Shown in pieces: positions 1 to 64,000 of a DNA stretch of 64,000 nucleotides. Source of the stretch: Chloranthus sessilifolius (lineage: Eukaryota; Streptophyta; Magnoliopsida; Chloranthales; Chloranthaceae); contig CM037598.1 of NCBI GenBank assembly GCA_021018995.1, forward strand, positions 50,731,185 to 50,795,184. The letters run 5' to 3'. Both the position numbers and the translations under genes were made by a program. The notes below the pieces were generated by a model, which made no database searches, was not told the origin of the DNA, and was given only the letters and a program-made list of their open reading frames with translations. Within the stretch, counting starts at the first letter, position 1. Each line of letters starts with the position of its first letter.

Positions 1-14
1 AGCGTACTAAGAAC

Positions 15-196
15 CGCTCAAGCGTAAATGTAATCTGGAGCCTACGCTCGAGCATGATTCGTAGGCTATTTTGGCTCGGGTCAATCTGCTCGAGCGTGAA
101 TTACAAGCTTATTCCTCTTAGGTGAAATACGCTCGAGTGTACCATGCTGTGTGCCACTGGAATCCGCTCTTGTGTAAGACACCCACACTCGAGTGT
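15..196 (+). repeat. CTCGAG palindrome cluster in element A U3
   Basis: Copies: CGCTCAAGCG (15-24), ACGCTCGAGC (44-53), GCTCGAGCGT (88-97), ACGCTCGAGTGT (129-140), CCGCTCTTGTGT (164-175) and the perfect 12-bp palindrome ACACTCGAGTGT (185-196). Spacing is irregular at about 30-45 bp. Seen directly; placement in U3 is inferred from distance to the LTR end. The cluster probably extends left of the window. Confidence 0.75.
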
Positions 197-688
197 AAGG
201 GCGTGCTTTTGGATTTTTTTAACCACTATGCCAGAAATGTGACACGCACACTCCGTGTTATACGAAGGGGTATGTAGTGAATACTTGTGACTAAGAAATG
301 TATCTGGCCTCGTGAATTAGGTGAGGGAACACGAATAAGAACATCTAGAAAAACGTGCTTAGAACCAAAAAGTGTGTGTGACACGACTTAAGGTAGGGAA
401 ACTGCCTTGCCACCTATATGATTCTCGAGTTCAAGTTTATGGTGCACTTATTGCATAAATGATATTCTTAGCAAATGATGCAACATTAGCAAACTTCTTA
501 TTTACCTATATGTGCATGCCTATGAACTTCTCGCATATAAGATTTAAATTCAGCATACATGTTTTACATGACACATGACACTGCATCTTAACCTCATGAT
601 ATTTGCTTTAACTTCATATTGTCCATACCTTTGATTTGTGTTAACACACCTTCGATGTGTATTCGTGTGTGATGTGTGTACATATGCA

Positions 689-905
689 ATGAGGAGTGGA
701 GTCTCCATGAGAGGGGTGGAGTTCCCATGATCACGGCTCTATGTTTCTAATACGGCCTGCTCAGTTCTCTAATACGAGATGCATTGCCATGCGAAGTGCT
801 CTGAGTGTGCTAGTTGTAAGGGGAGTGGAGTCTCCATGAGAGGGGTGGAGTCCCCGGGGTTATGGCCTTGTGTGCCTAATACGGACTGCTCAGTTCCCTA
901 ATATA
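689..905 (+). repeat. Two-copy tandem repeat with GGAG/CTCC stems in LTR A
   Basis: A block with GGAGTGGAGTCTCCATGAGA, GGGGTGGAGT, then TAATACGG-CTGCTCAGTT appears at about 690-780 and again at about 820-905. The copies differ at scattered bases. Each contains short inverted arms (GGAG...CTCC). Confidence 0.7.
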
Positions 906-1816
906 GGATACTTACACTAACACCATGTGATGTGATACGTGTTGTGTATCCAATGTGTAATTTGCTCAAACCCCAGTTATCCTCGGTATATGTGCTCGTG
1001 TCTCGTTTCTCATTGAATCATTCACCATGGACATGCATTTGATTTTATCTTTTGGCAACATTTTAACATCATGTATCTTGTGCACGATTTGATATTTGAA
1101 ATACAGCATCTACAGAATTCAATTTGTATTCGATACGTTATAGATAAGCATGAACTCTTTAACATTGTATTTTATTTCTGCATCAAGAAACATGAATTAG
1201 TTATGACAAGAATGTACTTAGTAATGTGGTTTTCCCTATTGAGCTTGGATGAAGCTCACTCCCGACTATACGTCACAACTGTAGGTGCTGAAGGTGAACC
1301 GGATCTAGTGTAAGAAGCGAACCCGGATTATCACCCTGCTGAGGAGGAGGAAGAGGAGCATCCGGAGTAGCATTTTCCCTAGAGTTGGGGAATTTTATTT
1401 GGGCTTTAAAATTTTGAGGAAAGAGAGAGAGAGAAACATTAAAGATATTTATTTTGTAAATAAATACTTGTATTTTGGGTCCATTGTTTAGATGAAGGTT
1501 AGCCTTCATCGGTGAACTGTAAATATTTACATTCTTTTTGGCATGGTGTAATCCTGATCAGGGGACTACAGATAGTTTAGATTGATCATATATGGCTAGT
1601 TAGATTTGCAACTAAATGTCTTTTATTATGTTATAGCTTTGCACTCACATTCCACTATGCTTATTTGGATTTCTTCACTTTCGCTATTAGACTTACAAAT
1701 TTAGTGAGGAAGTGAAGTGAGTTTTGGGATACCATAATGTCACTGTAGTTTGGATCTTATGAGCATGATCCGACGGCACGGGTTTTTATGGTAAGGAAAA
1801 CTCGGGCTATTACAGG

Positions 1817-1830
1817 TGGTATCTGAGCCC
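1817..1830 (+). other. Primer binding site, element A (tRNA-Met type)
   Basis: TGGTATCTGAGCCC lies 2 bp after the LTR end. It matches the usual plant tRNA-iMet PBS TGGTATCAGAGC with one A-to-T change. Confidence 0.85.
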
Positions 1831-2013
1831 AAGCTTTAGGTCCTTTGGGGACCCAAAGACAAGACCGAATGCCTATGAGGCTAAAGTCTTACTTGCAGAG
1901 CTATGATATAATAGGAGCAATAGCATTAGAATCTAATAGGACTTTAGGATTAGACTCCTAGAGTTGCATAATGTGAACCGGACGACTCGTTCATGAGACC
2001 ATCACAGGTCAAC

Positions 2014-3222
2014 ATGCCCCCACGAAGAGGAAGACCAAGGTTAGCCAATTTCGGAGGTGGGAACAGTGAGCAAGGCTTCGTCACGGAGCCGAACAACAAT
2101 CCACTTGGCAACAACAACAATGCCTCCCAAATGGATAACAATCTCGACAATGTTCTCGAAGTCGAGAGGAATGCTGGCACCAACCAGCAGTTACTGGAGA
2201 ATGTTGAAAACGTAGTGACACTACTTAAGGAAAGACTCCATCCATCGGGATTTTCCGAGTTTAGGAGGTTGAGACATCCGAGTATTTACGAGCAAGCTAA
2301 CCCAATGGAGGCCGAGAAATTGATGAACCAAGTGGAGAAAGTATTGCAGCGAGTTCATTATACAGAAGAAGAAAAGGTCAATTGGGCTTCGTTCCAACTA
2401 GAAGGGGAAGCAGACCCATGGTTGAAGTACATAGCAAGAACAAGGGCATCGGAAATGTCGTGGACTTGGGCCAAGTTTACTGACATATTCTATCAAAAAT
2501 ATTTCCCAACCATGGAGAGACGCTGAATGGAGATCCAATTTGCAAGCCTAGTGAAAGGGAAAATGAGCATTTAAGAATATGAGACCGAGTTTACCCATTT
2601 ATCTCGATTTGCACCAGCCCTTATTGCCACCGAATTGATGAAGGCACAGAAGTTTGAACATGGTCTCAAACAGGCCATCATGGGAAGGATATCCCTGTTT
2701 GAGGCGACGACATATGAGAGAATGATGAGGTTATCTCTGATTGCTGAATGTGACGTAGAGGAAGAGTTACATCAAGGGAGAGATTAAAAAGCAAGGATTA
2801 GAAGAGCACAATATCAAACATATAGTACTGATCAGGCCAGCAAAAGGCCAAAATACTTGATTCCATCACCAACACCATCAGTCCCTGCGACATCCTCTAA
2901 GTTTTTTATCTCGCCAGTTTACCACCTCTACCTCCAAGTCCTCCGAGGACTTTTTCTACACCCGGCCCGGCAACCTCAAATTTCACAAGGGCACCATCAA
3001 TGGCATCGTGTGTGGCTTCTTCCGCACCATCGTTCACATGTGCAAACTATGAAAAGCAACACAAGACGGAGGAATGCCGAAAGAATACCGGAGGTTATTT
3101 TAAGTGCGGCCAACTGGCACCACATTTGGGATTGTCCCCAAATGAAGGGAGTTACACCAAATGTGGGATTTACTCGACCCACCATTCAAGGACGAGCATA
3201 AGCAGCCTCGGCACATGACACC
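2014..3222 (+). pseudogene. gag: Element A gag (decayed)
   Basis: Gag forms the nucleocapsid-like particle and packages element RNA. I favour the ATG at 2014 (MPPRRGRPR, a typical chromovirus gag start); an in-frame ATG lies at 1993. The first open stretch ends at a TGA at 2524 after a retrotransposon-gag-like block containing WLKYIA and FYQKYFP. The same frame resumes with FASLVKGKMS and GLKQAIMGR-type residues, broken by further stops near 2572 and 2785. The zinc-knuckle region (CANYEKQHKTEEC, about 3035-3080) is in a different frame, so a frameshift lies upstream. The second knuckle is eroded. Certain as a gag relic; exact ends are approximate. Confidence 0.85.
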
Positions 3223-3849
3223 ATGGCCAACAATGACATCATTCATGGTTATGTCTACCTTAGTAAAAGTTGCGATATATGCGGCCATCTAGCACGTGTG
3301 ATAATAGACCTGGGGTCTACACACTCATTTATTACACCAGCTATGGCGAGAGAAATCGAGTACACACCAGAGCCGCTAGACTTTATATTGGCAGTGACTA
3401 CACTGACGGGTAGTTTTAAGAGTTCTTACACAGTGTGCCAATCAGATTTTATAGTTATGGAACACCGTCAAACTACGGTTGATTTCATCTTGCTCGAAAC
3501 GTAAGAATTCGACATCATGCTCGGCATGGATTGGCTGACTAAGGTACGAGCTAAAGTTGATTGCCGAGAGAAATCAGTCACCATTTATCCCAAAAAGGAA
3601 AAACCATTAAAAGTCATCGGCATTAGACCCATTGTAGTGCCCTTCATGTCCGCAATTCAAGCCGAATGGTTGATTAACAAGGGATGTATGGGATACCTTG
3701 CCTTTGTTCAAGGACACAAGGATGAGAAGGTGGAAATAGCCAATATCCATGTTGCCTGTGAATTTGCTTATGTGTTTCCAGAGGAGTTGCCTGGTTGGCC
3801 ACCAGAAAGGGTGGTCGAGTTCACAATTGACTTAGTGCCCAGCACATAA
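3223..3849 (+). pseudogene. pol: Element A aspartic protease and linker (decayed)
   Basis: The protease would cut the polyprotein. IIDLGSTHSFI starts near 3301; the catalytic Asp codon is 3307-3309, but the usual D-S-G reads D-L-G. A stop at 3502-3504 interrupts the frame. It resumes with IMLGMDWL, the conserved C-terminal protease motif, and runs through the linker (AYVFPEELPG, about 3765-3800) to a TAA at 3847. The linker leads into RT in the same frame. The reading frame is that of gag's first block. Confidence 0.88.
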
Positions 3850-4690
3850 CCGATATCCAAGGCCCCATACCAAATGGCACTGGCCGAGCTGAAAGAGTTA
3901 AAGGAACAGTTGCAAGAGCTATTGGACAAGGGATTTATTCAACCAAGCATGTCTCCATGGGTAGCACTATTGTTATTCATCAGAAAGAAAGACGGATCCT
4001 TGTGACTGCACATAGACTACCGGTTATTAAATAAGATGACCATAAAGAACCGGTATCCGCTCCCTAGGATAGATGACCTCTTTGATCAGTTGCAGGGAGC
4101 AAATTTTTTCTCTCAAATTGATTTGCGGTCCGGTTATCACCAAATGAAGGTACGAGTTGAGGACGTTCCCAAAACAGCTTCTCGCACATGATATGGCCAT
4201 TATGAGGTCCTCGTGATGCCATTTGGGCTAACCAATGCACTGGCATCCTTCATGGATCTCATGAATCGGGTATTAAAGCCTCATTTGGATTAGTTGGTGG
4301 TTATTTTCATTGATGACATACTCATCTATTCTAAGTCAAAGGAAGACCATGAATAACACCTGTGATTGGTACTGCAAACACTCCGAGATCATCAGTTATA
4401 TGCGAAGGCTAATAAATGTGAGTTTTGGTTAAAGCAGGTGAGCCTTCTAGGACATATCATCTTAGAAGTAGGTGTAACAATTAACCCTTCTAAGATTAAA
4501 GCCATAGTGAAATGGGAACGACCCAAAACTATCACCGAAATTCGTAGCTTCCTCGGACTCGCCGACTATTACAGTAGATTTGTAGAGGGATTCTCGAAGA
4601 TTTCGGGACCACTCATGCAACTTACCCAGAAGAATGAAAAATTTGAATGGACCGACAGGTGTGCGAAGAGCTTCCAAGAGCTCAAGAACT
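3850..4690 (+). pseudogene. pol: Element A reverse transcriptase (decayed)
   Basis: This is the RNA/DNA-dependent DNA polymerase domain. Visible blocks in order: [57 protein letters not shown] and the catalytic FIDD (4306-4317, both Asp present) followed by ILIYSKS. In-frame stops are at 4003 (TGA), 4189 (TGA), 4291 (TAG), 4354 (TAA) and 4363 (TGA); each sits where relatives have CGA, CAG or CAA, so each is one C-to-T change. After 4366 the thumb ([26 protein letters not shown]) is open. Confidence 0.9.
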
Positions 4691-5090
4691 TATTGACCTT
4701 TGCACCAATGCTTATCATACCGATAGGCACCGGGGGATTCATGGTATTTACTGATGCATCTCACATAGGACTAGGCTACGTGTTGAACTAACATGAGAGA
4801 GTGGTAGTTTTTGGGTCAAGGCATCTGAAAGACCATGAGAAGAACTATCCCACTCATGACCTTGAGCTCCCAGCAGTGATCTTCGCCTTGAAAATTTGGA
4901 GGCACTACCTCTACGGCAAGACATTTGAAATTTTTACCGACCACAAGAGTCTCAAGTACTTATTCACGCAGAAAGACCTGAATGAGGCAGAGGGGGTGGA
5001 TAGAATATTTGAAAGATTACGACTATACCATACAAAACCACCCGGGGAAAGCGAATGTCGTGGCTGATGCACTTAGCCGAAAATCATCAG
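4691..5090 (+). pseudogene. pol: Element A RNase H (decayed)
   Basis: RNase H removes the RNA strand during reverse transcription. [14 protein letters not shown] ends at a TAA (4789-4791, probably CAA originally). The frame resumes with [19 protein letters not shown] and [11 protein letters not shown]; the Asp and Glu residues of the active site are recognisable. Near 4985-4990 the frame shifts, and the [10 protein letters not shown] motif and [14 protein letters not shown] continue in another frame. Confidence 0.88.
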
Positions 5091-5743
5091 CACGCCTATC
5101 ACACCTTGCGGCAAGAGTGCACAGGTGGAAACTCCTTGAGAAGTTAGCAATGGCCGGTATCCAGTTTGAGATGAGGGAGACCGGGGCAATTTTAGCTAAC
5201 ATCAAGATCAAGTCGATCCTCTTGGAAGGGATCAGAGAAAATCAACACAAGGACCCAGAGTTTGACAACATTAAGCAACAAATACGAGAGAGAAACAAAT
5301 CAGAATTTTTAGTCAAGGACGGCGGTTCCCAATGGTATAAAAACCGTTTGTTTATGTCAATCGATGCGAAGTTGAGGAAAGAGATACTAGAGGAGGCCCA
5401 TAGATTGTCATATGCTATTCACCAAGGCAGCACTAAAATGTATCATGACTTGAAGAAAAATTTCTGGTGGAAAGGAATGAAGCGCGATGTCGCAGAATTT
5501 GTAGCAAAGTGCCATGTATATCAGTAAATAAAAGTAGACCATAGGCATCCCATAGGTTTACTTCAGCCATTACCCATTCCCGAGTGGAAATGGGAAGACA
5601 TTTCAATGGATTTCATACTTGGGCTGCCAAGGACACAAAAGGGTTACAACGCAATCAGGGTGCACAATTCGCCTCGGCGCACAATGGATTTCATACTTGC
5701 TCAGTTTTTGCCATATAGCACAAGGTATACCGCCAACAAGCTT
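5091..5743 (+). pseudogene. pol: Element A integrase, 5' part, with a scrambled patch
   Basis: Integrase joins element DNA to the host chromosome. The N-terminal zinc domain is visible (AIHQGSTKMYHDLKKNFWW, then KCHVYQ where CLVCQ is usual, so one zinc Cys has become Tyr). A TAA lies at 5525. The catalytic core starts at MDFILGLPR (about 5606). From about 5656 to 5700 the expected VVVDRLTK region is replaced by a patch containing a second copy of CAATGGATTTCATACTTG and a piece resembling element B's LTR start (CAATTCGCCT). Normal sequence (FLPYST) resumes and stops at 5743 where element B begins. Confidence 0.85.
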
Positions 5744-8183
5744 TGTAACGTCTCAAAATTTTGATCCATGAACAATTCGCCTTGGTGTCAAGCCTGACTG
5801 TTTGCACATCGAAGATCATGCCATAAGACATGGAGTAATGTATGTGGATTTAGACCTTATGTGGAGAAAGGAGTTTTAAATGTATTTGAACCATAGATGA
5901 GTGACATATACCTATGTAGTGGCTTAACATCTAAGCCTAACACTTAGTTATAAGGGCAATAAATAGCCTTAAAGGTTTTGCATTCAATATCCCTATTTCG
6001 TATGGTTAGAATTGATGAGGAGAGAAGAACCTAGAGCGATGAAGGCATGAGAGTTCGTGTATGATCCTTTCTTGAAGGCGAAGCTAAGGGATCACGATTG
6101 AAGAAGAATTACAGTTTCATTTAGTTAAGCCCTAGGCTGAACTGAAGACAAGGATAGAGGGAAACGGACTGGATTAAGGTATGGAATTTATGTGTGAGTT
6201 GTGGATTGTGTTAGATAGTGTTTCACACATATTATGATCAAAAAATTATAAGGAACGAGGATGGATTTGGGGAAAAACGGAGATGAATTGTGAAAACCCA
6301 ATATTCAAAGAAATCTATAAATTTTGATCGATCGATATTAACTTAAGATAGAAGAATACAATTTTTGAAGAAATTCGTTCGATCGAAATAAGATTCGATC
6401 GAATGAAATGTGTTTCGATCGATCGAGTCTCTCACTCAATCAGTCGAAATGTATATAACATGGATTTGGAAATTTTGCTATCCGGATTTGACCGATCAAA
6501 ATTTCTTTCAATCGATCGAATTTGAGATCCGATGGGTCAAATTAAAATCGTTCGATCGAGATTAAAGTGCCAAACTTTGAATCTGAGGGATTCGATCGAT
6601 CGAATTTAAAATTGTTCAATCGATTTCTTTTAAACTTGATCGAATATAAAATCGTTCGATCAATCGAATTTAAACTTGATCGAATTTAAAATCATTGGAT
6701 CGATCCGATCAGGATTTTGTTTTGTTTTGTTTGAGGGATTTTATATCTTCTGTTTCGCGTCATTTCTTACGTATGAACTGTGGTTTTACCTTGTTCAGGT
6801 TGAACGAATACGTGTGAGAGGTTGAGGCTAGTCTAGTGTAAGAAATCGCTTGTGACTTCGGGTCAAGGTAGGGAAATCTTTATATCATGTTTATTCGATG
6901 TCAACGACATGTGTGTTATGATATGATAAATTTTGTCAGCATCTTAGCATAAATGGTGTTAAGACCCAAATGTGAATGTGTTAGTGTACGTGTGTGATTT
7001 GAAGAATGCATTACAATGAAGAAAGCTCTCAAGTTGGGTTCAAGCAATGTGCAACTATGTGGAATCCTTCGTGATTCATTTCAATAAGTGTGAAAGATTT
7101 CATTTCATCTTTAGCTTTCAATTCTAATTATAATTAGCACATCACACGGTGATAAACTATAAGTTATGCACGATGATTTGAGATTTATATGTGAATACCC
7201 GACCGACGCGACAGTATAATCACGACAGACGCGGCAGGATATCCATGATCGATACGACGGGATATCCGTATACCCTTTGTTATCTTGTGTGATCTTGTGA
7301 AATCATACCGGCCAATGGTAAAATCTATTTTTGGCATAGGCGTCCACTTTGTTGGGACCTTGGGCACCCTATGCAAATGGTTCATATGAGCGACGATGGT
7401 GGGTATTCCATCGGGGACTCGAGGCTATCGCTACTTGAGTACTGATTTAAGTAAAATGTTTTAAGTTTCTTCTTTGTGTTGCGTGACTCAGTAGATGTGC
7501 ACATGATAAGCTTCCTCCAATAAGGAAATTTTTGTTTCATTTATTCATCTTGAGATGTGTACTAATAACTGCATTTGCTCAGTCTATTGCTTTTAAACTT
7601 GAGTTACATATAAGAAAAATCATGTTTTCATCAATTGTCATGAGATATATGTGCTTGATAAGAAATGCATGCTATCTTTTCCCTACTGAGCTTAGATGAA
7701 GCTCATTTCTTGACTATACGTCATAGGTACAAGTGAAGACTTATGCACGAAGGACCAAGACAAGGAGGACTCCGATTACGTGCCGTTGGAAGAGGAGCAA
7801 TAGCCTCATCCAGAGAATTGTTTCATTTGCGCAAGGCTCGAGTAGGTCCGGCCTTGGAAACTAAGTTAGAGTATGGTTTTGTCATGTTTGTAAAGAATAT
7901 AAGCTTTTAGAGATTCATTGTATATTTGTTCTGTGAACCATGTTTCGGTTATCGGTGGTTCTTTTCGGTTCTTTTACCCATTATCACTCGCATGGAATTA
8001 GAACCGTTATTTTGAGTTTTTGATATAGAATTGGAGAGTTCTTTTCTTTTCATTATGATAGTCATGTTAGTTAGTTATGGTTTCCACTTTGTGCATGATT
8101 ATACCAAGTGTTCCATTTGGGATTCGGCCTTAGCGTCGACCCGACGGCCTGGGTCTTGTGATTAGGAAATTCGGGCTGTCATA
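5744..8183 (+). repeat. Element B 5' LTR
   Basis: It begins TGTAACGTCTC and ends GGGCTGTCATA, probably TGTCACA originally. It contains the TCGATCGA palindrome array (6325-6715). Conserved block GTTGAACGAATACGTGTGAGAGG (shared with the 3' LTR) follows near 6800. A GAC-GACGCGAC rich patch lies at 7200-7280. About 280-330 bp near 7340-7675 are missing from the 3' LTR, which is shorter. No gene inside. Confidence 0.9.
6325..6715 (+). repeat. TCGATCGA palindrome array, element B 5' LTR
   Basis: About fifteen degenerate copies of TTCGATCGATCGAA, interleaved with A/T-rich linkers (ATTTAAAATCG). Examples at about 6327, 6382, 6413, 6590 and 6650. The perfect core is palindromic and contains CpG. Many copies differ by C-to-T or G-to-A changes (TCAATCGA, TTGATCGA). 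Confidence 0.88.
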
Positions 8184-8185
8184 GT

Positions 8186-8200
8186 TGGTATCAAAGCTCC
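8186..8200 (+). other. Primer binding site, element B (tRNA-Met type)
   Basis: TGGTATCAAAGCTCC, 2 bp after the LTR end; one change (G to A) from TGGTATCAGAGC. Confidence 0.9.
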
Positions 8201-8308
8201 AGTTTTAGAGACTCCTAACAAGTCTTAGATTGGTTAGAGATTTGAGATTTTGTTGGATAGTAGGGACCGTCTTTTAATGACACTTTTATTTCATTCTAAC
8301 AGATTTAC

Positions 8309-9549
8309 ATGGATCAGAGAGATAGAGGATGACCTAGAGGAGGTCGCTATAGAAATATGAGAAGCATAGATGATATCCCTGCGGGTACCAATAGAGAACA
8401 GAGACAACCTCCTGAAGGGAGAGGTCATAGAGATGAGGCAGCGGATAGGATGGCTCAAGCCATGGAGGATGTAGCCACTGTTGTGGCTCAATAGACTCAA
8501 CAGACTGTTATATTGGCTGTGCAGATGGCTTTATTGGCTGCCAACAATATGAATCACCAGCAGCAGCCACCACCACCTCCAGCTCCTTGGCCATCATCTT
8601 TTGTGAATTTCAAGAGATTGAGACCTCCAAGTTTTCACGATCAGACATATCCGTTGGAAGCAGAAAATGGTTAAACCAAACGATCAGACAACTTGAGGGT
8701 GATGCCGATTCATGGTGGAAATCGATGTTGAGGAAGAGAGAAGTTGAGGGTCTTCATGACCCATGGACGTGAGCGGAGTTTGTAAGAGTGTTAAATAAAG
8801 TGTATTTTCCAAAACAAGTGAGGAACCAGTTGAAGAAGGATTTTGCCCACTTAGAGCAAGGGAGCCTGACTGTATGCAAGTACGATAATGAATTTACACG
8901 TCTATCGAGGTTTGGCCCAGAGCTAGTGGCCATGAAGGAGATGAAGGCTAATCGATTTGAAGGACTGAAACTGAGTGTCAATGTTTGAGTTGGAACCATA
9001 CGTTAAGGTGATGGGAAAGGCCATCGTGGCAGAGAGAGACATAAACAATATGTATAAGATGTGTGACCTATATAACAAAAACAAAGCAAATCCAGGTAAA
9101 GCAAGTGACTACGACTCGAGGAATAAAAAGCTGAGGTTTGCAGCAAAAGCTCTAGTGTCAAGACAACTCTACACGACTTATCATAGGCCCACAGCATTTA
9201 CTCCTGTGAGACCTTTCCGTATCGAGGGCCCTGCTCAGACTCAGACATCTAGGGCATTAGTTACTCAAGGATCCTCGAGAGTTGCATCGTCTAGTCTGCA
9301 AGTTAAATGTGCCTGTTGTGGCAAATCACATAAAACATCGGATTGTAGACAAGATACGAGAGGCTAATGTGGAAAGATTGACCATATGATTCGAGACTGC
9401 CCAGGGATGAGAAAAGAGGGTACCATTTCGATTGTAATAGCTCAGAGGCCTCCGCAACCTACAAGACCTACTATGCAAGGTCGTGCTTTTGCAATGACCG
9501 CTGAAGATGCTCAGGCGAGAAATGATGTCATCCAAGGCATAATCGTCTA
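8309..9549 (+). pseudogene. gag: Element B gag (decayed)
   Basis: The start ATG at 8309 gives MDQRDRG, then a TGA at 8330 where CGA would fit. Downstream in the same frame come a QQQPPPPPAPWP stretch (about 8560) and FVNFKRLRPPSF, typical of chromovirus gag. The capsid-like portion shifts frame between about 8590 and 8975 (WWKSMLRKRE, then FPKQVRNQLKKDFAHLEQG). Two zinc knuckles follow: CACCGKSHKTSDC near 9310-9350 and CGKIDHMIRDC just after a stop at 9365. The start is chosen for its position 120 bp after the PBS and its frame with pol. Confidence 0.87.
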
Positions 9550-9689
9550 GTTATGTTCAAGTTTATTTAATTGCTTTCTAGATGAAGAAAGTACATCGAT
9601 AAGATGATTTGTATATTTTGTTTCATGATTGTTTAATGTTGACATGTATGCCTGAATGCCTTGTATATGTATTAATATAGGTACGTTAT
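9550..9689 (+). other. Gag-protease junction, no clear domain
   Basis: AT-rich, stop-rich sequence between gag and protease (for example TTTATTTAATTGC). It may be a small insertion, because element A has no counterpart of this length here. I see no gene. Confidence 0.4.
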
Positions 9690-10204
9690 AATTATATCAA
9701 GAAAATGATGGTGGCCATTGTAATGAACGAGTTCTGATAGACCCACGGTCTACCCACTCATTTGTAACTCCGAAATTTGTGGAGAAATTGAAAGTCGTTC
9801 CTGAGGAGTTGGAATTCGTTTTGGACGTGTCAGTTTCCACGGGAAGTGCAGTGACTACAGACACATGTTACAGATCGATTGTTGTACGAGTAGAAGATCA
9901 AGAAACAATGAAGAACCTTATCTTGCTTAATATGCAAGGATTTGAAGTGCTCCTTGGTATGAATTGGCTATCCGCTTATCATGCAAGCGTGGATTGACTA
10001 TGAAAAGTCATTACTTTTCATCCTCCGAAGCAAAAATCTTTCCAGTTTATTAGTGACAAGGGTAAAATTGTACAAATCATCTCCGCAGTATGAGCCGAAT
10101 GGATGATGAAGAATGGGTGCATGGGATACCTAGCATTTCTACAAGAATAAAAGGAAGTAAATAATGTCATCACTGATATTTCGATTGCTTGCGAGTTTGG
10201 GGAC
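9690..10204 (+). pseudogene. pol: Element B protease and linker (decayed)
   Basis: The active-site block reads VLIDPRSTHSFV at about 9731-9766: catalytic Asp (9740-9742) remains, but the invariant D-S-G is D-P-R, so it should be inactive. The later motif LLGMNWLSAYHASVD ends at a stop near 9995. The linker to RT contains MMKNGCMGYLAFL and ends with [16 protein letters not shown]. Confidence 0.88.
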
Positions 10205-11530
10205 GTGTTTCGCGATGATCTACCAGGTTTACCACTAGATTGGGAGATCAAATATTTGATTGACTTAGCTCCAGGCACGGAAAGAGTATCTAAAGCTCCT
10301 TACCAAATGTCTCTTGCAAAATTGAAAGAATTGAAGGAGCAACTACAAGAGCTGATGGTTAAAGGCTTCATAAGACCGAGTGTCTCTCCTTCGGGAGCAC
10401 TGGTCTTGTTTGTTAAGAAGAAAGATGGGTCGATGAGACTTTGCATCGACTATCATCAACTAAACAAGTTGACGATCAAGAACAAGTACCCACTACCTAG
10501 AATAGATGATCTATTTGATCAGTTGCAAGGGGCAAAGTTCTTTACAAAGATCGACTTGAGATAAGGGTATCATCAACTGAAGGTGAAGGTCGAATATGTT
10601 CAGAAGACTGCATTTAGAACAAGATACAGGCATTATGAGTTTTTAGTGATGCCTTTCAGCTTGACGAATGCACCAGCTTCTTTTATGGATCTCATGAACA
10701 AGGTATTTAAGCAACATCTTGACACGTGCGTAGTGGTGTTCGTGGACAACATTCTTATCTACTCAAAGTCCAAGGAAGAACATGAGTAGCACTTGCACAT
10801 TTCATTACAAAAACTACGTGAACATCAGTTGTACGTCAAACTCAGTAAGTGTGAGTTTTGGTTAGAGAAATTGAGTTTTCTAGGCCATGTAGTTTCAGAA
10901 GCAGCTGTGACAGTTTATTTATCAAAGATTGAGGTAGTGGTAGATTGGGAACAACCAAAGACTATGACTGAGATTTGCAGTTTCCACGGTCTAGTTGGGT
11001 ATTACCGATGATTTATGGAAGGATTCTCTAAGAATTTTGGACCGCTCACGTGACTTACGAGAAAGGATGTTAAATTTGAGTGGACTAGCACATGTGAAGA
11101 GAGTTTCTAGGAACTGAAGAAACGGCTTACTTCTGCACCAGTACTAGCGATTCCATCAGGTAGTGGAGGGTTCCTAGCTTATAGTGACGCATCATACAGT
11201 GGGTTAGGTTGCATGATAAATCAGAATAAGAAGGTTATAGCTTATGGGTCGAGACAATTGAAAGAGCATGAGAAGAACTATCCGACGCATGATCTTGAAT
11301 TAGCCGCGGTCATCTTTGCACTTAAAATCTGAAGACACTACCTATACGGTGAGACCTTTGAGATTTTCACGGACCACAAAAGCCTCAAATACTTATTTAC
11401 GTAGCAGGATTTGAATATGAGGCAACGGAGATGGATTGAATTTCTCAAGGACTATGACTGCTCAATTTAGTATCACCCAGGTAAAGCAAACGTCATCACA
11501 GATACTTTAAGTTAGAAGAACTCGGCTCAG
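10205..11530 (+). pseudogene. pol: Element B reverse transcriptase and RNase H (decayed)
   Basis: RT blocks in order: [56 protein letters not shown] and the polymerase motif FVDN at 10739-10750, where the second catalytic Asp of F-V-D-D has become Asn. The thumb follows (KCEFWLEKLSFLGHVV). RNase H carries [30 protein letters not shown] and [11 protein letters not shown]. One frame is kept throughout; stops lie at 10562, 10787, 11009, 11051, 11108, 11330, 11402, 11468 and 11513. At least seven of these fit one C-to-T or G-to-A change from CAG, CGA or TGG. Confidence 0.92.
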
Positions 11531-12540
11531 TTAGCTAGCCTCATTACTGGACTTCATCGCTGGAAATTGTTGGAAGACCTTTCCTTATATGAGAAGAACA
11601 TAGAGGTAAAAATTTTAGGCACATTGTTGGCTAATATCACAATCAGAATAATAACTTTTGATCAAATTTATGAGCTTCAGATGAAAGATGCAGAGCTCTT
11701 GAAGATTAGGCAGAGTGTGACAGATGGCACCAGCGTAGACTTCTCTGTTAAGGAAGATGGATCATTGTTGCTCTGAGGACGTCTATGCATATCGAGTGAT
11801 GCCGATCTGTGGCAGACAATATTGGATGGAGCCCATAAGTATAAATATGCAATTCATCCTGGTGGTACCAAGATGTACCAAGATTTGATAAAGAATTATT
11901 GGTGGAGAGGATTGAAGAAAGATATCATCGAATATATTTCTAAATGCTTGGTGTGTCAGCAAGTAAAAGTGGATCATAGACACCCAATAGGCCTATTACA
12001 ACCTCTGCCTATACCTGAGTGGAAATGGGAGTCTATTTCTATGGAATTCATTATAGGATTACCAAGGACGGTGAAGGGCCACAATGGTATATGGGTAGTC
12101 GTTGATCGACTAACGAAGTTCACACATTTCCTGCCCTACAATACAATATATACGGCAAGCAAACTAGCGGATTTGTATATGAGAGAAATCGTCTGACTAC
12201 ATGGTATTCTGACAAGTATCATATCGGATCGTGACCCTTTATATACCTTTATATTTTGGCAAATATTCTAAGAAGGCATGGGCACGAGATTGGACTTTAG
12301 TTTGGCATTCCATCCACAGACCGATGGTCAGATAGAGAGAGTCAATCAGATTATCGAAGATATGCTTAGAGTGTGCATGATTGATTTTTAGGGATCATGG
12401 GATTAGCATCTACCGATGATTGAATTTGCGTATAATAACAGTTTTCAGCAGAGCATCGAGATGGCTCCGTATGAAGCACTGTATTGACGGAGATGAAGAT
12501 CTCTGATTAATTGGGAGGAATCCAGCGAGAAATTTATATT
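11531..12540 (+). pseudogene. pol: Element B integrase (decayed)
   Basis: The HHCC zinc finger is complete: H-x5-H in HKYKYAIHPGG (about 11834) and CLVC at about 11947. In the core, the first catalytic Asp is Glu (SMEFI, codon 12044-12046); the second is in SDRDP (about 12223) and the Glu in QIERVNQ (about 12335). Stops at 12194 and several later positions break the frame. Same frame as RT. It cannot be active as it stands. Confidence 0.9.
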
Positions 12541-13081
12541 GGGACGCAAAGTTATAAAGAAAAATGCCGAAATCGTTTGCATCATTCGAGAAAGAATTAA
12601 GACAGCTCAGAGTCAACAGAAGAGCTATGCTGATATCAGGAGAACAAGCATGTATTTTCATGTGGGAGATCACGTGTTTGTGAAAATTTCACCAATGAAG
12701 GGCGTAATGCATTTTGGAAAGCGTGGGAAGTAAAAATTTTGCTACATTGGACCGTTTGAGGTATTGGGAAGAGTTGGAGAAGTTGCATATAGGTTCGCTT
12801 TACCCCCACAACTCGATAGAGTACATGACGTATTTCACGTTTCCATGCTACAGAAATACATGAGGGATCTGACTAACATACTGGATGTGCCATCGATCGA
12901 AGTTTACAAGAATTTGACAGTCATAGAAGAATCAATGCAAATTTTAGACCAAACTGAACAAGTGTTGCACACAAAATGGATTCCCTTAGTGTTAGTCCAA
13001 TGGAAGAATCATTCTAAATCCGAAACTACTTGGGAGCGCGAAGCCGAGATTCGCAACCAGTACCCTTTATTATTTCAGTGA
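12541..13081 (+). pseudogene. pol: Element B integrase C-terminus and chromodomain
   Basis: The C-terminal GPY-type region (GDHVFVKISPMKGVMHF, then IGPFEVLGRVGEVAYRF with one stop at 12731) leads to the conserved VHDVFHVSMLQKY. It is followed by a chromodomain-like tail with LDQTEQVL, VLVQWKNHSKSETTWE and NQYPLLF, ending at TGA 13079-13081. Chromodomains of this type tether integration to marked chromatin and define the Tekay/CRM/Galadriel/Reina group. Confidence 0.88.
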
Positions 13082-13229
13082 ACGGGAAGAGAAAAGAAAT
13101 TGTAAAAGTCTTTTGTAAACCTAATGGCATGTAAATAACGTTATTAGTTAATGAAAGACTCATGAATTGGAAGTTTAAAGGCCAATAATCAAGAAGGAAA
13201 TTCAAAAACACAAATTTTAAGCGTTTCTA
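13082..13229 (+). other. Spacer after pol, element B
   Basis: Noncoding A-rich sequence between the pol stop and the internal palindrome array; nothing recognised. Confidence 0.5.
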
Positions 13230-13640
13230 TCAATTTCGATCGATCAAAATATTTTTTCAACCGATCGAATATGAATTTGATCGATCGATGTGTAAACCGA
13301 TAGATCAAAACCACCAAACAAAAAATGATTTTTTTGTACTTTAAAACATAAGAAATTCATTCGATCGAATTTGAAAACCGTTCGATCGAAATTAAATTCG
13401 TTCGATCGAATTAAAATTCGTTTGATCGAAATTAGTCAAGGCCAGGTGTAACCTGAGAAATTCTATAGATCGAAAGTCATTCGTTCGATCAAATTTTAGG
13501 GCTCAATCGATCAAAATTAAATTCATTCGATCAAAATCGAGGCCCTGTTTCGCTTAAGAAAATTTTGATCGATCAAAATTAAATTCGTTCGATCGAAACA
13601 GCGGTTCTGTTGTACTTAAGTCAAATTTGATCGATCGAAT
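13230..13640 (+). promoter_or_regulatory. Internal TCGATCGA array upstream of the accessory ORF
   Basis: A second array of the same TTCGATCGATCGAA motif as in the LTR, with about fourteen degenerate copies (for example near 13236, 13276, 13360, 13385, 13567, 13585, 13630). It is followed by GGGCTTTCTCTTAGGGTTTC, which looks like a plant 5' leader, and by the aORF start at 13890. Sequence facts are direct; promoter function is inference from position and from the LTR parallel. Confidence 0.75.
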
Positions 13641-13798
13641 CGCGTAGTATTTAACTAAAATGAACCTTTTTGGTTCAAAATTTTTTTAAAATTTTAGGGC
13701 TTTCTCTTAGGGTTTCGTGGGCTTCTTCTTGGAGATCGAAGAACCGATCATTTGCGAACGAATCCTTCGCGAGATCAAATCAAAACTTCTACAAAAAG

Positions 13799-13854
13799 GT
13801 AAAGCCGTAATTTTCTTTCAAAATCTCGCATTAAAATACACTTATTTTGTTTAG
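13799..13854 (+). other. Putative 5'-UTR intron of element B aORF
   Basis: Donor AAAAG|GTAAAGCC and acceptor TTTTGTTTAG|ATTC bracket a 56-bp T-rich stretch 35 bp before the ATG. Short for a plant intron, but E2's aORF has an equivalent intron at the same place. Unconfirmed. Confidence 0.4.
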
Positions 13855-13889
13855 ATTCTAAAGCAACCCTATATTTTAATTTGAAACCT

Positions 13890-15247
13890 ATGGCTCCTAA
13901 GACGAAGCAATCGTCTAAAACCCCTACGTCAAAGAAACCCAAAACTAAATCGGTTCTTCGCAACCACCATCAGACCCTCCACAACAACCGATACCCGCAC
14001 CACCATCTACCTCGCAGACACCACAACGCGAACAACCAAGTGAATGGTGGGCTGCCAAAGGGTTTGGCTATGAGGTTAAGATCGATCCGGCCTTATTTGA
14101 AACGCCTGACGTATTGGGTATAGACAATTAGGCTCTTGATTATTTAGGAAAGGCCGGATTTGATAACCATTTGAAACCTATTCATGAATACTACTACCCT
14201 CAATTTGTACGATTGTTCTACCAAAATATGTACAACGGGACAAATCCCAATACCCTTTGTACCAAAATTGATGGGAAAACCTACATTTTTACCCATAAGA
14301 TGGCTTGTAAAGCCTTAGAGTGTTTTGACAGCTATGGCCCTTGTATCGATCTATTACCCCCAAACCCCGGTGATATACCTTGCTCTATGATAGCAGCAAA
14401 GATGACTCGGGGTTGAGTTGCTTCTGGTTAGGCAATTAAACAAGTTGATTTACCGAGTTATATGTGGATGCTCAACACAATCTTTAAGTGCAACTTGTAG
14501 CCCATACGACATAAAACCGAGAGACTAGGAGTGATAGTGCAGGCGTTGTTCTCAGCGTTTGAGGGGCAGTGGCTTAATGCCACAACAGTAGTTTTTGAAG
14601 GCATGAAACACAGCAGAATGAAAATGTTCATTCCATATGCAGGCCTCATTTCTAGCATGCTGGAGGAGTATCCAGGGAGTGTTGCGCATATGATTTCACC
14701 ACGCGAGCCCAAGTCCTCGGATAATGTGGAGTTGTTTACCTTTAAGCATTAGAGAAAGACATACAGTCGGTTGAAACCACATTTTCAACGAGCACCACAA
14801 GTACCTCCTATTCCTCCCCCAACTCAAGAACAACCAATTCAGGGCGCTCCACAATCAGACGAGCATGTCAAAGATGCCCTATAGCATGAACAGCAAGCCC
14901 ATGACGTACCCTATTAGGATCAGCTAGAGATCATACCTCCGGCTTAGTACGCTCACATTCTCGTGCCTCCACCATATCAACAAGCTGCTGGCATGACCAT
15001 GGAGGGGTTAACAACCCTCATTGAAGAGAGCAACCGCCAATTGAGTTGTCAACTCGATTTTCACGAGCTGATATTAGAGGACACCATGCACTACATGTAT
15101 CCGACGGACTACCTCCAACGGATCACCATGATGCGTGCTAGGGTGTTCGACCCACAAGCAGATGGAGCCGATGAGGTGGATGGAACCGACGACAACGCTA
15201 GTGGAGCGGATGATCCTACCGGAATGGAGGGAGGGGCTGACATTTGA
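13890..15247 (+). pseudogene. Element B accessory ORF (aORF), decayed
   Basis: The ATG at 13890 starts a Lys-rich N-terminus (KKPKTK, nuclear-localisation-like). A frameshift near 13955 leads into a Pro/Gln-rich stretch and then a folded-looking domain: SEWWAAKGFGY (about 14039), YYPQFVRLFYQNM (14186), VIVQALFSAFEGQWLNA (14531) and TTVVFEGMKHS. A Pro/Gln-rich linker and an acidic tail (DGADEVDGTDDN) follow, ending at TGA 15245-15247. Stops at about 14129, 14414, 14429, 14498, 14750, 14882, 14915 and 14945 interrupt it. Intact length would be about 450 residues. The middle domain matches E2's accessory ORF (LFYQN and IFEGMK blocks). It resembles plant 'putative transposon protein' domains found in some Athila elements, but I cannot assign a function. 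Confidence 0.75.
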
Positions 15248-15760
15248 TGCATTTTGAAGATCTTGTTACCATTTTGAGAGTTTTCTTTTGAAAAATTTGA
15301 AATTTTGGGATGACTGTATAATTTTATAACTATGGTAGCATGGTTGCCACATCTTCTTATGTTGTTCTCTCTAACTATTGTGGCATGGTTGCCACGCTTT
15401 TATATTTTTGGATGTTACTAACTACTATAATCTTTTTGATAGTGGTTGGTGAATGTGTATAGGATCTAATGGTTTATGTGAATGGTAAATGTGATTACTC
15501 CTTTTGGTTTCTGCTATGCATGAATGTGGGTGTCTCGAAATTATCTGATAGACGCTATGAACAGCTGTGGATAATTCCACAACCCATGCTATTATATTGG
15601 TATTTTCTTGCAGGGCACGAATAAGGTTGAACGATGGTAGTGTGTGTGTGGGAATTTTAGATTAGTGAATGGCTTGTTTAGCCATGTGTGGTACCTTTCG
15701 AGGTCACTTTCCTTGTGTCTAACCTTCGTAGTTAGATTCATTTTCAAGGATGAAAATTCC
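15248..15760 (+). other. 3' untranslated region of element B
   Basis: Noncoding, T-rich sequence between aORF and PPT. GGTAGCATGGTTGCCA and TGTGGCATGGTTGCCACG near 15331-15395 contain a repeated TGGCATGGTTGCCA inverted repeat that could form a hairpin. No gene seen. Confidence 0.5.
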
Positions 15761-15774
15761 AAAGATGGGGAGAA
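15761..15774 (+). other. Polypurine tract, element B
   Basis: AAAGATGGGGAGAA directly before the 3' LTR start TGTAACG; the plus-strand primer site for reverse transcription. Confidence 0.9.
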
Positions 15775-17929
15775 TGTAACGTCTCAAAATTTTGATCCGT
15801 TAATAATTCGCCTCGATGCGCATGCCTGACTGTTCGCACGTCTAAGATTGTGCCAAAAGACATGGAGTAGTGTTTGTGGATTTAGACCCTAGGTGGAGAA
15901 AGGAGTTTAAAATGTATTTGAACCATAGATGAGTGACATATACCTATGTCACTATGTAGTGGCATAACATCTAAGCCTAAGGCTTAGTTATAAGGGCAAT
16001 AAATAGCCTTAAAGGTTTTGCATTCAATAGCCTATTTCATATGATTAGAATTGATGAGGAGAGAAGGAGAACCTAGAGCATTGAAGGTGTGAGAGTTCGT
16101 GTATGATCCTTTCATGAAGGCGAAGCTAAGGGATCACGATTGAAGAAGAATTACAGTTTCGTTTTGTGAATCCCTAGGCTGAGCTGAAGACAAGGATAGA
16201 GGGAAACAAACTGGATTAAGGTATGGAATTTATGTGTGAGTTGTGGATTGTGTTAGATAGTGTTTCACACATATTATGATCAAAAAATTATAAGGAATGA
16301 GGATGGATTTGGGGAAAAACAGAGATGAAATGTGAAATCCAATATTCAAAGAAATCTGTAAATTTCAATCAATCAAAATTTGATTCGATCGATCGAAATT
16401 GACTTAAGATAGAAGAATACAATTTCTGAAGTAATTCGCTCGATCGAATAAGATTCGATCGAACAAAATGTGTTTCGATCGATCGAGTCTCACACTCGAT
16501 CGATCGAAATGTATGTAACACGGATTTGGAAATTTTGCTATCCGAATTCGACCGATCAAAATTTATTTCGATCGATCGAATTTGAGATCTAATTTATCGA
16601 ATTAAAATCATTCAATCGAGATTGAAGTGCCAAACTTTGAATTTGAGGGCTTCGATTGATCGAATTTAAAATCGTTCAATCGAACTGTGTGCCAGATGTT
16701 TTACTTCTGTTGGATTCGACCGATCAAGATAAAATCGATCGATCAAATTTGGATTTCGATCGATGGAAATGGGGATTCGATCGATCAAAATTTCCAAATT
16801 TAGGATTCTATTCTATTTTGTCTTATATCTTCTGTTTCACGTCATTTCTGACATATGAACTGTGGTTTTACCTTGTTCAGGTTGAACGAATACGTGTGAG
16901 AGGTTGAGGCTAGTCCAGTGTAAGAAATCGCTTGCGACTTCGAGTCGAGGTAGGGAAATCTTTATATCATATTTATTTGATGTCAATGACATGTGTGTTA
17001 TGATATGATAAATTTTGTCAGCATCTTGCATAAATGGTGTTAAGACCCAATGTGAATGTTTTAGTTTACGTATGTGATTTGATAAATGCATTATAATGAG
17101 GAAACCTCTCAAGTTGTGTTCTAGCAATGTGCGACAATGTGGAATTCTTCGTGATTCATTTCGATAAGTGTGAAAGATTGCGTTTCATCTTTAGCTTTCA
17201 AATATAATTATAATTAGCACATCACACAGTGATAAACTATAAGTTCTACACGATGATTTGAGGTTTATATGTGAATACTCGACCGACACGGCAGGATATT
17301 CGTGACCGGTACAACGGGATATCCGTACACCCTTTGTAATCTTCTGTGATCTTGTGAAATCATACTGGCCAACGATAAAATTTTTGTTCGGCACAAGCTA
17401 TTAGATTTTCCCTACTGAGCTTAGATGAAGCTCATTCCTCGACTATACGTCACGGGTACAGGTGAAGACTTAAGCATGGAGGACCAAGACAAGGAGAACT
17501 CGGATCACATGTCGTTGGAAGACGAGAAAGAGCCTCATCCAGAAAATTGTTTCATTTCTGCAAGGCCCGGGTAGGTCCAGCCTTGGAAACTAAGTTAGAG
17601 TATGGTTTTGTCATGTTTGTAAAGAATATAAGCTTTTGGAGATTCATTGTATATTTGTTTTATGAACCATGTTTCGGTAAGGGATGGCCCTTACCTGTGG
17701 TTCTTTTCGGTTCTTTTACCCATGTGCACTCGCATGGAATTAGAACCGTTATTTTGAGTTTTTGATATAGAATTGGAGAGTTCTTTTCTTTTCTTTATGA
17801 TAGTCATGTTAGTTAGTTACGATTTCCACTTTGTTTTCGCTTTGCGCATGATTATGCCAAGTGCTCCGTTCGAGGTTCGGCCTTAGGGTCGACCAGACGG
17901 CCTGGATCTCGCAGTTAGGAAATCTGGGC
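15775..17929 (+). repeat. Element B 3' LTR (last few bases missing)
   Basis: It begins TGTAACGTCTC and matches the 5' LTR, including the palindrome array at about 16365-16800. It lacks a segment corresponding to about 7340-7675 of the 5' LTR. It ends at GGGCT, six bases short of the LTR terminus, and continues directly into Athila 3' sequence. No gene inside. Confidence 0.9.
16365..16800 (+). repeat. TCGATCGA palindrome array, element B 3' LTR
   Basis: Same motif as at 6325-6715 with individually different decay (for example 16386, 16439, 16477, 16497, 16566, 16735, 16756, 16774). Confidence 0.88.
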
Positions 17930-18218
17930 TCCCTACCAAAGTGGCATTTAAATTTAAGTTTTAAATATTTAATGTTTCCATGTTTGCTAGGGACTAGCAA
18001 AACTCAAGTTTGGGGGTGTAATCAGTCACATAATTTACCATTTTATTACCCTTAACTTAGTGATGCTAGGCCATAGTTTGCGGCTAACGAGTTACTGATG
18101 TGCATATATTAGAGATAAATAGTAAATTAGAGCCTAAGTGATAATCTTTGTCAAAATGAACTCAAAAAGAAATAAGAAAAATGATTGAGCGAAAAAAATG
18201 ATTTGCCACTACTAAAAG
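17930..18218 (+). mobile_element. E0: relic of an Athila 3' end
   Basis: AAGTGGCATTTAAATTTAAG, GCTAGGGACTAGCAAA and the PPT CTCAAGTTTGGGGG (18003-18016) are the conserved tail of Athila elements. An LTR start TGTAATCAGTCACA follows at 18017. The LTR is cut at 18218 where E2's 3' LTR begins, so E2 inserted into it. The rest of E0 is not visible in the window. Confidence 0.8.
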
Positions 18219-20325
18219 TGTTTGGGATTGTACCTAAGTGTTTACTGATGTTTATTAAAGTGATGAGATGGTAAAAATCTGAATACAAAGGTGGAGTGAA
18301 ACGGTTACGAAAACAGCAATCTAAAATACACAACCTGCAAGATACAGGGCTATTGTAACAAGTTTTAAGTAAGAGTTTGTCCCATAGAGAAATTGATCTA
18401 GAACCCAAAATGGGCTATAATAGTAGGCCTCCAGATCTGGCTATAGATCTGACAATCCTAAAGGAAGGGAGCAGGTGTCACAACTACACTAAATTAACAC
18501 TAAAATGAGAGAAATAAAGTGCAATCCTATCCTAGAGAAAGGGTTATGAAAAAGGTGGTGATGGTGTGTGTGCCCAAAAGAAAGATAAAATGATGGGAAG
18601 TAGGCAATCAAGCTAAGTTTAATCTAGCTATGTAACTCAGATTTAGGGTTGTCTCTGTAGCAGTTCCTCAGATAACTACAAGCACATCTGGAAGGAAGGG
18701 GTATCTAACTCAACTCCTATGGTTTGATATGATTTATTAAGGCTATAACCTTTCTACTTTAATGGTCACAGGCTATCCAATAGAGAGCATCAAACCACAT
18801 AAATTAAACCAGAAAACCAATTTGATCCAAAGGAGTAGACTAATCTTAAGGTTATAACCTGTCCACTTTAATGGTCACAGATTATCCAATAGATGTCCTC
18901 CACCCAATGGCCCAAATTAGATCATTTATATCATTGCAGACACCATGTTTGCAAGGCTACAAGTTCAAGCATCCATGGGAGCAAATAGTTATTGAAAAAC
19001 TAGTGAAGACCACAGTTGTTCAAGGACTATTTGGGGACTTAAATGCAGCTGGTCATTACTACAAAGGCTTGTAATGACTTAGCTCACAAGTCTGCAATCA
19101 CTGCAGAGAAATCAGATCTAACATATGATATTGGTCAAGTAAAATAGAAGGGTGCTTGTTCCTGCAACAACCTCTCACCAGGCTTGGAATCATCCTAGGG
19201 CTATGTCTATCCACTTAAATGGTTACAGGCTATCCACAGAGGTTATCCACCCCACAAATGACTGAGATGGAACATGTAAATTGCTACTGCCACCATGGTC
19301 CCAGGGCTACAAGCTCAAGCTTCCATGGGCCTTTCAATCAACTCAATTCCTAAATGTATGCTTAGCTTGAATAAAACTATGGGCATATAGAAAAATAACA
19401 GATTGAATGAACAATTAAAGTACAAATCTCCTTGATCAAAATATACTTACAATGAGATTTCTCAAGGCAACAGCCTTGTGCACAACAACTCTTCACAAAA
19501 TCTCAAAGATTACAAGACCCACTACAAAAACTAAATAAAACTAAATCTAATTGCTTATAGAGGGTATAGACAGCAAGTGCTGGAGTAAGAGAAAAGAAAA
19601 TTGGAAAAAAGAGGTGATCAAACCCTAACCCTAGTCAACTCGAGCTCAGCATAGACAGAGGTTGAAGGAGAGATTATATTTCTAAGTTACATCTACAGCT
19701 TAAGTACTCAGTCCTAATGCCTTAGCCAACAAAAGATTAACCCATTTCCTAGGGCAGATGTGGCACTGTTACAACCCTTGGATGCCTTGGGATATATGCC
19801 TCGAGATAAGGGCCTCGAGATGTGTGCCCTAGACCTTGGGAAATTCCCAAAAGGGCCTTGAGTTAAGACTAAGAAGTGGAGAGCTCGAGCTTCGCTAGGC
19901 TGCCTTTTGCTTTTTCATTCATTCATGCTACTACTTCGTGCTTCGTGAGTTAACTTCTGCTCATTAATTCCTTTGCGTTGCCTGCAGAGTCCTCGCGAGG
20001 TAAGAATTGGCTTGGAAGGTTGTTCACTCGCACAGGTGGACTTTGAATACTTGCGCAGCTCCTCTATGCTTCGCACGGTGGAATTTTTCTTGGAAAGTCC
20101 CTTTTTCATGCAATAGGTCTTTAAATGGTCGCGCAGCTGCTTTGGCCTTTAGGGCACTCGTGCGACAGAATTTGCAGTGCTTGGCTTACTCGCGCGGCAG
20201 AGCTTCAAAATTTTCTCTCGCGAGGGTGTCACGAGGATGCCTTTAAATTTCACTCGACTTCTTGTTGAAGGAATAACAAAGCTCGCTCGGTAAAGGGTTG
20301 AGCTATTAAATGCGCGAGAACTGCA
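18219..20325 (-). repeat. E2 3' LTR, distal part
   Basis: The plus-strand end reads TGTTTGGGATTGTACC, matching 56846 onward. It contains R/U5-like sequence, stem-loop copies at 18745-18776, 18854-18885 and 19201-19232, a telo-box (18 bp around 19618-19634) and the start of the CGCGAG array (19875-20325). It is interrupted at 20325 by E1 and continues at 37050. Confidence 0.88.
19875..20325 (-). repeat. CGCGAG palindrome array, E2 3' LTR (first half)
   Basis: Degenerate copies of CTCGCGAG and relatives (GCGCGAG, CTCGCGCGG, CTCGCACAG), for example at about 19994, 20192, 20216 and 20312. The array continues beyond E1 at 37050-37370. Confidence 0.82.
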
Positions 20326-21936
20326 TGTTGTTCTGTCTTCCGAGACTCTTGCTGCTATTTTATTAAGAACTTTGAAGAGAATAAATCAAGAGAGGGGAAT
20401 GGAGATGGGTCAGCACAGCAAGTCTGAAATACACAGTCTTATAAGATACAGGGTCTATTGTAGCAAGTTTTGATAAGTAAGAGTTTGCCCAACACAGAAA
20501 ATGATCAAGAACTCAAATTGGGCAATAATAGTAGGCCTCTAGATCTGGCTATAGATCTGACAATCCTAAAGGAAGGGAGTTGGGTGTCACAACTATACTA
20601 AATTAACACTAAAGAAGGGAAATAAAGTGTAACCCTATCCTAAAGAAATGGTTAAACAGAAGATAGTGATGGAGTGTGTCAAAATAAAATACAAAAATTG
20701 GTGAGAAGTAAGCAGGTTGAGCTAGAGTTAATGATGCAATAATGTAACTTAGATTTAGTGTGTCTTTGCAGTGATCCTTCCTTAGATGCTACTAATAGCC
20801 TCAACAAGGTATAAGCTCCCAGTTTAGCCTATACAATTTGGGGCGCTCTTAGGGCTATACTCTGTCTACTATAATGGTCACAGGGTATTTGATAGAGTCT
20901 GTCAAATCCCATTAGTTAAACCAGAAATTCGCTAGTCTAATCAAGAAGAGTGGACTGATCATTTCCCTAGCCACTAGACCAGATCTAGCCATGAATACTA
21001 TTACAGCACTATGTAATGACAGTGCTACAAACCCTCCAGACCTGCGCACAGATCTGGCTAACATCCATAGGTATTCCAACCCATAAGATCCTAAGTGCTT
21101 TGCCAAGCCCAGCAATACTTGATGCCCACAAAATGGACCATGCAACAGGTTAAATAAGGCTTTAGATTCAGCTGGTCATTGCTATAAAAGGCCTGCAATG
21201 ACTCAGCCTCAAACTGTAATTACTACAAAGAGACTAGATCTAACATCTGATGTCGATTAGGTAAGACAGAGGGGAGCCAGTTACTGTACAAACCCCCTCA
21301 CAAGGCTCTAGAAACTCATGTGCAGGGGAAAAGAATCCTCCTTAAACATGTGACTGGACACAACTTTAGGGCTATACTTTATCCACTATAATGGTCACAG
21401 AGTATCACATTGGTCTGTCCATACCTCAGAGGTCTGAGAAAGAACATGTAAACTGCTACAACCACCATGGTCTGTAGGCCTCCGAGCTCCCCAGATCTCA
21501 CTACAGATCTAGCATTGCTTTCCATGTATCTATCAAACGAAAGGAAATCAGATGGTAAACAATAGATCTACTAGAAACTGAATGGGCTAGTCCCAAATAC
21601 ATGGATCCTATAGACATCTAAATAAACCATAAGATCTATAGCCTTTATTAAGCATTAAAATAGCAGTTCATTAATAACAGTAAAACTTGCAATGAACTGT
21701 CTCTTGACTACAGCCTATACATAATTGCTCATCCACGATCCCAATTTATACAAAACCTATTACAAGACTGAAACAAAACTAAACCTACCTACTTATAGGA
21801 GGATTAGCTAGCAAGTGCTGAGCTAAGAGAGAAAAAAAATTGGAAAAAGAGGTGATCAAACCCTAACCCTAGCCTGTTGGAGTTCTTAGCCGATAGAGGA
21901 TGAAGGAAAGATGAAAATAATAAACTCTAAGTGCAG

Positions 21937-21948
21937 CTTATATACTCT
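21937..21948 (-). promoter_or_regulatory. LTR TATA box, E1 3' LTR
   Basis: Minus strand GAGTATATAAGC, downstream of the palindrome array; the 5' LTR equivalent is at about 35941-35957. Confidence 0.7.
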
Positions 21949-22129
21949 GTCAAAATGGCCTTGGCTCTAAAGAGATTAATCTTAATTTTTCCAGCAAATG
22001 TGGCACTGTTATAACCCTTGAATGCCTGGAGATATGCACCTTGAAATCTGCTCCTCGGGAAGTGTGCCCTAGCCTTATAAAATTCCCAAAAGCCCTTCAG
22101 TTAAAACTGAGAAGTGGAGAGCCCGTGCT

Positions 22130-22770
22130 TTGCGGGGCTGGTATCTGCTTTTAGCTCATTCGCGCAGCTGCTTTGCCTTCGCTGAGTTGCATTTGGCTGG
22201 TGGGAAGTGCTTGCTCTCATAGTGAACCTTCAGTTCGTCGCACAGTTCCTTTGCGCTGCAATGCTATCACAGTGATTATCTGGAGCGCCTAGACTTCTTA
22301 CGCAGTAGAGCTTCCAAAGCTCTTTCTCGCTGAGTACTGACACCGTAGAGCTTCAGAAGCTCTCTCTCTCACTAAGTACTCGCACAGTTATGCTCCTGTG
22401 CTCGCGTAGTCAATGGTAAGGCTTTAGAGTGTGTGAGATCTATGTGAAGAGAATTTTGGGCGTCTCTCTCATCCAGGGCTACGCGAGAACTACGCAAGGT
22501 GACATTATGTTCATTGTACATATGGACTCGTTGGGTTCTTCGCGCGGTTGCTTTGAGGCTTGATCTCTGTGAGAGCTTCACGAGGGCAAATTCTAACAGT
22601 TTTAACCTACGAGATCTTCACGAGGTTATTTCAGTTGTCCTCCTGACTGTGCAATGTATCAACACGAGGGCCTCTTCCACTGCATCTTTAGTTTCGCGAG
22701 CAAGCTCCTCAACTCTGCGAGGTCTATCTTTTACTGTTCTGGTGCATTGCACTTGCTACTGTCAGAGTCT
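22130..22770 (-). repeat. CGCGAG palindrome array, E1 3' LTR U3
   Basis: Many degenerate copies: ACGCGAGAACTACGC near 22480, CGCGCGGTTG near 22540, ACGAGATCTTCACGAGG near 22607, CTGCGAGG near 22713. Irregular spacing of roughly 20-45 bp. Upstream of the TATA box on the minus strand. Confidence 0.82.
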
Positions 22771-23057
22771 CCTCCTCTCTTAGCTAACTTTATTCATCTG
22801 CTAGACTATGGTCAATAATGATCAGCAACAATTAGTCACCATGGTGAGCACTACCAAGGTGTTCCATCAGGCTTTGTCTCAGCTATCATCTTTGATTGCA
22901 TTCTCTCTCTTTTAGGCCAAAAAGCAAGGAGTTTGTATTAAGCTACATATTTTATTACTAACTACAAAACACACTTAACAAATGGTTATTAGTCGGCTTC
23001 AAGGTCCAGCAAAGGCTAATTTAAGAGGGGAAAAGTGGTACTTTTCAGTGAATAACA

Positions 23058-24753
23058 CAGTCCCAAACCTAATCTTTCTTAGTCCCTGAGCAAAGGAAAA
23101 ATTAAAACAATTACTCTAAGAATTGAAATGCCACTTTCGTAGGGAGCACGGATACATTTAGTATATGTACCAAGCCTTTTAAACCCCTAGGTGATTCCTA
23201 GTGGAGGAGTGAAGTTGCCTGAGGGTTTTTAGTAAAGATACCCATAAACTTCTTAATGAAATAGTTAACAAAGGTGCAACATTATCAAGTCAGTTGTCAA
23301 GAAACAGAGCATCAGTTCACCTTTGATTCAATAAAATGTGAAGAATTTTGACATGAAAAGAATAGACATTTAATCATCCAACCTCTACCTGAGTACACAA
23401 CATTTCCAATTTGCTCACAACAAGGGGGACAACACATGTATAGCAGCACTGAGCTCATCATTAATTCAAAAATCAGGTTATAGGCCATGCCTAATACATT
23501 AAACATCATACCTAATGCTCACCAGGGCATACTCTCACAAGGGACCTTGAGGGTTTCATTTTCTCTCAAGCTCAAGAGCAATTACAGCCCCCAAATGGGT
23601 CAGTAATCATGAACATAGGCAAACAACCTAATTTTTGGCATCATTGGCAAGTCCTCACCATAGATTGAACAACTCCTTGTCTCTACATGACAGCTCATTT
23701 AACTTTGGATCACAAGGTCTTTAGCTAGGTTGTAATGTGGCTAATGAAGTGGGTTATAAAGAATGGAAGGTTTAAAAGGGATTCAAAATTGAGAAATCAG
23801 TAAGTGAAGGAGGTGATTCATGACTTCACCTCTTTTTAGTTCAGTACCTTTTCATTTTCTTTAAAAATTTTTGGACTTAAAGTGGGTAGCTTCTCTTCAT
23901 TTTGATTTTTCCAATGAACTTTTCCTCTTAACTCCTCTCTCATTCCTCTTCATTATTATTTTTCTTTCTTTTCTTGCATTTTTCTTTCTGTTTTTGTTTT
24001 TATTTTTGTGTTTTTGATTTGCCACCTCTTTCCTCAGCTACTACACTGCTCAACTTTACGTATCTCTTCTCCATTCACCCAATGTTGAGCCTATCTTGTC
24101 CATCTTCAGCTCCTTCTCCTTTACCTTCTGAATTCTAAGAGTGAGGATAGGTTTGAGTCAGGTCCATAGGTTTAGGTGCAATTACTCAGGTGTATTTTGA
24201 AGAAAATTGGAAATTCAGGCTCAATAGGTGTGTGCACAAGGGTCGTTGATTAGGATTTGGTCTGTTTAAGCTCAAACTGTCCAAGAGAAGGCCTTGATCC
24301 TTTCCTAGGTTTCATGAGTGCAGTCAGTTGTTTCAACTTGGAGGTGCCTAACTTCTAGTGAGGGCATTGCCTCAGCCAGTCCTTAGAGCCAGAAGAATTG
24401 CCTCAGTCACTCCTTGAAGGAAGGAAAAAAAATAAATTTGTAGGCCCAACTCTCACTGGTTATGGACTTCCATTGAATTTTTAAGTATGTCCTTACCTTT
24501 TTCTCTCTTTAATGATTCACTCAGTACTGATACAAGTGAGTTTACTTGGTGTTCACATCATGGAAAAGTTAAAATTTAAAAGCTTGTAATGTCTAAAGGT
24601 CTGTAAAATTTTAAATTTCTCATTTTTTCTAATGATTTTTAGGTGAGCATGGTTCTGTTTCTGTCTTACTCACTTTACTCTGCTGTATTTGGGTTAACTA
24701 TTTCATTGGCAGAACCTGCCACACCCCCAAACCTATGAGGAGCAGTGTCCTCA
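23058..24753 (-). other. E1 3' region with PPT and internal PPT-like motif
   Basis: The terminal PPT is at 23058-23073 (minus strand AGGTTTGGGACTG, with the G run interrupted). Next to it are the conserved Athila tail (CTAGGTGATTCCTAGTGGAG and neighbours, 23195-23215). No convincing ORF lies in 23074-24700. At 24707-24752 a second PPT-like motif (minus AGGTTTGGGGG) is flanked by hairpins TGGCAGAACCTGCCA and GAGGAGCAGTGTCCTC. The same arrangement occurs in E2 and E3. Confidence 0.7.
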
Positions 24754-25265
24754 TTGATTCAAAGGACAATGGTTGTGCAGCAGCGAACAAACAAAAATGA
24801 ACTACCAAAAACTACAAGAGAGAAAAAGAAAACACATAATAAATAAATAAAAGAATCAAACAAACATAAAAACAAAAAGTGACTGATTGTCTGGAAAAGA
24901 TATTTTATTATAGATACAAAAGCAAACAGATTACAAAAAGATAGAAAATTATAATTCAAAGAACAATCTGAGCAAAACATCTTGTCGAACAAAATAGTTC
25001 TTCCTCTTGGCTCAGGGATATCCTCAACCTGCTATGGAAGAGGAAATGCAAGCCAGGAGGAGGGGGAAGACGACGATTAGGGAGATGGGTGTGGAGCAAG
25101 TGGTGAGGGGTCTGAAGAAGATGGGGGGACAGATGCAAGTGGTGTAATTATTTGCTTCTTCTTCTTTCTCTTCTCCTTTTTCGTCTCCTCTTTAGCCAGG
25201 ATTCTTTAGACCTCTTCATACTCATCCCAAAGAAATTGTAGTGGGTTCAGCTCCTTAGGCGATAG
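24754..25265 (-). pseudogene. E1 accessory ORF remnant, C-terminal side
   Basis: On the minus strand, after the solo LTR the frame continues (LSPKELNPLQFLWDEYEEV) to TAA 25206-25208. Beyond this the sequence encodes a Lys-rich patch (KEETKKEKRKKKK) and a Ser/Pro-rich patch before fading. These features resemble E2's Lys- and Pro/Ser-rich accessory ORF, but the conserved LFYQN-type domain is absent, so most of the gene seems deleted. Assignment rests on position and composition only. Confidence 0.45.
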
Positions 25266-25569
25266 GGGGTTGTTAAGTGGTGAAAAATGCCACTTTTCAC
25301 CCTTTAACCTGACCATTGACAGACCTGTGAGCACACTAATAAGCCTCTGTTGAGTGCCGTTTGTAGATAGCAGTGAAAGCTGGTAATAAGGCAAAAAACT
25401 GCTTAAGAATGCTAACAAAGAAGCCATCTCTCAGCACTATGCAGACCCAGTAACAGCACACCAGAGAGCAGCACATCACTGAACCCTTGGAATGCGTGGC
25501 TATAGCAGAACAAAGGAAAGGAAGTGAAGACAGGTCTTAAAACAACCTATCAAAAGGGCATCTGGAAGA

Positions 25570-26060
25570 CTTCGATAGGAGCTGAAGGATAAAAGAGAAG
25601 AATTCGTGCAGTTGGAGAAGGGCTCGATAGGATCTGAAGTAGAAAGAGGAAGAGATGTGCTGAAGTGAGGGATTCGACAGGATCCCTGAACCTATCGAGC
25701 AAATGAATGAAAGAGAAAGCTCATCCTATCGAAAGCTTGCCTAAGGAAAAAAAGAGAACCTGTCGAAGGCTTCCTGAACCTATCAAAATGAAGAGGCTAG
25801 GATTGAACCTATCGAAGGATGCTTAAGCCTTTCGATAGGAATGTAAGCCAACCTATCGGGATGACGACATGCAGAGTTGAACCTATCGAAAAGGACCTCT
25901 AGACTATCGAACTACCCAGCCAACCTATCGAATACTCCAGATGATAGGCCGAGGACCCTGAGGCTTCAACTCATCCTATCGATACCTATCGAAGAGACCA
26001 GGGAACCTATCGAAAGGGACTACAAGCTTACTTTTAACCTGTCGGAAGCTTCTCCATCCT
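25570..26060 (+). repeat. CCTATCGA / TCGATAGG array in solo LTR U3
   Basis: About twenty copies of AACCTATCGAA or its inverse TTCGATAGG, such as 25577, 25628, 25730, 25808, 25830, 25853, 25881, 25923, 25974, 25986 and 26008. Both orientations occur, giving an inferred palindrome CCTATCGATAGG. Lies directly upstream of the TATA box. Confidence 0.88.
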
Positions 26061-26275
26061 GTCAAAATCGTGTGTTGAACTTCTCAGAAACTATGCTATG
26101 CACACGCTGAGACTTGGTAACCTGCTGCATGCAAATTGAGGCACTTTGGTGACCGATGCGAGGTTCTAGATGATGCCCTAGGAAACCCTAACTGACTCAC
26201 ATGCTTTAACAGAACTCTAACAAACTCTGACAACCTTCTAGAAGTGATTTTTGGCAGGAAAAATAGAGGAGAAAG

Positions 26276-26287
26276 CTATATATAGAG
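26276..26287 (+). promoter_or_regulatory. TATA box of solo LTR
   Basis: CTATATATAGAG, about 215 bp downstream of the palindrome array. Confidence 0.75.
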
Positions 26288-27407
26288 ATCCCCAATTGCC
26301 ATTGGGGAGGATCAAAATTCTGAACAATTTCCTGGAGATCAGAGCTTCTAGCGAGATTCTATTCTTCTTCCTCCCAACCATGGTTGGCTAATTCCCTAGG
26401 AGCAGCAGGAGTGAGTTAGATATGTGATTGGGTAAGGTTAAGAGTGTTGCTAGGGCTAATTACTACACTGGCTACAGATCTGAGAGCATTTCATTGTAGA
26501 GTGAGTTTGATTGAAATGTAAATGTTATTTTCAATGTTTTAATTAGATCTAAAGCTCTTTTGACTCCTTTTGGTGCTCGATCAGATTTATGTGGAGGAGT
26601 TGCTTGATCAGCTCACCCACTTAACTGGTAGACCTCTTGGATATCATTCGAATTCCCTGGATCTGATAGCCCTGTAATTTCTTGCATATGTGACCTAGAA
26701 ATTGCAGCATCTGTAGTGGTTTTAAATGTTCTAATTGAGGCTCTGGCTTTGTAGGAGATCTCTAGGATGGTCTGTGACCATTAAAGTGGACAGATCACAA
26801 CCTTAAGGTAAATCTAAGCTCTGGCCTTAATTAGATTCATCTGTTGCAATCCATGGAGTCGATAAAGTCTATAGGATGGTCTGTGACCATTAAAGTGGAC
26901 AGATCATAGCCTTAAGACTAGGTGGATCCTGTGATTTGGAGTGGAATTTATTCCCTACAGCTATGCTTGTAGCCAACTGAGGGACTTGTGTGCCTTTAAA
27001 CCACTGTAATATGCTTAGCTCAACCTGATTGTAGTGAAAACAACCTCCAAGCTGTTCTTCTCCATTTTGTGAGTTTTTAAACCCTCCATCTGCAAGATCT
27101 GAGGCTCCAGATTCGATCTAAGACAATCTGCATTTTAATTGTAGTTTAGATTAAGTGAAAATCCAATCTAATCTCTCCCCTATCTTTTAGCTAGGCCAAC
27201 ATTAGTTAGGGTGATAGATCTCTTACAGATCTGGAGATTTACCTAATTCCAAACCACCTCTCTGTGGACTTCTCCTTACTTTTAAAACTTACTACAAAGG
27301 ACCCTGTACCATGCAGGCCTAGGATCTCCTAGCTGTGTTGAACCCATCTCTGTTTTCTCTTGGTGTTTACACCATAAAGCAGCACACTGGAATTCCCCAT
27401 CAGGGGT

Positions 27408-27462
27408 CCAACCACATTGAATAGCATTTGTTTGGGAACTCGGTGGGTTTGTCTTCCGCCAT
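27408..27462 (-). pseudogene. E1 accessory ORF remnant, start
   Basis: The ATG at 27462-27460 (minus) opens MAEDKPTEFPNK and runs in frame up to the solo LTR; the frame resumes on the far side of the insertion at 25265. The start lies just after the internal CGCGAG array, as in E2. It is a very short remnant. Confidence 0.4.
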
Positions 27463-27709
27463 GGTTGTGAGTAAGGAGGGGCTACTAAGGTTAGAGGAGA
27501 ATGGATGAGACGAAGATGAATTGTCCCTATGTTAAAGTACTTTGCCGGTGGGATATTAATGGGCATTTTAAATTTCGTCTCTTTCCGAGCGTGGCAATAA
27601 ATTGTGATTGTTCTGGGAATGATAAATCGCACAACCTATTATGGGGAAATAGAGCTCACAATAAATGGTGGTTTAATTTTTGGCCTTGGGAAATAAAGCA
27701 ATCCCACGT

Positions 27710-28090
27710 TTCGCGCATTTTTCTTAAGTGCTTGCTGAGTAGAATACTCGCGCAGTACAGATGTACCTCCATGAGAAGGATAATCACGCAGAAGCATGTA
27801 GCTCCGCAAGTACAAAATCAAGATTATATGTGACTCACGGAGTTACCTCACGGAATAGACATTGGGATTGAGCACGCGAAGTTGTTTTACATTTCTCGCG
27901 CAGCTTAACTAGTGATCTCCACGAAGAACATCCATTGGGAGTTTCAGAGGTCTCACGCAATAGAATGTTTTGAAATCTACAATTCGTGCCTTTATGACTC
28001 TGTGAGAAAGGGGTAAAATGGTCCGCGACTGTGTAATTAGGCCATTTAACCCTGCGAGAGACCAACACTCAACCTCTTTGCACCATTTGT
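27710..28090 (-). promoter_or_regulatory. Internal CGCGAG array in E1, before its aORF
   Basis: Copies such as TTTCGCGCA (27710), ACTCGCGCAG (27748), CTCACGGAG (27833), CACGCGAAG (27873), TCTCGCGCAG (27894) and CTGCGAGAG (28051). Same motif as the E1 LTRs, located between integrase and aORF. Promoter role inferred. Confidence 0.68.
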
Positions 28091-28435
28091 GCTCAAGCCT
28101 ATGCTTGCACAATGTCATGCATCCATTGAATGGCCGTCACCATCTACCTTTCACATATATCCCTTTTTCAATTGATAATAGTCTCCCTAATACCAGCACA
28201 TGCATTGCAAAAATTTCAAATGATAAAACACCTTGATGAAAACAGATTCTAAATAGTTGTTTTACTAGTACTTTGCTCACACAGCAGTAAAAAGTATTCA
28301 TCTCCCATGTTATTGACAGAAGTGAAGCAGTACTCAAAATAAAATCTATAAAGCAATTGAAAATAAACAAGAACACAAAATAGAATAGAACAAATACACA
28401 AAACAGATATGGCACACATAATACAAAGCTATGGA
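28091..28435 (-). other. Spacer between E1 integrase and internal array
   Basis: A/T-rich noncoding sequence; no gene seen. The corresponding spacer in E2 (43521-43966) is similar in composition. Confidence 0.4.
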
Positions 28436-29870
28436 TCATTGAACAGTGGGAGGTTCATGTAAGTGAATGGTCTTAGGAAGCTCCAATGGTTGTTCTACAC
28501 AAATCTTGAGCCTCTGACCATTTACTCTCATGCTCTGCCCTGACTTTGGATCCAAGATCTCCATAGCACCAGATGAGGAGGCTTTGATGACTGTGTAAGG
28601 TCCATCCCATCTGGATTTCAACTTCCCTGGAAAGAATTTAAGTCTGGAGTTAAAAAGCCAAACCTTAGTGCCAGCAATGAAGTCCTTCCTTAACACCTTC
28701 TTGTCAAAGAATGCCTTTGACCTCTCCTTATTCCTTTTGGCATTTGCATAGGCTTCTAGCCTTATTTCATCAAGTTCTGCCATTTGCAACTTCCTGTGAG
28801 AACCAGCAGCAGTTAGATCTAAATTCATTGCTTTGATAGCCTAGTAGGCTCTATGTTCTAACTCTACAGGTAGGTGGCAGGCCTTGCCATACATCAGCCT
28901 TAATGGGGACATACCAATGGGGGTCTTATAGGCAGTCCTATAAGCCCACAAAGCATTATTCAGCTTTGGTGCCCAATCCTTCCTATCAGTCCTCACAGTC
29001 TTCTCCAGAATATGCTTAATCTCCCTATTGGAAATTTCAACTTGCCCACTGGTCTGCGAGTGGTAGGGAGTTGCAATTCTGTGTGTAATAGAATACCTTT
29101 TGAGCAGGTTCTCAAAAGGTTTGTTACAGAAGTGGCTCCCCCCTTCACTGATAATAGCTCTGGAGATGCCAAATCGTGAGAAGATATTGTCCTTCAAGAA
29201 TTTAAGGACAACTGTGTGGTCATTGGTCCTTGTGGCAATGGCTTTCACCCATTTGGACACATAGTCCACTGCCACGAGTATGAAGTTAAATCCCATGGAG
29301 GAAGGAAAGGGGCCCATAAAATCGATGCCCCAGATGATAAAAAGTTCTACAACTAGGATGGGCTGTAATGGCATGGAGTCTCTCTTAGAAATGCCTCCTA
29401 TTCTTTGACATCTCTAACAAGCCTTGCAATGCAAGTTTGCATCTCTGAACAAAGAAGGCCAATATAAACCACATTGGAACACTTTGCAGTCTTCCTGCCA
29501 CTGAAATTACCTCAACAGGCATGCTCATGGCACATTGAAAGAATGTTGTGGAAGTCATTTTCAAGCACACATCCCCTAATGACCTGGTCTGCATAATGCT
29601 TGTAAAGGAATGGGTCCTCCCACAGAAAATGCCTAGCTTGAGAGAATAACAAGTCTTTGTCCACTTTAGACCAGTATGGAGGGATCCTACCAGCAGCAAG
29701 AAAATTAACAATATGTGCAAACCAAGGCATATTTTACTGCACAGTAAAAAGTTGCTCATCGAGGAATAACTAATTAACAAGTGTTGCTACACATTCTTCT
29801 AAGATAATCCTAGAGAGGTGGTCAGCCACCACATTCTCAACTCTCTTCTTGTCTTTGATCTCAAGATTAA
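28436..29870 (-). pseudogene. pol: E1 integrase
   Basis: The N-terminal zinc region (SMCHEHAC, about 29520) precedes a frameshift between about 29400 and 29510. The core then runs from 29374: [10 protein letters not shown] (first Asp), [11 protein letters not shown] (second Asp replaced by Glu at about 29154-29156) and [11 protein letters not shown] (Glu). The C-terminal part contains WLFNSRLKFFPGKLKSRW and WDGPYTVIKAS, ending TGA-side at 28436. No chromodomain, as expected for Athila. One stop separates the two long open stretches near 28830. Nearly intact but probably inactive because of the D-to-E change. Confidence 0.9.
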
Positions 29871-31290
29871 ACTACTGTAAGAGTAGAATCCATCTGATCA
29901 ACCTAGGCTTTGCATCCGTCTTAGCTAATAGGTACTTTAGGGCTGAGTGATCTGTAAAAACTATAATCTTAGACCCCAACAAGTAGGGTCTAAATTTGTC
30001 CCCAACAAACACTACTGCAAGTAGCTCCTTCTCGGTTGTAGTGTAGTTCAGCAAAGTTTCAGCTAGTGTTCTGCTAGCATAATAGATCAATATAGGAAGC
30101 TTATCTTTCCTCTGTCCTAAGATAGCACCGATGTCCAAGTCTGATGTATCACACATCAGCTCAAAGGGAAGTGAGTAATCTGGGGCCTAGATTATAGGGG
30201 CAGTGGTGAGACACTTCTTCAAAGCCTCAAAGGCCTCAAGGCATTCAGCAAAAAATATGAATGGCACATCCTGGCAAAGCAGGTGGCACAATAGTTTGGC
30301 AAACTTGCTGAAGTCCTTGATGAACCTCCTGTAAAATCCACCATGTCCAAGAAATGATCTAATTTGCTTGACAGTTCTGGGTGGGGGCAGATGTGAAATC
30401 AAGTCTACTTTAGCCATGTCCACCTCAATTCCTTTGTGGGAAACCACATGGCCTAGTACAATACCTTGGGTCACTATGAAATGACTCTTTTCCCAGCTTA
30501 GGACCAAGTGGGTCTTCTCACATCTTTGCAAAAAAATTTTAGGGTGGACAAGACACTGGCTAAAGCTGTCCCTAAATACCGAGAAGTCATCCATGAAGAT
30601 TTTCAGGAATTTGTCAATCATATCAGAAAAAATTGAATACATGCACCTCTGAAAAGTGGCTGGGACATTGCATAATCCGAAAGGCATCCTTCTGTAAGCA
30701 ATGGTGAAAAAGGGATAGGTGAAAGTAGTCTTCTCCTAATCTTGAGGATCCACAGGGATTTGGTTATACCCTGAATATCCATCAAGAAAACAGTAATATG
30801 CCTTCCCAGCCAACTTAACTAGAATTTGGTCAATAAAAGGGAGGGGGAAGTGGTCTTTTCTAGTTTTGGAGTTGAGCTTTCTATAATCAATGCACACTCT
30901 CCAGCCAGTGGTCTCTCTGGCTAGCATAAACTCCCCAGAATTAGAGGTAACAACTTTGATGCCTGACTTTTTAGGTACCACCTGGATAGGTAATACCCAT
31001 TCAGAATCTGAAATGGGGTAAATCACCCCTACATCCAATAGTTTTACTATTTCCTTAAGCACCACATCTTGCATATAAGGATTTAATTTCCTCTGCATCT
31101 CCCTTGAGGGTTTTGTACCCTCATCCAGGTGAATCTTGTGTATGCAAACTGAGGCATCAATGCCTTCAAGGTCAGCTATTGTGCACCCAATTACTTTCTT
31201 GTGCTTCAAAAGGACATTCAACAATTCCTCCTCCTGCTCACTAGTGAGAGAGGAGGAGATAATCACGGAAATTTTACTATCTTGCCCCAA
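29871..31290 (-). pseudogene. pol: E1 reverse transcriptase and RNase H
   Basis: RT blocks: WVLPIQVVPKKSG, WRVCIDYRKLNSKTRKDH, FLDGYSGYNQI, RMPFGLCNVPATFQRCM and the catalytic FMDD (in LKIFMDDFSVF, about 30590), both Asp kept. RNase [28 protein letters not shown] and [13 protein letters not shown]. Only a few stops (near 30736 and 30180) break a single frame shared with gag and protease. It is the best-kept polymerase in the window with a complete RNase H. Confidence 0.92.
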
Positions 31291-31671
31291 GAAGGCATAT
31301 TTTAATGTGGCTTAGAGCTGCTTTAGCTCCAGCTCAGGGGAACATTCAATGGAAGGCAACAAAGGTGCCTTAGTTGCTGGAGGAAGGGGCAGCAATATGT
31401 GCTACACTAGGTCCACAGAAGACTCAGTGTTGGTGTTGTCTTCTGTCATGAGAATTGGGGCCTCCTTATCAAACAGACTTCAAACACTTTCCATGTTTTC
31501 AATCAGATTATCCCAATCTAGCAGATTGAATAATTCTTCTTCTACCAAACCATCTAGAACATCTACTATACAGCAGTCCTCAATGTCAATATGAGGCACT
31601 GTAGCAGCATGGTACACATTTAAATGGGCCTTCATGTTCCCAAAAGTAACCTCCATTACCCCTGACCAGCA
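31291..31671 (-). other. E1 protease-RT linker
   Basis: In-frame, stop-bearing linker between protease and RT. It corresponds to E2's stretch ending in EDCCAIDVLDGLVKEELSNL; no catalytic motif. Confidence 0.6.
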
Positions 31672-32655
31672 TTATACGCAAGCATTTGCAGTAGCCAAGA
31701 ATGGTCTGCCAAGGATAACAGGAATTATAGTTTTGCTTTTGCAAGGGTCCATGACCAAAACAAGAAAATCAGCTAGATAATAAAATTTGTCCACCCCTAC
31801 CAAGACATCCTCTACCACACCCACAGGTCTCCTCTCAGACCTGTTAGCCAGTTGGAGCACAACCAATGTAGGTTTAAGCTCCCCCAAACCTAGCTCCTCA
31901 TACACTGAATAAGGGAGTAAGTTGACATTGACCCCTAAATCCAGGAGGGCTTTTCCAATGTTGTGGTTTCCGATTATACAGTGAATAGTAGGTACCCATG
32001 GGTCTTGTAATTTTTCAAGTGTGGCGATGGACAAAACTGACTCAACATGCTCAACAGCAAAAACTCTTTTAGACAATTGCACCCTAGCTTTCCTCTTTTG
32101 TGTGTAGAGGTCCTTTAAAAATTTGGCATAAGCAGGGACTTGCTTTATGGCATCAAGCAGGGGCAAGTTGATCCTGACCTGCTTGAAGGTCTTCAGCATT
32201 TCCTCAATCTGAACATTCCCTTTATCAAGAGGGGATGGGTCAGCTAGAGCTTTAGGAAATGACAGTTGTGGCACTGCTGGTGCCACTGCTGCATGCCTAC
32301 TATCATCATGGTCATATTTTTTTCTTTTTCTTTTATCTTCATTTATGTCTTTATGTTGGGGCTCAACATCAGCCCCATTATTTTTCCCTAGCTGATCCAC
32401 AGCAGGGGACACAAGCCTCGGCTCCTTGATACTAACAATCCTTTCATTTTCAGTTTTATTTTCTGTGACCTCCTCTTGTTCCTTGCCCACTAAATTCTCA
32501 ACCACCCTGCCACTCCTAAGGGTAGTTATGGCATCAGCAACTTCATCGGTAAAGGGTGTCTCTCCAAGCAAGAGTTGCCCTTTTGAATTGGCTAGGGGCT
32601 GATTAGGCAATTTCTCTTCCTCCCTCATGTTCAGAGCATTACAAATCTGTCCCAT
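31672..32655 (-). CDS. pol: E1 gag C-terminus and aspartic protease (open block)
   Basis: An open 327-residue block of the polyprotein. The N-terminal part is Lys/Glu-rich linker. The protease domain holds ALLDLGVNVNLLPYSVYEEL (about residues 230-250), the Athila form of the D-T/S-G motif, then GVVEDVLVGVDKFYYLADF and VILGRPFLATANACV. It is in the same frame as gag (34005) and RT (31290). Part of one gag-pol polyprotein rather than a separate gene; the start is simply where the open block begins after a stop. Confidence 0.85.
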   Translation of the reverse strand: MGQICNALNMREEEKLPNQPLANSKGQLLLGETPFTDEVADAITTLRSGRVVENLVGKEQEEVTENKTENERIVSIKEPRLVSPAVDQLGKNNGADVEPQHKDINEDKRKRKKYDHDDSRHAAVAPAVPQLSFPKALADPSPLDKGNVQIEEMLKTFKQVRINLPLLDAIKQVPAYAKFLKDLYTQKRKARVQLSKRVFAVEHVESVLSIATLEKLQDPWVPTIHCIIGNHNIGKALLDLGVNVNLLPYSVYEELGLGELKPTLVVLQLANRSERRPVGVVEDVLVGVDKFYYLADFLVLVMDPCKSKTIIPVILGRPFLATANACV

Positions 32656-34005
32656 CTGGTCCTCAATCTTCTTGATGCTCTATGCATGAAAATTGACAGT
32701 TTGTACCAAGTTCCCCAAATTCTGCAGTAAAGCCAACATCTGCTCTTCAAATGAAGAGGATCTGGGCTATTGAGGGGGCAGGACCAATTGGTTAGACTGT
32801 GGGGCAGGTAACAGGAAGTTTTGCCTTGGTGGGTAACTTTGATTAACCTGGTGCAGGGGTCTGTAGGGAGCTACCATCTGCTGCTGCTGGGGTTGAGGAT
32901 ATGAGTCTTCTCGCCACCTCAGATTTTGGTGGTTCCTCCAAGAATACCCAGCAGGCTGCCCAAAGGTTTGAGCAGCATTGGCATGCTCCACAACAAAATC
33001 CAAAAATTAGTTGGCAGATGGACAATCATGAATAGAATGTGTGGGGGATTGGCATATCAAACATGCCTCCTCCACCTGTGTAACCATCCGAGGTTGCATC
33101 ACATTCATCAATTTGTCAAACTTCAAGCTCAGGTTGTTCACCTTCCTCTCTAGATCACCCTGCACCTTTACTTCATATATTCCACCTCTAGGGGTGGCCT
33201 CTTTCACCATTTTAATTAGAATATGACTGTCATTGTATGACAGAGAATCCTACAGCATAGAATTTTCCCCTATTATGTCAAACAACTCCCAAGCTTCCTC
33301 AGCTATCTTGTGGAGGTAGCTACCACCACAGGAAGCATCCACCATATCCCTGCTCTTGGCATTAATTCCTTGATAAAACACTTGAACAAGCTGTCACATT
33401 GGGATTTGGTGGTGGGGGCATTGTTTTAACATCTCCTGGAATCTTTCCCAAGCTTCAGAAAAATTCTTAGTTGAGGACTAAGTGAATGACAGAATATTTG
33501 TCCTCATCTGGCTTGTTTTGTTCATAGGAAAAAACTTTGCCAGGAATTTGGTTTGAAGGTCACTCCATGACTGTATGCTATTGACTAGGAGCTTTGATAG
33601 CCATGTACTGGCTTTGTCCTTTAATAAAAAAGGAAAAAGCCTTAGTTTAGTGGCCTCAGGCCCCAAGCCAGCAATGTTGAAGGTAGTGCAAAGTGCTAAA
33701 AACTGGTCGCTATGCTTATAGGGATCTTCTTTACTCAGCCCATGAAATGAAGGCAGCATACTGATAGTGGAGGATTTAATTTCATAGTTCCCGTCAACAG
33801 AGGGAAACTTAATGCAAAAGGGAGAGGTGTACTCTCCAGGAGCATTGTATTCTTTTAATTCCCTCTGCTTCTCAGCCATGGTAACTGGTTCAGTCTCAAT
33901 AGCAAGTCTTTGCGTGGTGTGTCTAGGTCTAAGGATCCTTTCTACCTCCGGATTTGGGGGCTCCAAGTCAGGGTTTAAGGACCTACCGAGCATACACTCA
34001 CCCAC
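32656..34005 (-). pseudogene. gag: E1 gag
   Basis: The ATG at 34005 gives MGECMLGRSLNPDLEPPN, about 300 bp after the PBS. The capsid-like core contains SMLPSFHGLSKEDPYKHSD, FPFLLKDKASTWL and FLAKFFPMNKTSQMR, and ends at a stop (33478). The same frame continues with ASCGGSYLH, and a textbook CCHC knuckle C-x2-C-x4-H-x4-C (CLICQSPTHSIHDC, about 33063-33022), then Gln/Pro-rich sequence. Stops at a handful of points interrupt it. Clearly Athila gag. Confidence 0.9.
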
Positions 34006-34308
34006 AGTAAGTACAGAAAATACTTACAAGCACACACAAAGAATCTCAAGTAAATATTACAACTACACAATTTACACTAAACAAATAGCAAGGACTTTAA
34101 CATAAATGGACTGAGATTTAGGGGGAAGGAAGTGCAAACAGAGCTAGCTACACTCCGACTGCAACTTTAGCTTTTCCCTTCTTCTGCTATCCATTTCTAT
34201 AAAATTCCACAAAGAATCAGTAGTACTTTAATTCTAGATTAAACACAACTACAAAGAATTTGTTAGTCTAAGTTATAGTATAACTCAGGTCTACTAAAAA
34301 GATCAAGC
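34006..34308 (-). other. E1 5' leader
   Basis: Noncoding leader between PBS and gag start; nothing further recognised. Confidence 0.6.
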
Positions 34309-34327
34309 TCCCCGATAGCGGCACCAA
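34309..34327 (-). other. Primer binding site, E1 (tRNA-Asp type)
   Basis: Minus strand TTGGTGCCGCTATCGGGGA, close to the Athila/Tat PBS TTGGCGCCGTTGCCGGGGA. Confidence 0.88.
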
Positions 34328-34332
34328 AAAGT

Positions 34333-37049
34333 TGTTGTTCTGTCTTTCGAGACTCTTACTTCTATTTTATTAAGAACAATGGAGATTATAAATCAAGAGT
34401 GGGGAATTGGAGATGGGTCAGTATAGCAAGTCTGAATACACACAGTCCTGCAAGATACAGGGTCTATTATAACAAGTTTTGATAAGTAAGAGTTTGTCAC
34501 ACAGAGAAAATGATCAAGAACCTAAATTGGACAATAATAGTAGGCCTCCAGATCTGGCTACAGATCTGACAATCCTAAAGGAAGGGAATTGGGTGTCACG
34601 ACTACAGTAAATTAATACTAAAGAGGGGAAATTAAGTGCAGCCCTATCCTAAAGAAATAGTTAAACAGAAGATGGTGATGGAGTGTATCAAAATAAAATA
34701 CAAAAATTGGTGAGAAGTAAGTAGGTTGAGCTAGAGTTAATGATGTAATAATGTAACTCATATTTAGTCTGTCTCTGCAGTGGTCCTTGCTGAGATGCTA
34801 TTAATAGCCTCAAAAAGGTATAAGCTCCCAGTTTAACCCATATAATTTGGGGCGCTCTTAGGGCTATACTCTGTCCACTATAATGGTCACAGGGTATCCG
34901 ATAGAGTCTGTCAAATCCCATTAGTTAAACCAAAAATTCCCTAGTCTAATCCAGAAGAGTGGACTGATCATTTCCCCAGCCACTGGACCAGCTCTAGCCA
35001 TGAATACTATTACAGCAGTATGTAATGCCAGTGTTATAAGCTCCCCAGACCTACGCACAGATCTGGCTGACATCCATAGGTATTCCAACCCATAAGATCC
35101 TATGTGCTTTACCAAGTCCAGCGGTACTTGATGTACACAAAAAGGACCATCCAACAGGTTGAATAAGGCTTTAGATTCAACTGGTCATTGCTATAAAATG
35201 CCTGCAATGACTCAGCCTCAAACTGTAATTACTACAAAGAGACCAGATCTTACATCTGATGTCGATTAGGTAAGACAGAGGGGAGCCAGTTACTGTAGAA
35301 ACCTCTTCACAAGGCTCTAGAAGCTCATGTGCAAGGGAAAAGAATCCTCCTCTAACATGTGACTGGACAAAACCTTAGGGCTATACTCTGTCCACTACCA
35401 TGGTCATAGGGTATCCCATTGGTCTGTCCATACCTCAGAGGTCTGAGAAAGAACATGTAAACTGCTACAACCACCATGGTCTGCAGGCCTCCGAGCTCCC
35501 CAGATCTCACTACATATCCAACATTACTTTCCATGTGTCTATCAAACCAAAGGAAATCAGATGGTAAACAATAGATCTACTAGAAACTGAATAGGCTAGT
35601 CCCAAATACATGGATCCTATAGACATCTAAAGAAACCATAAGATCTATAGACTTGATTAAGCATTAAAATAATAGTTCATTGATAACAGCAAAACTTACA
35701 ATGAACTGTCTCTTGGCTACAGCCTATACACAACTGCTCATCCATGATCCCAATGTATACAAAATCTATTACAAGACTGAAATGAAATGAAACCTAGTTG
35801 CTTACAGGAGGATTAACAAACAAGTGTTGAGCAAAGAGAGAAAAAAAAAAAAAAAGAGGTGATCAAACCCTAACCCTAGCCTACTGGAGCTCTCAGCCGA
35901 CAGAGGATGAAGGAAATATGAAAATAAGAAACTCTAAGTACAACATATATACTCTATCAAAATGGCCTTGGCTCTAAAGAGATTAATCCTAATTTTTCTA
36001 CCAGACATGGCACTGTTATAACCCTTGAATGCCTAGAGATATGCACCTCGAAATCTGCACCCCGAGAAGTGTGCCCTAGCCTTGGGAAATTCCCAAAAAG
36101 TCCATCAATTAAAACTAAGAAATGGAGACCACGTGCTTTGCGAGGCTGGTATCAGCTTTTAGCTCATTCACATAGCTGCTTTGCCTTTACGGAGTTGCCT
36201 TTGGCTGGTGGGAAGTGCTTGCTCGCATAGTGAATATTCAATTCGTCGCATAGTTCCTTTCTTATACGCTCTCATGAGATTATCCGAGTACTAGACTTCT
36301 AGCACACTAGAGCTTGAAGCTCTCTCAGAAAATCTTGATGCGAAAGCTTGAGCTCTCTCTCGCTAAGTACTTGTGCAGTTATGCTCCTGTGCTTGCATAG
36401 TCAATGGTAAGGCTTTAGAGTGCACGAGATCTGCATGAAGAGAATTCTAGGCGTCTCTCTCATCCAGGGCTACGCGAGAACTACGCTACGTGACATTCTA
36501 TTCAATGTACATATGGACTCGCTGGGTTCTTTGCGCGGTCTCTTTGAGGCTTAATCTCCGCGAGAGCGTCACGAGGGTAAATTTTGAGAGTTTTAGCTTG
36601 CGAGATCTTCGCGAGGTCATTTTGGCTGTCCTCCTGACTGCACGACGTATCTACATGAGGGACTCTTCCACTGCATGTTTAGCTTTGTGAGGAAGCTCCT
36701 CAACTCTGTGAGGTTTATCTTTTGCTACTCTGGTGATTGCACTTGCTGCTGTCGCAATCTTCTCCTTTCATAGCTATCTTCATTCATCTGCTAGACTTTG
36801 GTCAATGATGATCAGCAACAATGACTCACCATGGTGAGCACTACCAAGGTGTTCCATCAGGCTTTGTCTCAGTTGTCATCTTTGAGTGCATTCTCTCTCT
36901 CTTTTGAGCTAAAAAGCAAGGAGTTTGTATTAAGCTGCATATTTTATTGCTAACTACAAAACACACTTAACAAATGGTTATTAGTCTGCTTTAAGGTCCA
37001 GCAAAGGGTAAGTTAAGAAGTGAAAAGTGATACTTTTCAGTGAATAATA
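34333..37049 (-). repeat. E1 5' LTR
   Basis: Matches 20326-23057 end to end; the terminal GAATAACA reads GAATAATA here. Contains stem-loops at 34866-34897 and 35383-35414, a telo-box (35863-35880), TATA (about 35941-35957) and the CGCGAG array (36120-36760). No gene inside. Confidence 0.92.
36120..36760 (-). repeat. CGCGAG palindrome array, E1 5' LTR U3
   Basis: Counterpart of 22130-22770 (for example TACGCGAGAACTACG near 36472, TGCGCGGTC near 36532, CCGCGAGAGCGTC near 36558, TGCGAGATCTTCGCGAGG near 36599). Confidence 0.82.
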
Positions 37050-37702
37050 TTGCGCGAGGACATTTCTGGAGCTCTCTCTCCTCCTTAACCACGCAAGTAC
37101 TTCACAAGTTTGTTATTGTTCTTTGCATAGATTAGCTTTGCGAGATAGTGCACACAGCTGACATGAAACTTGTTCCTCACGAGAGCTTCGCGAGCTGGAT
37201 TTCTGAAGGTTTAGTGCGCGACAGCTTCGCGAGTTCACTGAGTGTTGGTTGCAGCTAAAGTGCGCGACTGCTTTGCGAGTTCTCTTGTGCTACATATCTT
37301 AGCTGCACGACATAACTCTGATGCGGGCTTAGCCACGCGAGGCAGCACCTCTACTGTGTGAGATAACACATTTTCTCCTCTTATGCACTGCAGTTGCTGT
37401 TGTTGCATCTCTCTCCACTTACATCCAGATTTCTCACATCTGTTGAACTTCTTGGGTCCACTTTGACATGCAAACTAGGCACCATGGTGTGTACCACGAT
37501 GATGTTTCATCAGTCTTTGGCTCAGTTGTCATCTCTTGCTTGGATTCTCTCTCTTCTTGGTACCAAAGGTATAGATTTTATGTTAAGTTGTACAATTTAT
37601 TACTAACTACAAAACACACTAAACAAAGGATTATTAGACAGCTACAAGGTGTAGCAAAGGCCGGGTTAAGTGGTGAAAAGTAATACTTTTCAGTGAATAA
37701 CA
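37050..37702 (-). repeat. E2 3' LTR, proximal part with rest of CGCGAG array
   Basis: Starts in the array (TTGCGCGAGG) and contains further copies to about 37370 (TTCGCGAGTTC near 37225, CTTTGCGAG near 37272). It ends GAATAACA at 37702, followed by the PPT. With 18219-20325 it makes a 2.76-kb LTR. Confidence 0.88.
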
Positions 37703-39495
37703 CACCCCAAACCTAATCTTTGCTAGTCCTTGAGCAAAAGAAAAATTAAAAGAACTATTCTAAGAATGTAAATACCAATTTTCTAGGGAGCACAGATGCA
37801 TTTAACTTATGCATCAAGCCTTTTAAACCCCTAGGTGATCCCTAGTGGAGGAGTGAAGTCTCCTGAGGATTTTCAGTGAAGGTACCCACAAACTTCTCAA
37901 TGAAACAGTTAACAAAAGTACAACATCACCAAATCAGCATTCAAAACTTGGAGCATCAGTTCACCTTTGATTCAAAATGTGAGGAATTTCAACAAATGGT
38001 ATGCACAGACCATTAACTCGTTAAAAACTCTTACATGTATGCATACTATTTCCAATCAGCTTACAATAAGAGAAATAACATGTTTATGTCAGTACTGAGC
38101 TCACTATTAATTCAAATATTAGGTTTAGGCAATGCCCAATACATTCACTATCTGACCCAATGCTTACCAGGGTAGTCTCTCACAAAGAACTTTGAGGGTT
38201 TTCATTTTCTCACAAGCTCAAGAGCAGTTACAGTCTCTAAATGGGTCTGCAAGCATAATCATAGGCAAAGCTCTTAAATTCTTGTATCATTGGTTATTTC
38301 TCACCATAGATTAGACAACTCCTCATCTCCACATAATAGCTCATTCAACTTAGGATCACAAGGTATTATGATCCTCTTATTTTTACTTTTTTCAGTGAAA
38401 TTTCCTCTTGACTCCTCTCTTCCTTTTCATTATATTTTTTTCTATATTTCTTTTGGATAAGTTTTTCATTTTTTTTTGTTTTTATTTTTCTGAAATGCCA
38501 TCCTCTCCCCAGTTGCTACACTGTTATCCTCCTTTTGTGTTTCTTTTCCATTCACCAAATGTTGACCCTAACTTGTCCATCTTCAACTCCTTCTCCTTTA
38601 CCTTCTGAATTTTCAAAGTGGGGGTAGGTTTGAATCAGGTCCACAGGTTTAGGTGCAAGTACTCAGGTGTATTTTGAAGAAAACTAAAAATTAAGGCTCA
38701 AAAGGTGTAATCGCAAAGGCAGTTTACTAGGTTTGGTATGTTTAAGCTTAAACTGTCCAAGAGAAGGCCTTGATCCTTTCCCAAATTTCATGGGTACTAT
38801 CAGCTGCCTCAACTTGGAGATGCCAAACTTCTAGTGAGGACATTGACTGAGCCAGTCCTTAGAGTAAAAAGAATTGCCTCAGTCACTCCTCAAAGAGAAA
38901 AAAATTCTTGTAGGCCCAAATCTCACTAGGTTTGGTCTTTTATTGAACTCATAGGCATGTCCTTACCTTTTTCTCTCTTTAAAGGTTCACTAAGTGCTGA
39001 CAGAAGTGAGTTTTCTTGATGTTCACCTCATGAAAATATTAAAATTTAAAAGTTTTTAATGCCTAAAGGTCTGTAAAATTTTTACATTTCCTCATTTTCA
39101 AAGTTTCTTAGGTGAACTTAGCTATATTCCTATCTTATTTCCTTAGTTCTGCTGCACTTAGGTTAACTACCTCATTGGCAAACCTTGCCACACCCCCAAA
39201 CCTATGAGGAGCAATGTCCTCAGTGATTCAAAGATAAAATTTGTGTGTAGCAAGGTTTGTTGGGAAAATGAAAGGACATAAAATAAAGTAACAGTAATAA
39301 ACAAAATACACAAACTATTAACACAAACAAATAAACATAAACAGCAGAAAAGAAGGAGACCAAACAAACTTTACATAAAAGCTACCAAAGAGAAATTTCA
39401 TTTATAACACAGAAATATGTACAATGCAAGGGAAAATAACTGTAAAAAGATTTTACAAAACATCCTTACTAACTACATGTACAAATCTAATCATC
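37703..39495 (-). other. E2 3' region with PPT and internal PPT-like motif
   Basis: Terminal PPT at 37703-37717 (minus AGGTTTGGGGTG). The internal PPT-like motif is at 39193-39203 (minus AGGTTTGGGGG), flanked by hairpins TGGCAAACCTTGCCA (39176-39190) and GAGGAGCAATGTCCTC (39206-39221). Between them is T/A-rich noncoding sequence homologous to the E1 3' region. No gene seen. Confidence 0.7.
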
Positions 39496-42400
39496 TTAAT
39501 CTTCTGCTGCTTCAGCCTTGACTTGGACTCCTTTTCCTTTTGCTTTCTTAGGTGGTGGACTGGCTGGAGGGGCAGTGGCAAGAGGGGTAGTCTCAGCAGC
39601 TTGTGCATGCTCTCTGGCAGTCATTTCAGAAACTCTTCTTTCAAGTGTTTTTGCCTTCTTTTCAGCAAGCTCAACTCTACTTTCATCCAGTTCCCTGGTG
39701 GCCTTTGTGACCTCTTTGGAAGCAACTAACCTTTTCTTGAGTGCATCTGCTCTCATTTTCTCTATGGCTATAGTATGTTGTTGAGCTTCAAATAGCCTCA
39801 ACATATGTTTTCAGCCCTTTGATATTCTCAGTATTGAAACTTTGGAATCCAGCTCCATTTGATGTATCTTTGCTTCATAGGGCATCTTGATTGAGGTTCT
39901 GAGGTCAATCATGCCTCTAAAGACATCATTTTTAAGGTATGAGTTATTTTACATGGCATATAGGAGGGTTAAGTATGGAGGTATGTAAAAGAAAAAAGGC
40001 AGGTAGGATGTGTTGCTCAGCACTGGAAGAAGGGCCAGCCAGTAATGGTGAAGGGATGGATGATGGCATGCATAGGGGGATGCAGAGGGTAAAGGCTGAG
40101 GGACTGGAAGTTCAAGCTCAGTGATGTCTATTACCTCAGGGTCAGTTTGGGTTGGAATGGAGGAGGTGGGGATTAGGTTGTCCACATGGTAGCATTAGAT
40201 GTTGCTACTACAGGTGGGATTTCAGGTTGAGGTTCTAGTTCAGGTTAAGGGTCTGTTTGGGTGGAGGCATTTGTAAGTAGAATTGGAGGGATAATGGGAA
40301 CATCTAAGGTTAAGGGTTGGGGAGAATGGGGTGGAGTAGGTAAATGGGTGGGTGTAGGGATAGGTGGCTATTGTGATGATTGGGTTAAGTTGGATAAGGT
40401 TGATTGGATGGATGCCAAATTGTTATGAATGGAGGCCTAGCTTTTGAGGGTGGAGTTCATGGTTTGAAGGGTGGGCTCCATGGATATATGGGACTGGGTG
40501 TTGGCCATCACTTGGGATTGAAGGGAGAGGAGTAGGTTAAGGATTTGGGGTAGGGGGTTAGGGGTGATAGGGGCTGTGGGCTAGATGGGTGGAATTGATT
40601 GAAATAGGGAGGTGGGTGCATGATGAATGTTTGTTGGCTATGTAGAATCTAAAAGAGGGGTAAAATGGGGACGGTGAGGTGAGTCTGGGAGAGGGGTGAA
40701 CTCATAATTGATTTTTCCTATGATAGAGGACATCTTAGCTGAGTACCCCTTAGATGCCAAGGGGTCATGGGAAGGGGAAAAAGGATGGAGTGGCCCAAGG
40801 GTTCAAATATATCAGGTTCAAAGGGTGCAGTGGGCTGATGTGAGGTAGCTGGAGAGCTGTGAGGTATTTCATAGATTTGAGGCTCAGGTTCAAAGACTTG
40901 GGCTGGTGAGCGTGGATTGATTTCAATAGTTGGGTCTAGTATGGCTGTGATTTCTGGGGTAGGGATAGTCTGGGAAATGTTGGTGGGTTGGATTTTTCTG
41001 TGGGTTTTGGATTTTTTCCTTTTTCTATATGTAGTTTGCACTGGTGGGTTGGGGTGAGCTGGGTAAGTAGTTAAGGGTACAAATATGGGTAAAGATAAAG
41101 GAATGGTCTCAGTATGTATGGTGGATGTAGGAGATGTAGTGATGGCTGAGGTGGTAGGTAAAATTGGTTGTGGTAGAGGTGATGGAACTATGGGGGGTTG
41201 TGGGGCTGGGGTTGAGGTAGTAGGTGTAAATGTTGGGCATACTAATGCTACCGTGGTGGTTGGCATGGGAATGGAAGTGGTTATGGAAGGGTTGGCTGGC
41301 AAAGCAGAGGTTGAAGGAATGGCTGCAGAGGTGACCACAGAAGTAGCAGCAGCTACTTCCTGAATTGTGGGGGCTACTTGAGCTAGCAACTCCTCCTTTT
41401 TCTTCCTCTTCTTCTCAATGAGAATACCACTAATCCCCCATTTCTTTCTTCCACTTTTGCTGAGGGCCAAGGTAATAGTCTTCTTATCCATCTAAAATTG
41501 GTATCCCCTAACTTCAGTAAGGCTGTAATAAGCCTATAGTAGGGAAGTGAATGGGTTGCTCCTTATGTACGTTCTCATTTATATCCTTCATTCCCTCAAA
41601 AATTAGCTTGGCTGCATCTATATAGTGGTTCATGTGGAAGGAGTAAAGTGCATCAGCAAAGAGAGACCTCCTCTCCTGCTGATGCCTAGAGTAGTAAACA
41701 TTCTTCCTCAGCACCCCATCCATAAATCTCAGGTTAGGGTGCAAATCTCTCTTCCTAATGGATACCCCTGAGGCTGTGATCCCTCCAATCAACTCCTTAG
41801 CCATTTCTGGGATTGTTGCTATCAATAGAGGCCCAAAGCCACACTCAAGATTATACTTAGCTGGTATCCCAAGTATCTCAACTATTGTAGCCTGATTGAA
41901 TAGCATTTCAAATTTGTTTATTAGCACCAGCAATGCAGGGTTCCCATCATCCCCAGTCTTCACTCTTATATTTTGATAAAACAACTGCACTAGTCTAGGG
42001 AAGACTAGCTGCAGTGGGGGCCTCAATAGGGGCAACAGAGAGGCTTTGGATAAGTAGGCAATGGAGGCAGCTGTCTCTGGTAGGTCCTTAAGAAAACCTT
42101 GTCAAAAATAGTCTTTGCCTGAAGCTTAATTGAAGCCACCAATTCAGAAGGGACCCTGAGGTACTCATTATCTTCCTCTTCCTCAAGGGAAACCTCAGCG
42201 ACCTCATGGGCTACACCCTTGCCCTTTTTCTACTTTTTAATGGATTTCTTAGGGCTTTTGGCAGGTGGGTGGTCTCTGGCCCTCTTCTTAGGAGCAGACT
42301 TTTTCGTTTGAACTTGGGCATCTGAGACCACATACTTGGCCTTCTTCATAGGGGCTGCCCTCTTCTTGGTTTGCTACACTTGGGGCTCAACAGTGGGAGG

Positions 42401-42532
42401 AGGTATCTCAGAGGTCTCCATAGGGGAGACCTCTACAATCCTCACATATTTGTGTGTGGCCACAGGGCTGCCACTAGGTGGGGGGTTTAGCATGGAAGCT
42501 AGTGCGTCAATGAATTTCAAACCTGTGGCCAT
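39496..42532 (-). pseudogene. E2 accessory ORF (aORF), decayed
   Basis: The ATG at 42532-42530 opens MATGLKFIDALASMLN. Three Lys/Arg clusters (KKRAAPMKKAK, KKSAPKKRARD, KSPKKSIKK) look like nuclear localisation signals. The conserved domain (42035-41514) carries VFPRLVQLFYQN, NPALLVLINKF, RHQQERRSLFADALYSF and AAKLIFEGMKDI, matching element B's accessory ORF. Next is a long Thr/Pro/Ser-rich region (41491-40718), and the C-terminus (39804-39496) is a predicted coiled coil (EKMRADALKKRL, ELAEKKAKTLERRV) ending in a Lys-rich tail. Frames change and stops intervene, so it is a pseudogene; the ends are approximate. Related to plant 'putative transposon protein' regions of some Athila elements, function unknown. 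Confidence 0.72.
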
Positions 42533-42534
42533 GG

Positions 42535-42678
42535 CTATAAAAATTTCTCAAAATTAGGGCTTTAAACTCCCAAAGTGTGTAATGCACACTTCAAAAATAA
42601 AATTACACCCTAAGTCCTCCCTATTTAACACTTAAAATAGTAGCCAATCAAACTAGATGAGAGTGTGAAAAATCTTAC
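42535..42678 (-). other. Putative 5'-UTR intron of E2 aORF
   Basis: Minus strand donor TTG|GTAAGATTTTT and acceptor TTTTTATAG|CC sit directly before the ATG (144 bp, A/T-rich). Upstream is a pyrimidine-rich leader (CTTCTCTCTCCCTTCATTC), typical of plant 5' UTRs. Not confirmed. Confidence 0.5.
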
Positions 42679-42914
42679 CAACTGAAAGATAGGGTTCCAC
42701 TTCAATTGTGGCACAATGGATCAAATCCCCCCAAATCGAGTTCAAAGTAACCAGGAGGTGATGCGGAACACAATTGTAGGAGGAAATTTGCTGAGTTGGA
42801 GTGGATTAGGCTATAGAAAAGAATGAAGGGAGAGAGAAGCTCGGTCTTGTGCAATGGAAGTTAGGGAAAAGAGACATGAAATAATGAAAATGAAAAATTG
42901 TAGGGTTTAATAGT

Positions 42915-43520
42915 GTGATCCCGTGCCTCGCGCTGCTGTTGCCAGGTACTCGCAAAGCTATATTTTCTCGTGCGGTAAACATTCAATCTCGTGAGAAGTG
43001 CAGTCGCCAAGAAGAAAGATGCCTTGCGAGGACAGATTTAGAAGCCCTATGCATCTCGCAAGGTCATTCGCGGAGCTGATTCTATAATTAAGTCACCGAG
43101 AGGGCAGGTGGATCACTCGCACAGTTGAAGCAAAGAACCTCGCGAAGAAAATATATTCAGTGACTCTCAGAAGTTCGCTCGTGAGGCTCTCGCGAAGTAC
43201 AATGTGCTTGATTTCTGTTCTTCGCACAGCTCCATGTTACTGCCAAGGTAAAGCCTCATGAGGTCATTATTAGGCTTTAGCAGGTGCCTTTTGCTCAAGA
43301 AGCTCTCGCGTAGTATAACATGTGTGATTCCTAATTGGCGCACAGCTCATTGTCATGAAAAAGGGGTAACCTCACGAGGATTCATCTTTTGTTTCCTTCA
43401 AGCAATTCACTCACGCGGCTCTCACGAGGCAACACAAGTCATTATCTAGCCCCACGAGATAGCCTAAAGTTGACTCGTGAGTGTAAAATATATGCCTTTT
43501 AGCCTCTCGAGAAAGTAAAA
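42915..43520 (-). promoter_or_regulatory. Internal CGCGAG array in E2, before its aORF
   Basis: Around twenty degenerate copies: CCTCGCGCTG (42926), TACTCGCAAAG (42946), CTTGCGAGG (43023), ATCTCGCAAGG (43053), CTCGCACAG (43113), CCTCGCGAAG (43129), TCTCGCGAAG (43188) and CTCTCGCGTAG (43303). Same motif as the E2 LTR. Promoter role is inferred from the leader, putative intron and aORF that follow on the minus strand. Confidence 0.75.
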
Positions 43521-43966
43521 CTCACTCTTTATCTCTGCTTGCACACTGGCTTGTGCATGTACACTGGCATGCACCTATCAATTGTGCATCAGCACCAACT
43601 CCTTCACAAGTAATTCATTTCATCACGCTAATTGCATGCCCATTACCAACATATGTACATCAAAAACTTAAAATGCTAAAGATTTTCTATTAAATCAGAT
43701 TCATGGCATTTATAATGACAACACCTCAACCACACAGCAGCAATAGACATGCACCTCAACATCCGATTTATGCACATTAAATTCAGATGACAAACATGCA
43801 CATAATACTATAAACACAACTCAAAATAGAATAAAACAAAATAGGCAAATCAACATCACAATAAAAATACTACATGACAGATTTTAAGCAAAATAAAACA
43901 CACCAAAATTTTCAACAAACATGGTACAAACTTTACAAAACTATGGATCACTAATCAGTGGGAGGT
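43521..43966 (-). other. Spacer between E2 integrase and internal array
   Basis: A/C-rich noncoding sequence with scattered TGCAT and TGCACC words; no gene seen. Confidence 0.4.
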
Positions 43967-45300
43967 TTATGTAGGTGAATGGTCTGAGGAGGCTCCACTG
44001 AATTTTCTATATAAATTTTTAGCCTTCGACCATTCACTTACATGATCTGCCCAGACATAGGATCCAAGATCTCCACAGCACCAGATGGTGAGGCATGGAT
44101 GATAGTGTAAGGTCCATCCCATATGGATTTTAACTTTCCTGGAAATAGCTTTAATTTGGAGTTGAATAGCCAAACCTTCGTATCAGCATTGAAGTCCAAC
44201 CTCATTAGCTTCTTATCAAAGAATTCCCTTGATCTCTCCTTGTAAATTCTAACATTTGCATAGGCTTCCAGTCTCAACTCATCCAGCTCAGACATTTGTA
44301 ATTTCCTATGAGAACCAGCAGTAGTTAGGTGAAAATTTAGTGTTTTGATAGCCCAATAGGCTTTGTGCTCTAACTCTACTGGTAGGTGGCAAGCCTTGCC
44401 ATAAACCAACCTAAATGGTGACATGCCAATAGGGGTCTTATAGGTAGTCCTATAATCCCACAAAGCATCATTTAGCTTTTGTGCTCAATCCTTTCTATAT
44501 GTCCTCACAGTTTTCTCCAAGATATGTTTGATCTCCCTATTGAAAATTTCAACTTGCCCACTTGTTTGTGGGTGGTAGGGAGTTGCAATTTTATGAGTAA
44601 CAAAATACTTTTTGAGCAGGTTCTCAAAAGGCCTGTTCCAGAAATGACTCCCCCCATCACTAATAATAGCTCTAGAGGAGCCAAATCTTGAGAAGATATT
44701 GTCCTTCAAAATTTTAAGGACAACTATGTGGTCATTGTTCCTTGTGGCAATGGCTTCCACCCATTTGGACATATAGTCCGCTACCACAAGTATGAAGTTG
44801 AAGCCCATAGAAGGAGGAAAGGGGCCCATGAAATCAATGCCCCAGACGTCAAAAAGTTCTACCACAAGGATGGGCTGCAATGACATTGAATCTTTCTTGG
44901 AAATGTCTCCCAACCTTTGACATCTTTCACATGCTTTGAAATGTATGTATGCATCTTTGAATAAAGACGGCCAATAAAACCCACATTGCAAAACTTTTGC
45001 AGCTATCTTTTTGCTACTAAAGTGACCTCGACAGGCTTGCTCATGGCACATAAAAAGAATGTCGTGGAACTCACTTTTAGGCAGACATCTCCTAACAACC
45101 TGATCTGCACAATCCTTATATAGGTATGGATCCTCCCATAGAAAATGTTTGATCTGAGAGGAAAATAGGTCTTTATCCATCTTGGACTAGTGAGGGGGGA
45201 TCCCACCAACAGTATGAAAATTCACAATGTGTGCAAACAAGGGCACACTAGACTGTATAGCAAATAATTGCTCATCTGGGAACAATTCATTGACAGGTGC
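43967..45300 (-). pseudogene. pol: E2 integrase
   Basis: The zinc finger is intact (H in MCHEQACRGH and CERC, about 45050-44915). All three catalytic residues are present: [20 protein letters not shown] and GQVEIFNREIK. Frame is interrupted by one stop near 44485 and a frameshift near 44170. The C-terminal part holds [18 protein letters not shown] and [11 protein letters not shown]. The catalytic core is better preserved than in E1 (no D-to-E change). Confidence 0.9.
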
Positions 45301-46671
45301 TGCTACACATTCTTCCAAAATAATTCTAGAGAGGTGGCCAGCCACTACATTCTCAACTCCTTTCTTATCCTTGATCTCAAGATCAAACTCCTACAACAGG
45401 AGGATCAATCTGATCAGGGCTGAGTGATCAGTAAAAATAATAATTTTAGACCCCAGCAAGTAGGGTTTAAAATCTTGTCCACAGAAAACACCACAGCCAC
45501 CAACTCCTTCTCAGTGGTAGTGTAATTGAGCTGAGCTTTAGCTAGTGTTTTGCTGACATAATAAATCACTGCTGACAGCTTATCTTTTCTCTGTCCTAAA
45601 ATAGCACCTATGACCAAGTCTGATGCATCACACATCAATTCAAAAGGGAGTGAGTAATCTAGGGCTTGGATTATAGGAGCAATGGTAAGGCACTTTTTTA
45701 AGATCTCAAAGGCCTCAAGGCACTCAGCAAAAAATTCAAATGGCACATCATGACACAGCAGGCGGCACAATGGCTTTGTAATTTTGCTGAAGTCCTTAAT
45801 GAACCTCCTGTAAAATCCAACATGTCCTAAGAAGGATTTGATATTCTTGACACTCTTGGGTTGGGGCAGATGTAAAATCAGGTCCACTTTAGCCTTGTCA
45901 ACCTCTATTCCTCTGTAAGAGACGTCATGGCCTAACACAACTCCTTATGTCACCATAAAGTGGCTCTTTCCCCAGCTTAGGACCAAATTGGTCTCCTCAC
46001 ATCTTTGTAAAACTAGGTCAAGGTGACTCAAGCATTGGCTAAAGTTGTCCCCATAAACTGAGAAATCATCCATGAAGATTTTCATAAATTTATCAATCAT
46101 ATCAGAAAAAATTACATACATGCACCTCTAAAATGTGGCTGGGGCATTGCACAATCCAAAAGGCATCCCTCCTGTAAGCAAAGGTGCCAAAGGGACATGT
46201 GAAAGTAGTTTTTTCTTGATCTTGAGGATAAACAGGGATTTGGTTATACCCTAAATATCCATCAAGAAAGCAGTAAAATGCTTTCCCAGCCAGCTTATCC
46301 AGAATTTGGTCTATGAAAGGGAGGGGGAAGTGGTCTTTCCTAGTTTTGGAGTTGAATTTTCTGTAATCAATGCAAACTCTCCAGCCAGTGGCCTCTTTGG
46401 CTGACATCAACTCCCCAGAATCAGAAGTAACAACTATTATGCCTGACTTTTTAGGTACCACCTGGATAGGTGACACCCACTCTGAATCTGAAATGGGGTA
46501 AATTACCCTAACATCCAAAAGTTTTACAATCTCTTTCAAGACCACCTCTTGCATGTGAGAGTTAAGCTTCTTCTGCATCACCTTTGAGGGTTTTGCACCC
46601 TCTTCCAAGTGAATTATATGCATGCAAACTAAGGCATTAATTCCCCCTAGATCAGCTATTGTCCACCCCAT
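45301..46671 (-). pseudogene. pol: E2 reverse transcriptase and RNase H
   Basis: RT blocks WVSPIQVVPKKSG, WRVCIDYRKFNSKTRKDH and FLDGYLGYNQIPV are followed by a frameshift near 46165. The catalytic FMDD (IFMDDFSVYG, about 46070) has both Asp. RNase H begins MCDASDLVIGAILGQ and TTTEKELVAVVF, then shifts frame near 45470. At about 45418 a deletion removes the stretch equivalent to E1's [13 protein letters not shown], joining DHSA to LIR. The protein is therefore defective. Confidence 0.88.
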
Positions 46672-47460
46672 TGCCTCTGTATGCTTTTTTAGAACACTTA
46701 GTAATTCCTCCTCCTGCTCACTAGTGAGAGAGGAAGAGATAATTACTGAAAGCTTGTTATTTTGCCCTAAAAAGGCATACTTTAATGTTTCTGGGAGCTA
46801 TTTTAGCTCCAGCTCAGGGGGACTTTCAATGGAAGGCAACAAAGGTGTCTTGGTGGTTTGAGGCAGGGGCAACAATTTAGGTTTTTAGCTAGAATGCTGC
46901 ACTAGGCCCACAGAAGACTCTATTTTGGTGTTGTCTTCTGTCATGAGAACTTGGGCCTCCTCCTCAACCATACTCCAAACACTTTCTAGATTCTCGGCAA
47001 CATTATCCCAATCCAACAAATTGGATAATTCTTCTTTCACAAGGCCATCTAGTACATCTATTGCACAGCAGTCCTCAATGTCTATCTGAGATTGCCTCGC
47101 AACATTGTACATATTTAATTGGGCCTTCATGTTCCCAAAGGTCACCTCCATCACCCCTGACCTGCATCGTATGACAGGAATTGGGGTTTTACTTTTGCAA
47201 GGGTCCATATCCAAAATAAAGAAATCAGCAGGATAGTAGAACTTGTCCACCCCCACCAAAACATCCTCCACGACACCCACAGGTCTCCTCTTAGACCTAT
47301 TAGCCAGCTGGAGTACAACTGATGTGGCTTTTAGTTTCCCCAAACCTAGCTCCTCATACACAGAATATGGGAGCAGGTTCACATTGGCCCCTAAGTCCAA
47401 GAGGGCTCTACTAATGGTATGGTTTCTAATTATGCAGGGGATACTAGGTACCCCTGGGTC
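46672..47460 (-). pseudogene. pol: E2 protease and linker
   Basis: ALLDLGANVNLLPYSVYEEL (about 47411-47350) is the Athila protease motif; GVVEDVLVGVDKFYYPADF and PVIRCRSGVMEV follow. Compared with E1 (VILGRPFLATANACV) the end is lost: a short deletion after PVI joins directly to the linker. The linker contains AIDVLDGLVKEELSNLLDW. Confidence 0.85.
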
Positions 47461-49029
47461 CTGTAATTTCTCAGGTGTTGCAATGGACAGAACTGACTCA
47501 ACATGCTCAACAGCAAAAACCTTTTTAGATAACTATACCCTTTTCTTTCTTTTCTATGTACAAAGGCCCCTCAAAAATTTAGAATAGGTAGGGACCTATT
47601 TTATAGCATCAAGCAAGGGCAAATTGATCTTGACCTGCTTGAAGGTCTCCATCATTTCCTCCATCTGAGCATTTCCCTTATCAAAAGAAGATGGGCCAGC
47701 ATGTGCATGAGGAAATGGCAGTTGTGGGACTGTTAGTGCCATAGCTGCATGCCTAACCACATCATGGTCAAATTTTTATCTTTTTCTTTTTTCTTCATTT
47801 ATTATTTACTGTTGGGGCTCAACATCAGCTCCTTTATTTTGCCCTTGCTGATCAACAATAGGGGATGACTTTTCTGGTTCTTCAAAACTCACATTTCTTT
47901 CATTTTCACTCTCTATGACCTCATCAGCTGCTCTGCCCACTGAATTTTCAACCACCCTGCCACTCCATAGGGTAGTGATTGCATTAGCCTCATCATGAGT
48001 AGAAGATACTTCTCCAATCATGTACTGCCCTTTTGGATTGGCGAAGGGTTGACTACGCAATTTCCCCTCCTCTCTCATGCTCAAAGCATTATAGATTTGA
48101 CTCAGCTGGTCCTCTATTTTTTTAATGCCTTGCCCATGAGAATTCACAGTTTGGACTAAGTTCTCGAAATTCTGCATAGATGCCAACATTTGCTCTTCAA
48201 AGGAAAAGGATCTGGGTTGTTGTGGGGGCAGGACCAACTAATTGGGTTGTGGGGGCAGGACCAACTAATTGGGTTGTGGGGCTGGCAACTAAAAATTCTG
48301 CCTTGGTGGATAACCTGGGTTAAATTGGTGATGAGGTCTATATGGAGTTGCCAACTGCTGCTACTGCGGCTGAGGGTATATATCTTGTCTCCACCTCAAA
48401 TTTGGGTGGTTTCTCCATGTGTACCCAGTAGGTTACTACCCATATACTTGGGTAGCATTGGCATGCTCCATAACTAAATCAGGTAATTGGTTGGCTGATG
48501 GACAATCTTGGAGTGAATGTATGGGAGATTGGCATATCAAACATGCCTCTTCCACTTGTGCAACCATCCTAGGCTGCATCTGATTCATTAATTTGTCAAA
48601 CTTTAAACTCAAATTTTCTACCTTCCTTTTCAAATCACACCATAACTTCATACATTCTACCTCTAGGAGTGGACTCTTTAACCAATTTAGCTGGGGTCTG
48701 GCTGTCATTGTGAGACAGTGACTCCTGCTGTATAAAATTTTCTCCTATGATGTCAAACAACTCCAAAGCCTCATCAGCTGTCATGTGGAGGTAACTACCA
48801 CCACATGAGGCATCCACAATATCCCTACTTTTGGGATAAATTCCTTGGTAAAATACTTGCACAAGTTGCCACTATGGAATTTGATGGTGGGGACATTATT
48901 ATAGCATCTCTTGAAACCTCTCCCATGCCTCATAAAAATCTTTAGTTGAGGATTGAGTAAATGACAATATGTTTGTCATTATCTGGCTGGTTTTATTTAT
49001 GGGAAAAAATTTAGCCAGAAATTAGCTTT
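47461..49029 (-). pseudogene. gag: E2 gag, C-terminal part
   Basis: Continues gag left of E3: FLAKFFP-type residues at the junction, YLHMTADEALELFDIIGENF, a CCHC knuckle (CLICQSPIHSLQDC, about 48560-48519) and a Gln/Pro-rich tract with a 27-bp tandem duplication (48223-48276). The linker towards protease is broken near 47800. The region matches E1 gag throughout. Confidence 0.87.
48223..48276 (-). repeat. 27-bp tandem duplication in E2 gag
   Basis: GGGCAGGACCAACTAATTGG and the flanking GGTTGTGG occur twice in direct tandem, an in-frame repeat of nine residues. E1 has one copy. Confidence 0.8.
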
Positions 49030-49459
49030 GGAGGTGCTGAGCACTGAAATATACCACTTTCTACCCCTTAACCTGACCTATGATGGACCTTTGAGCATGT
49101 TAATAATATCTTTTAAGTGTGATTTTACAAATAACAACAAAATAAGAGCTTAATGTTGCAATCCATGATTTTGAAGCTAAGAAGAAGGAATTTTGTGTTT
49201 AGCAGTGGAGCTGATGGATTTATTGAAAAGGCACCATGGTGGTTCACACCATTGGGGCTTTTTAGCACGCTTTGGGGGCCTTGAAGACCGGGTGAGAGAG
49301 ATCGGTGAAGCCCAAAGGTTAACACGGTGCTATGCAGTAATACAACATTTTGTGTTTGTAGCAAGGCAACACCTTGGATGGAAGACAGCAGCAAATCAGC
49401 ACCTCAAGGCATTCTATGCGAATAGCTGCAAAGCAATTCAAGTGGCATATTATAGCTAC

Positions 49460-50000
49460 AACATTAATGCACTCGAGTACTTTAAGTGTTGAAGATCATC
49501 CACTCGAGTTGATGATGGAAGCCCATGAGCAGCACAGCTACAAACTTGAAGAATTCGAGCAGTTTAGAGGGTCGGTGTAGCCACTCGAGGTGTTTAAATG
49601 CAGCTTAAAATGAACTACACGAGCTATTCTTTGTTGGAACTATAGCACGTGAGTGGTTATATAGCTGAAAGCAACCCCACGAGTGAATTGTAGAGTTGTT
49701 ATGCGCTGAAAATAGACTCCACGAGGGGTTGTTTTGAACTCCACGAGCTGTTATGTGATAAAATTGAACCTGCCGTAACCTATTGAATGGTTGTTTAAAC
49801 CTGCCGTAACCTATCAAATGGTTGTTTGAACCCGTCGAGAACCTGTCGAGAGGTTGTGGTGCTGAAAATGAACCTGTCGAGCTCCTATTATAACCTGTCA
49901 AAAACATGTCGAATGTATTCCTGAAGGCCATTTAACCTGTTGAACAGTTGCCTGAACCTGTCGAGATTGAAGTTCTGAAGCTCCAACCTATCGAGGCACA
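49460..50000 (+). repeat. Mosaic CTCGAG / CCACGAG / CCTGTCGAG array in E3 U3
   Basis: Three motif zones in order: CACTCGAG near 49471, 49500 and 49581; CCACGAG near 49677, 49719 and 49742; then AACCTGTCGAG or decayed forms near 49810-49990. The core CGAG is common to all. Confidence 0.8.
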
Positions 50001-50288
50001 GGTTCCAGCCATCTATTTCACACTTTAGGGACATTTTGGGGATTCCAATGCTTCTAGGGCACACATCTCAGGGATTTATTTTAGGTTCCATTAACAAATA
50101 TCAGTGGCCGACAGGGGCATTTTTAAGAGTTGCAAGAACACATCAGCTGGGCACAAATTTTTGTACATGGGACAGCAGTCCAGATGTGATTTTCCTTGGC
50201 CAAAATGAAGACACCTCAGCTGTGCATAACAGAACTGAGTCCTCTACTCTCTGATTGGCTGCAACTCAAGGAACATGGATCGATGCAT

Positions 50289-50300
50289 ACATATAAATAC
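50289..50300 (+). promoter_or_regulatory. TATA box, E3 5' LTR
   Basis: ACATATAAATAC, about 290 bp after the palindrome array; absent from E3's 3' LTR. Confidence 0.75.
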
Positions 50301-51615
50301 CCATCTATTCTACTGTAATTTCTCAGCAAGGAAAGTAGGAACAAAGGAATAGCCTAAGCTCTCCTTAGCTCATTTAGGTTTAGTTTTAGGTTTTATTTTT
50401 CCCTTTTCTCTTCCCCCTTCTCTCTCTAATCCAGCCTGTTGGATTAGATCTAGGTAGCAGCTCAGATATGTTTTCTAATTATAAATAAGTCTGTAAATTT
50501 ATTGTGAAGAGCTTCGAATCATGCACAGACTATTTGGTCAATGAACTACTATTTTAAAGTCCCATTAGATCTATAATTTTTCAATTCAATTGCTTTATAT
50601 TTTTGTAGATCTGATGCACCTATGGTTGCCTGAGCTTGTAGCCTTGCAACCATAGTGCTTGCAATAATTTTCATGTTCTAATCTTCATCCTCACTGGTAG
50701 AATAAATCTCTAGGATGATCTGTGACCATTCAAGTGGATAGATCATACCCTTAGGACAAATCCAGAACTAAAGATGAACTTGGATCCTTCTTCTTTGCAC
50801 TTATGCTTATAGCCAAGTGAAATATTATAGCAGATCCGACTCTTGCTCTGATTTCCATATCTATTTTCAGTGAAGAGATCTGGAATTATGTAGAGATTGC
50901 AGCCTTGTGAGCTAGGGCATTGTAGCTGTTTGAAGCAATGCCAAGTTGAGTTTAAATCCCTAAATAATCTATGATTTCTAGTGGTTCTCACATGATCTAC
51001 ATAGATTATTTGATCCTATGGTTGTAAGTGCCTATAGCCTTACAAGCATAGTGGCTGCAATGGTTTTTACGTTTCAATTTGAACCTTGGGATTGGATGAT
51101 GTATATAGGATGATCTGTGACCATTTAAGTGAACGGCCCATACCCTTAAGATCAGTTCAAGCCTTTGGTTTGATTTGAATTCTCCTACCTTGCACTTGAG
51201 CTTGTAGCCAAGTGAAGGATAGCTGCAAATTTATATGTCTTGATCTAATTCGTAATGAGAACCAGTCCCTAGCTGCCTATTTCTCACCATTTTTACATTT
51301 TATTTCACCATCCATCTTCTTCAATCTTTTAGATTTAGTTTTATATTTTAGTTTTATAAATTAGATCTAGTGATACCCGAAAAGCTCTCTTTCTTCTTAG
51401 AATTGCCAGATCTGGAGGTCTACTATACACCTTCTTGGTTTAGATCACTACTCCCTATGGGACAAACTCTTATTTAAAACTTGCTACAAAGGGCCCTGTA
51501 TCTTACAGGCCTAGGATATTTTAGATGTGCTTAATCCACCCTCTGTTTTACTTTAATTTTATTTTCTTTCTTTTATTTCATAATAATCAGCACACTAAAA
51601 TCCCCTAATAAGTTG

Positions 51616-51634
51616 TTGGCGCTGCTGCTGGGGA
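51616..51634 (+). other. Primer binding site, E3 (tRNA-Asp type)
   Basis: TTGGCGCTGCTGCTGGGGA; two changes from TTGGCGCCGTTGCCGGGGA. Confidence 0.9.
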
Positions 51635-54600
51635 GTTTTGATTTAGATAGTAGATCTGAGTTTTTCATTTTTGTAGATCTGATTTTTATTTTGTAGATCC
51701 GAGTTTTATTTTGTAGTTTTGTTGTTGTTTTTGCTTTAAACCTGCACTTTGCATTCCAAGTGCTTGATTAAATTTATGTTGTAGTTTTTATATAGAAAAC
51801 CTGTTTTACTGCAACAGTATTTCTGATTTCTCCGAGTTTTATGTCTTCTAGATGTTTGATTAAATGCTACTGTCACTTCTTGCATTTTTGCAGAAATAAG
51901 GCAGTAGCTTGAGTTTTTTTTCTTTTTATTTCTGTCAATATGTTTGAATAAGGTGCTGCTACAATTTTTAGAATTTTGTAGATCTGGAGCAGCTGCCAAA
52001 CGAGGAGCAAATGGATTGCAGGAGGAGCAGATCTACTTGAGTTTTCATCCCCTTCTCCTTTGCATTCATTTTCTATTTTTAAATTCTTTTGAACAGTTGT
52101 TTTGATGTGTTTGTTGTCTTTTTTATTTTTGTATATAACTCAATAAAACTAAATAAAAAATAGAAGAAAATGAAAAAATAAATTAAAATTTCTTATTATT
52201 TTTCAGCAGTAGTAAATAAGGGCTCTTGTTGAGCCCGGGCTGATCCAAAACAAATAAAAAAAATAGAAAATTATAAAAACATAAAAATATCTTCAGATGG
52301 GCTATTTTTCTTTGTTTTTATTCATTTTTCCCATCTGGACCTGCTGAGATCATGGGTTTTCCTCTTGAGGAATCATGGAGGTTAATGAGCAATAGATCAT
52401 ATGTTATCCTGCTAATTTAATGGAGCTATTGATTTTATTTTCCTACAAGTTTTCTTCACCATTAAATGGATCTCAGCTGTATGAATCATGTTTTTAATGT
52501 GTGGTCCCATGCTTCATTATTTAGAATTTCTTTTTGATTCATACACATCATGAACGCAGAGGTCAGTCTTATGATTCTTTCTTTTCACTGTATGTTATTC
52601 CTGCTGATCATTTTTAAAATCACTTAAATTCATAAGTAGCTGATTGGCTCAAGCTTTTGGGATTTCTTCGGGCTTAGGGGATTTATGATTTGGTCTTAAG
52701 AGTTTTTTTCTGTTTTAGGAATTTTAGTTTAAAAAATCTGTTTTTAGATTGTTAATTTTTCTAAGGTCTTAATTTTACTGATTTTCTATATTTTTGTATG
52801 ATTATATTCAGCTTCTAACTTTGTTTTTCCTATTTTTTTTTATCTATAATTCTGTTTTTATATCTACATTTTTCTATTTTTGTAGCCCGATATTCACTTT
52901 CCTTACTGTGGTTTTACTATTTTTCTATTGTTAGAATTAGTTTCCTTTCATTTGCATAGCAGTCATTTTATTTGTTCTATTCATATATTCAGTTTTTAGC
53001 TTTTATTTTATAACAATTCTAGCCTTGTTTAGCTATTTTTTTTCGGTTTTACCAGTAATTTTCTGCACTTGTATATCATTTTTTCCATTTTCATGCTCAT
53101 ATATTCAGTTTTATTTTTTTTTTCTGTTGCACATAGCTGCAATTTTTCTACTTAGTTTTTCTTTCTTCTTCTACCCTATTGCCCCTCGTTTCTCATTGTG
53201 TAGAACATTGAGGAAAATGTTCATCTTAGGTTTGGGGGTATGGCAGGTGTGCCAATTAAATGAGTCAATGCTAGTGCAACCATGTTGAAAAAGTTTTGAA
53301 AAGAAAGTGATTTCCCACCTGATTTTTGGAAAAAGAGGAAATTAAACACTTTTTGAAACTGAAATGAGCTGTAGTTTTAACATTTTTCATGAAGCAAATG
53401 TCAAGAATTTCCAAAAATTGATGTTTGGTGAACCTAAAATGAGAGAAAACTGTAAGGATACACCCCAGAAAATTTGATGGAAGGCCATACCCAGTGAGAT
53501 TTGAGCCTGAATAATTTTCTTTGAAGAGTGTCTTGGCAATTTTTCTACTCTGCTCACTAGAAGCTAGGAAAATCCAAGTTAAAACAGCTTGATAGCATTC
53601 ATGACATTGAGGACATGAAGTAAGGCCATCCCTTGGACAGTTTGAGCTTAAAATGTCCCACCTTTGAACTGCCCTTGACACACACCTTTTGAGCCTTAAA
53701 AATCCTAGTTTTTCTTTGCTAAAAAATCAGAGATTTGAAGCCAAAACCCCTTGACTATTTCAGTTCACCCTCGATCTGATAAATTAGGAAAAAGGAGGAG
53801 AAGAGAGGTTAGAGGAGCAAAGTTTAAAATTTGGTTGAAAGAGAAGGAAGCACATTTGGTGGTATTGTGGCATTCCAGCCCATAAAAAGAAAAATGGAGA
53901 AAAATACAAAAAGAAAAACATACAAAAAGAAAAGGAAAAACAGAAAATCAAAGGAAAAGAATGAGAAAGAGAAGTCATTTCATTGAAAGACTGGAAAGAG
54001 GATTAGAAACTGGCCACTTCAAATTGAAAAATTCAATAAGTAGATGGAATTATGCTGAAATGAAGAAGGTGTTGTCTAGATCACCTCCTTACCTTGTTGA
54101 TTTCTCAATTTTGAATCCCATTTTACTCGTTCATTCTTTATCAACTTCACCCATAAGCCATATTACAACCTAATAAAAAGTCCTTACTGACCTGAAATTA
54201 ATTGAGCTGTCATGTGGAGACAAGGATTTGTTTGATCTATGGTGAAAAGAATTAGAAAATTTCAAAAATTAGAGCAATGCCTATGCCCATGCTTGCAGTC
54301 CTATTTGAGGGATGTAACTGCTCTTGAGCTATGAGAAATGATGCACCCTTCTACTTTTACTGTGAGTGAACAACCCTGGTAATTGGGTCTGAAATCTAAT
54401 TTGTTTGGGGCATTATCAAAACAAAATTCTTAAATTAAAGGTGAGCTCTACATTAATTTTCAGGCACAATGCCTTGGCATGAACTGATTGATGATGAAGG
54501 AATTACAACAGAATTTCAGGTTTTAAACTAATGACTTTTTTACTGAAAATCCTCTAAAACTGAATCGACATGGTGTGGAATTTATTTTATTTCACTTAAA

Positions 54601-54829
54601 CTCTGTTTTAGCATGTTGCATGAGTATTAGCTTATTTTATTGGAGAAGATTGGGGGTACCTTCACTGAAAACCCTTAGGAGACTCCACTCCTCCACCTAG
54701 GGGTTTAAAAGGCTTGATGCATGTGCCAAATGCACCTGTGTTCCCTATGAAAGTGGCATTTAATTTCATAGGTTAGTTGTTTTAAATATTACTTTGCTCG
54801 AGGACTAGCAAAGGTTAGGTTTGAGGGTG
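51635..54829 (+). other. E3 internal region: noncoding, with two PPT-like motifs
   Basis: Strongly T-rich; no domain in any frame. An internal PPT-like motif AGGTTTGGGGG (53228-53238) is flanked by AACATTGAGGAAAATGTT (53204-53221) and TGGCAGGTGTGCCA (53241-53254). The conserved Athila tail (CTCCACTCCTCCACCTAGGG, near 54685) and terminal PPT (AGGTTTGAGGGTG, to 54829) follow. The 3' half matches the E1 and E2 3' regions in the opposite orientation. Confidence 0.8.
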
Positions 54830-56063
54830 TGTTGAGCACTGAAATATACCACTTTCTACCCCTTAACCTGACCTACGATGGACCTTTGAGTATGTTAATA
54901 ATGTCTTTTAAGTGTTTTTTTACATAAAACAATAAAATAAGAGCTTAATGCCAGATCATTGTAAGTTTTATTTGGTCAATTAAATGCTATTTTAAAGTCC
55001 CATTAGATCTATAATTTTTCAATTCAATTGCTTTAGATTTTTGCAGATCTGATGCACCTATGGTTGCCTAGGCTTGTAGCCTTGCAACCATCGTGCTTGC
55101 AGTAATTTTCATGTTCTAATCTTCATCCTCACTGCTGGAATAAATCTCTAGGATGATCTATGTCAATTCAAGTGGACAGATCATACCCTTAGGACAAATC
55201 CAGAAGTAAAGATGAACTTAGATCCTTCTTCTTTGCACTTGTGCTTGTAGCCAAGTGAAATATTGTAGCAGAACCAACTCTTGCTATGATTTCCATATCT
55301 ATTTTCTGTGAAGAGATCTGAAATTATGCAGAGATTGCATCCTTGTGAGCTAGGGCATTGCAGCTGTTTGAAGCAATGCCCAACCGAGTTTAAATACCCA
55401 AATAATCTGTGATTTCTAGTGGTTCTCACATGATCTACATAGATTATTTAATCCTATGGTTGTAAGTGCTTGTAACCTTACAAGCATAGTGGCTGCAATG
55501 GTTTTTACGTTTCAATTTGAACCTTGGGATTGGATGAAGTCTATAGGATGATTTGTGACCATTTAAGTGGGCAGTCCATACCCTTAATATCAGTTCAAGC
55601 CTTAAGTTTGATTTGAATTCTCCTACCTTGCACTTGAGCTTGTAGCCAAGTGAAGGACAGCTGCAAATTCATATGTCTCGATCTAATTTGTAATGAGAAC
55701 CAGTCCCGAGCTGCCTATTTCTCACCATTTTTACATTTTATTTCACCATCCATCTTCTTCAATCTTTTAGATTTAGTTTTATATTTCGGTTTGATAAATT
55801 AGATTTAGTGACACCCGAAAAGCTCTCTTTCTTTTTAGAATTTCTAGATCTATAGCCAGATCTGGAGGTCTACTATACACCTTCTAGGTTTAGATCACTA
55901 CTCCCTGTGGGACAAACTCTTACTTATTTAAAACTTGCTACAGAGGACCCTGTATCTTGCATGTCTAGGATATTTTAGATGTGCTAAATCCACCCTCTGT
56001 TTATTTTGATTTTATTTTCTTTCTTTTATTTCATAATAATCAGCACACTAAAATCCCCCAATA
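54830..56063 (+). repeat. E3 3' LTR, with a 1.34-kb internal deletion
   Basis: TGTTGAGCACTG to CCCCCAATA, 1234 bp. It matches the 5' LTR on both sides of a gap at about 54950, corresponding to 5' LTR about 49145-50525. The palindrome array and TATA box are gone. Stem-loops remain at 55153-55184 and 55548-55579. Confidence 0.9.
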
Positions 56064-56068
56064 GGTGG

Positions 56069-56520
56069 TCACTCCATGTCTGGATGCTATTGGCTGGGAG
56101 CTTAGAGAGCCAGGTGTTGGCTTTGTCCTTTAGGGAAAAGGGAAAAAGTCCCAGTTTGGTGGCTTCACGTCCCAGGCCAGCAATATTGAATGTGGTGCAA
56201 AGTGCCAAAAATTGGTCTATGTGCTTGTAAGGATCCTCCTTACTGAGCCCATGAAAAGATGGCAGCATGTTAATGGTGGAGGACTTGATTTCATAATTTC
56301 CCTCAACTGAAGGGAATTGTATGCAAAAGGGAGATGTGTAATCCCCAGGTGCATTGTATTCCTTCAGAGTTCTTTACCTCTCCGCCATAGCACTTGGCTC
56401 CGTTTCAACAGTAGGGCCTTGTGTGGTGTTTTTTGGTCTAAGGACCCTTTCAACCTCAGGATTTTGGAGGTTCTAACTTAGGGTTAAGGGACCTTCTTCC
56501 AAGCATACACCCACAAGATC
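56069..56520 (-). pseudogene. gag: E2 gag, N-terminal part
   Basis: On the minus strand, a block matching E1's gag start (CMLGR) near 56500 leads through frame-broken sequence to MLPSFHGLSKEDPYKHID, FPFSLKDKANTWL and NSIQTWSDH (56268-56069), where E3 cuts in. It continues at 49029. Confidence 0.85.
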
Positions 56521-56822
56521 AGCAGGTAAGGAAAATACTCATAGCACACAAAAAATGTTCAAACAAAAATTACAGCTAAACAGATTTTCAACTAAACTAA
56601 TGACAAGGAATTCAACACAAATGGACTAAGTTTTAGGATAAAAATGTGCAAACAGATCTAGCTAAACTCCAGTTGCAGCTCTAGCTTTTCCCTGCTGCTA
56701 TTGTCCAATTGTATAAAATTCCCCAAAAATTAGTAGTACTTTCTATTCTATTCAAGGTACAGCTACATAAAATTTTCTAGACTAAAATATAATACAACTC
56801 AGGTCTATTAAAAAGATCAATA
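56521..56822 (-). other. E2 5' leader
   Basis: Noncoding leader between PBS and gag, homologous to E1's leader. Confidence 0.6.
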
Positions 56823-56840
56823 TCCCCGACAGTGGAGCTA
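56823..56840 (-). other. Primer binding site, E2 (degraded tRNA-Asp type)
   Basis: Minus strand TAGCTCCACTGTCGGGGA; the GTCGGGGA end is kept, the rest is mutated. Confidence 0.75.
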
Positions 56841-56845
56841 AAAAC

Positions 56846-58629
56846 TATTTGGGATTGTACCTAGGTGTTTGTTGATGTTTATTAAAGTGATGAGATGGTA
56901 AAAATCAGAATACAAAGGTGGAGTGAAACGGCTATGAAAATAGCAACCTAAAATACACACAGCCTGCAAGATACAAGGCTATTGTAGCAAGTTTTAAGTA
57001 AGTAAGAGTTTGTCCCTCAAAAAAATTGATCTAGAACTCAAAATGGGCTATAATAGTAGGCCTCAAGAACTGATTACAAATCTGACAATCCTAAAGGAAG
57101 GGAGCAAGTACCACAACTACACTAAATTAACACTAAAAGGAGGGAAATAAAGTGCAATCCTATCCTAGAGAAAGGGCTATGAAAAAGGTGGTGATGGTGT
57201 GTGTGCCAAAAAGAAAGATAAAATGATGGAAAGTAGGCAATCAAGCTAAGTTTAATCCAGCTATGTAACTCAGATTTAGGGCTGTCTCGGCAGCAGTTCC
57301 TCAAATGGCTACAAGCACATCTATAAGGAAGAGGTATCTAACTCAACTCCTATGGATTGACCTGATCTCTTAATGCTATAACCTGTCCACTTTAATGGTC
57401 ACTAGCTATCCAATAGAGAGGATCAAACCACATAAATTAAATCAGAAAACCAATTTGATCCAAAGGAGTAGACTAATCTTAAGGTTATAACCTGCCCACT
57501 TTAATGGTCACAGATTATCCAATAGATGTCCTCCACCCAATGGCCCAAATTAGATCATTAATATCATTTCAGACACCATGTTTTCCAGGCTACAAGCTTA
57601 AGCATCCATTGGAGCAAATAGTTCTTGAAAAACTAGTGAAGACCACAGTTGCTCAAGGGCTATTTGGGGACTTAAATGCAGCCAGTTATTACTATAAAGG
57701 CTTACAATGACTCAGCTCACAAGTCTGCAACCACTACAGAGATATTAGATCTAGATCTGATATTGGTCAAGTAAAATAGAGGGGAGCTTGTTCTTGCAAC
57801 AACCTCTCACCAGGCTACAAGCTCAAGTGCAGAGGAGAAGAATTCTTCTCAGATCTGTGGCTTGGAATCATCCTAGGGCTATGTCTATCCACTTAAATGG
57901 TCACAGGCTATCCATAGAGGTTATCCACACCACAAATGATTGAGATGGAACATATAAATTGTTGTTGCCACCATGATCCCAGGACAACAAGCTCAAGCTT
58001 CCATGGGCCTTTCAATCAACTCAAATCCTAAATGCTTGCTTAGCTTGAATAAAACTATGGGCAAATAGAAAAATAACAGATTGAATGAACAATTAAAGTA
58101 CAAATCTCATTGATCAAAACATACTTACAATGAGATTTCTCAAGGCAACAACCTTGTGCACAACAGCTCTTCACAAAATCCCAAAGATTACATGACCCAT
58201 TATAAAAACTAAATAAAACTAAATCTAATTGCTTACAGAGGGTATAGCCAGCAAGTGCTGGGCTAAGAGAGAAGAAAAATTGGGAAAAGAGGTGATCAAA
58301 TCCTAACCCTAGTCTGCTCAAGCTCAGCATAGACAGTGGTTGAAGGAGATAATAATTCTAAGTTACATCTACAGCTTAACTACTTAGTCCTAATGCCTTA
58401 GCCAATAGAAGATTAACCCTAATTTCCTACGGCAGATGTGGCACTGTTGCAACCCTTGGATGCCTTGAGATGTGTGCCTCTAGATCAGGGCCTCAGGATG
58501 TGTGCCCTAGACCTTGGAAAATTCCCAAAAGGTCCGTGAGTTAAGACTAAGAAGTGGAGAGCCCAAGCTTCACAGGGCTGTCTTTTGCTTTTTAGTTCAT
58601 TCACGCAGCTGCATCGTGCTTTGCGAGGT
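56846..58629 (-). repeat. E2 5' LTR, truncated
   Basis: Matches 18219 onward: the end TATTTGGGATTG (TG changed to TA), stem-loops at 57378-57409, 57487-57518 and 57881-57911, telo-box at 58297-58312. It stops just inside the CGCGAG array (GCGAGGTAA, about 58620) and joins Ogre-like gag sequence, so the U3 and the outer end are missing. Confidence 0.88.
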
Positions 58630-59345
58630 AAAGTATGGTGAAGGGAAAATTGGTCTTGGCTTAAGTGAATGTGGACGGAAAATTAGGCATGACTCGAGTG
58701 GACGGGAGAAATTTGGGTGTATTTGGATTGAAGGGAAGATGGGTATATGTGATGTGGATGGGGGAAAATTGGGCATGGTGGACGTGGGAAATTTGGGCAT
58801 GGTTTGAGAAAAAATGGGGATTTTTTGGGTGGAGGTATGTGGAAAATTAGGTGTATTTGAAGTGGAGGGATGTGGAAAATTGGGCATGACCCAAGTTGAT
58901 GTGGGGGGAATATGGGGTGAATTTTGAGTTGTGGGGGATGGGGGAAAATTAGGGTTATTTGGATTTGTTGGGAAATGGGGTGAAAACTGTGGTGTATGTG
59001 GGGTGGATGTGGATGGATTTTAGGTGGATGTGGATGGGAAAGTGGGTAAATGTTGAATGGCTATGGATGGGAAAATGGGCGCACTGAATGCTCTGGTGAA
59101 TTTGAATGGGGATTAGATTAGGGGTTCGGAGATGGGAATCTCCTCCATGTGGAAATATGTTGGGGAACGAGATGGGGATGAATCGGGGTCGGCATAAGCC
59201 GGATCAACCGCCCAAGACATGGTTTGGCGGTAGATCAGGTATGGATTCCTTGGGTGAGGCTCGAACACTTTCTTACTGCTTCCCCTACAGGATGATGGTG
59301 GGTAAGGCAATGTCGTTGCTCCGGCACCACAAGCATTGTTTCTTT
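58630..59345 (-). pseudogene. gag: Tat/Ogre-like gag N-terminus, Pro-rich
   Basis: On the minus strand, near 59310-59113, the frame reads RQTMSWAVDPAYADPD and SPTYFHMEEIPISEPLI, a start typical of Tat/Ogre gag proteins as far as I recall. It continues, with frame breaks, into repeated short Pro-rich units (PNFPHPSTS, PIFSQTMPKFP, PNFPPSTS) encoded by degenerate repeats rich in GATGGGGGAAAATTGGG on the plus strand (58640-59100). Truncated at 58629 by the junction with E2's LTR. Identification is moderate. Confidence 0.55.
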
Positions 59346-60576
59346 CTTTTTTTTAGATTTTTGTTTTGATTGATTTTATTTTATTTTTGGGATTTTATAT
59401 AGGACAAGAAATTTCTTCACCGTTGGATCAATAGGGTGCTTCGTCTGGGGCCTTAAAACTCCCTTTTTAGGTGGTGTTTACACCCTTGATGCCTCCCCTG
59501 ATGGGATTTCGATGCACCTTGAAAGAGTCAAAGGAAGACCTTTGATCAATGTAAGGGAACAGAAATCTACGCATCAACCCGATCCCTCGGAAGGGTCAAT
59601 AAGAAGGTGACCTCTCTTAACCGGCGAGGGCGTTTTGGGTGTCAATGATGTGGGAATTATCGAGGATACTAAAATTGCTAAGTGGGGGGCTCGGGGATAG
59701 TTAAAAAAGGCCTCAGATTCGGGTTGCTTGAGCTAAAACAGACTAGCGTATATATTATATACACTAGGCTAAAATTCTGGAGATTTGGCTTAGCGTGTAT
59801 ATTATACACGCTAGGCTAAATCTGGGAAATTTTTACTTCGCGGGTATATTGGACAGCAACAGCAAACCCGAGTTGGTCTATATTTTTTGGGTTTTTTGGA
59901 AGCAGTGCTTCCGGGGACTATTTTTCTTATTATCGGGTCCCTCCTTACCGCGCCTAAAGGATACAAGGCCGATTCTGTTCAACTAACATACTCCCTAAGG
60001 GTGTTAAGGCTTTGAGCAGTTCGATCACCCACTCGATATACCTCTGGCACAAGTGCCTTCTCAGATACTAGATGGGGTGGATCCTTTCGAGATCATCACC
60101 TCTAGGGCTGCCAATCTATCGGGAACCGGGACGGGTGTACCCCTCCTAAAATCTACCTGCGCAAAATTGAATTAAGTCCCCCTCTTGCTTCAATTTTAAG
60201 GGAGTTTGCTTAAGTTCAAAAACGGGCGGTCACAATCCCGTGCCGCCTCTAAGGGCCGGCGTCCACTATTGGAATATGATCTATACTATCAAGTAACTTG
60301 CCAAATGGCTAAGGTGTGTAAATACATAATTGGAAATGCTCAAGTAGGCCCACCAAACGGCTAAAGTGTGTAAATGACAAAATCGTAGGGTTGAGTAAAA
60401 GGTGAGCAACCAAGCCCGCCAATCGGCTAAGTCGGTAAATGATAGAATCGTAGGGGTAAGTAAAACAAATGCGGAATCATAGGGGTAAGTAATCAAAAAT
60501 GGATAAAAATAGTTGGTGAAAAGAAAAAAACATGCAACAAATGAGCCAAAACTTTAAGGAAAAGTTCTACAAGCTA
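59346..60576 (-). other. Ogre-like 5' leader with two palindromes
   Basis: Noncoding leader between PBS and gag on the minus strand. Two copies of the 23-bp palindrome lie at 59744-59766 and 59791-59813. I see no gene. Confidence 0.55.
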
Positions 60577-60594
60577 TCCCCAACAGAGTCGCCA
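60577..60594 (-). other. Primer binding site, Ogre-like element
   Basis: Minus strand TGGCGACTCTGTTGGGGA, the Tat/Ogre-type PBS, thought to pair with tRNA-Arg. Directly beside the LTR end. Confidence 0.75.
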
Positions 60595-61302
60595 TCTGTG
60601 CAACTGTGGACCTTGCAGGTTTGTCGCGACGATGCGCACTCTCTAAAAAATGGAGTCACCACCCGGAGCTTTTGGTGACCCGAGATATCTTAAAAATCAA
60701 TACGTAAGCACCAGAGTGTGAAAATATCACTCCCATTTACCGGTCTTTGCCAAAGGCTCTTGGGTAGGGGCTTCAGTTATCGATTGGGAATGTGTTAGCC
60801 ACCCGATCAACTTGTTCGTAAGCGATCTCTACTATGGTCAAATTAAAAAATAAAATAATATAAAGAAAGGCACTTCCTCTTATCCGAAGGCCCTCCGATA
60901 CTATTTGAGTCCCCCACCCTTACCAAAATTTTGGCGGCGTAACGGCTCAAATTAAAGGATAGAGGAAAAGAAAAGAAGGTAGAGGAATAGAGGGGAGAGC
61001 TAGAGCTCTCGGGCCCTTATAGCACCGATGTGGACCTTCACGTTGATGCGCTTCTAGTGAACTTTCCGATAGAAAATGGGCTAAGGAATGGGTTTGAACC
61101 TTCAAAGCTTGGAAGATAGAAGGTAGGAGAAGGCTAAGGCCTAGTTCTAGCTAAATCTAAGGATTTGATGATGGAAAATAGGATCTAGAAGGGTGAAAAC
61201 AATTCTGAAATTTTTGAGGTTTAGTGCTCAAAAGGAAAGAGGAAACTCTCTAGGATTTTCTCTTTTGAAAATTTTCAAGCCCTTAAGCAAGGGGGGGTGG
61301 CT

Positions 61303-61316
61303 CTCTATTTATAGAG
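61303..61316 (-). promoter_or_regulatory. TATA box, Ogre-like LTR
   Basis: Minus strand CTCTATAAATAGAG. Confidence 0.75.
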
Positions 61317-61748
61317 TTCGATGGGATTAGTGCAGGGTTAAAGAGCTAATTGGGATAGCAATTAGGTCATAGGGATCTAAGGTTTTCTAGGTTTTTGGAA
61401 GCTTAGATAGGTGGAAAATGGGTTTAATAGTAGATGATAGGGTGGGGCTTTAAATGGCTAAAGGTTTACAAATAGGATTAATGGGGTGCAACAGTCCTAA
61501 AGAAACTCACCCTGGACTTTGGGGTGGTCAACAAGTCAAACGCCAAATTCAAAATCTAGACATTTTCCCAAAAAACACTATTCCTAAGCCTAGCTTGTAT
61601 ATTATACACACTAGGCTTGGGAACAGTGTTCCCTGAGAAAATAAGGAATTCTGGGGCCTGTTCTGAATCTCAATTCTAAAAGGAAGAAGCCAATTTTGTC
61701 GAGCATGAATAATATGCCCACTAAGCCAATTTTGGTTAAAAATTGGCC

Positions 61749-61771
61749 TAGCGTGTATAATATACACGCTA
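61749..61771. repeat. 23-bp palindrome in Ogre-like U3
   Basis: Perfect 11-bp arms TAGCGTGTATA and TATACACGCTA around one base. A second, slightly decayed copy is at 61591-61613 and a poorer one at about 61699-61721. Confidence 0.9.
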
Positions 61772-62135
61772 GTGTAATTTCCTATATTTCTGCACAATTT
61801 TCAAATTGCCATAACTTTTGGTATGCAACTCGAATTAAGACAATTCTTAGCCCGTTGGAAAGCTAGGACCATCCTCTTTCCAATGGTATAGGCCTTAGAT
61901 CTAGCAGGGGTCTAAGAAAATTTTGGTATCCTCTTTCTATCCACAACTTAGGAGGGTTGGAACTAGGTCCGGGAAGGGTTCCATGGGTTAGGGTTGATTC
62001 CTAAGGGTCTGAGAAAGGTTCCTAATGGTCTTAGGAATATTTATAAGGGGTTGGGAGATACTTTTTGAAGCTCAGGGGTATGCCTTTCTCGAAGTATGTG
62101 TCGATCGAGCCTTGGGCCGAATTTGTGTATTTACA

Positions 62136-62150
62136 GATGCCCCACTTTGG
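62136..62150 (-). other. Polypurine tract, Ogre-like element
   Basis: Minus strand CCAAAGTGGGGCATC immediately before the LTR start TGTAAATAC. Confidence 0.75.
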
Positions 62151-62711
62151 TATCCGATCACTAGTGATCGTATGCCAAAGAAAGAGATATTCGACGAGGC
62201 CTAAGGCAACACTCACAACTCTACTAAATTCAAAGTGAACCTCAAACATCATGAAAGTAATAGGAACAACTAAATGGAGAGTGACATAAGCCCAACACTT
62301 AAAAAAATGTGCGTAACTCAAGAGTACCGAAAGCCCAATACCTGAAAAACCATGATGGTGTATTCGAAAATACATGATATTTGAGATTCATTTCGAACAA
62401 GACTACCCCCTGAGTAGGAGGTTGATCATCCCATACTTAAAGATTAGCGTAAAGCAATGACGCAAAGATCCACAGTTTGTTCCCAATCTCATGAGGCATT
62501 GATTGCCCCATTTGATTGGCCACGGCTCCCCCCACGCGAAGTAATCCAAATTTTTGGGTGAACCCAACGATCCCGAAGTTAATTTAGCACAACTACCCGA
62601 GCGAAGTGAATATTGATGTCACAAAACTTTTTGGGAGTGTGTGCCACTTTTGAGATAGTAAACTTGTCACCATCCTTTCTTTTTCTTCCTCTTTTCTTTA
62701 TTTTTTTTTGT
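62151..62711 (-). other. Ogre-like 3' internal region
   Basis: Noncoding sequence with Tat/Ogre character by position; no domain found in either strand. Confidence 0.45.
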
Positions 62712-62737
62712 TTATATATATATATACATATATATAT
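62712..62737. repeat. (TA)n microsatellite
   Basis: TTATATATATATATACATATATATAT-type run, one interruption. Confidence 0.9.
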
Positions 62738-62842
62738 TGGGTTTATATATTATCATATGAGAGTCTAGCATCTCATGCGCATAATATGCTTGCCAGGCTT
62801 AACCTGGGTAAAAAGAACAGTCGCATGGAGGAAAACATAAAC

Positions 62843-63008
62843 CTCGCGCATATATCATACATGCTAGGCCAAATCCTGAGAGAATAAGCTTAGCGTATAT
62901 ATTAAACACGCTAGGGCAAATCGGGGAGAAAATAAGCCTAGCGTGTATATTATACACGCTAGGCCATTTCTTGGAAAAATAAGCCTAGCTTGTATATTAT
63001 ACACGCTA
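62843..63008. repeat. Tandem array of the 23-bp palindrome, about 48-bp period
   Basis: Four units: a decayed copy at 62843-62865, then 62891-62913, 62939-62961 and 62986-63008. Each palindrome is followed by GGCCA or GGGCAAA and preceded by AATAAGC. The last two have near-perfect arms. On the plus strand a T-rich region with possible splice sites follows. Confidence 0.88.
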
Positions 63009-64000
63009 GGCCATTTTATCGTTTAAAATGGCTGGATACGAGCAGAGACCCGAAAACAGGGTATTTTTCAAAACTCTTCCATCTCTCTCTCCAAAATGAA
63101 ACGGGAGCCCCTCCTTATGTTCCATTGATTCGATTCAAACCTCGATATCGCACCAGTGTTATCATCACCGATCAATCCCGCATTCTACACCGGATCTAGT
63201 GTTTTACTTTTCAATCATGGTAACCATTTTAAGCCCCTTTTTTCTTGAATTTTTTTACTTCTTCCACAATGAAGTTAGGATTTTTGCCTCTAGGTGATAG
63301 AAAGATGGTTTTTTCTTGCAAAAATGTAACTATTTGTAATCCATTTGATTAATTTGTATATATTTGCATGGAGTTTGGTGAAAACTTTATCATTTTGTGC
63401 CCATATTTTTTTTCTTGATTTTTTTTTATTGGTGTAATTAGGGCTTTTGCAAAAATTATATTTTTTGTGAATGTAAACCCCTCAGGCTTCTTTTTTTTAT
63501 TTTATGCGTGCTTTTATGATGATTTTGGTCGAGGAAATGTGAGGAAATTTTGCTCTAACTTTAGAAATTTGAACGCCCTTCCTCAAGACCGAAAAAGCGG
63601 GCTTTTTCTAAAACTGCCATTTGACACCCCCCCCCCCCTTTTGAATTTAAAAATGAACATGTATGTGTGGATTTTTGTTTTGAAATGCAGGTGGTTCTTT
63701 TTTCCAAAACCTTAGCCTCTTTTTGTACACATGTGTAGATTTTCTTAATTTTTCTTGGAAAAGATTTTGAAAGGTGAATAACCCGATTTTTGCTTTGTTT
63801 CTTTTATATATTTTTTTTGGTTTGTTTCTTTGTTGAAATTAAATGACGGGACACATCCTCCTTTGAATTTTTTTGGAAATTTTGGCAGGAATGAGGCATG
63901 CTTACCTTCCTTTGGTCCAGTGTTGCTAGCAAAACGCTTGATTTCCTTTTGCTTATCATCTCCTAGTGCTTGGCATTTGTATATCTTTTTTCAGGATGCC
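63009..64000 (+). other. T-rich region after the palindrome array, no gene proven
   Basis: Contains a C12 run (63627-63638) and intron-like signals (TGAAATGCAG|GTGG near 63690, TTTTGGCAG|GAATG near 63890). GACC-GAAAA-CGGG-TTTTTC occurs near 63048 and again near 63588. It might be the 5' part of an antisense accessory gene, but I cannot show an ORF. Confidence 0.35.

Follow-up and report, generated by a model that had tools for sequence, protein, structure and literature searches.

Family-specific CpG motif arrays in Ty3/gypsy retrotransposons of Chloranthus sessilifolius recur between pol and the accessory ORF

The stretch of Chloranthus sessilifolius DNA analysed here (64,000 nucleotides; the window) contains LTR retrotransposons whose LTRs, in families A, B, D, E1, E2 and G, each bear a dense, family-specific array of a CpG-containing motif, as the initial annotation had proposed. 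In the B and E2 elements of the window, the motif of the element's own LTR recurs in a second, internal array that lies between pol and an accessory ORF, a feature absent from that annotation. The reading of the arrays as putative family-specific binding sites is well supported, since the same motif occupies two non-coding places in B and E2 without other shared sequence being detected, and since the sites of most B, D and F arrays are helically spaced. Such sites may act as an enhancer or as a self/non-self tag, but the second array, ahead of the accessory ORF, shifts weight to an element-encoded cis/trans system. We propose, with a probability of roughly 0.45, that the arrays let a sequence-specific DNA-binding protein dock at both promoters; the leading candidate for this factor is the accessory protein.

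In the window, the B element lies on the forward strand, with LTRs at 5744-8177 and 15775-17930 (85-86% identity in self-comparison). Arrays of its motif, ATTCGATCGATCGAAT, are found at 6320-6715 in the 5' LTR (11 PWM matches in 6001-7000; spacing p 0.008) and at 16365-16800 in the 3' LTR (PWM matches; spacing, 0 of 2000 placements). The end of pol carries a chromodomain (12920-13081; PF00385, 25.9 bits for a cut-off of 25.1) and is followed by the second array at 13236-13650 (15 PWM matches in 13001-14000; spacing p 0.0035) and by a stop-broken accessory ORF at 13890-15247. The latter survives as open pieces and is weakly PF20167-like (14.7 bits, E 0.03, for one of four scanned pieces, below the curated cut-off of 45 bits). 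The E2 element, on the reverse strand, has the same layout. Its 3' LTR is split by E1 into a part at 18214-20325, with an array at 19953-20325 (self-comparison, PWM matches), and the rest at 37048-37700, with an array at 37048-37400. Its internal array (42920-43510; 9 + 3 E2-PWM matches in 42501-43500) separates the end of pol from a broken PF20167-like ORF at 41514-42532 (ATG at 42532; 31.2 bits, E 2.6e-7, the cut-off again being 45). When LTR and internal arrays were compared with the motif masked, nothing was shared at E 1e-3 in six of six comparisons (four within one element, two between elements), while both homologous controls matched; because masking took away 20-60% of the letters, a weak similarity might go unnoticed.

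A post-pol array was also seen in one further copy each of B, D and, weakly, A. The B copy (L114) has 18 sites between the end of pol and an accessory ORF that scores 20.3 bits against PF20167 (cut-off 45), and the D copy (L116) has 10 sites after integrase, with no PF20167 match in any of the four open pieces that follow. The A copy (L115) has two internal sites after pol, which a de novo motif test did not recover, and the PF20167 profile did not match either of two A pieces. A PWM scan of the window, with a threshold tuned to 3.2 matches per shuffled window, showed matches concentrated in the arrays, which are not limited to LTR promoters: besides the B and E2 internal arrays, clusters were found on the reverse strand at 27560-28110, a remnant of the internal array of E1 (five E1-PWM matches in 27501-28000; three sites by the E2 PWM, too few for a spacing test), and at 59744-59850 in the internal leader of G (two matches; another G element, L117, has two in a like place, at 973 and 1022). 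Rfam and tRNA scans were both empty.

The remaining LTR arrays differ in form. The LTR of A, on the forward strand, is cut by the window start; the part of its CTCGAG (TACGCTCGAGCGTA) array at 15-196 holds exact sites at 47, 89, 132 and 188, and five PWM matches lie in 1-500. The D array (25540-26080, forward; 18 PWM matches in 25501-26500; spacing p 0.004) is built on a directional motif, AACCTATCGAAA, and sits in an LTR without a partner seen in the window. E1, on the reverse strand, has its 3' LTR at 20326-23055 (array 22130-22770) and its 5' LTR at 34333-37047 (array 36120-36760), which are 88% identical and both have PWM matches; E1 and E2 share the motif CTCGCGnAG. The LTR of G (60597-63020, reverse), an element we take to be Ogre/Tat-like from its primer site, bears odd palindromes, each 29 nt long, at 62830-63010 and 61590-61770 (PWM matches, copy check). 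D, E and F are presumably Athila-like.

Family F is a further array family that the initial annotation lacked. Its forward-strand 5' LTR (49040-51616, start approximate) has a D-like, AACCTGTCGAG-type array in U3 at 49470-49990 (eight D-PWM matches), with recurring gaps of 31, 21 and 11 (R 0.94). The 3' LTR (54832-56069, start approximate) lacks the ~1.37 kb holding the U3 array, self-comparison matching 54815-54950 to 49022-49155 and 54969-56069 to 50531-51616. The idea of F as an array-less family was dropped: only the LTR from 50515/54952 on had been tested, in three copies likewise, and U3 upstream of 50530 bears the array. In the internal region of F no frame stays open for more than 151 aa, and no internal array was seen there in the PWM scan.

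The motifs are kept in other copies of these families. Array-free queries retrieved array-bearing copies in 30/30 cases for B, 15/15 for A (the window's own copy included), 28/30 for D (at least six D sites each) and 10/11 for E2. G is weak outside the window, with strict counts of 3, 0, 1, 3, 1, 0, 3, 1, 1 and 5 in ten copies, the last being that of the window; at least two half-site matches, one mismatch allowed, were found in all ten, a number that a single full palindrome already gives. An apparent motif swap between families (a B copy, L031, and an A copy, L092, with other palindromes) was discounted, as reading of the sequence points to nested insertions. Nine pairs of B LTRs gave no support to the expectation that younger copies have better motifs (Spearman 0.14, p 0.73).

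The initial annotation was right that CpG arrays exist and that CTCGAG is among the motifs (19 exact copies in the whole window, four of them in 1-210), but an exact string search of the window for CCTATCGATAGG gave none, the B motif is longer than the version given, and the D and E motifs are not palindromes. TTCGATCGAA occurs exactly seven times, and CTCGCGAG twice, at 19992 and 20217, both in E2 and neither in the ranges that had been assigned to E1. Palindromic symmetry is not common to all families: among 1000 column shuffles, the observed symmetry was reached by none for A, B and G, but by 43 for D, 410 for E1 and 540 for E2. The predicted excess of palindromes over shuffles holds for B, whose 30 copies contain 63 CpG palindromes of 14 nt (shuffled mean 3.4, maximum 8 in 30 shuffles), although these are not independent because the copies are homologous; in D arrays CpG palindromes are rarer than in shuffles (8-mers, 5 vs. 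12.8). The D 12-mer averages 6.4 forward and 0.0 reverse occurrences per copy, and D sites overall lie in both orientations (382 forward, 109 reverse). Of the proposed family-specific dimer site, we retain the family-specific binding site; that all families have a dimer site is unsupported, since the D and E motifs lack symmetry.

To look beyond the window, we sampled eight loci from 150 scored PF20167 matches in the genome, all 150 above 45 bits. A CpG-motif array lies upstream of seven of the eight PF20167-type ORFs (0/40 shuffles each); four loci have one common motif, two have another and one has no array, so that the sample amounts to three motif families. Pairs of ACGGACGTCCGT, with gaps of 1-30 allowed, are 20-23 bp (37), 33 bp (1) or 40 bp (12) apart among the first 50 of 1921. 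Such a pair occurs within 1.5 kb upstream of 8 of the 14 listed PF20167 matches on contig C1 and downstream of none (chance ~0.0004 each); as the pattern was derived from PF20167 loci, this result shows that the position is constant within a single family, and does not add a second, independent one. We take the ACGGACGTCCGT-array loci to be probably copia, going by an RNase H-like stretch in three of four; Pfam and NCBIfam profiles gave no match to the one locus scanned. A homologue search returned none for the E2 accessory piece and one for the L114 ORF. The predicted structure of the accessory protein, from a three-row alignment, is of too low confidence for use (pLDDT 38) and has no DNA-binding fold, and a search for a solved relative gave none (best E 0.23).

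We propose that each array groups sites at which a single sequence-specific protein would bind double-stranded DNA. B, E2 and probably A and D would carry the cluster twice, once in U3, preceding the gag-pol transcript, and once in the pol/accessory ORF interval, where it would precede the presumed own promoter of the accessory gene, so that one factor could reach both transcription units. We infer that a protein binds the arrays, that the likeliest binder may be the accessory protein itself, which is PF20167-like in B and E2, and that its binding would activate the element or counter its silencing, in the fashion of VANC and VANDAL. En/Spm offers another parallel: its TnpA is an element-encoded protein that binds repeated subterminal 12-bp family motifs and has a role against methylation, although En/Spm, unlike the elements here, is a CACTA DNA transposon and its motifs also serve transposition. 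In Arabidopsis, VANDALs have short tandem family-specific motifs in non-coding regions, like the arrays of the window, the motifs differ between related elements, and binding and demethylation by the element-encoded VANC protein have been demonstrated (PMC5735166, PMC10398659). VANDALs are, however, Mutator-like DNA transposons, whereas the elements described here have LTRs, gag, RT and integrase.

Most of this architecture has been known in Sireviruses since 2010 (PMC2829016), and what we describe is a Ty3/gypsy version of it. Sirevirus RM boxes are high-copy, symmetrical, element-specific CpG motifs upstream of the LTR promoter, and of the 79 copies in the linker all but two, 77, precede the ENV gene, the four ENV-less elements having none (Bousios et al. 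2010, PMC2829016). B, E2 and L114 likewise have an additional cluster ahead of an extra ORF (A being weak and the D array having no recognised ORF), and the ACGGACGTCCGT arrays of this genome resemble Usier GTCGGACGTCCGAC (PMC2829016). Among the Ty1/copia elements studied there, the boxes were reported to be specific to Sireviruses (PMC2829016), whereas the hosts here are Ty3/gypsy, with A and B chromovirus-like (B has the chromodomain; in E1, RT precedes integrase, as in Ty3). Moreover, the CGG-CCG signature, present in the ACGGACGTCCGT arrays, is missing from the A, B, D, E and G motifs, and D and E are asymmetric. No published report of such arrays in Ty3/gypsy elements was found in the open-licence literature searched. 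In sunflower, an Athila aORF is predicted to be nuclear and shares PF20167 similarity with the accessory ORFs here, and its authors cite VANDAL as a parallel; the Tekay aORF is 5', unlike the 3' ORF of B, and the parts of that study consulted describe no cis arrays (PMC11728184).

A rather unlikely alternative is that the arrays attract stress or cell-cycle transcription factors of the host. The elements would have recruited different factors as enhancers, and the second array would simply drive accessory-gene expression in the same cells. This would account for one motif in two places, and Sirevirus boxes gave mainly stress-related factor sites (Bousios 2010, PMC2829016). Arrays upstream of TATA boxes, as the initial annotation had them, also fit: a TATAWAW box follows the array by 217 bp in D, 170 and 187 bp in E1, 302 bp in F and 278 bp in G (TATAAATAG), and lies within 320 bp in 30/30 D copies. 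This arrangement does not extend to every family, as no such box was found downstream for A or either B LTR of the window (10/30 B copies have one within 400 bp), and the nearest in the E2 piece is 1024 bp away. Motifs that differ in most families, with lengths from 9 to 29 nt, and the place ahead of PF20167 ORFs fit a co-evolving element factor more easily.

It is improbable that the arrays act as RNA, the palindromes of the 3' U3 forming hairpins that direct packaging or supply small-RNA pathways. Compared with shuffles, folding is far better for the arrays of B (z -4.2) and G (z -7.8), and Bousios 2016, going by its title, reportedly assigns the palindromic structures of Sirevirus LTRs a role in the host epigenetic response. 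However, perfect palindromes fold well regardless of purpose, and hairpins as a property common to all arrays are unsupported, the D, E1 and F arrays showing no clear excess (z -1.5, -0.8 and -1.9). Site spacing near multiples of 10.5 bp in seven of eight B, D and F arrays (p <=0.008) points instead to duplex DNA, although the B arrays are partly homologous and regular spacing can also be obtained by tandem duplication. The E2 internal array gave p 0.0185, 20.5-20.75 bp fits the B internal arrays better than 10.5, and helical spacing was absent in 5/5 A and 4/4 E LTR arrays. Least probable are neutral, functionless, family-inherited tandem or slippage repeats of short CpG-rich units: the ~127-bp higher-order repeat of A arrays (gaps 20, 29, 42 and 36) and the 20-bp units of B are of a kind that grows by slippage, but the recurrence of one motif at a second place with no further homology detected, placement ahead of PF20167 ORFs and persistence despite fast CpG decay after insertion (deamination-type differences between LTR pairs at 147/364 array CpGs) argue against them.

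Returning to the accessory protein as binder, a wider and more tentative proposal is that several LTR retrotransposon lineages (chromovirus-like, Athila-like, probably copia) might share a two-part selfish system, in which a fast-evolving PF20167-type protein and a matching array on both promoters let each family activate or protect only itself, non-autonomous F-like relatives keeping the array alone and depending on the protein of a partner. What accessory ORFs of plant retrotransposons do has been described as unknown (PMC11728184), and a matching cis motif ahead of both transcription units would give the accessory protein a concrete, testable target. If true, this would explain separate control of related families within one genome, and would extend a VANC-like strategy to the LTR elements that fill large plant genomes.

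Self-comparison of the window (C15:50731185-50795184 of the 2.17 Gb assembly) showed that retrotransposon A is cut off at the start of the window and split by B (+ strand; LTRs at 5744-8177 and 15775-17930), that E1 (- strand) is inserted in an LTR of E2, that D is an LTR without a partner, and that F and G lie on the + and - strands, respectively. The best relatives named for the E1 integrase piece were plant proteins, and we take G, judged by its primer site, to be Ogre/Tat-like. F is a rearranged or recombined element: its 5' LTR (49040-51616) retains U3, where three motif types are seen by eye in blocks (CTCGAG, CCACGAG and AACCTGTCGAG), and about 1.37 kb of U3 is missing from its 3' LTR (54832-56069).

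Motif models trained with no symmetry imposed recovered the LTR arrays proposed by the initial annotation in A, B, D, E1, E2 and G; the exact strings given there for E1 and D were not matched by exact counts in the window. The F array was detected with the D model. The annotation had also seen one logic, a palindrome with a CpG, in all families. The A, B and G motifs were palindromic beyond all 1000 column shuffles, but symmetry was borderline in D (43 of 1000 shuffles reached the observed value) and the E1 and E2 motifs were not palindromic (410 and 540 of 1000, respectively). The shared logic is thus that of a CpG motif specific to each family rather than that of a palindrome.

Genome copies were taken with queries that adjoined the arrays and excluded the array sequence itself, at least 40 matches being listed per search (30 copies each of B and D, 15 of A including the window's own, 12 of E1, 10 of E2, 9 of G and 3 of F). 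Rather than being absent from other copies of their families, the motifs were kept in all those of B (30/30 with TCGATCGA, 2-12 per 520 bp) and A (CTCGAG in 15/15), and in all or most of those of E1, D, E2 and G: at least six sites in 28/30 D copies, at least four in 10/11 of E2 (window included), at least two CTCGCG/CGCGAG in 14/14 of E1 (both window LTRs included) and at least one strict site in 8/10 of G (window included). One A copy, L092, has just two CTCGAG left, beside an apparent nested insertion. Apparently nested elements with yet other palindromes, AAAATCGATCGATCGATTTT and CTCGCTCGAGCGAG, were seen in L092 (1-300) and in the array of copy L031. The internal region of a G element, L117, contains 17 D-type sites (2535-3049, element orientation), probably a nested LTR.

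Second arrays lie within some of the elements. PWM maps placed B sites beyond the LTRs at 13236-13650, between the chromodomain at the end of pol and an accessory ORF, and E sites at about 42920-43510, ahead of the PF20167-like ORF of E2. The corresponding stretch of a further B element (L114) contains 18 sites; 10 sites follow the integrase in a D element (L116), and an A element (L115) has 2 internal sites. Neither the four open pieces after the L116 array nor the two pieces of L115 matched PF20167, and the accessory ORF of L115 is therefore called by eye. Once the motif was masked, similarity between the LTR array and the internal one was lost in B, D and E2 (0 matches in 6/6 comparisons), while both homologous controls were still similar; in D there was no match even unmasked. 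In a de novo array test, the positive stretches of B, E2 and D exceeded shuffles and that of A did not; none of the four pol stretches serving as negative controls did. After its PF20167-like ORF, E2 (- strand) has a 257-aa Pro/Thr-rich open frame (40718-41491) and a charged 104-aa frame (39496-39810), either fragments of a single long accessory protein or additional genes; its gag-pol region carries a perfect 27-bp tandem repeat of 2.3 copies (48219-48281).

Genome-wide, PF20167 gave 13,856 first-look candidates, of which 150 were scored, all above the cut-off. An array was found upstream in 7 of 8 picked loci, made of ACGGACGTCCGT in four, CCTCGCGAGG in two and TGTTGATCGATCA in one; the remaining locus had no upstream array. 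At three of the four ACGGACGTCCGT loci, the array follows a stretch that is presumably copia RNase H-like. On C1, a ACGGACGTCCGT pair lies upstream of 8/14 PF20167 matches among those listed and downstream of 0, the pattern itself having been derived from such loci. The gapped ACGGACGTCCGT pattern had 1921 matches, vs. 0 for the reversed control.

We also tested site spacing in 18 arrays (R at 10.5 bp). A 10.5-bp spacing was significant in 7/8 B, D and F arrays (p of 0.008 or less; the D array of L116, at p = 0.127, was the exception) as well as in the internal array of E2 (p = 0.0185). It was not significant in four E LTR arrays or in five A arrays, which are dominated by a four-site unit of 127 bp and best fitted by 7 bp. 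Duplication may be the source of regular spacing; however, among the matches listed, ACGGACGTCCGT pairs with several unrelated spacers are also 20-23 bp apart. In A copies L087, L089, L091, L094 and L100, the CTCGAG array consists of repeats of the 127-bp higher-order unit, with gaps of about 20, 29, 42 and 36 between sites.

The closest case in the portion of the literature consulted is the Sirevirus RM box, for which both array locations are already known (PMC2829016). What is added is the occurrence in Ty3/gypsy lineages, the asymmetric motifs, the helical spacing and the link to PF20167.

Comparison of the two LTRs of each of 9 B elements showed that, of 364 array CpGs, 147 differ by a change of the deamination type, 32 differ otherwise and 185 are kept, vs. 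39/79 flank CpGs differing by deamination; other positions differ at 323/3264 in the arrays and 109/2398 in the flanks. Array CpGs decay about as fast as flanking CpGs, which suggests that the arrays are renewed in active lineages. VANC (PMC5735166) is the best functional model for these arrays.
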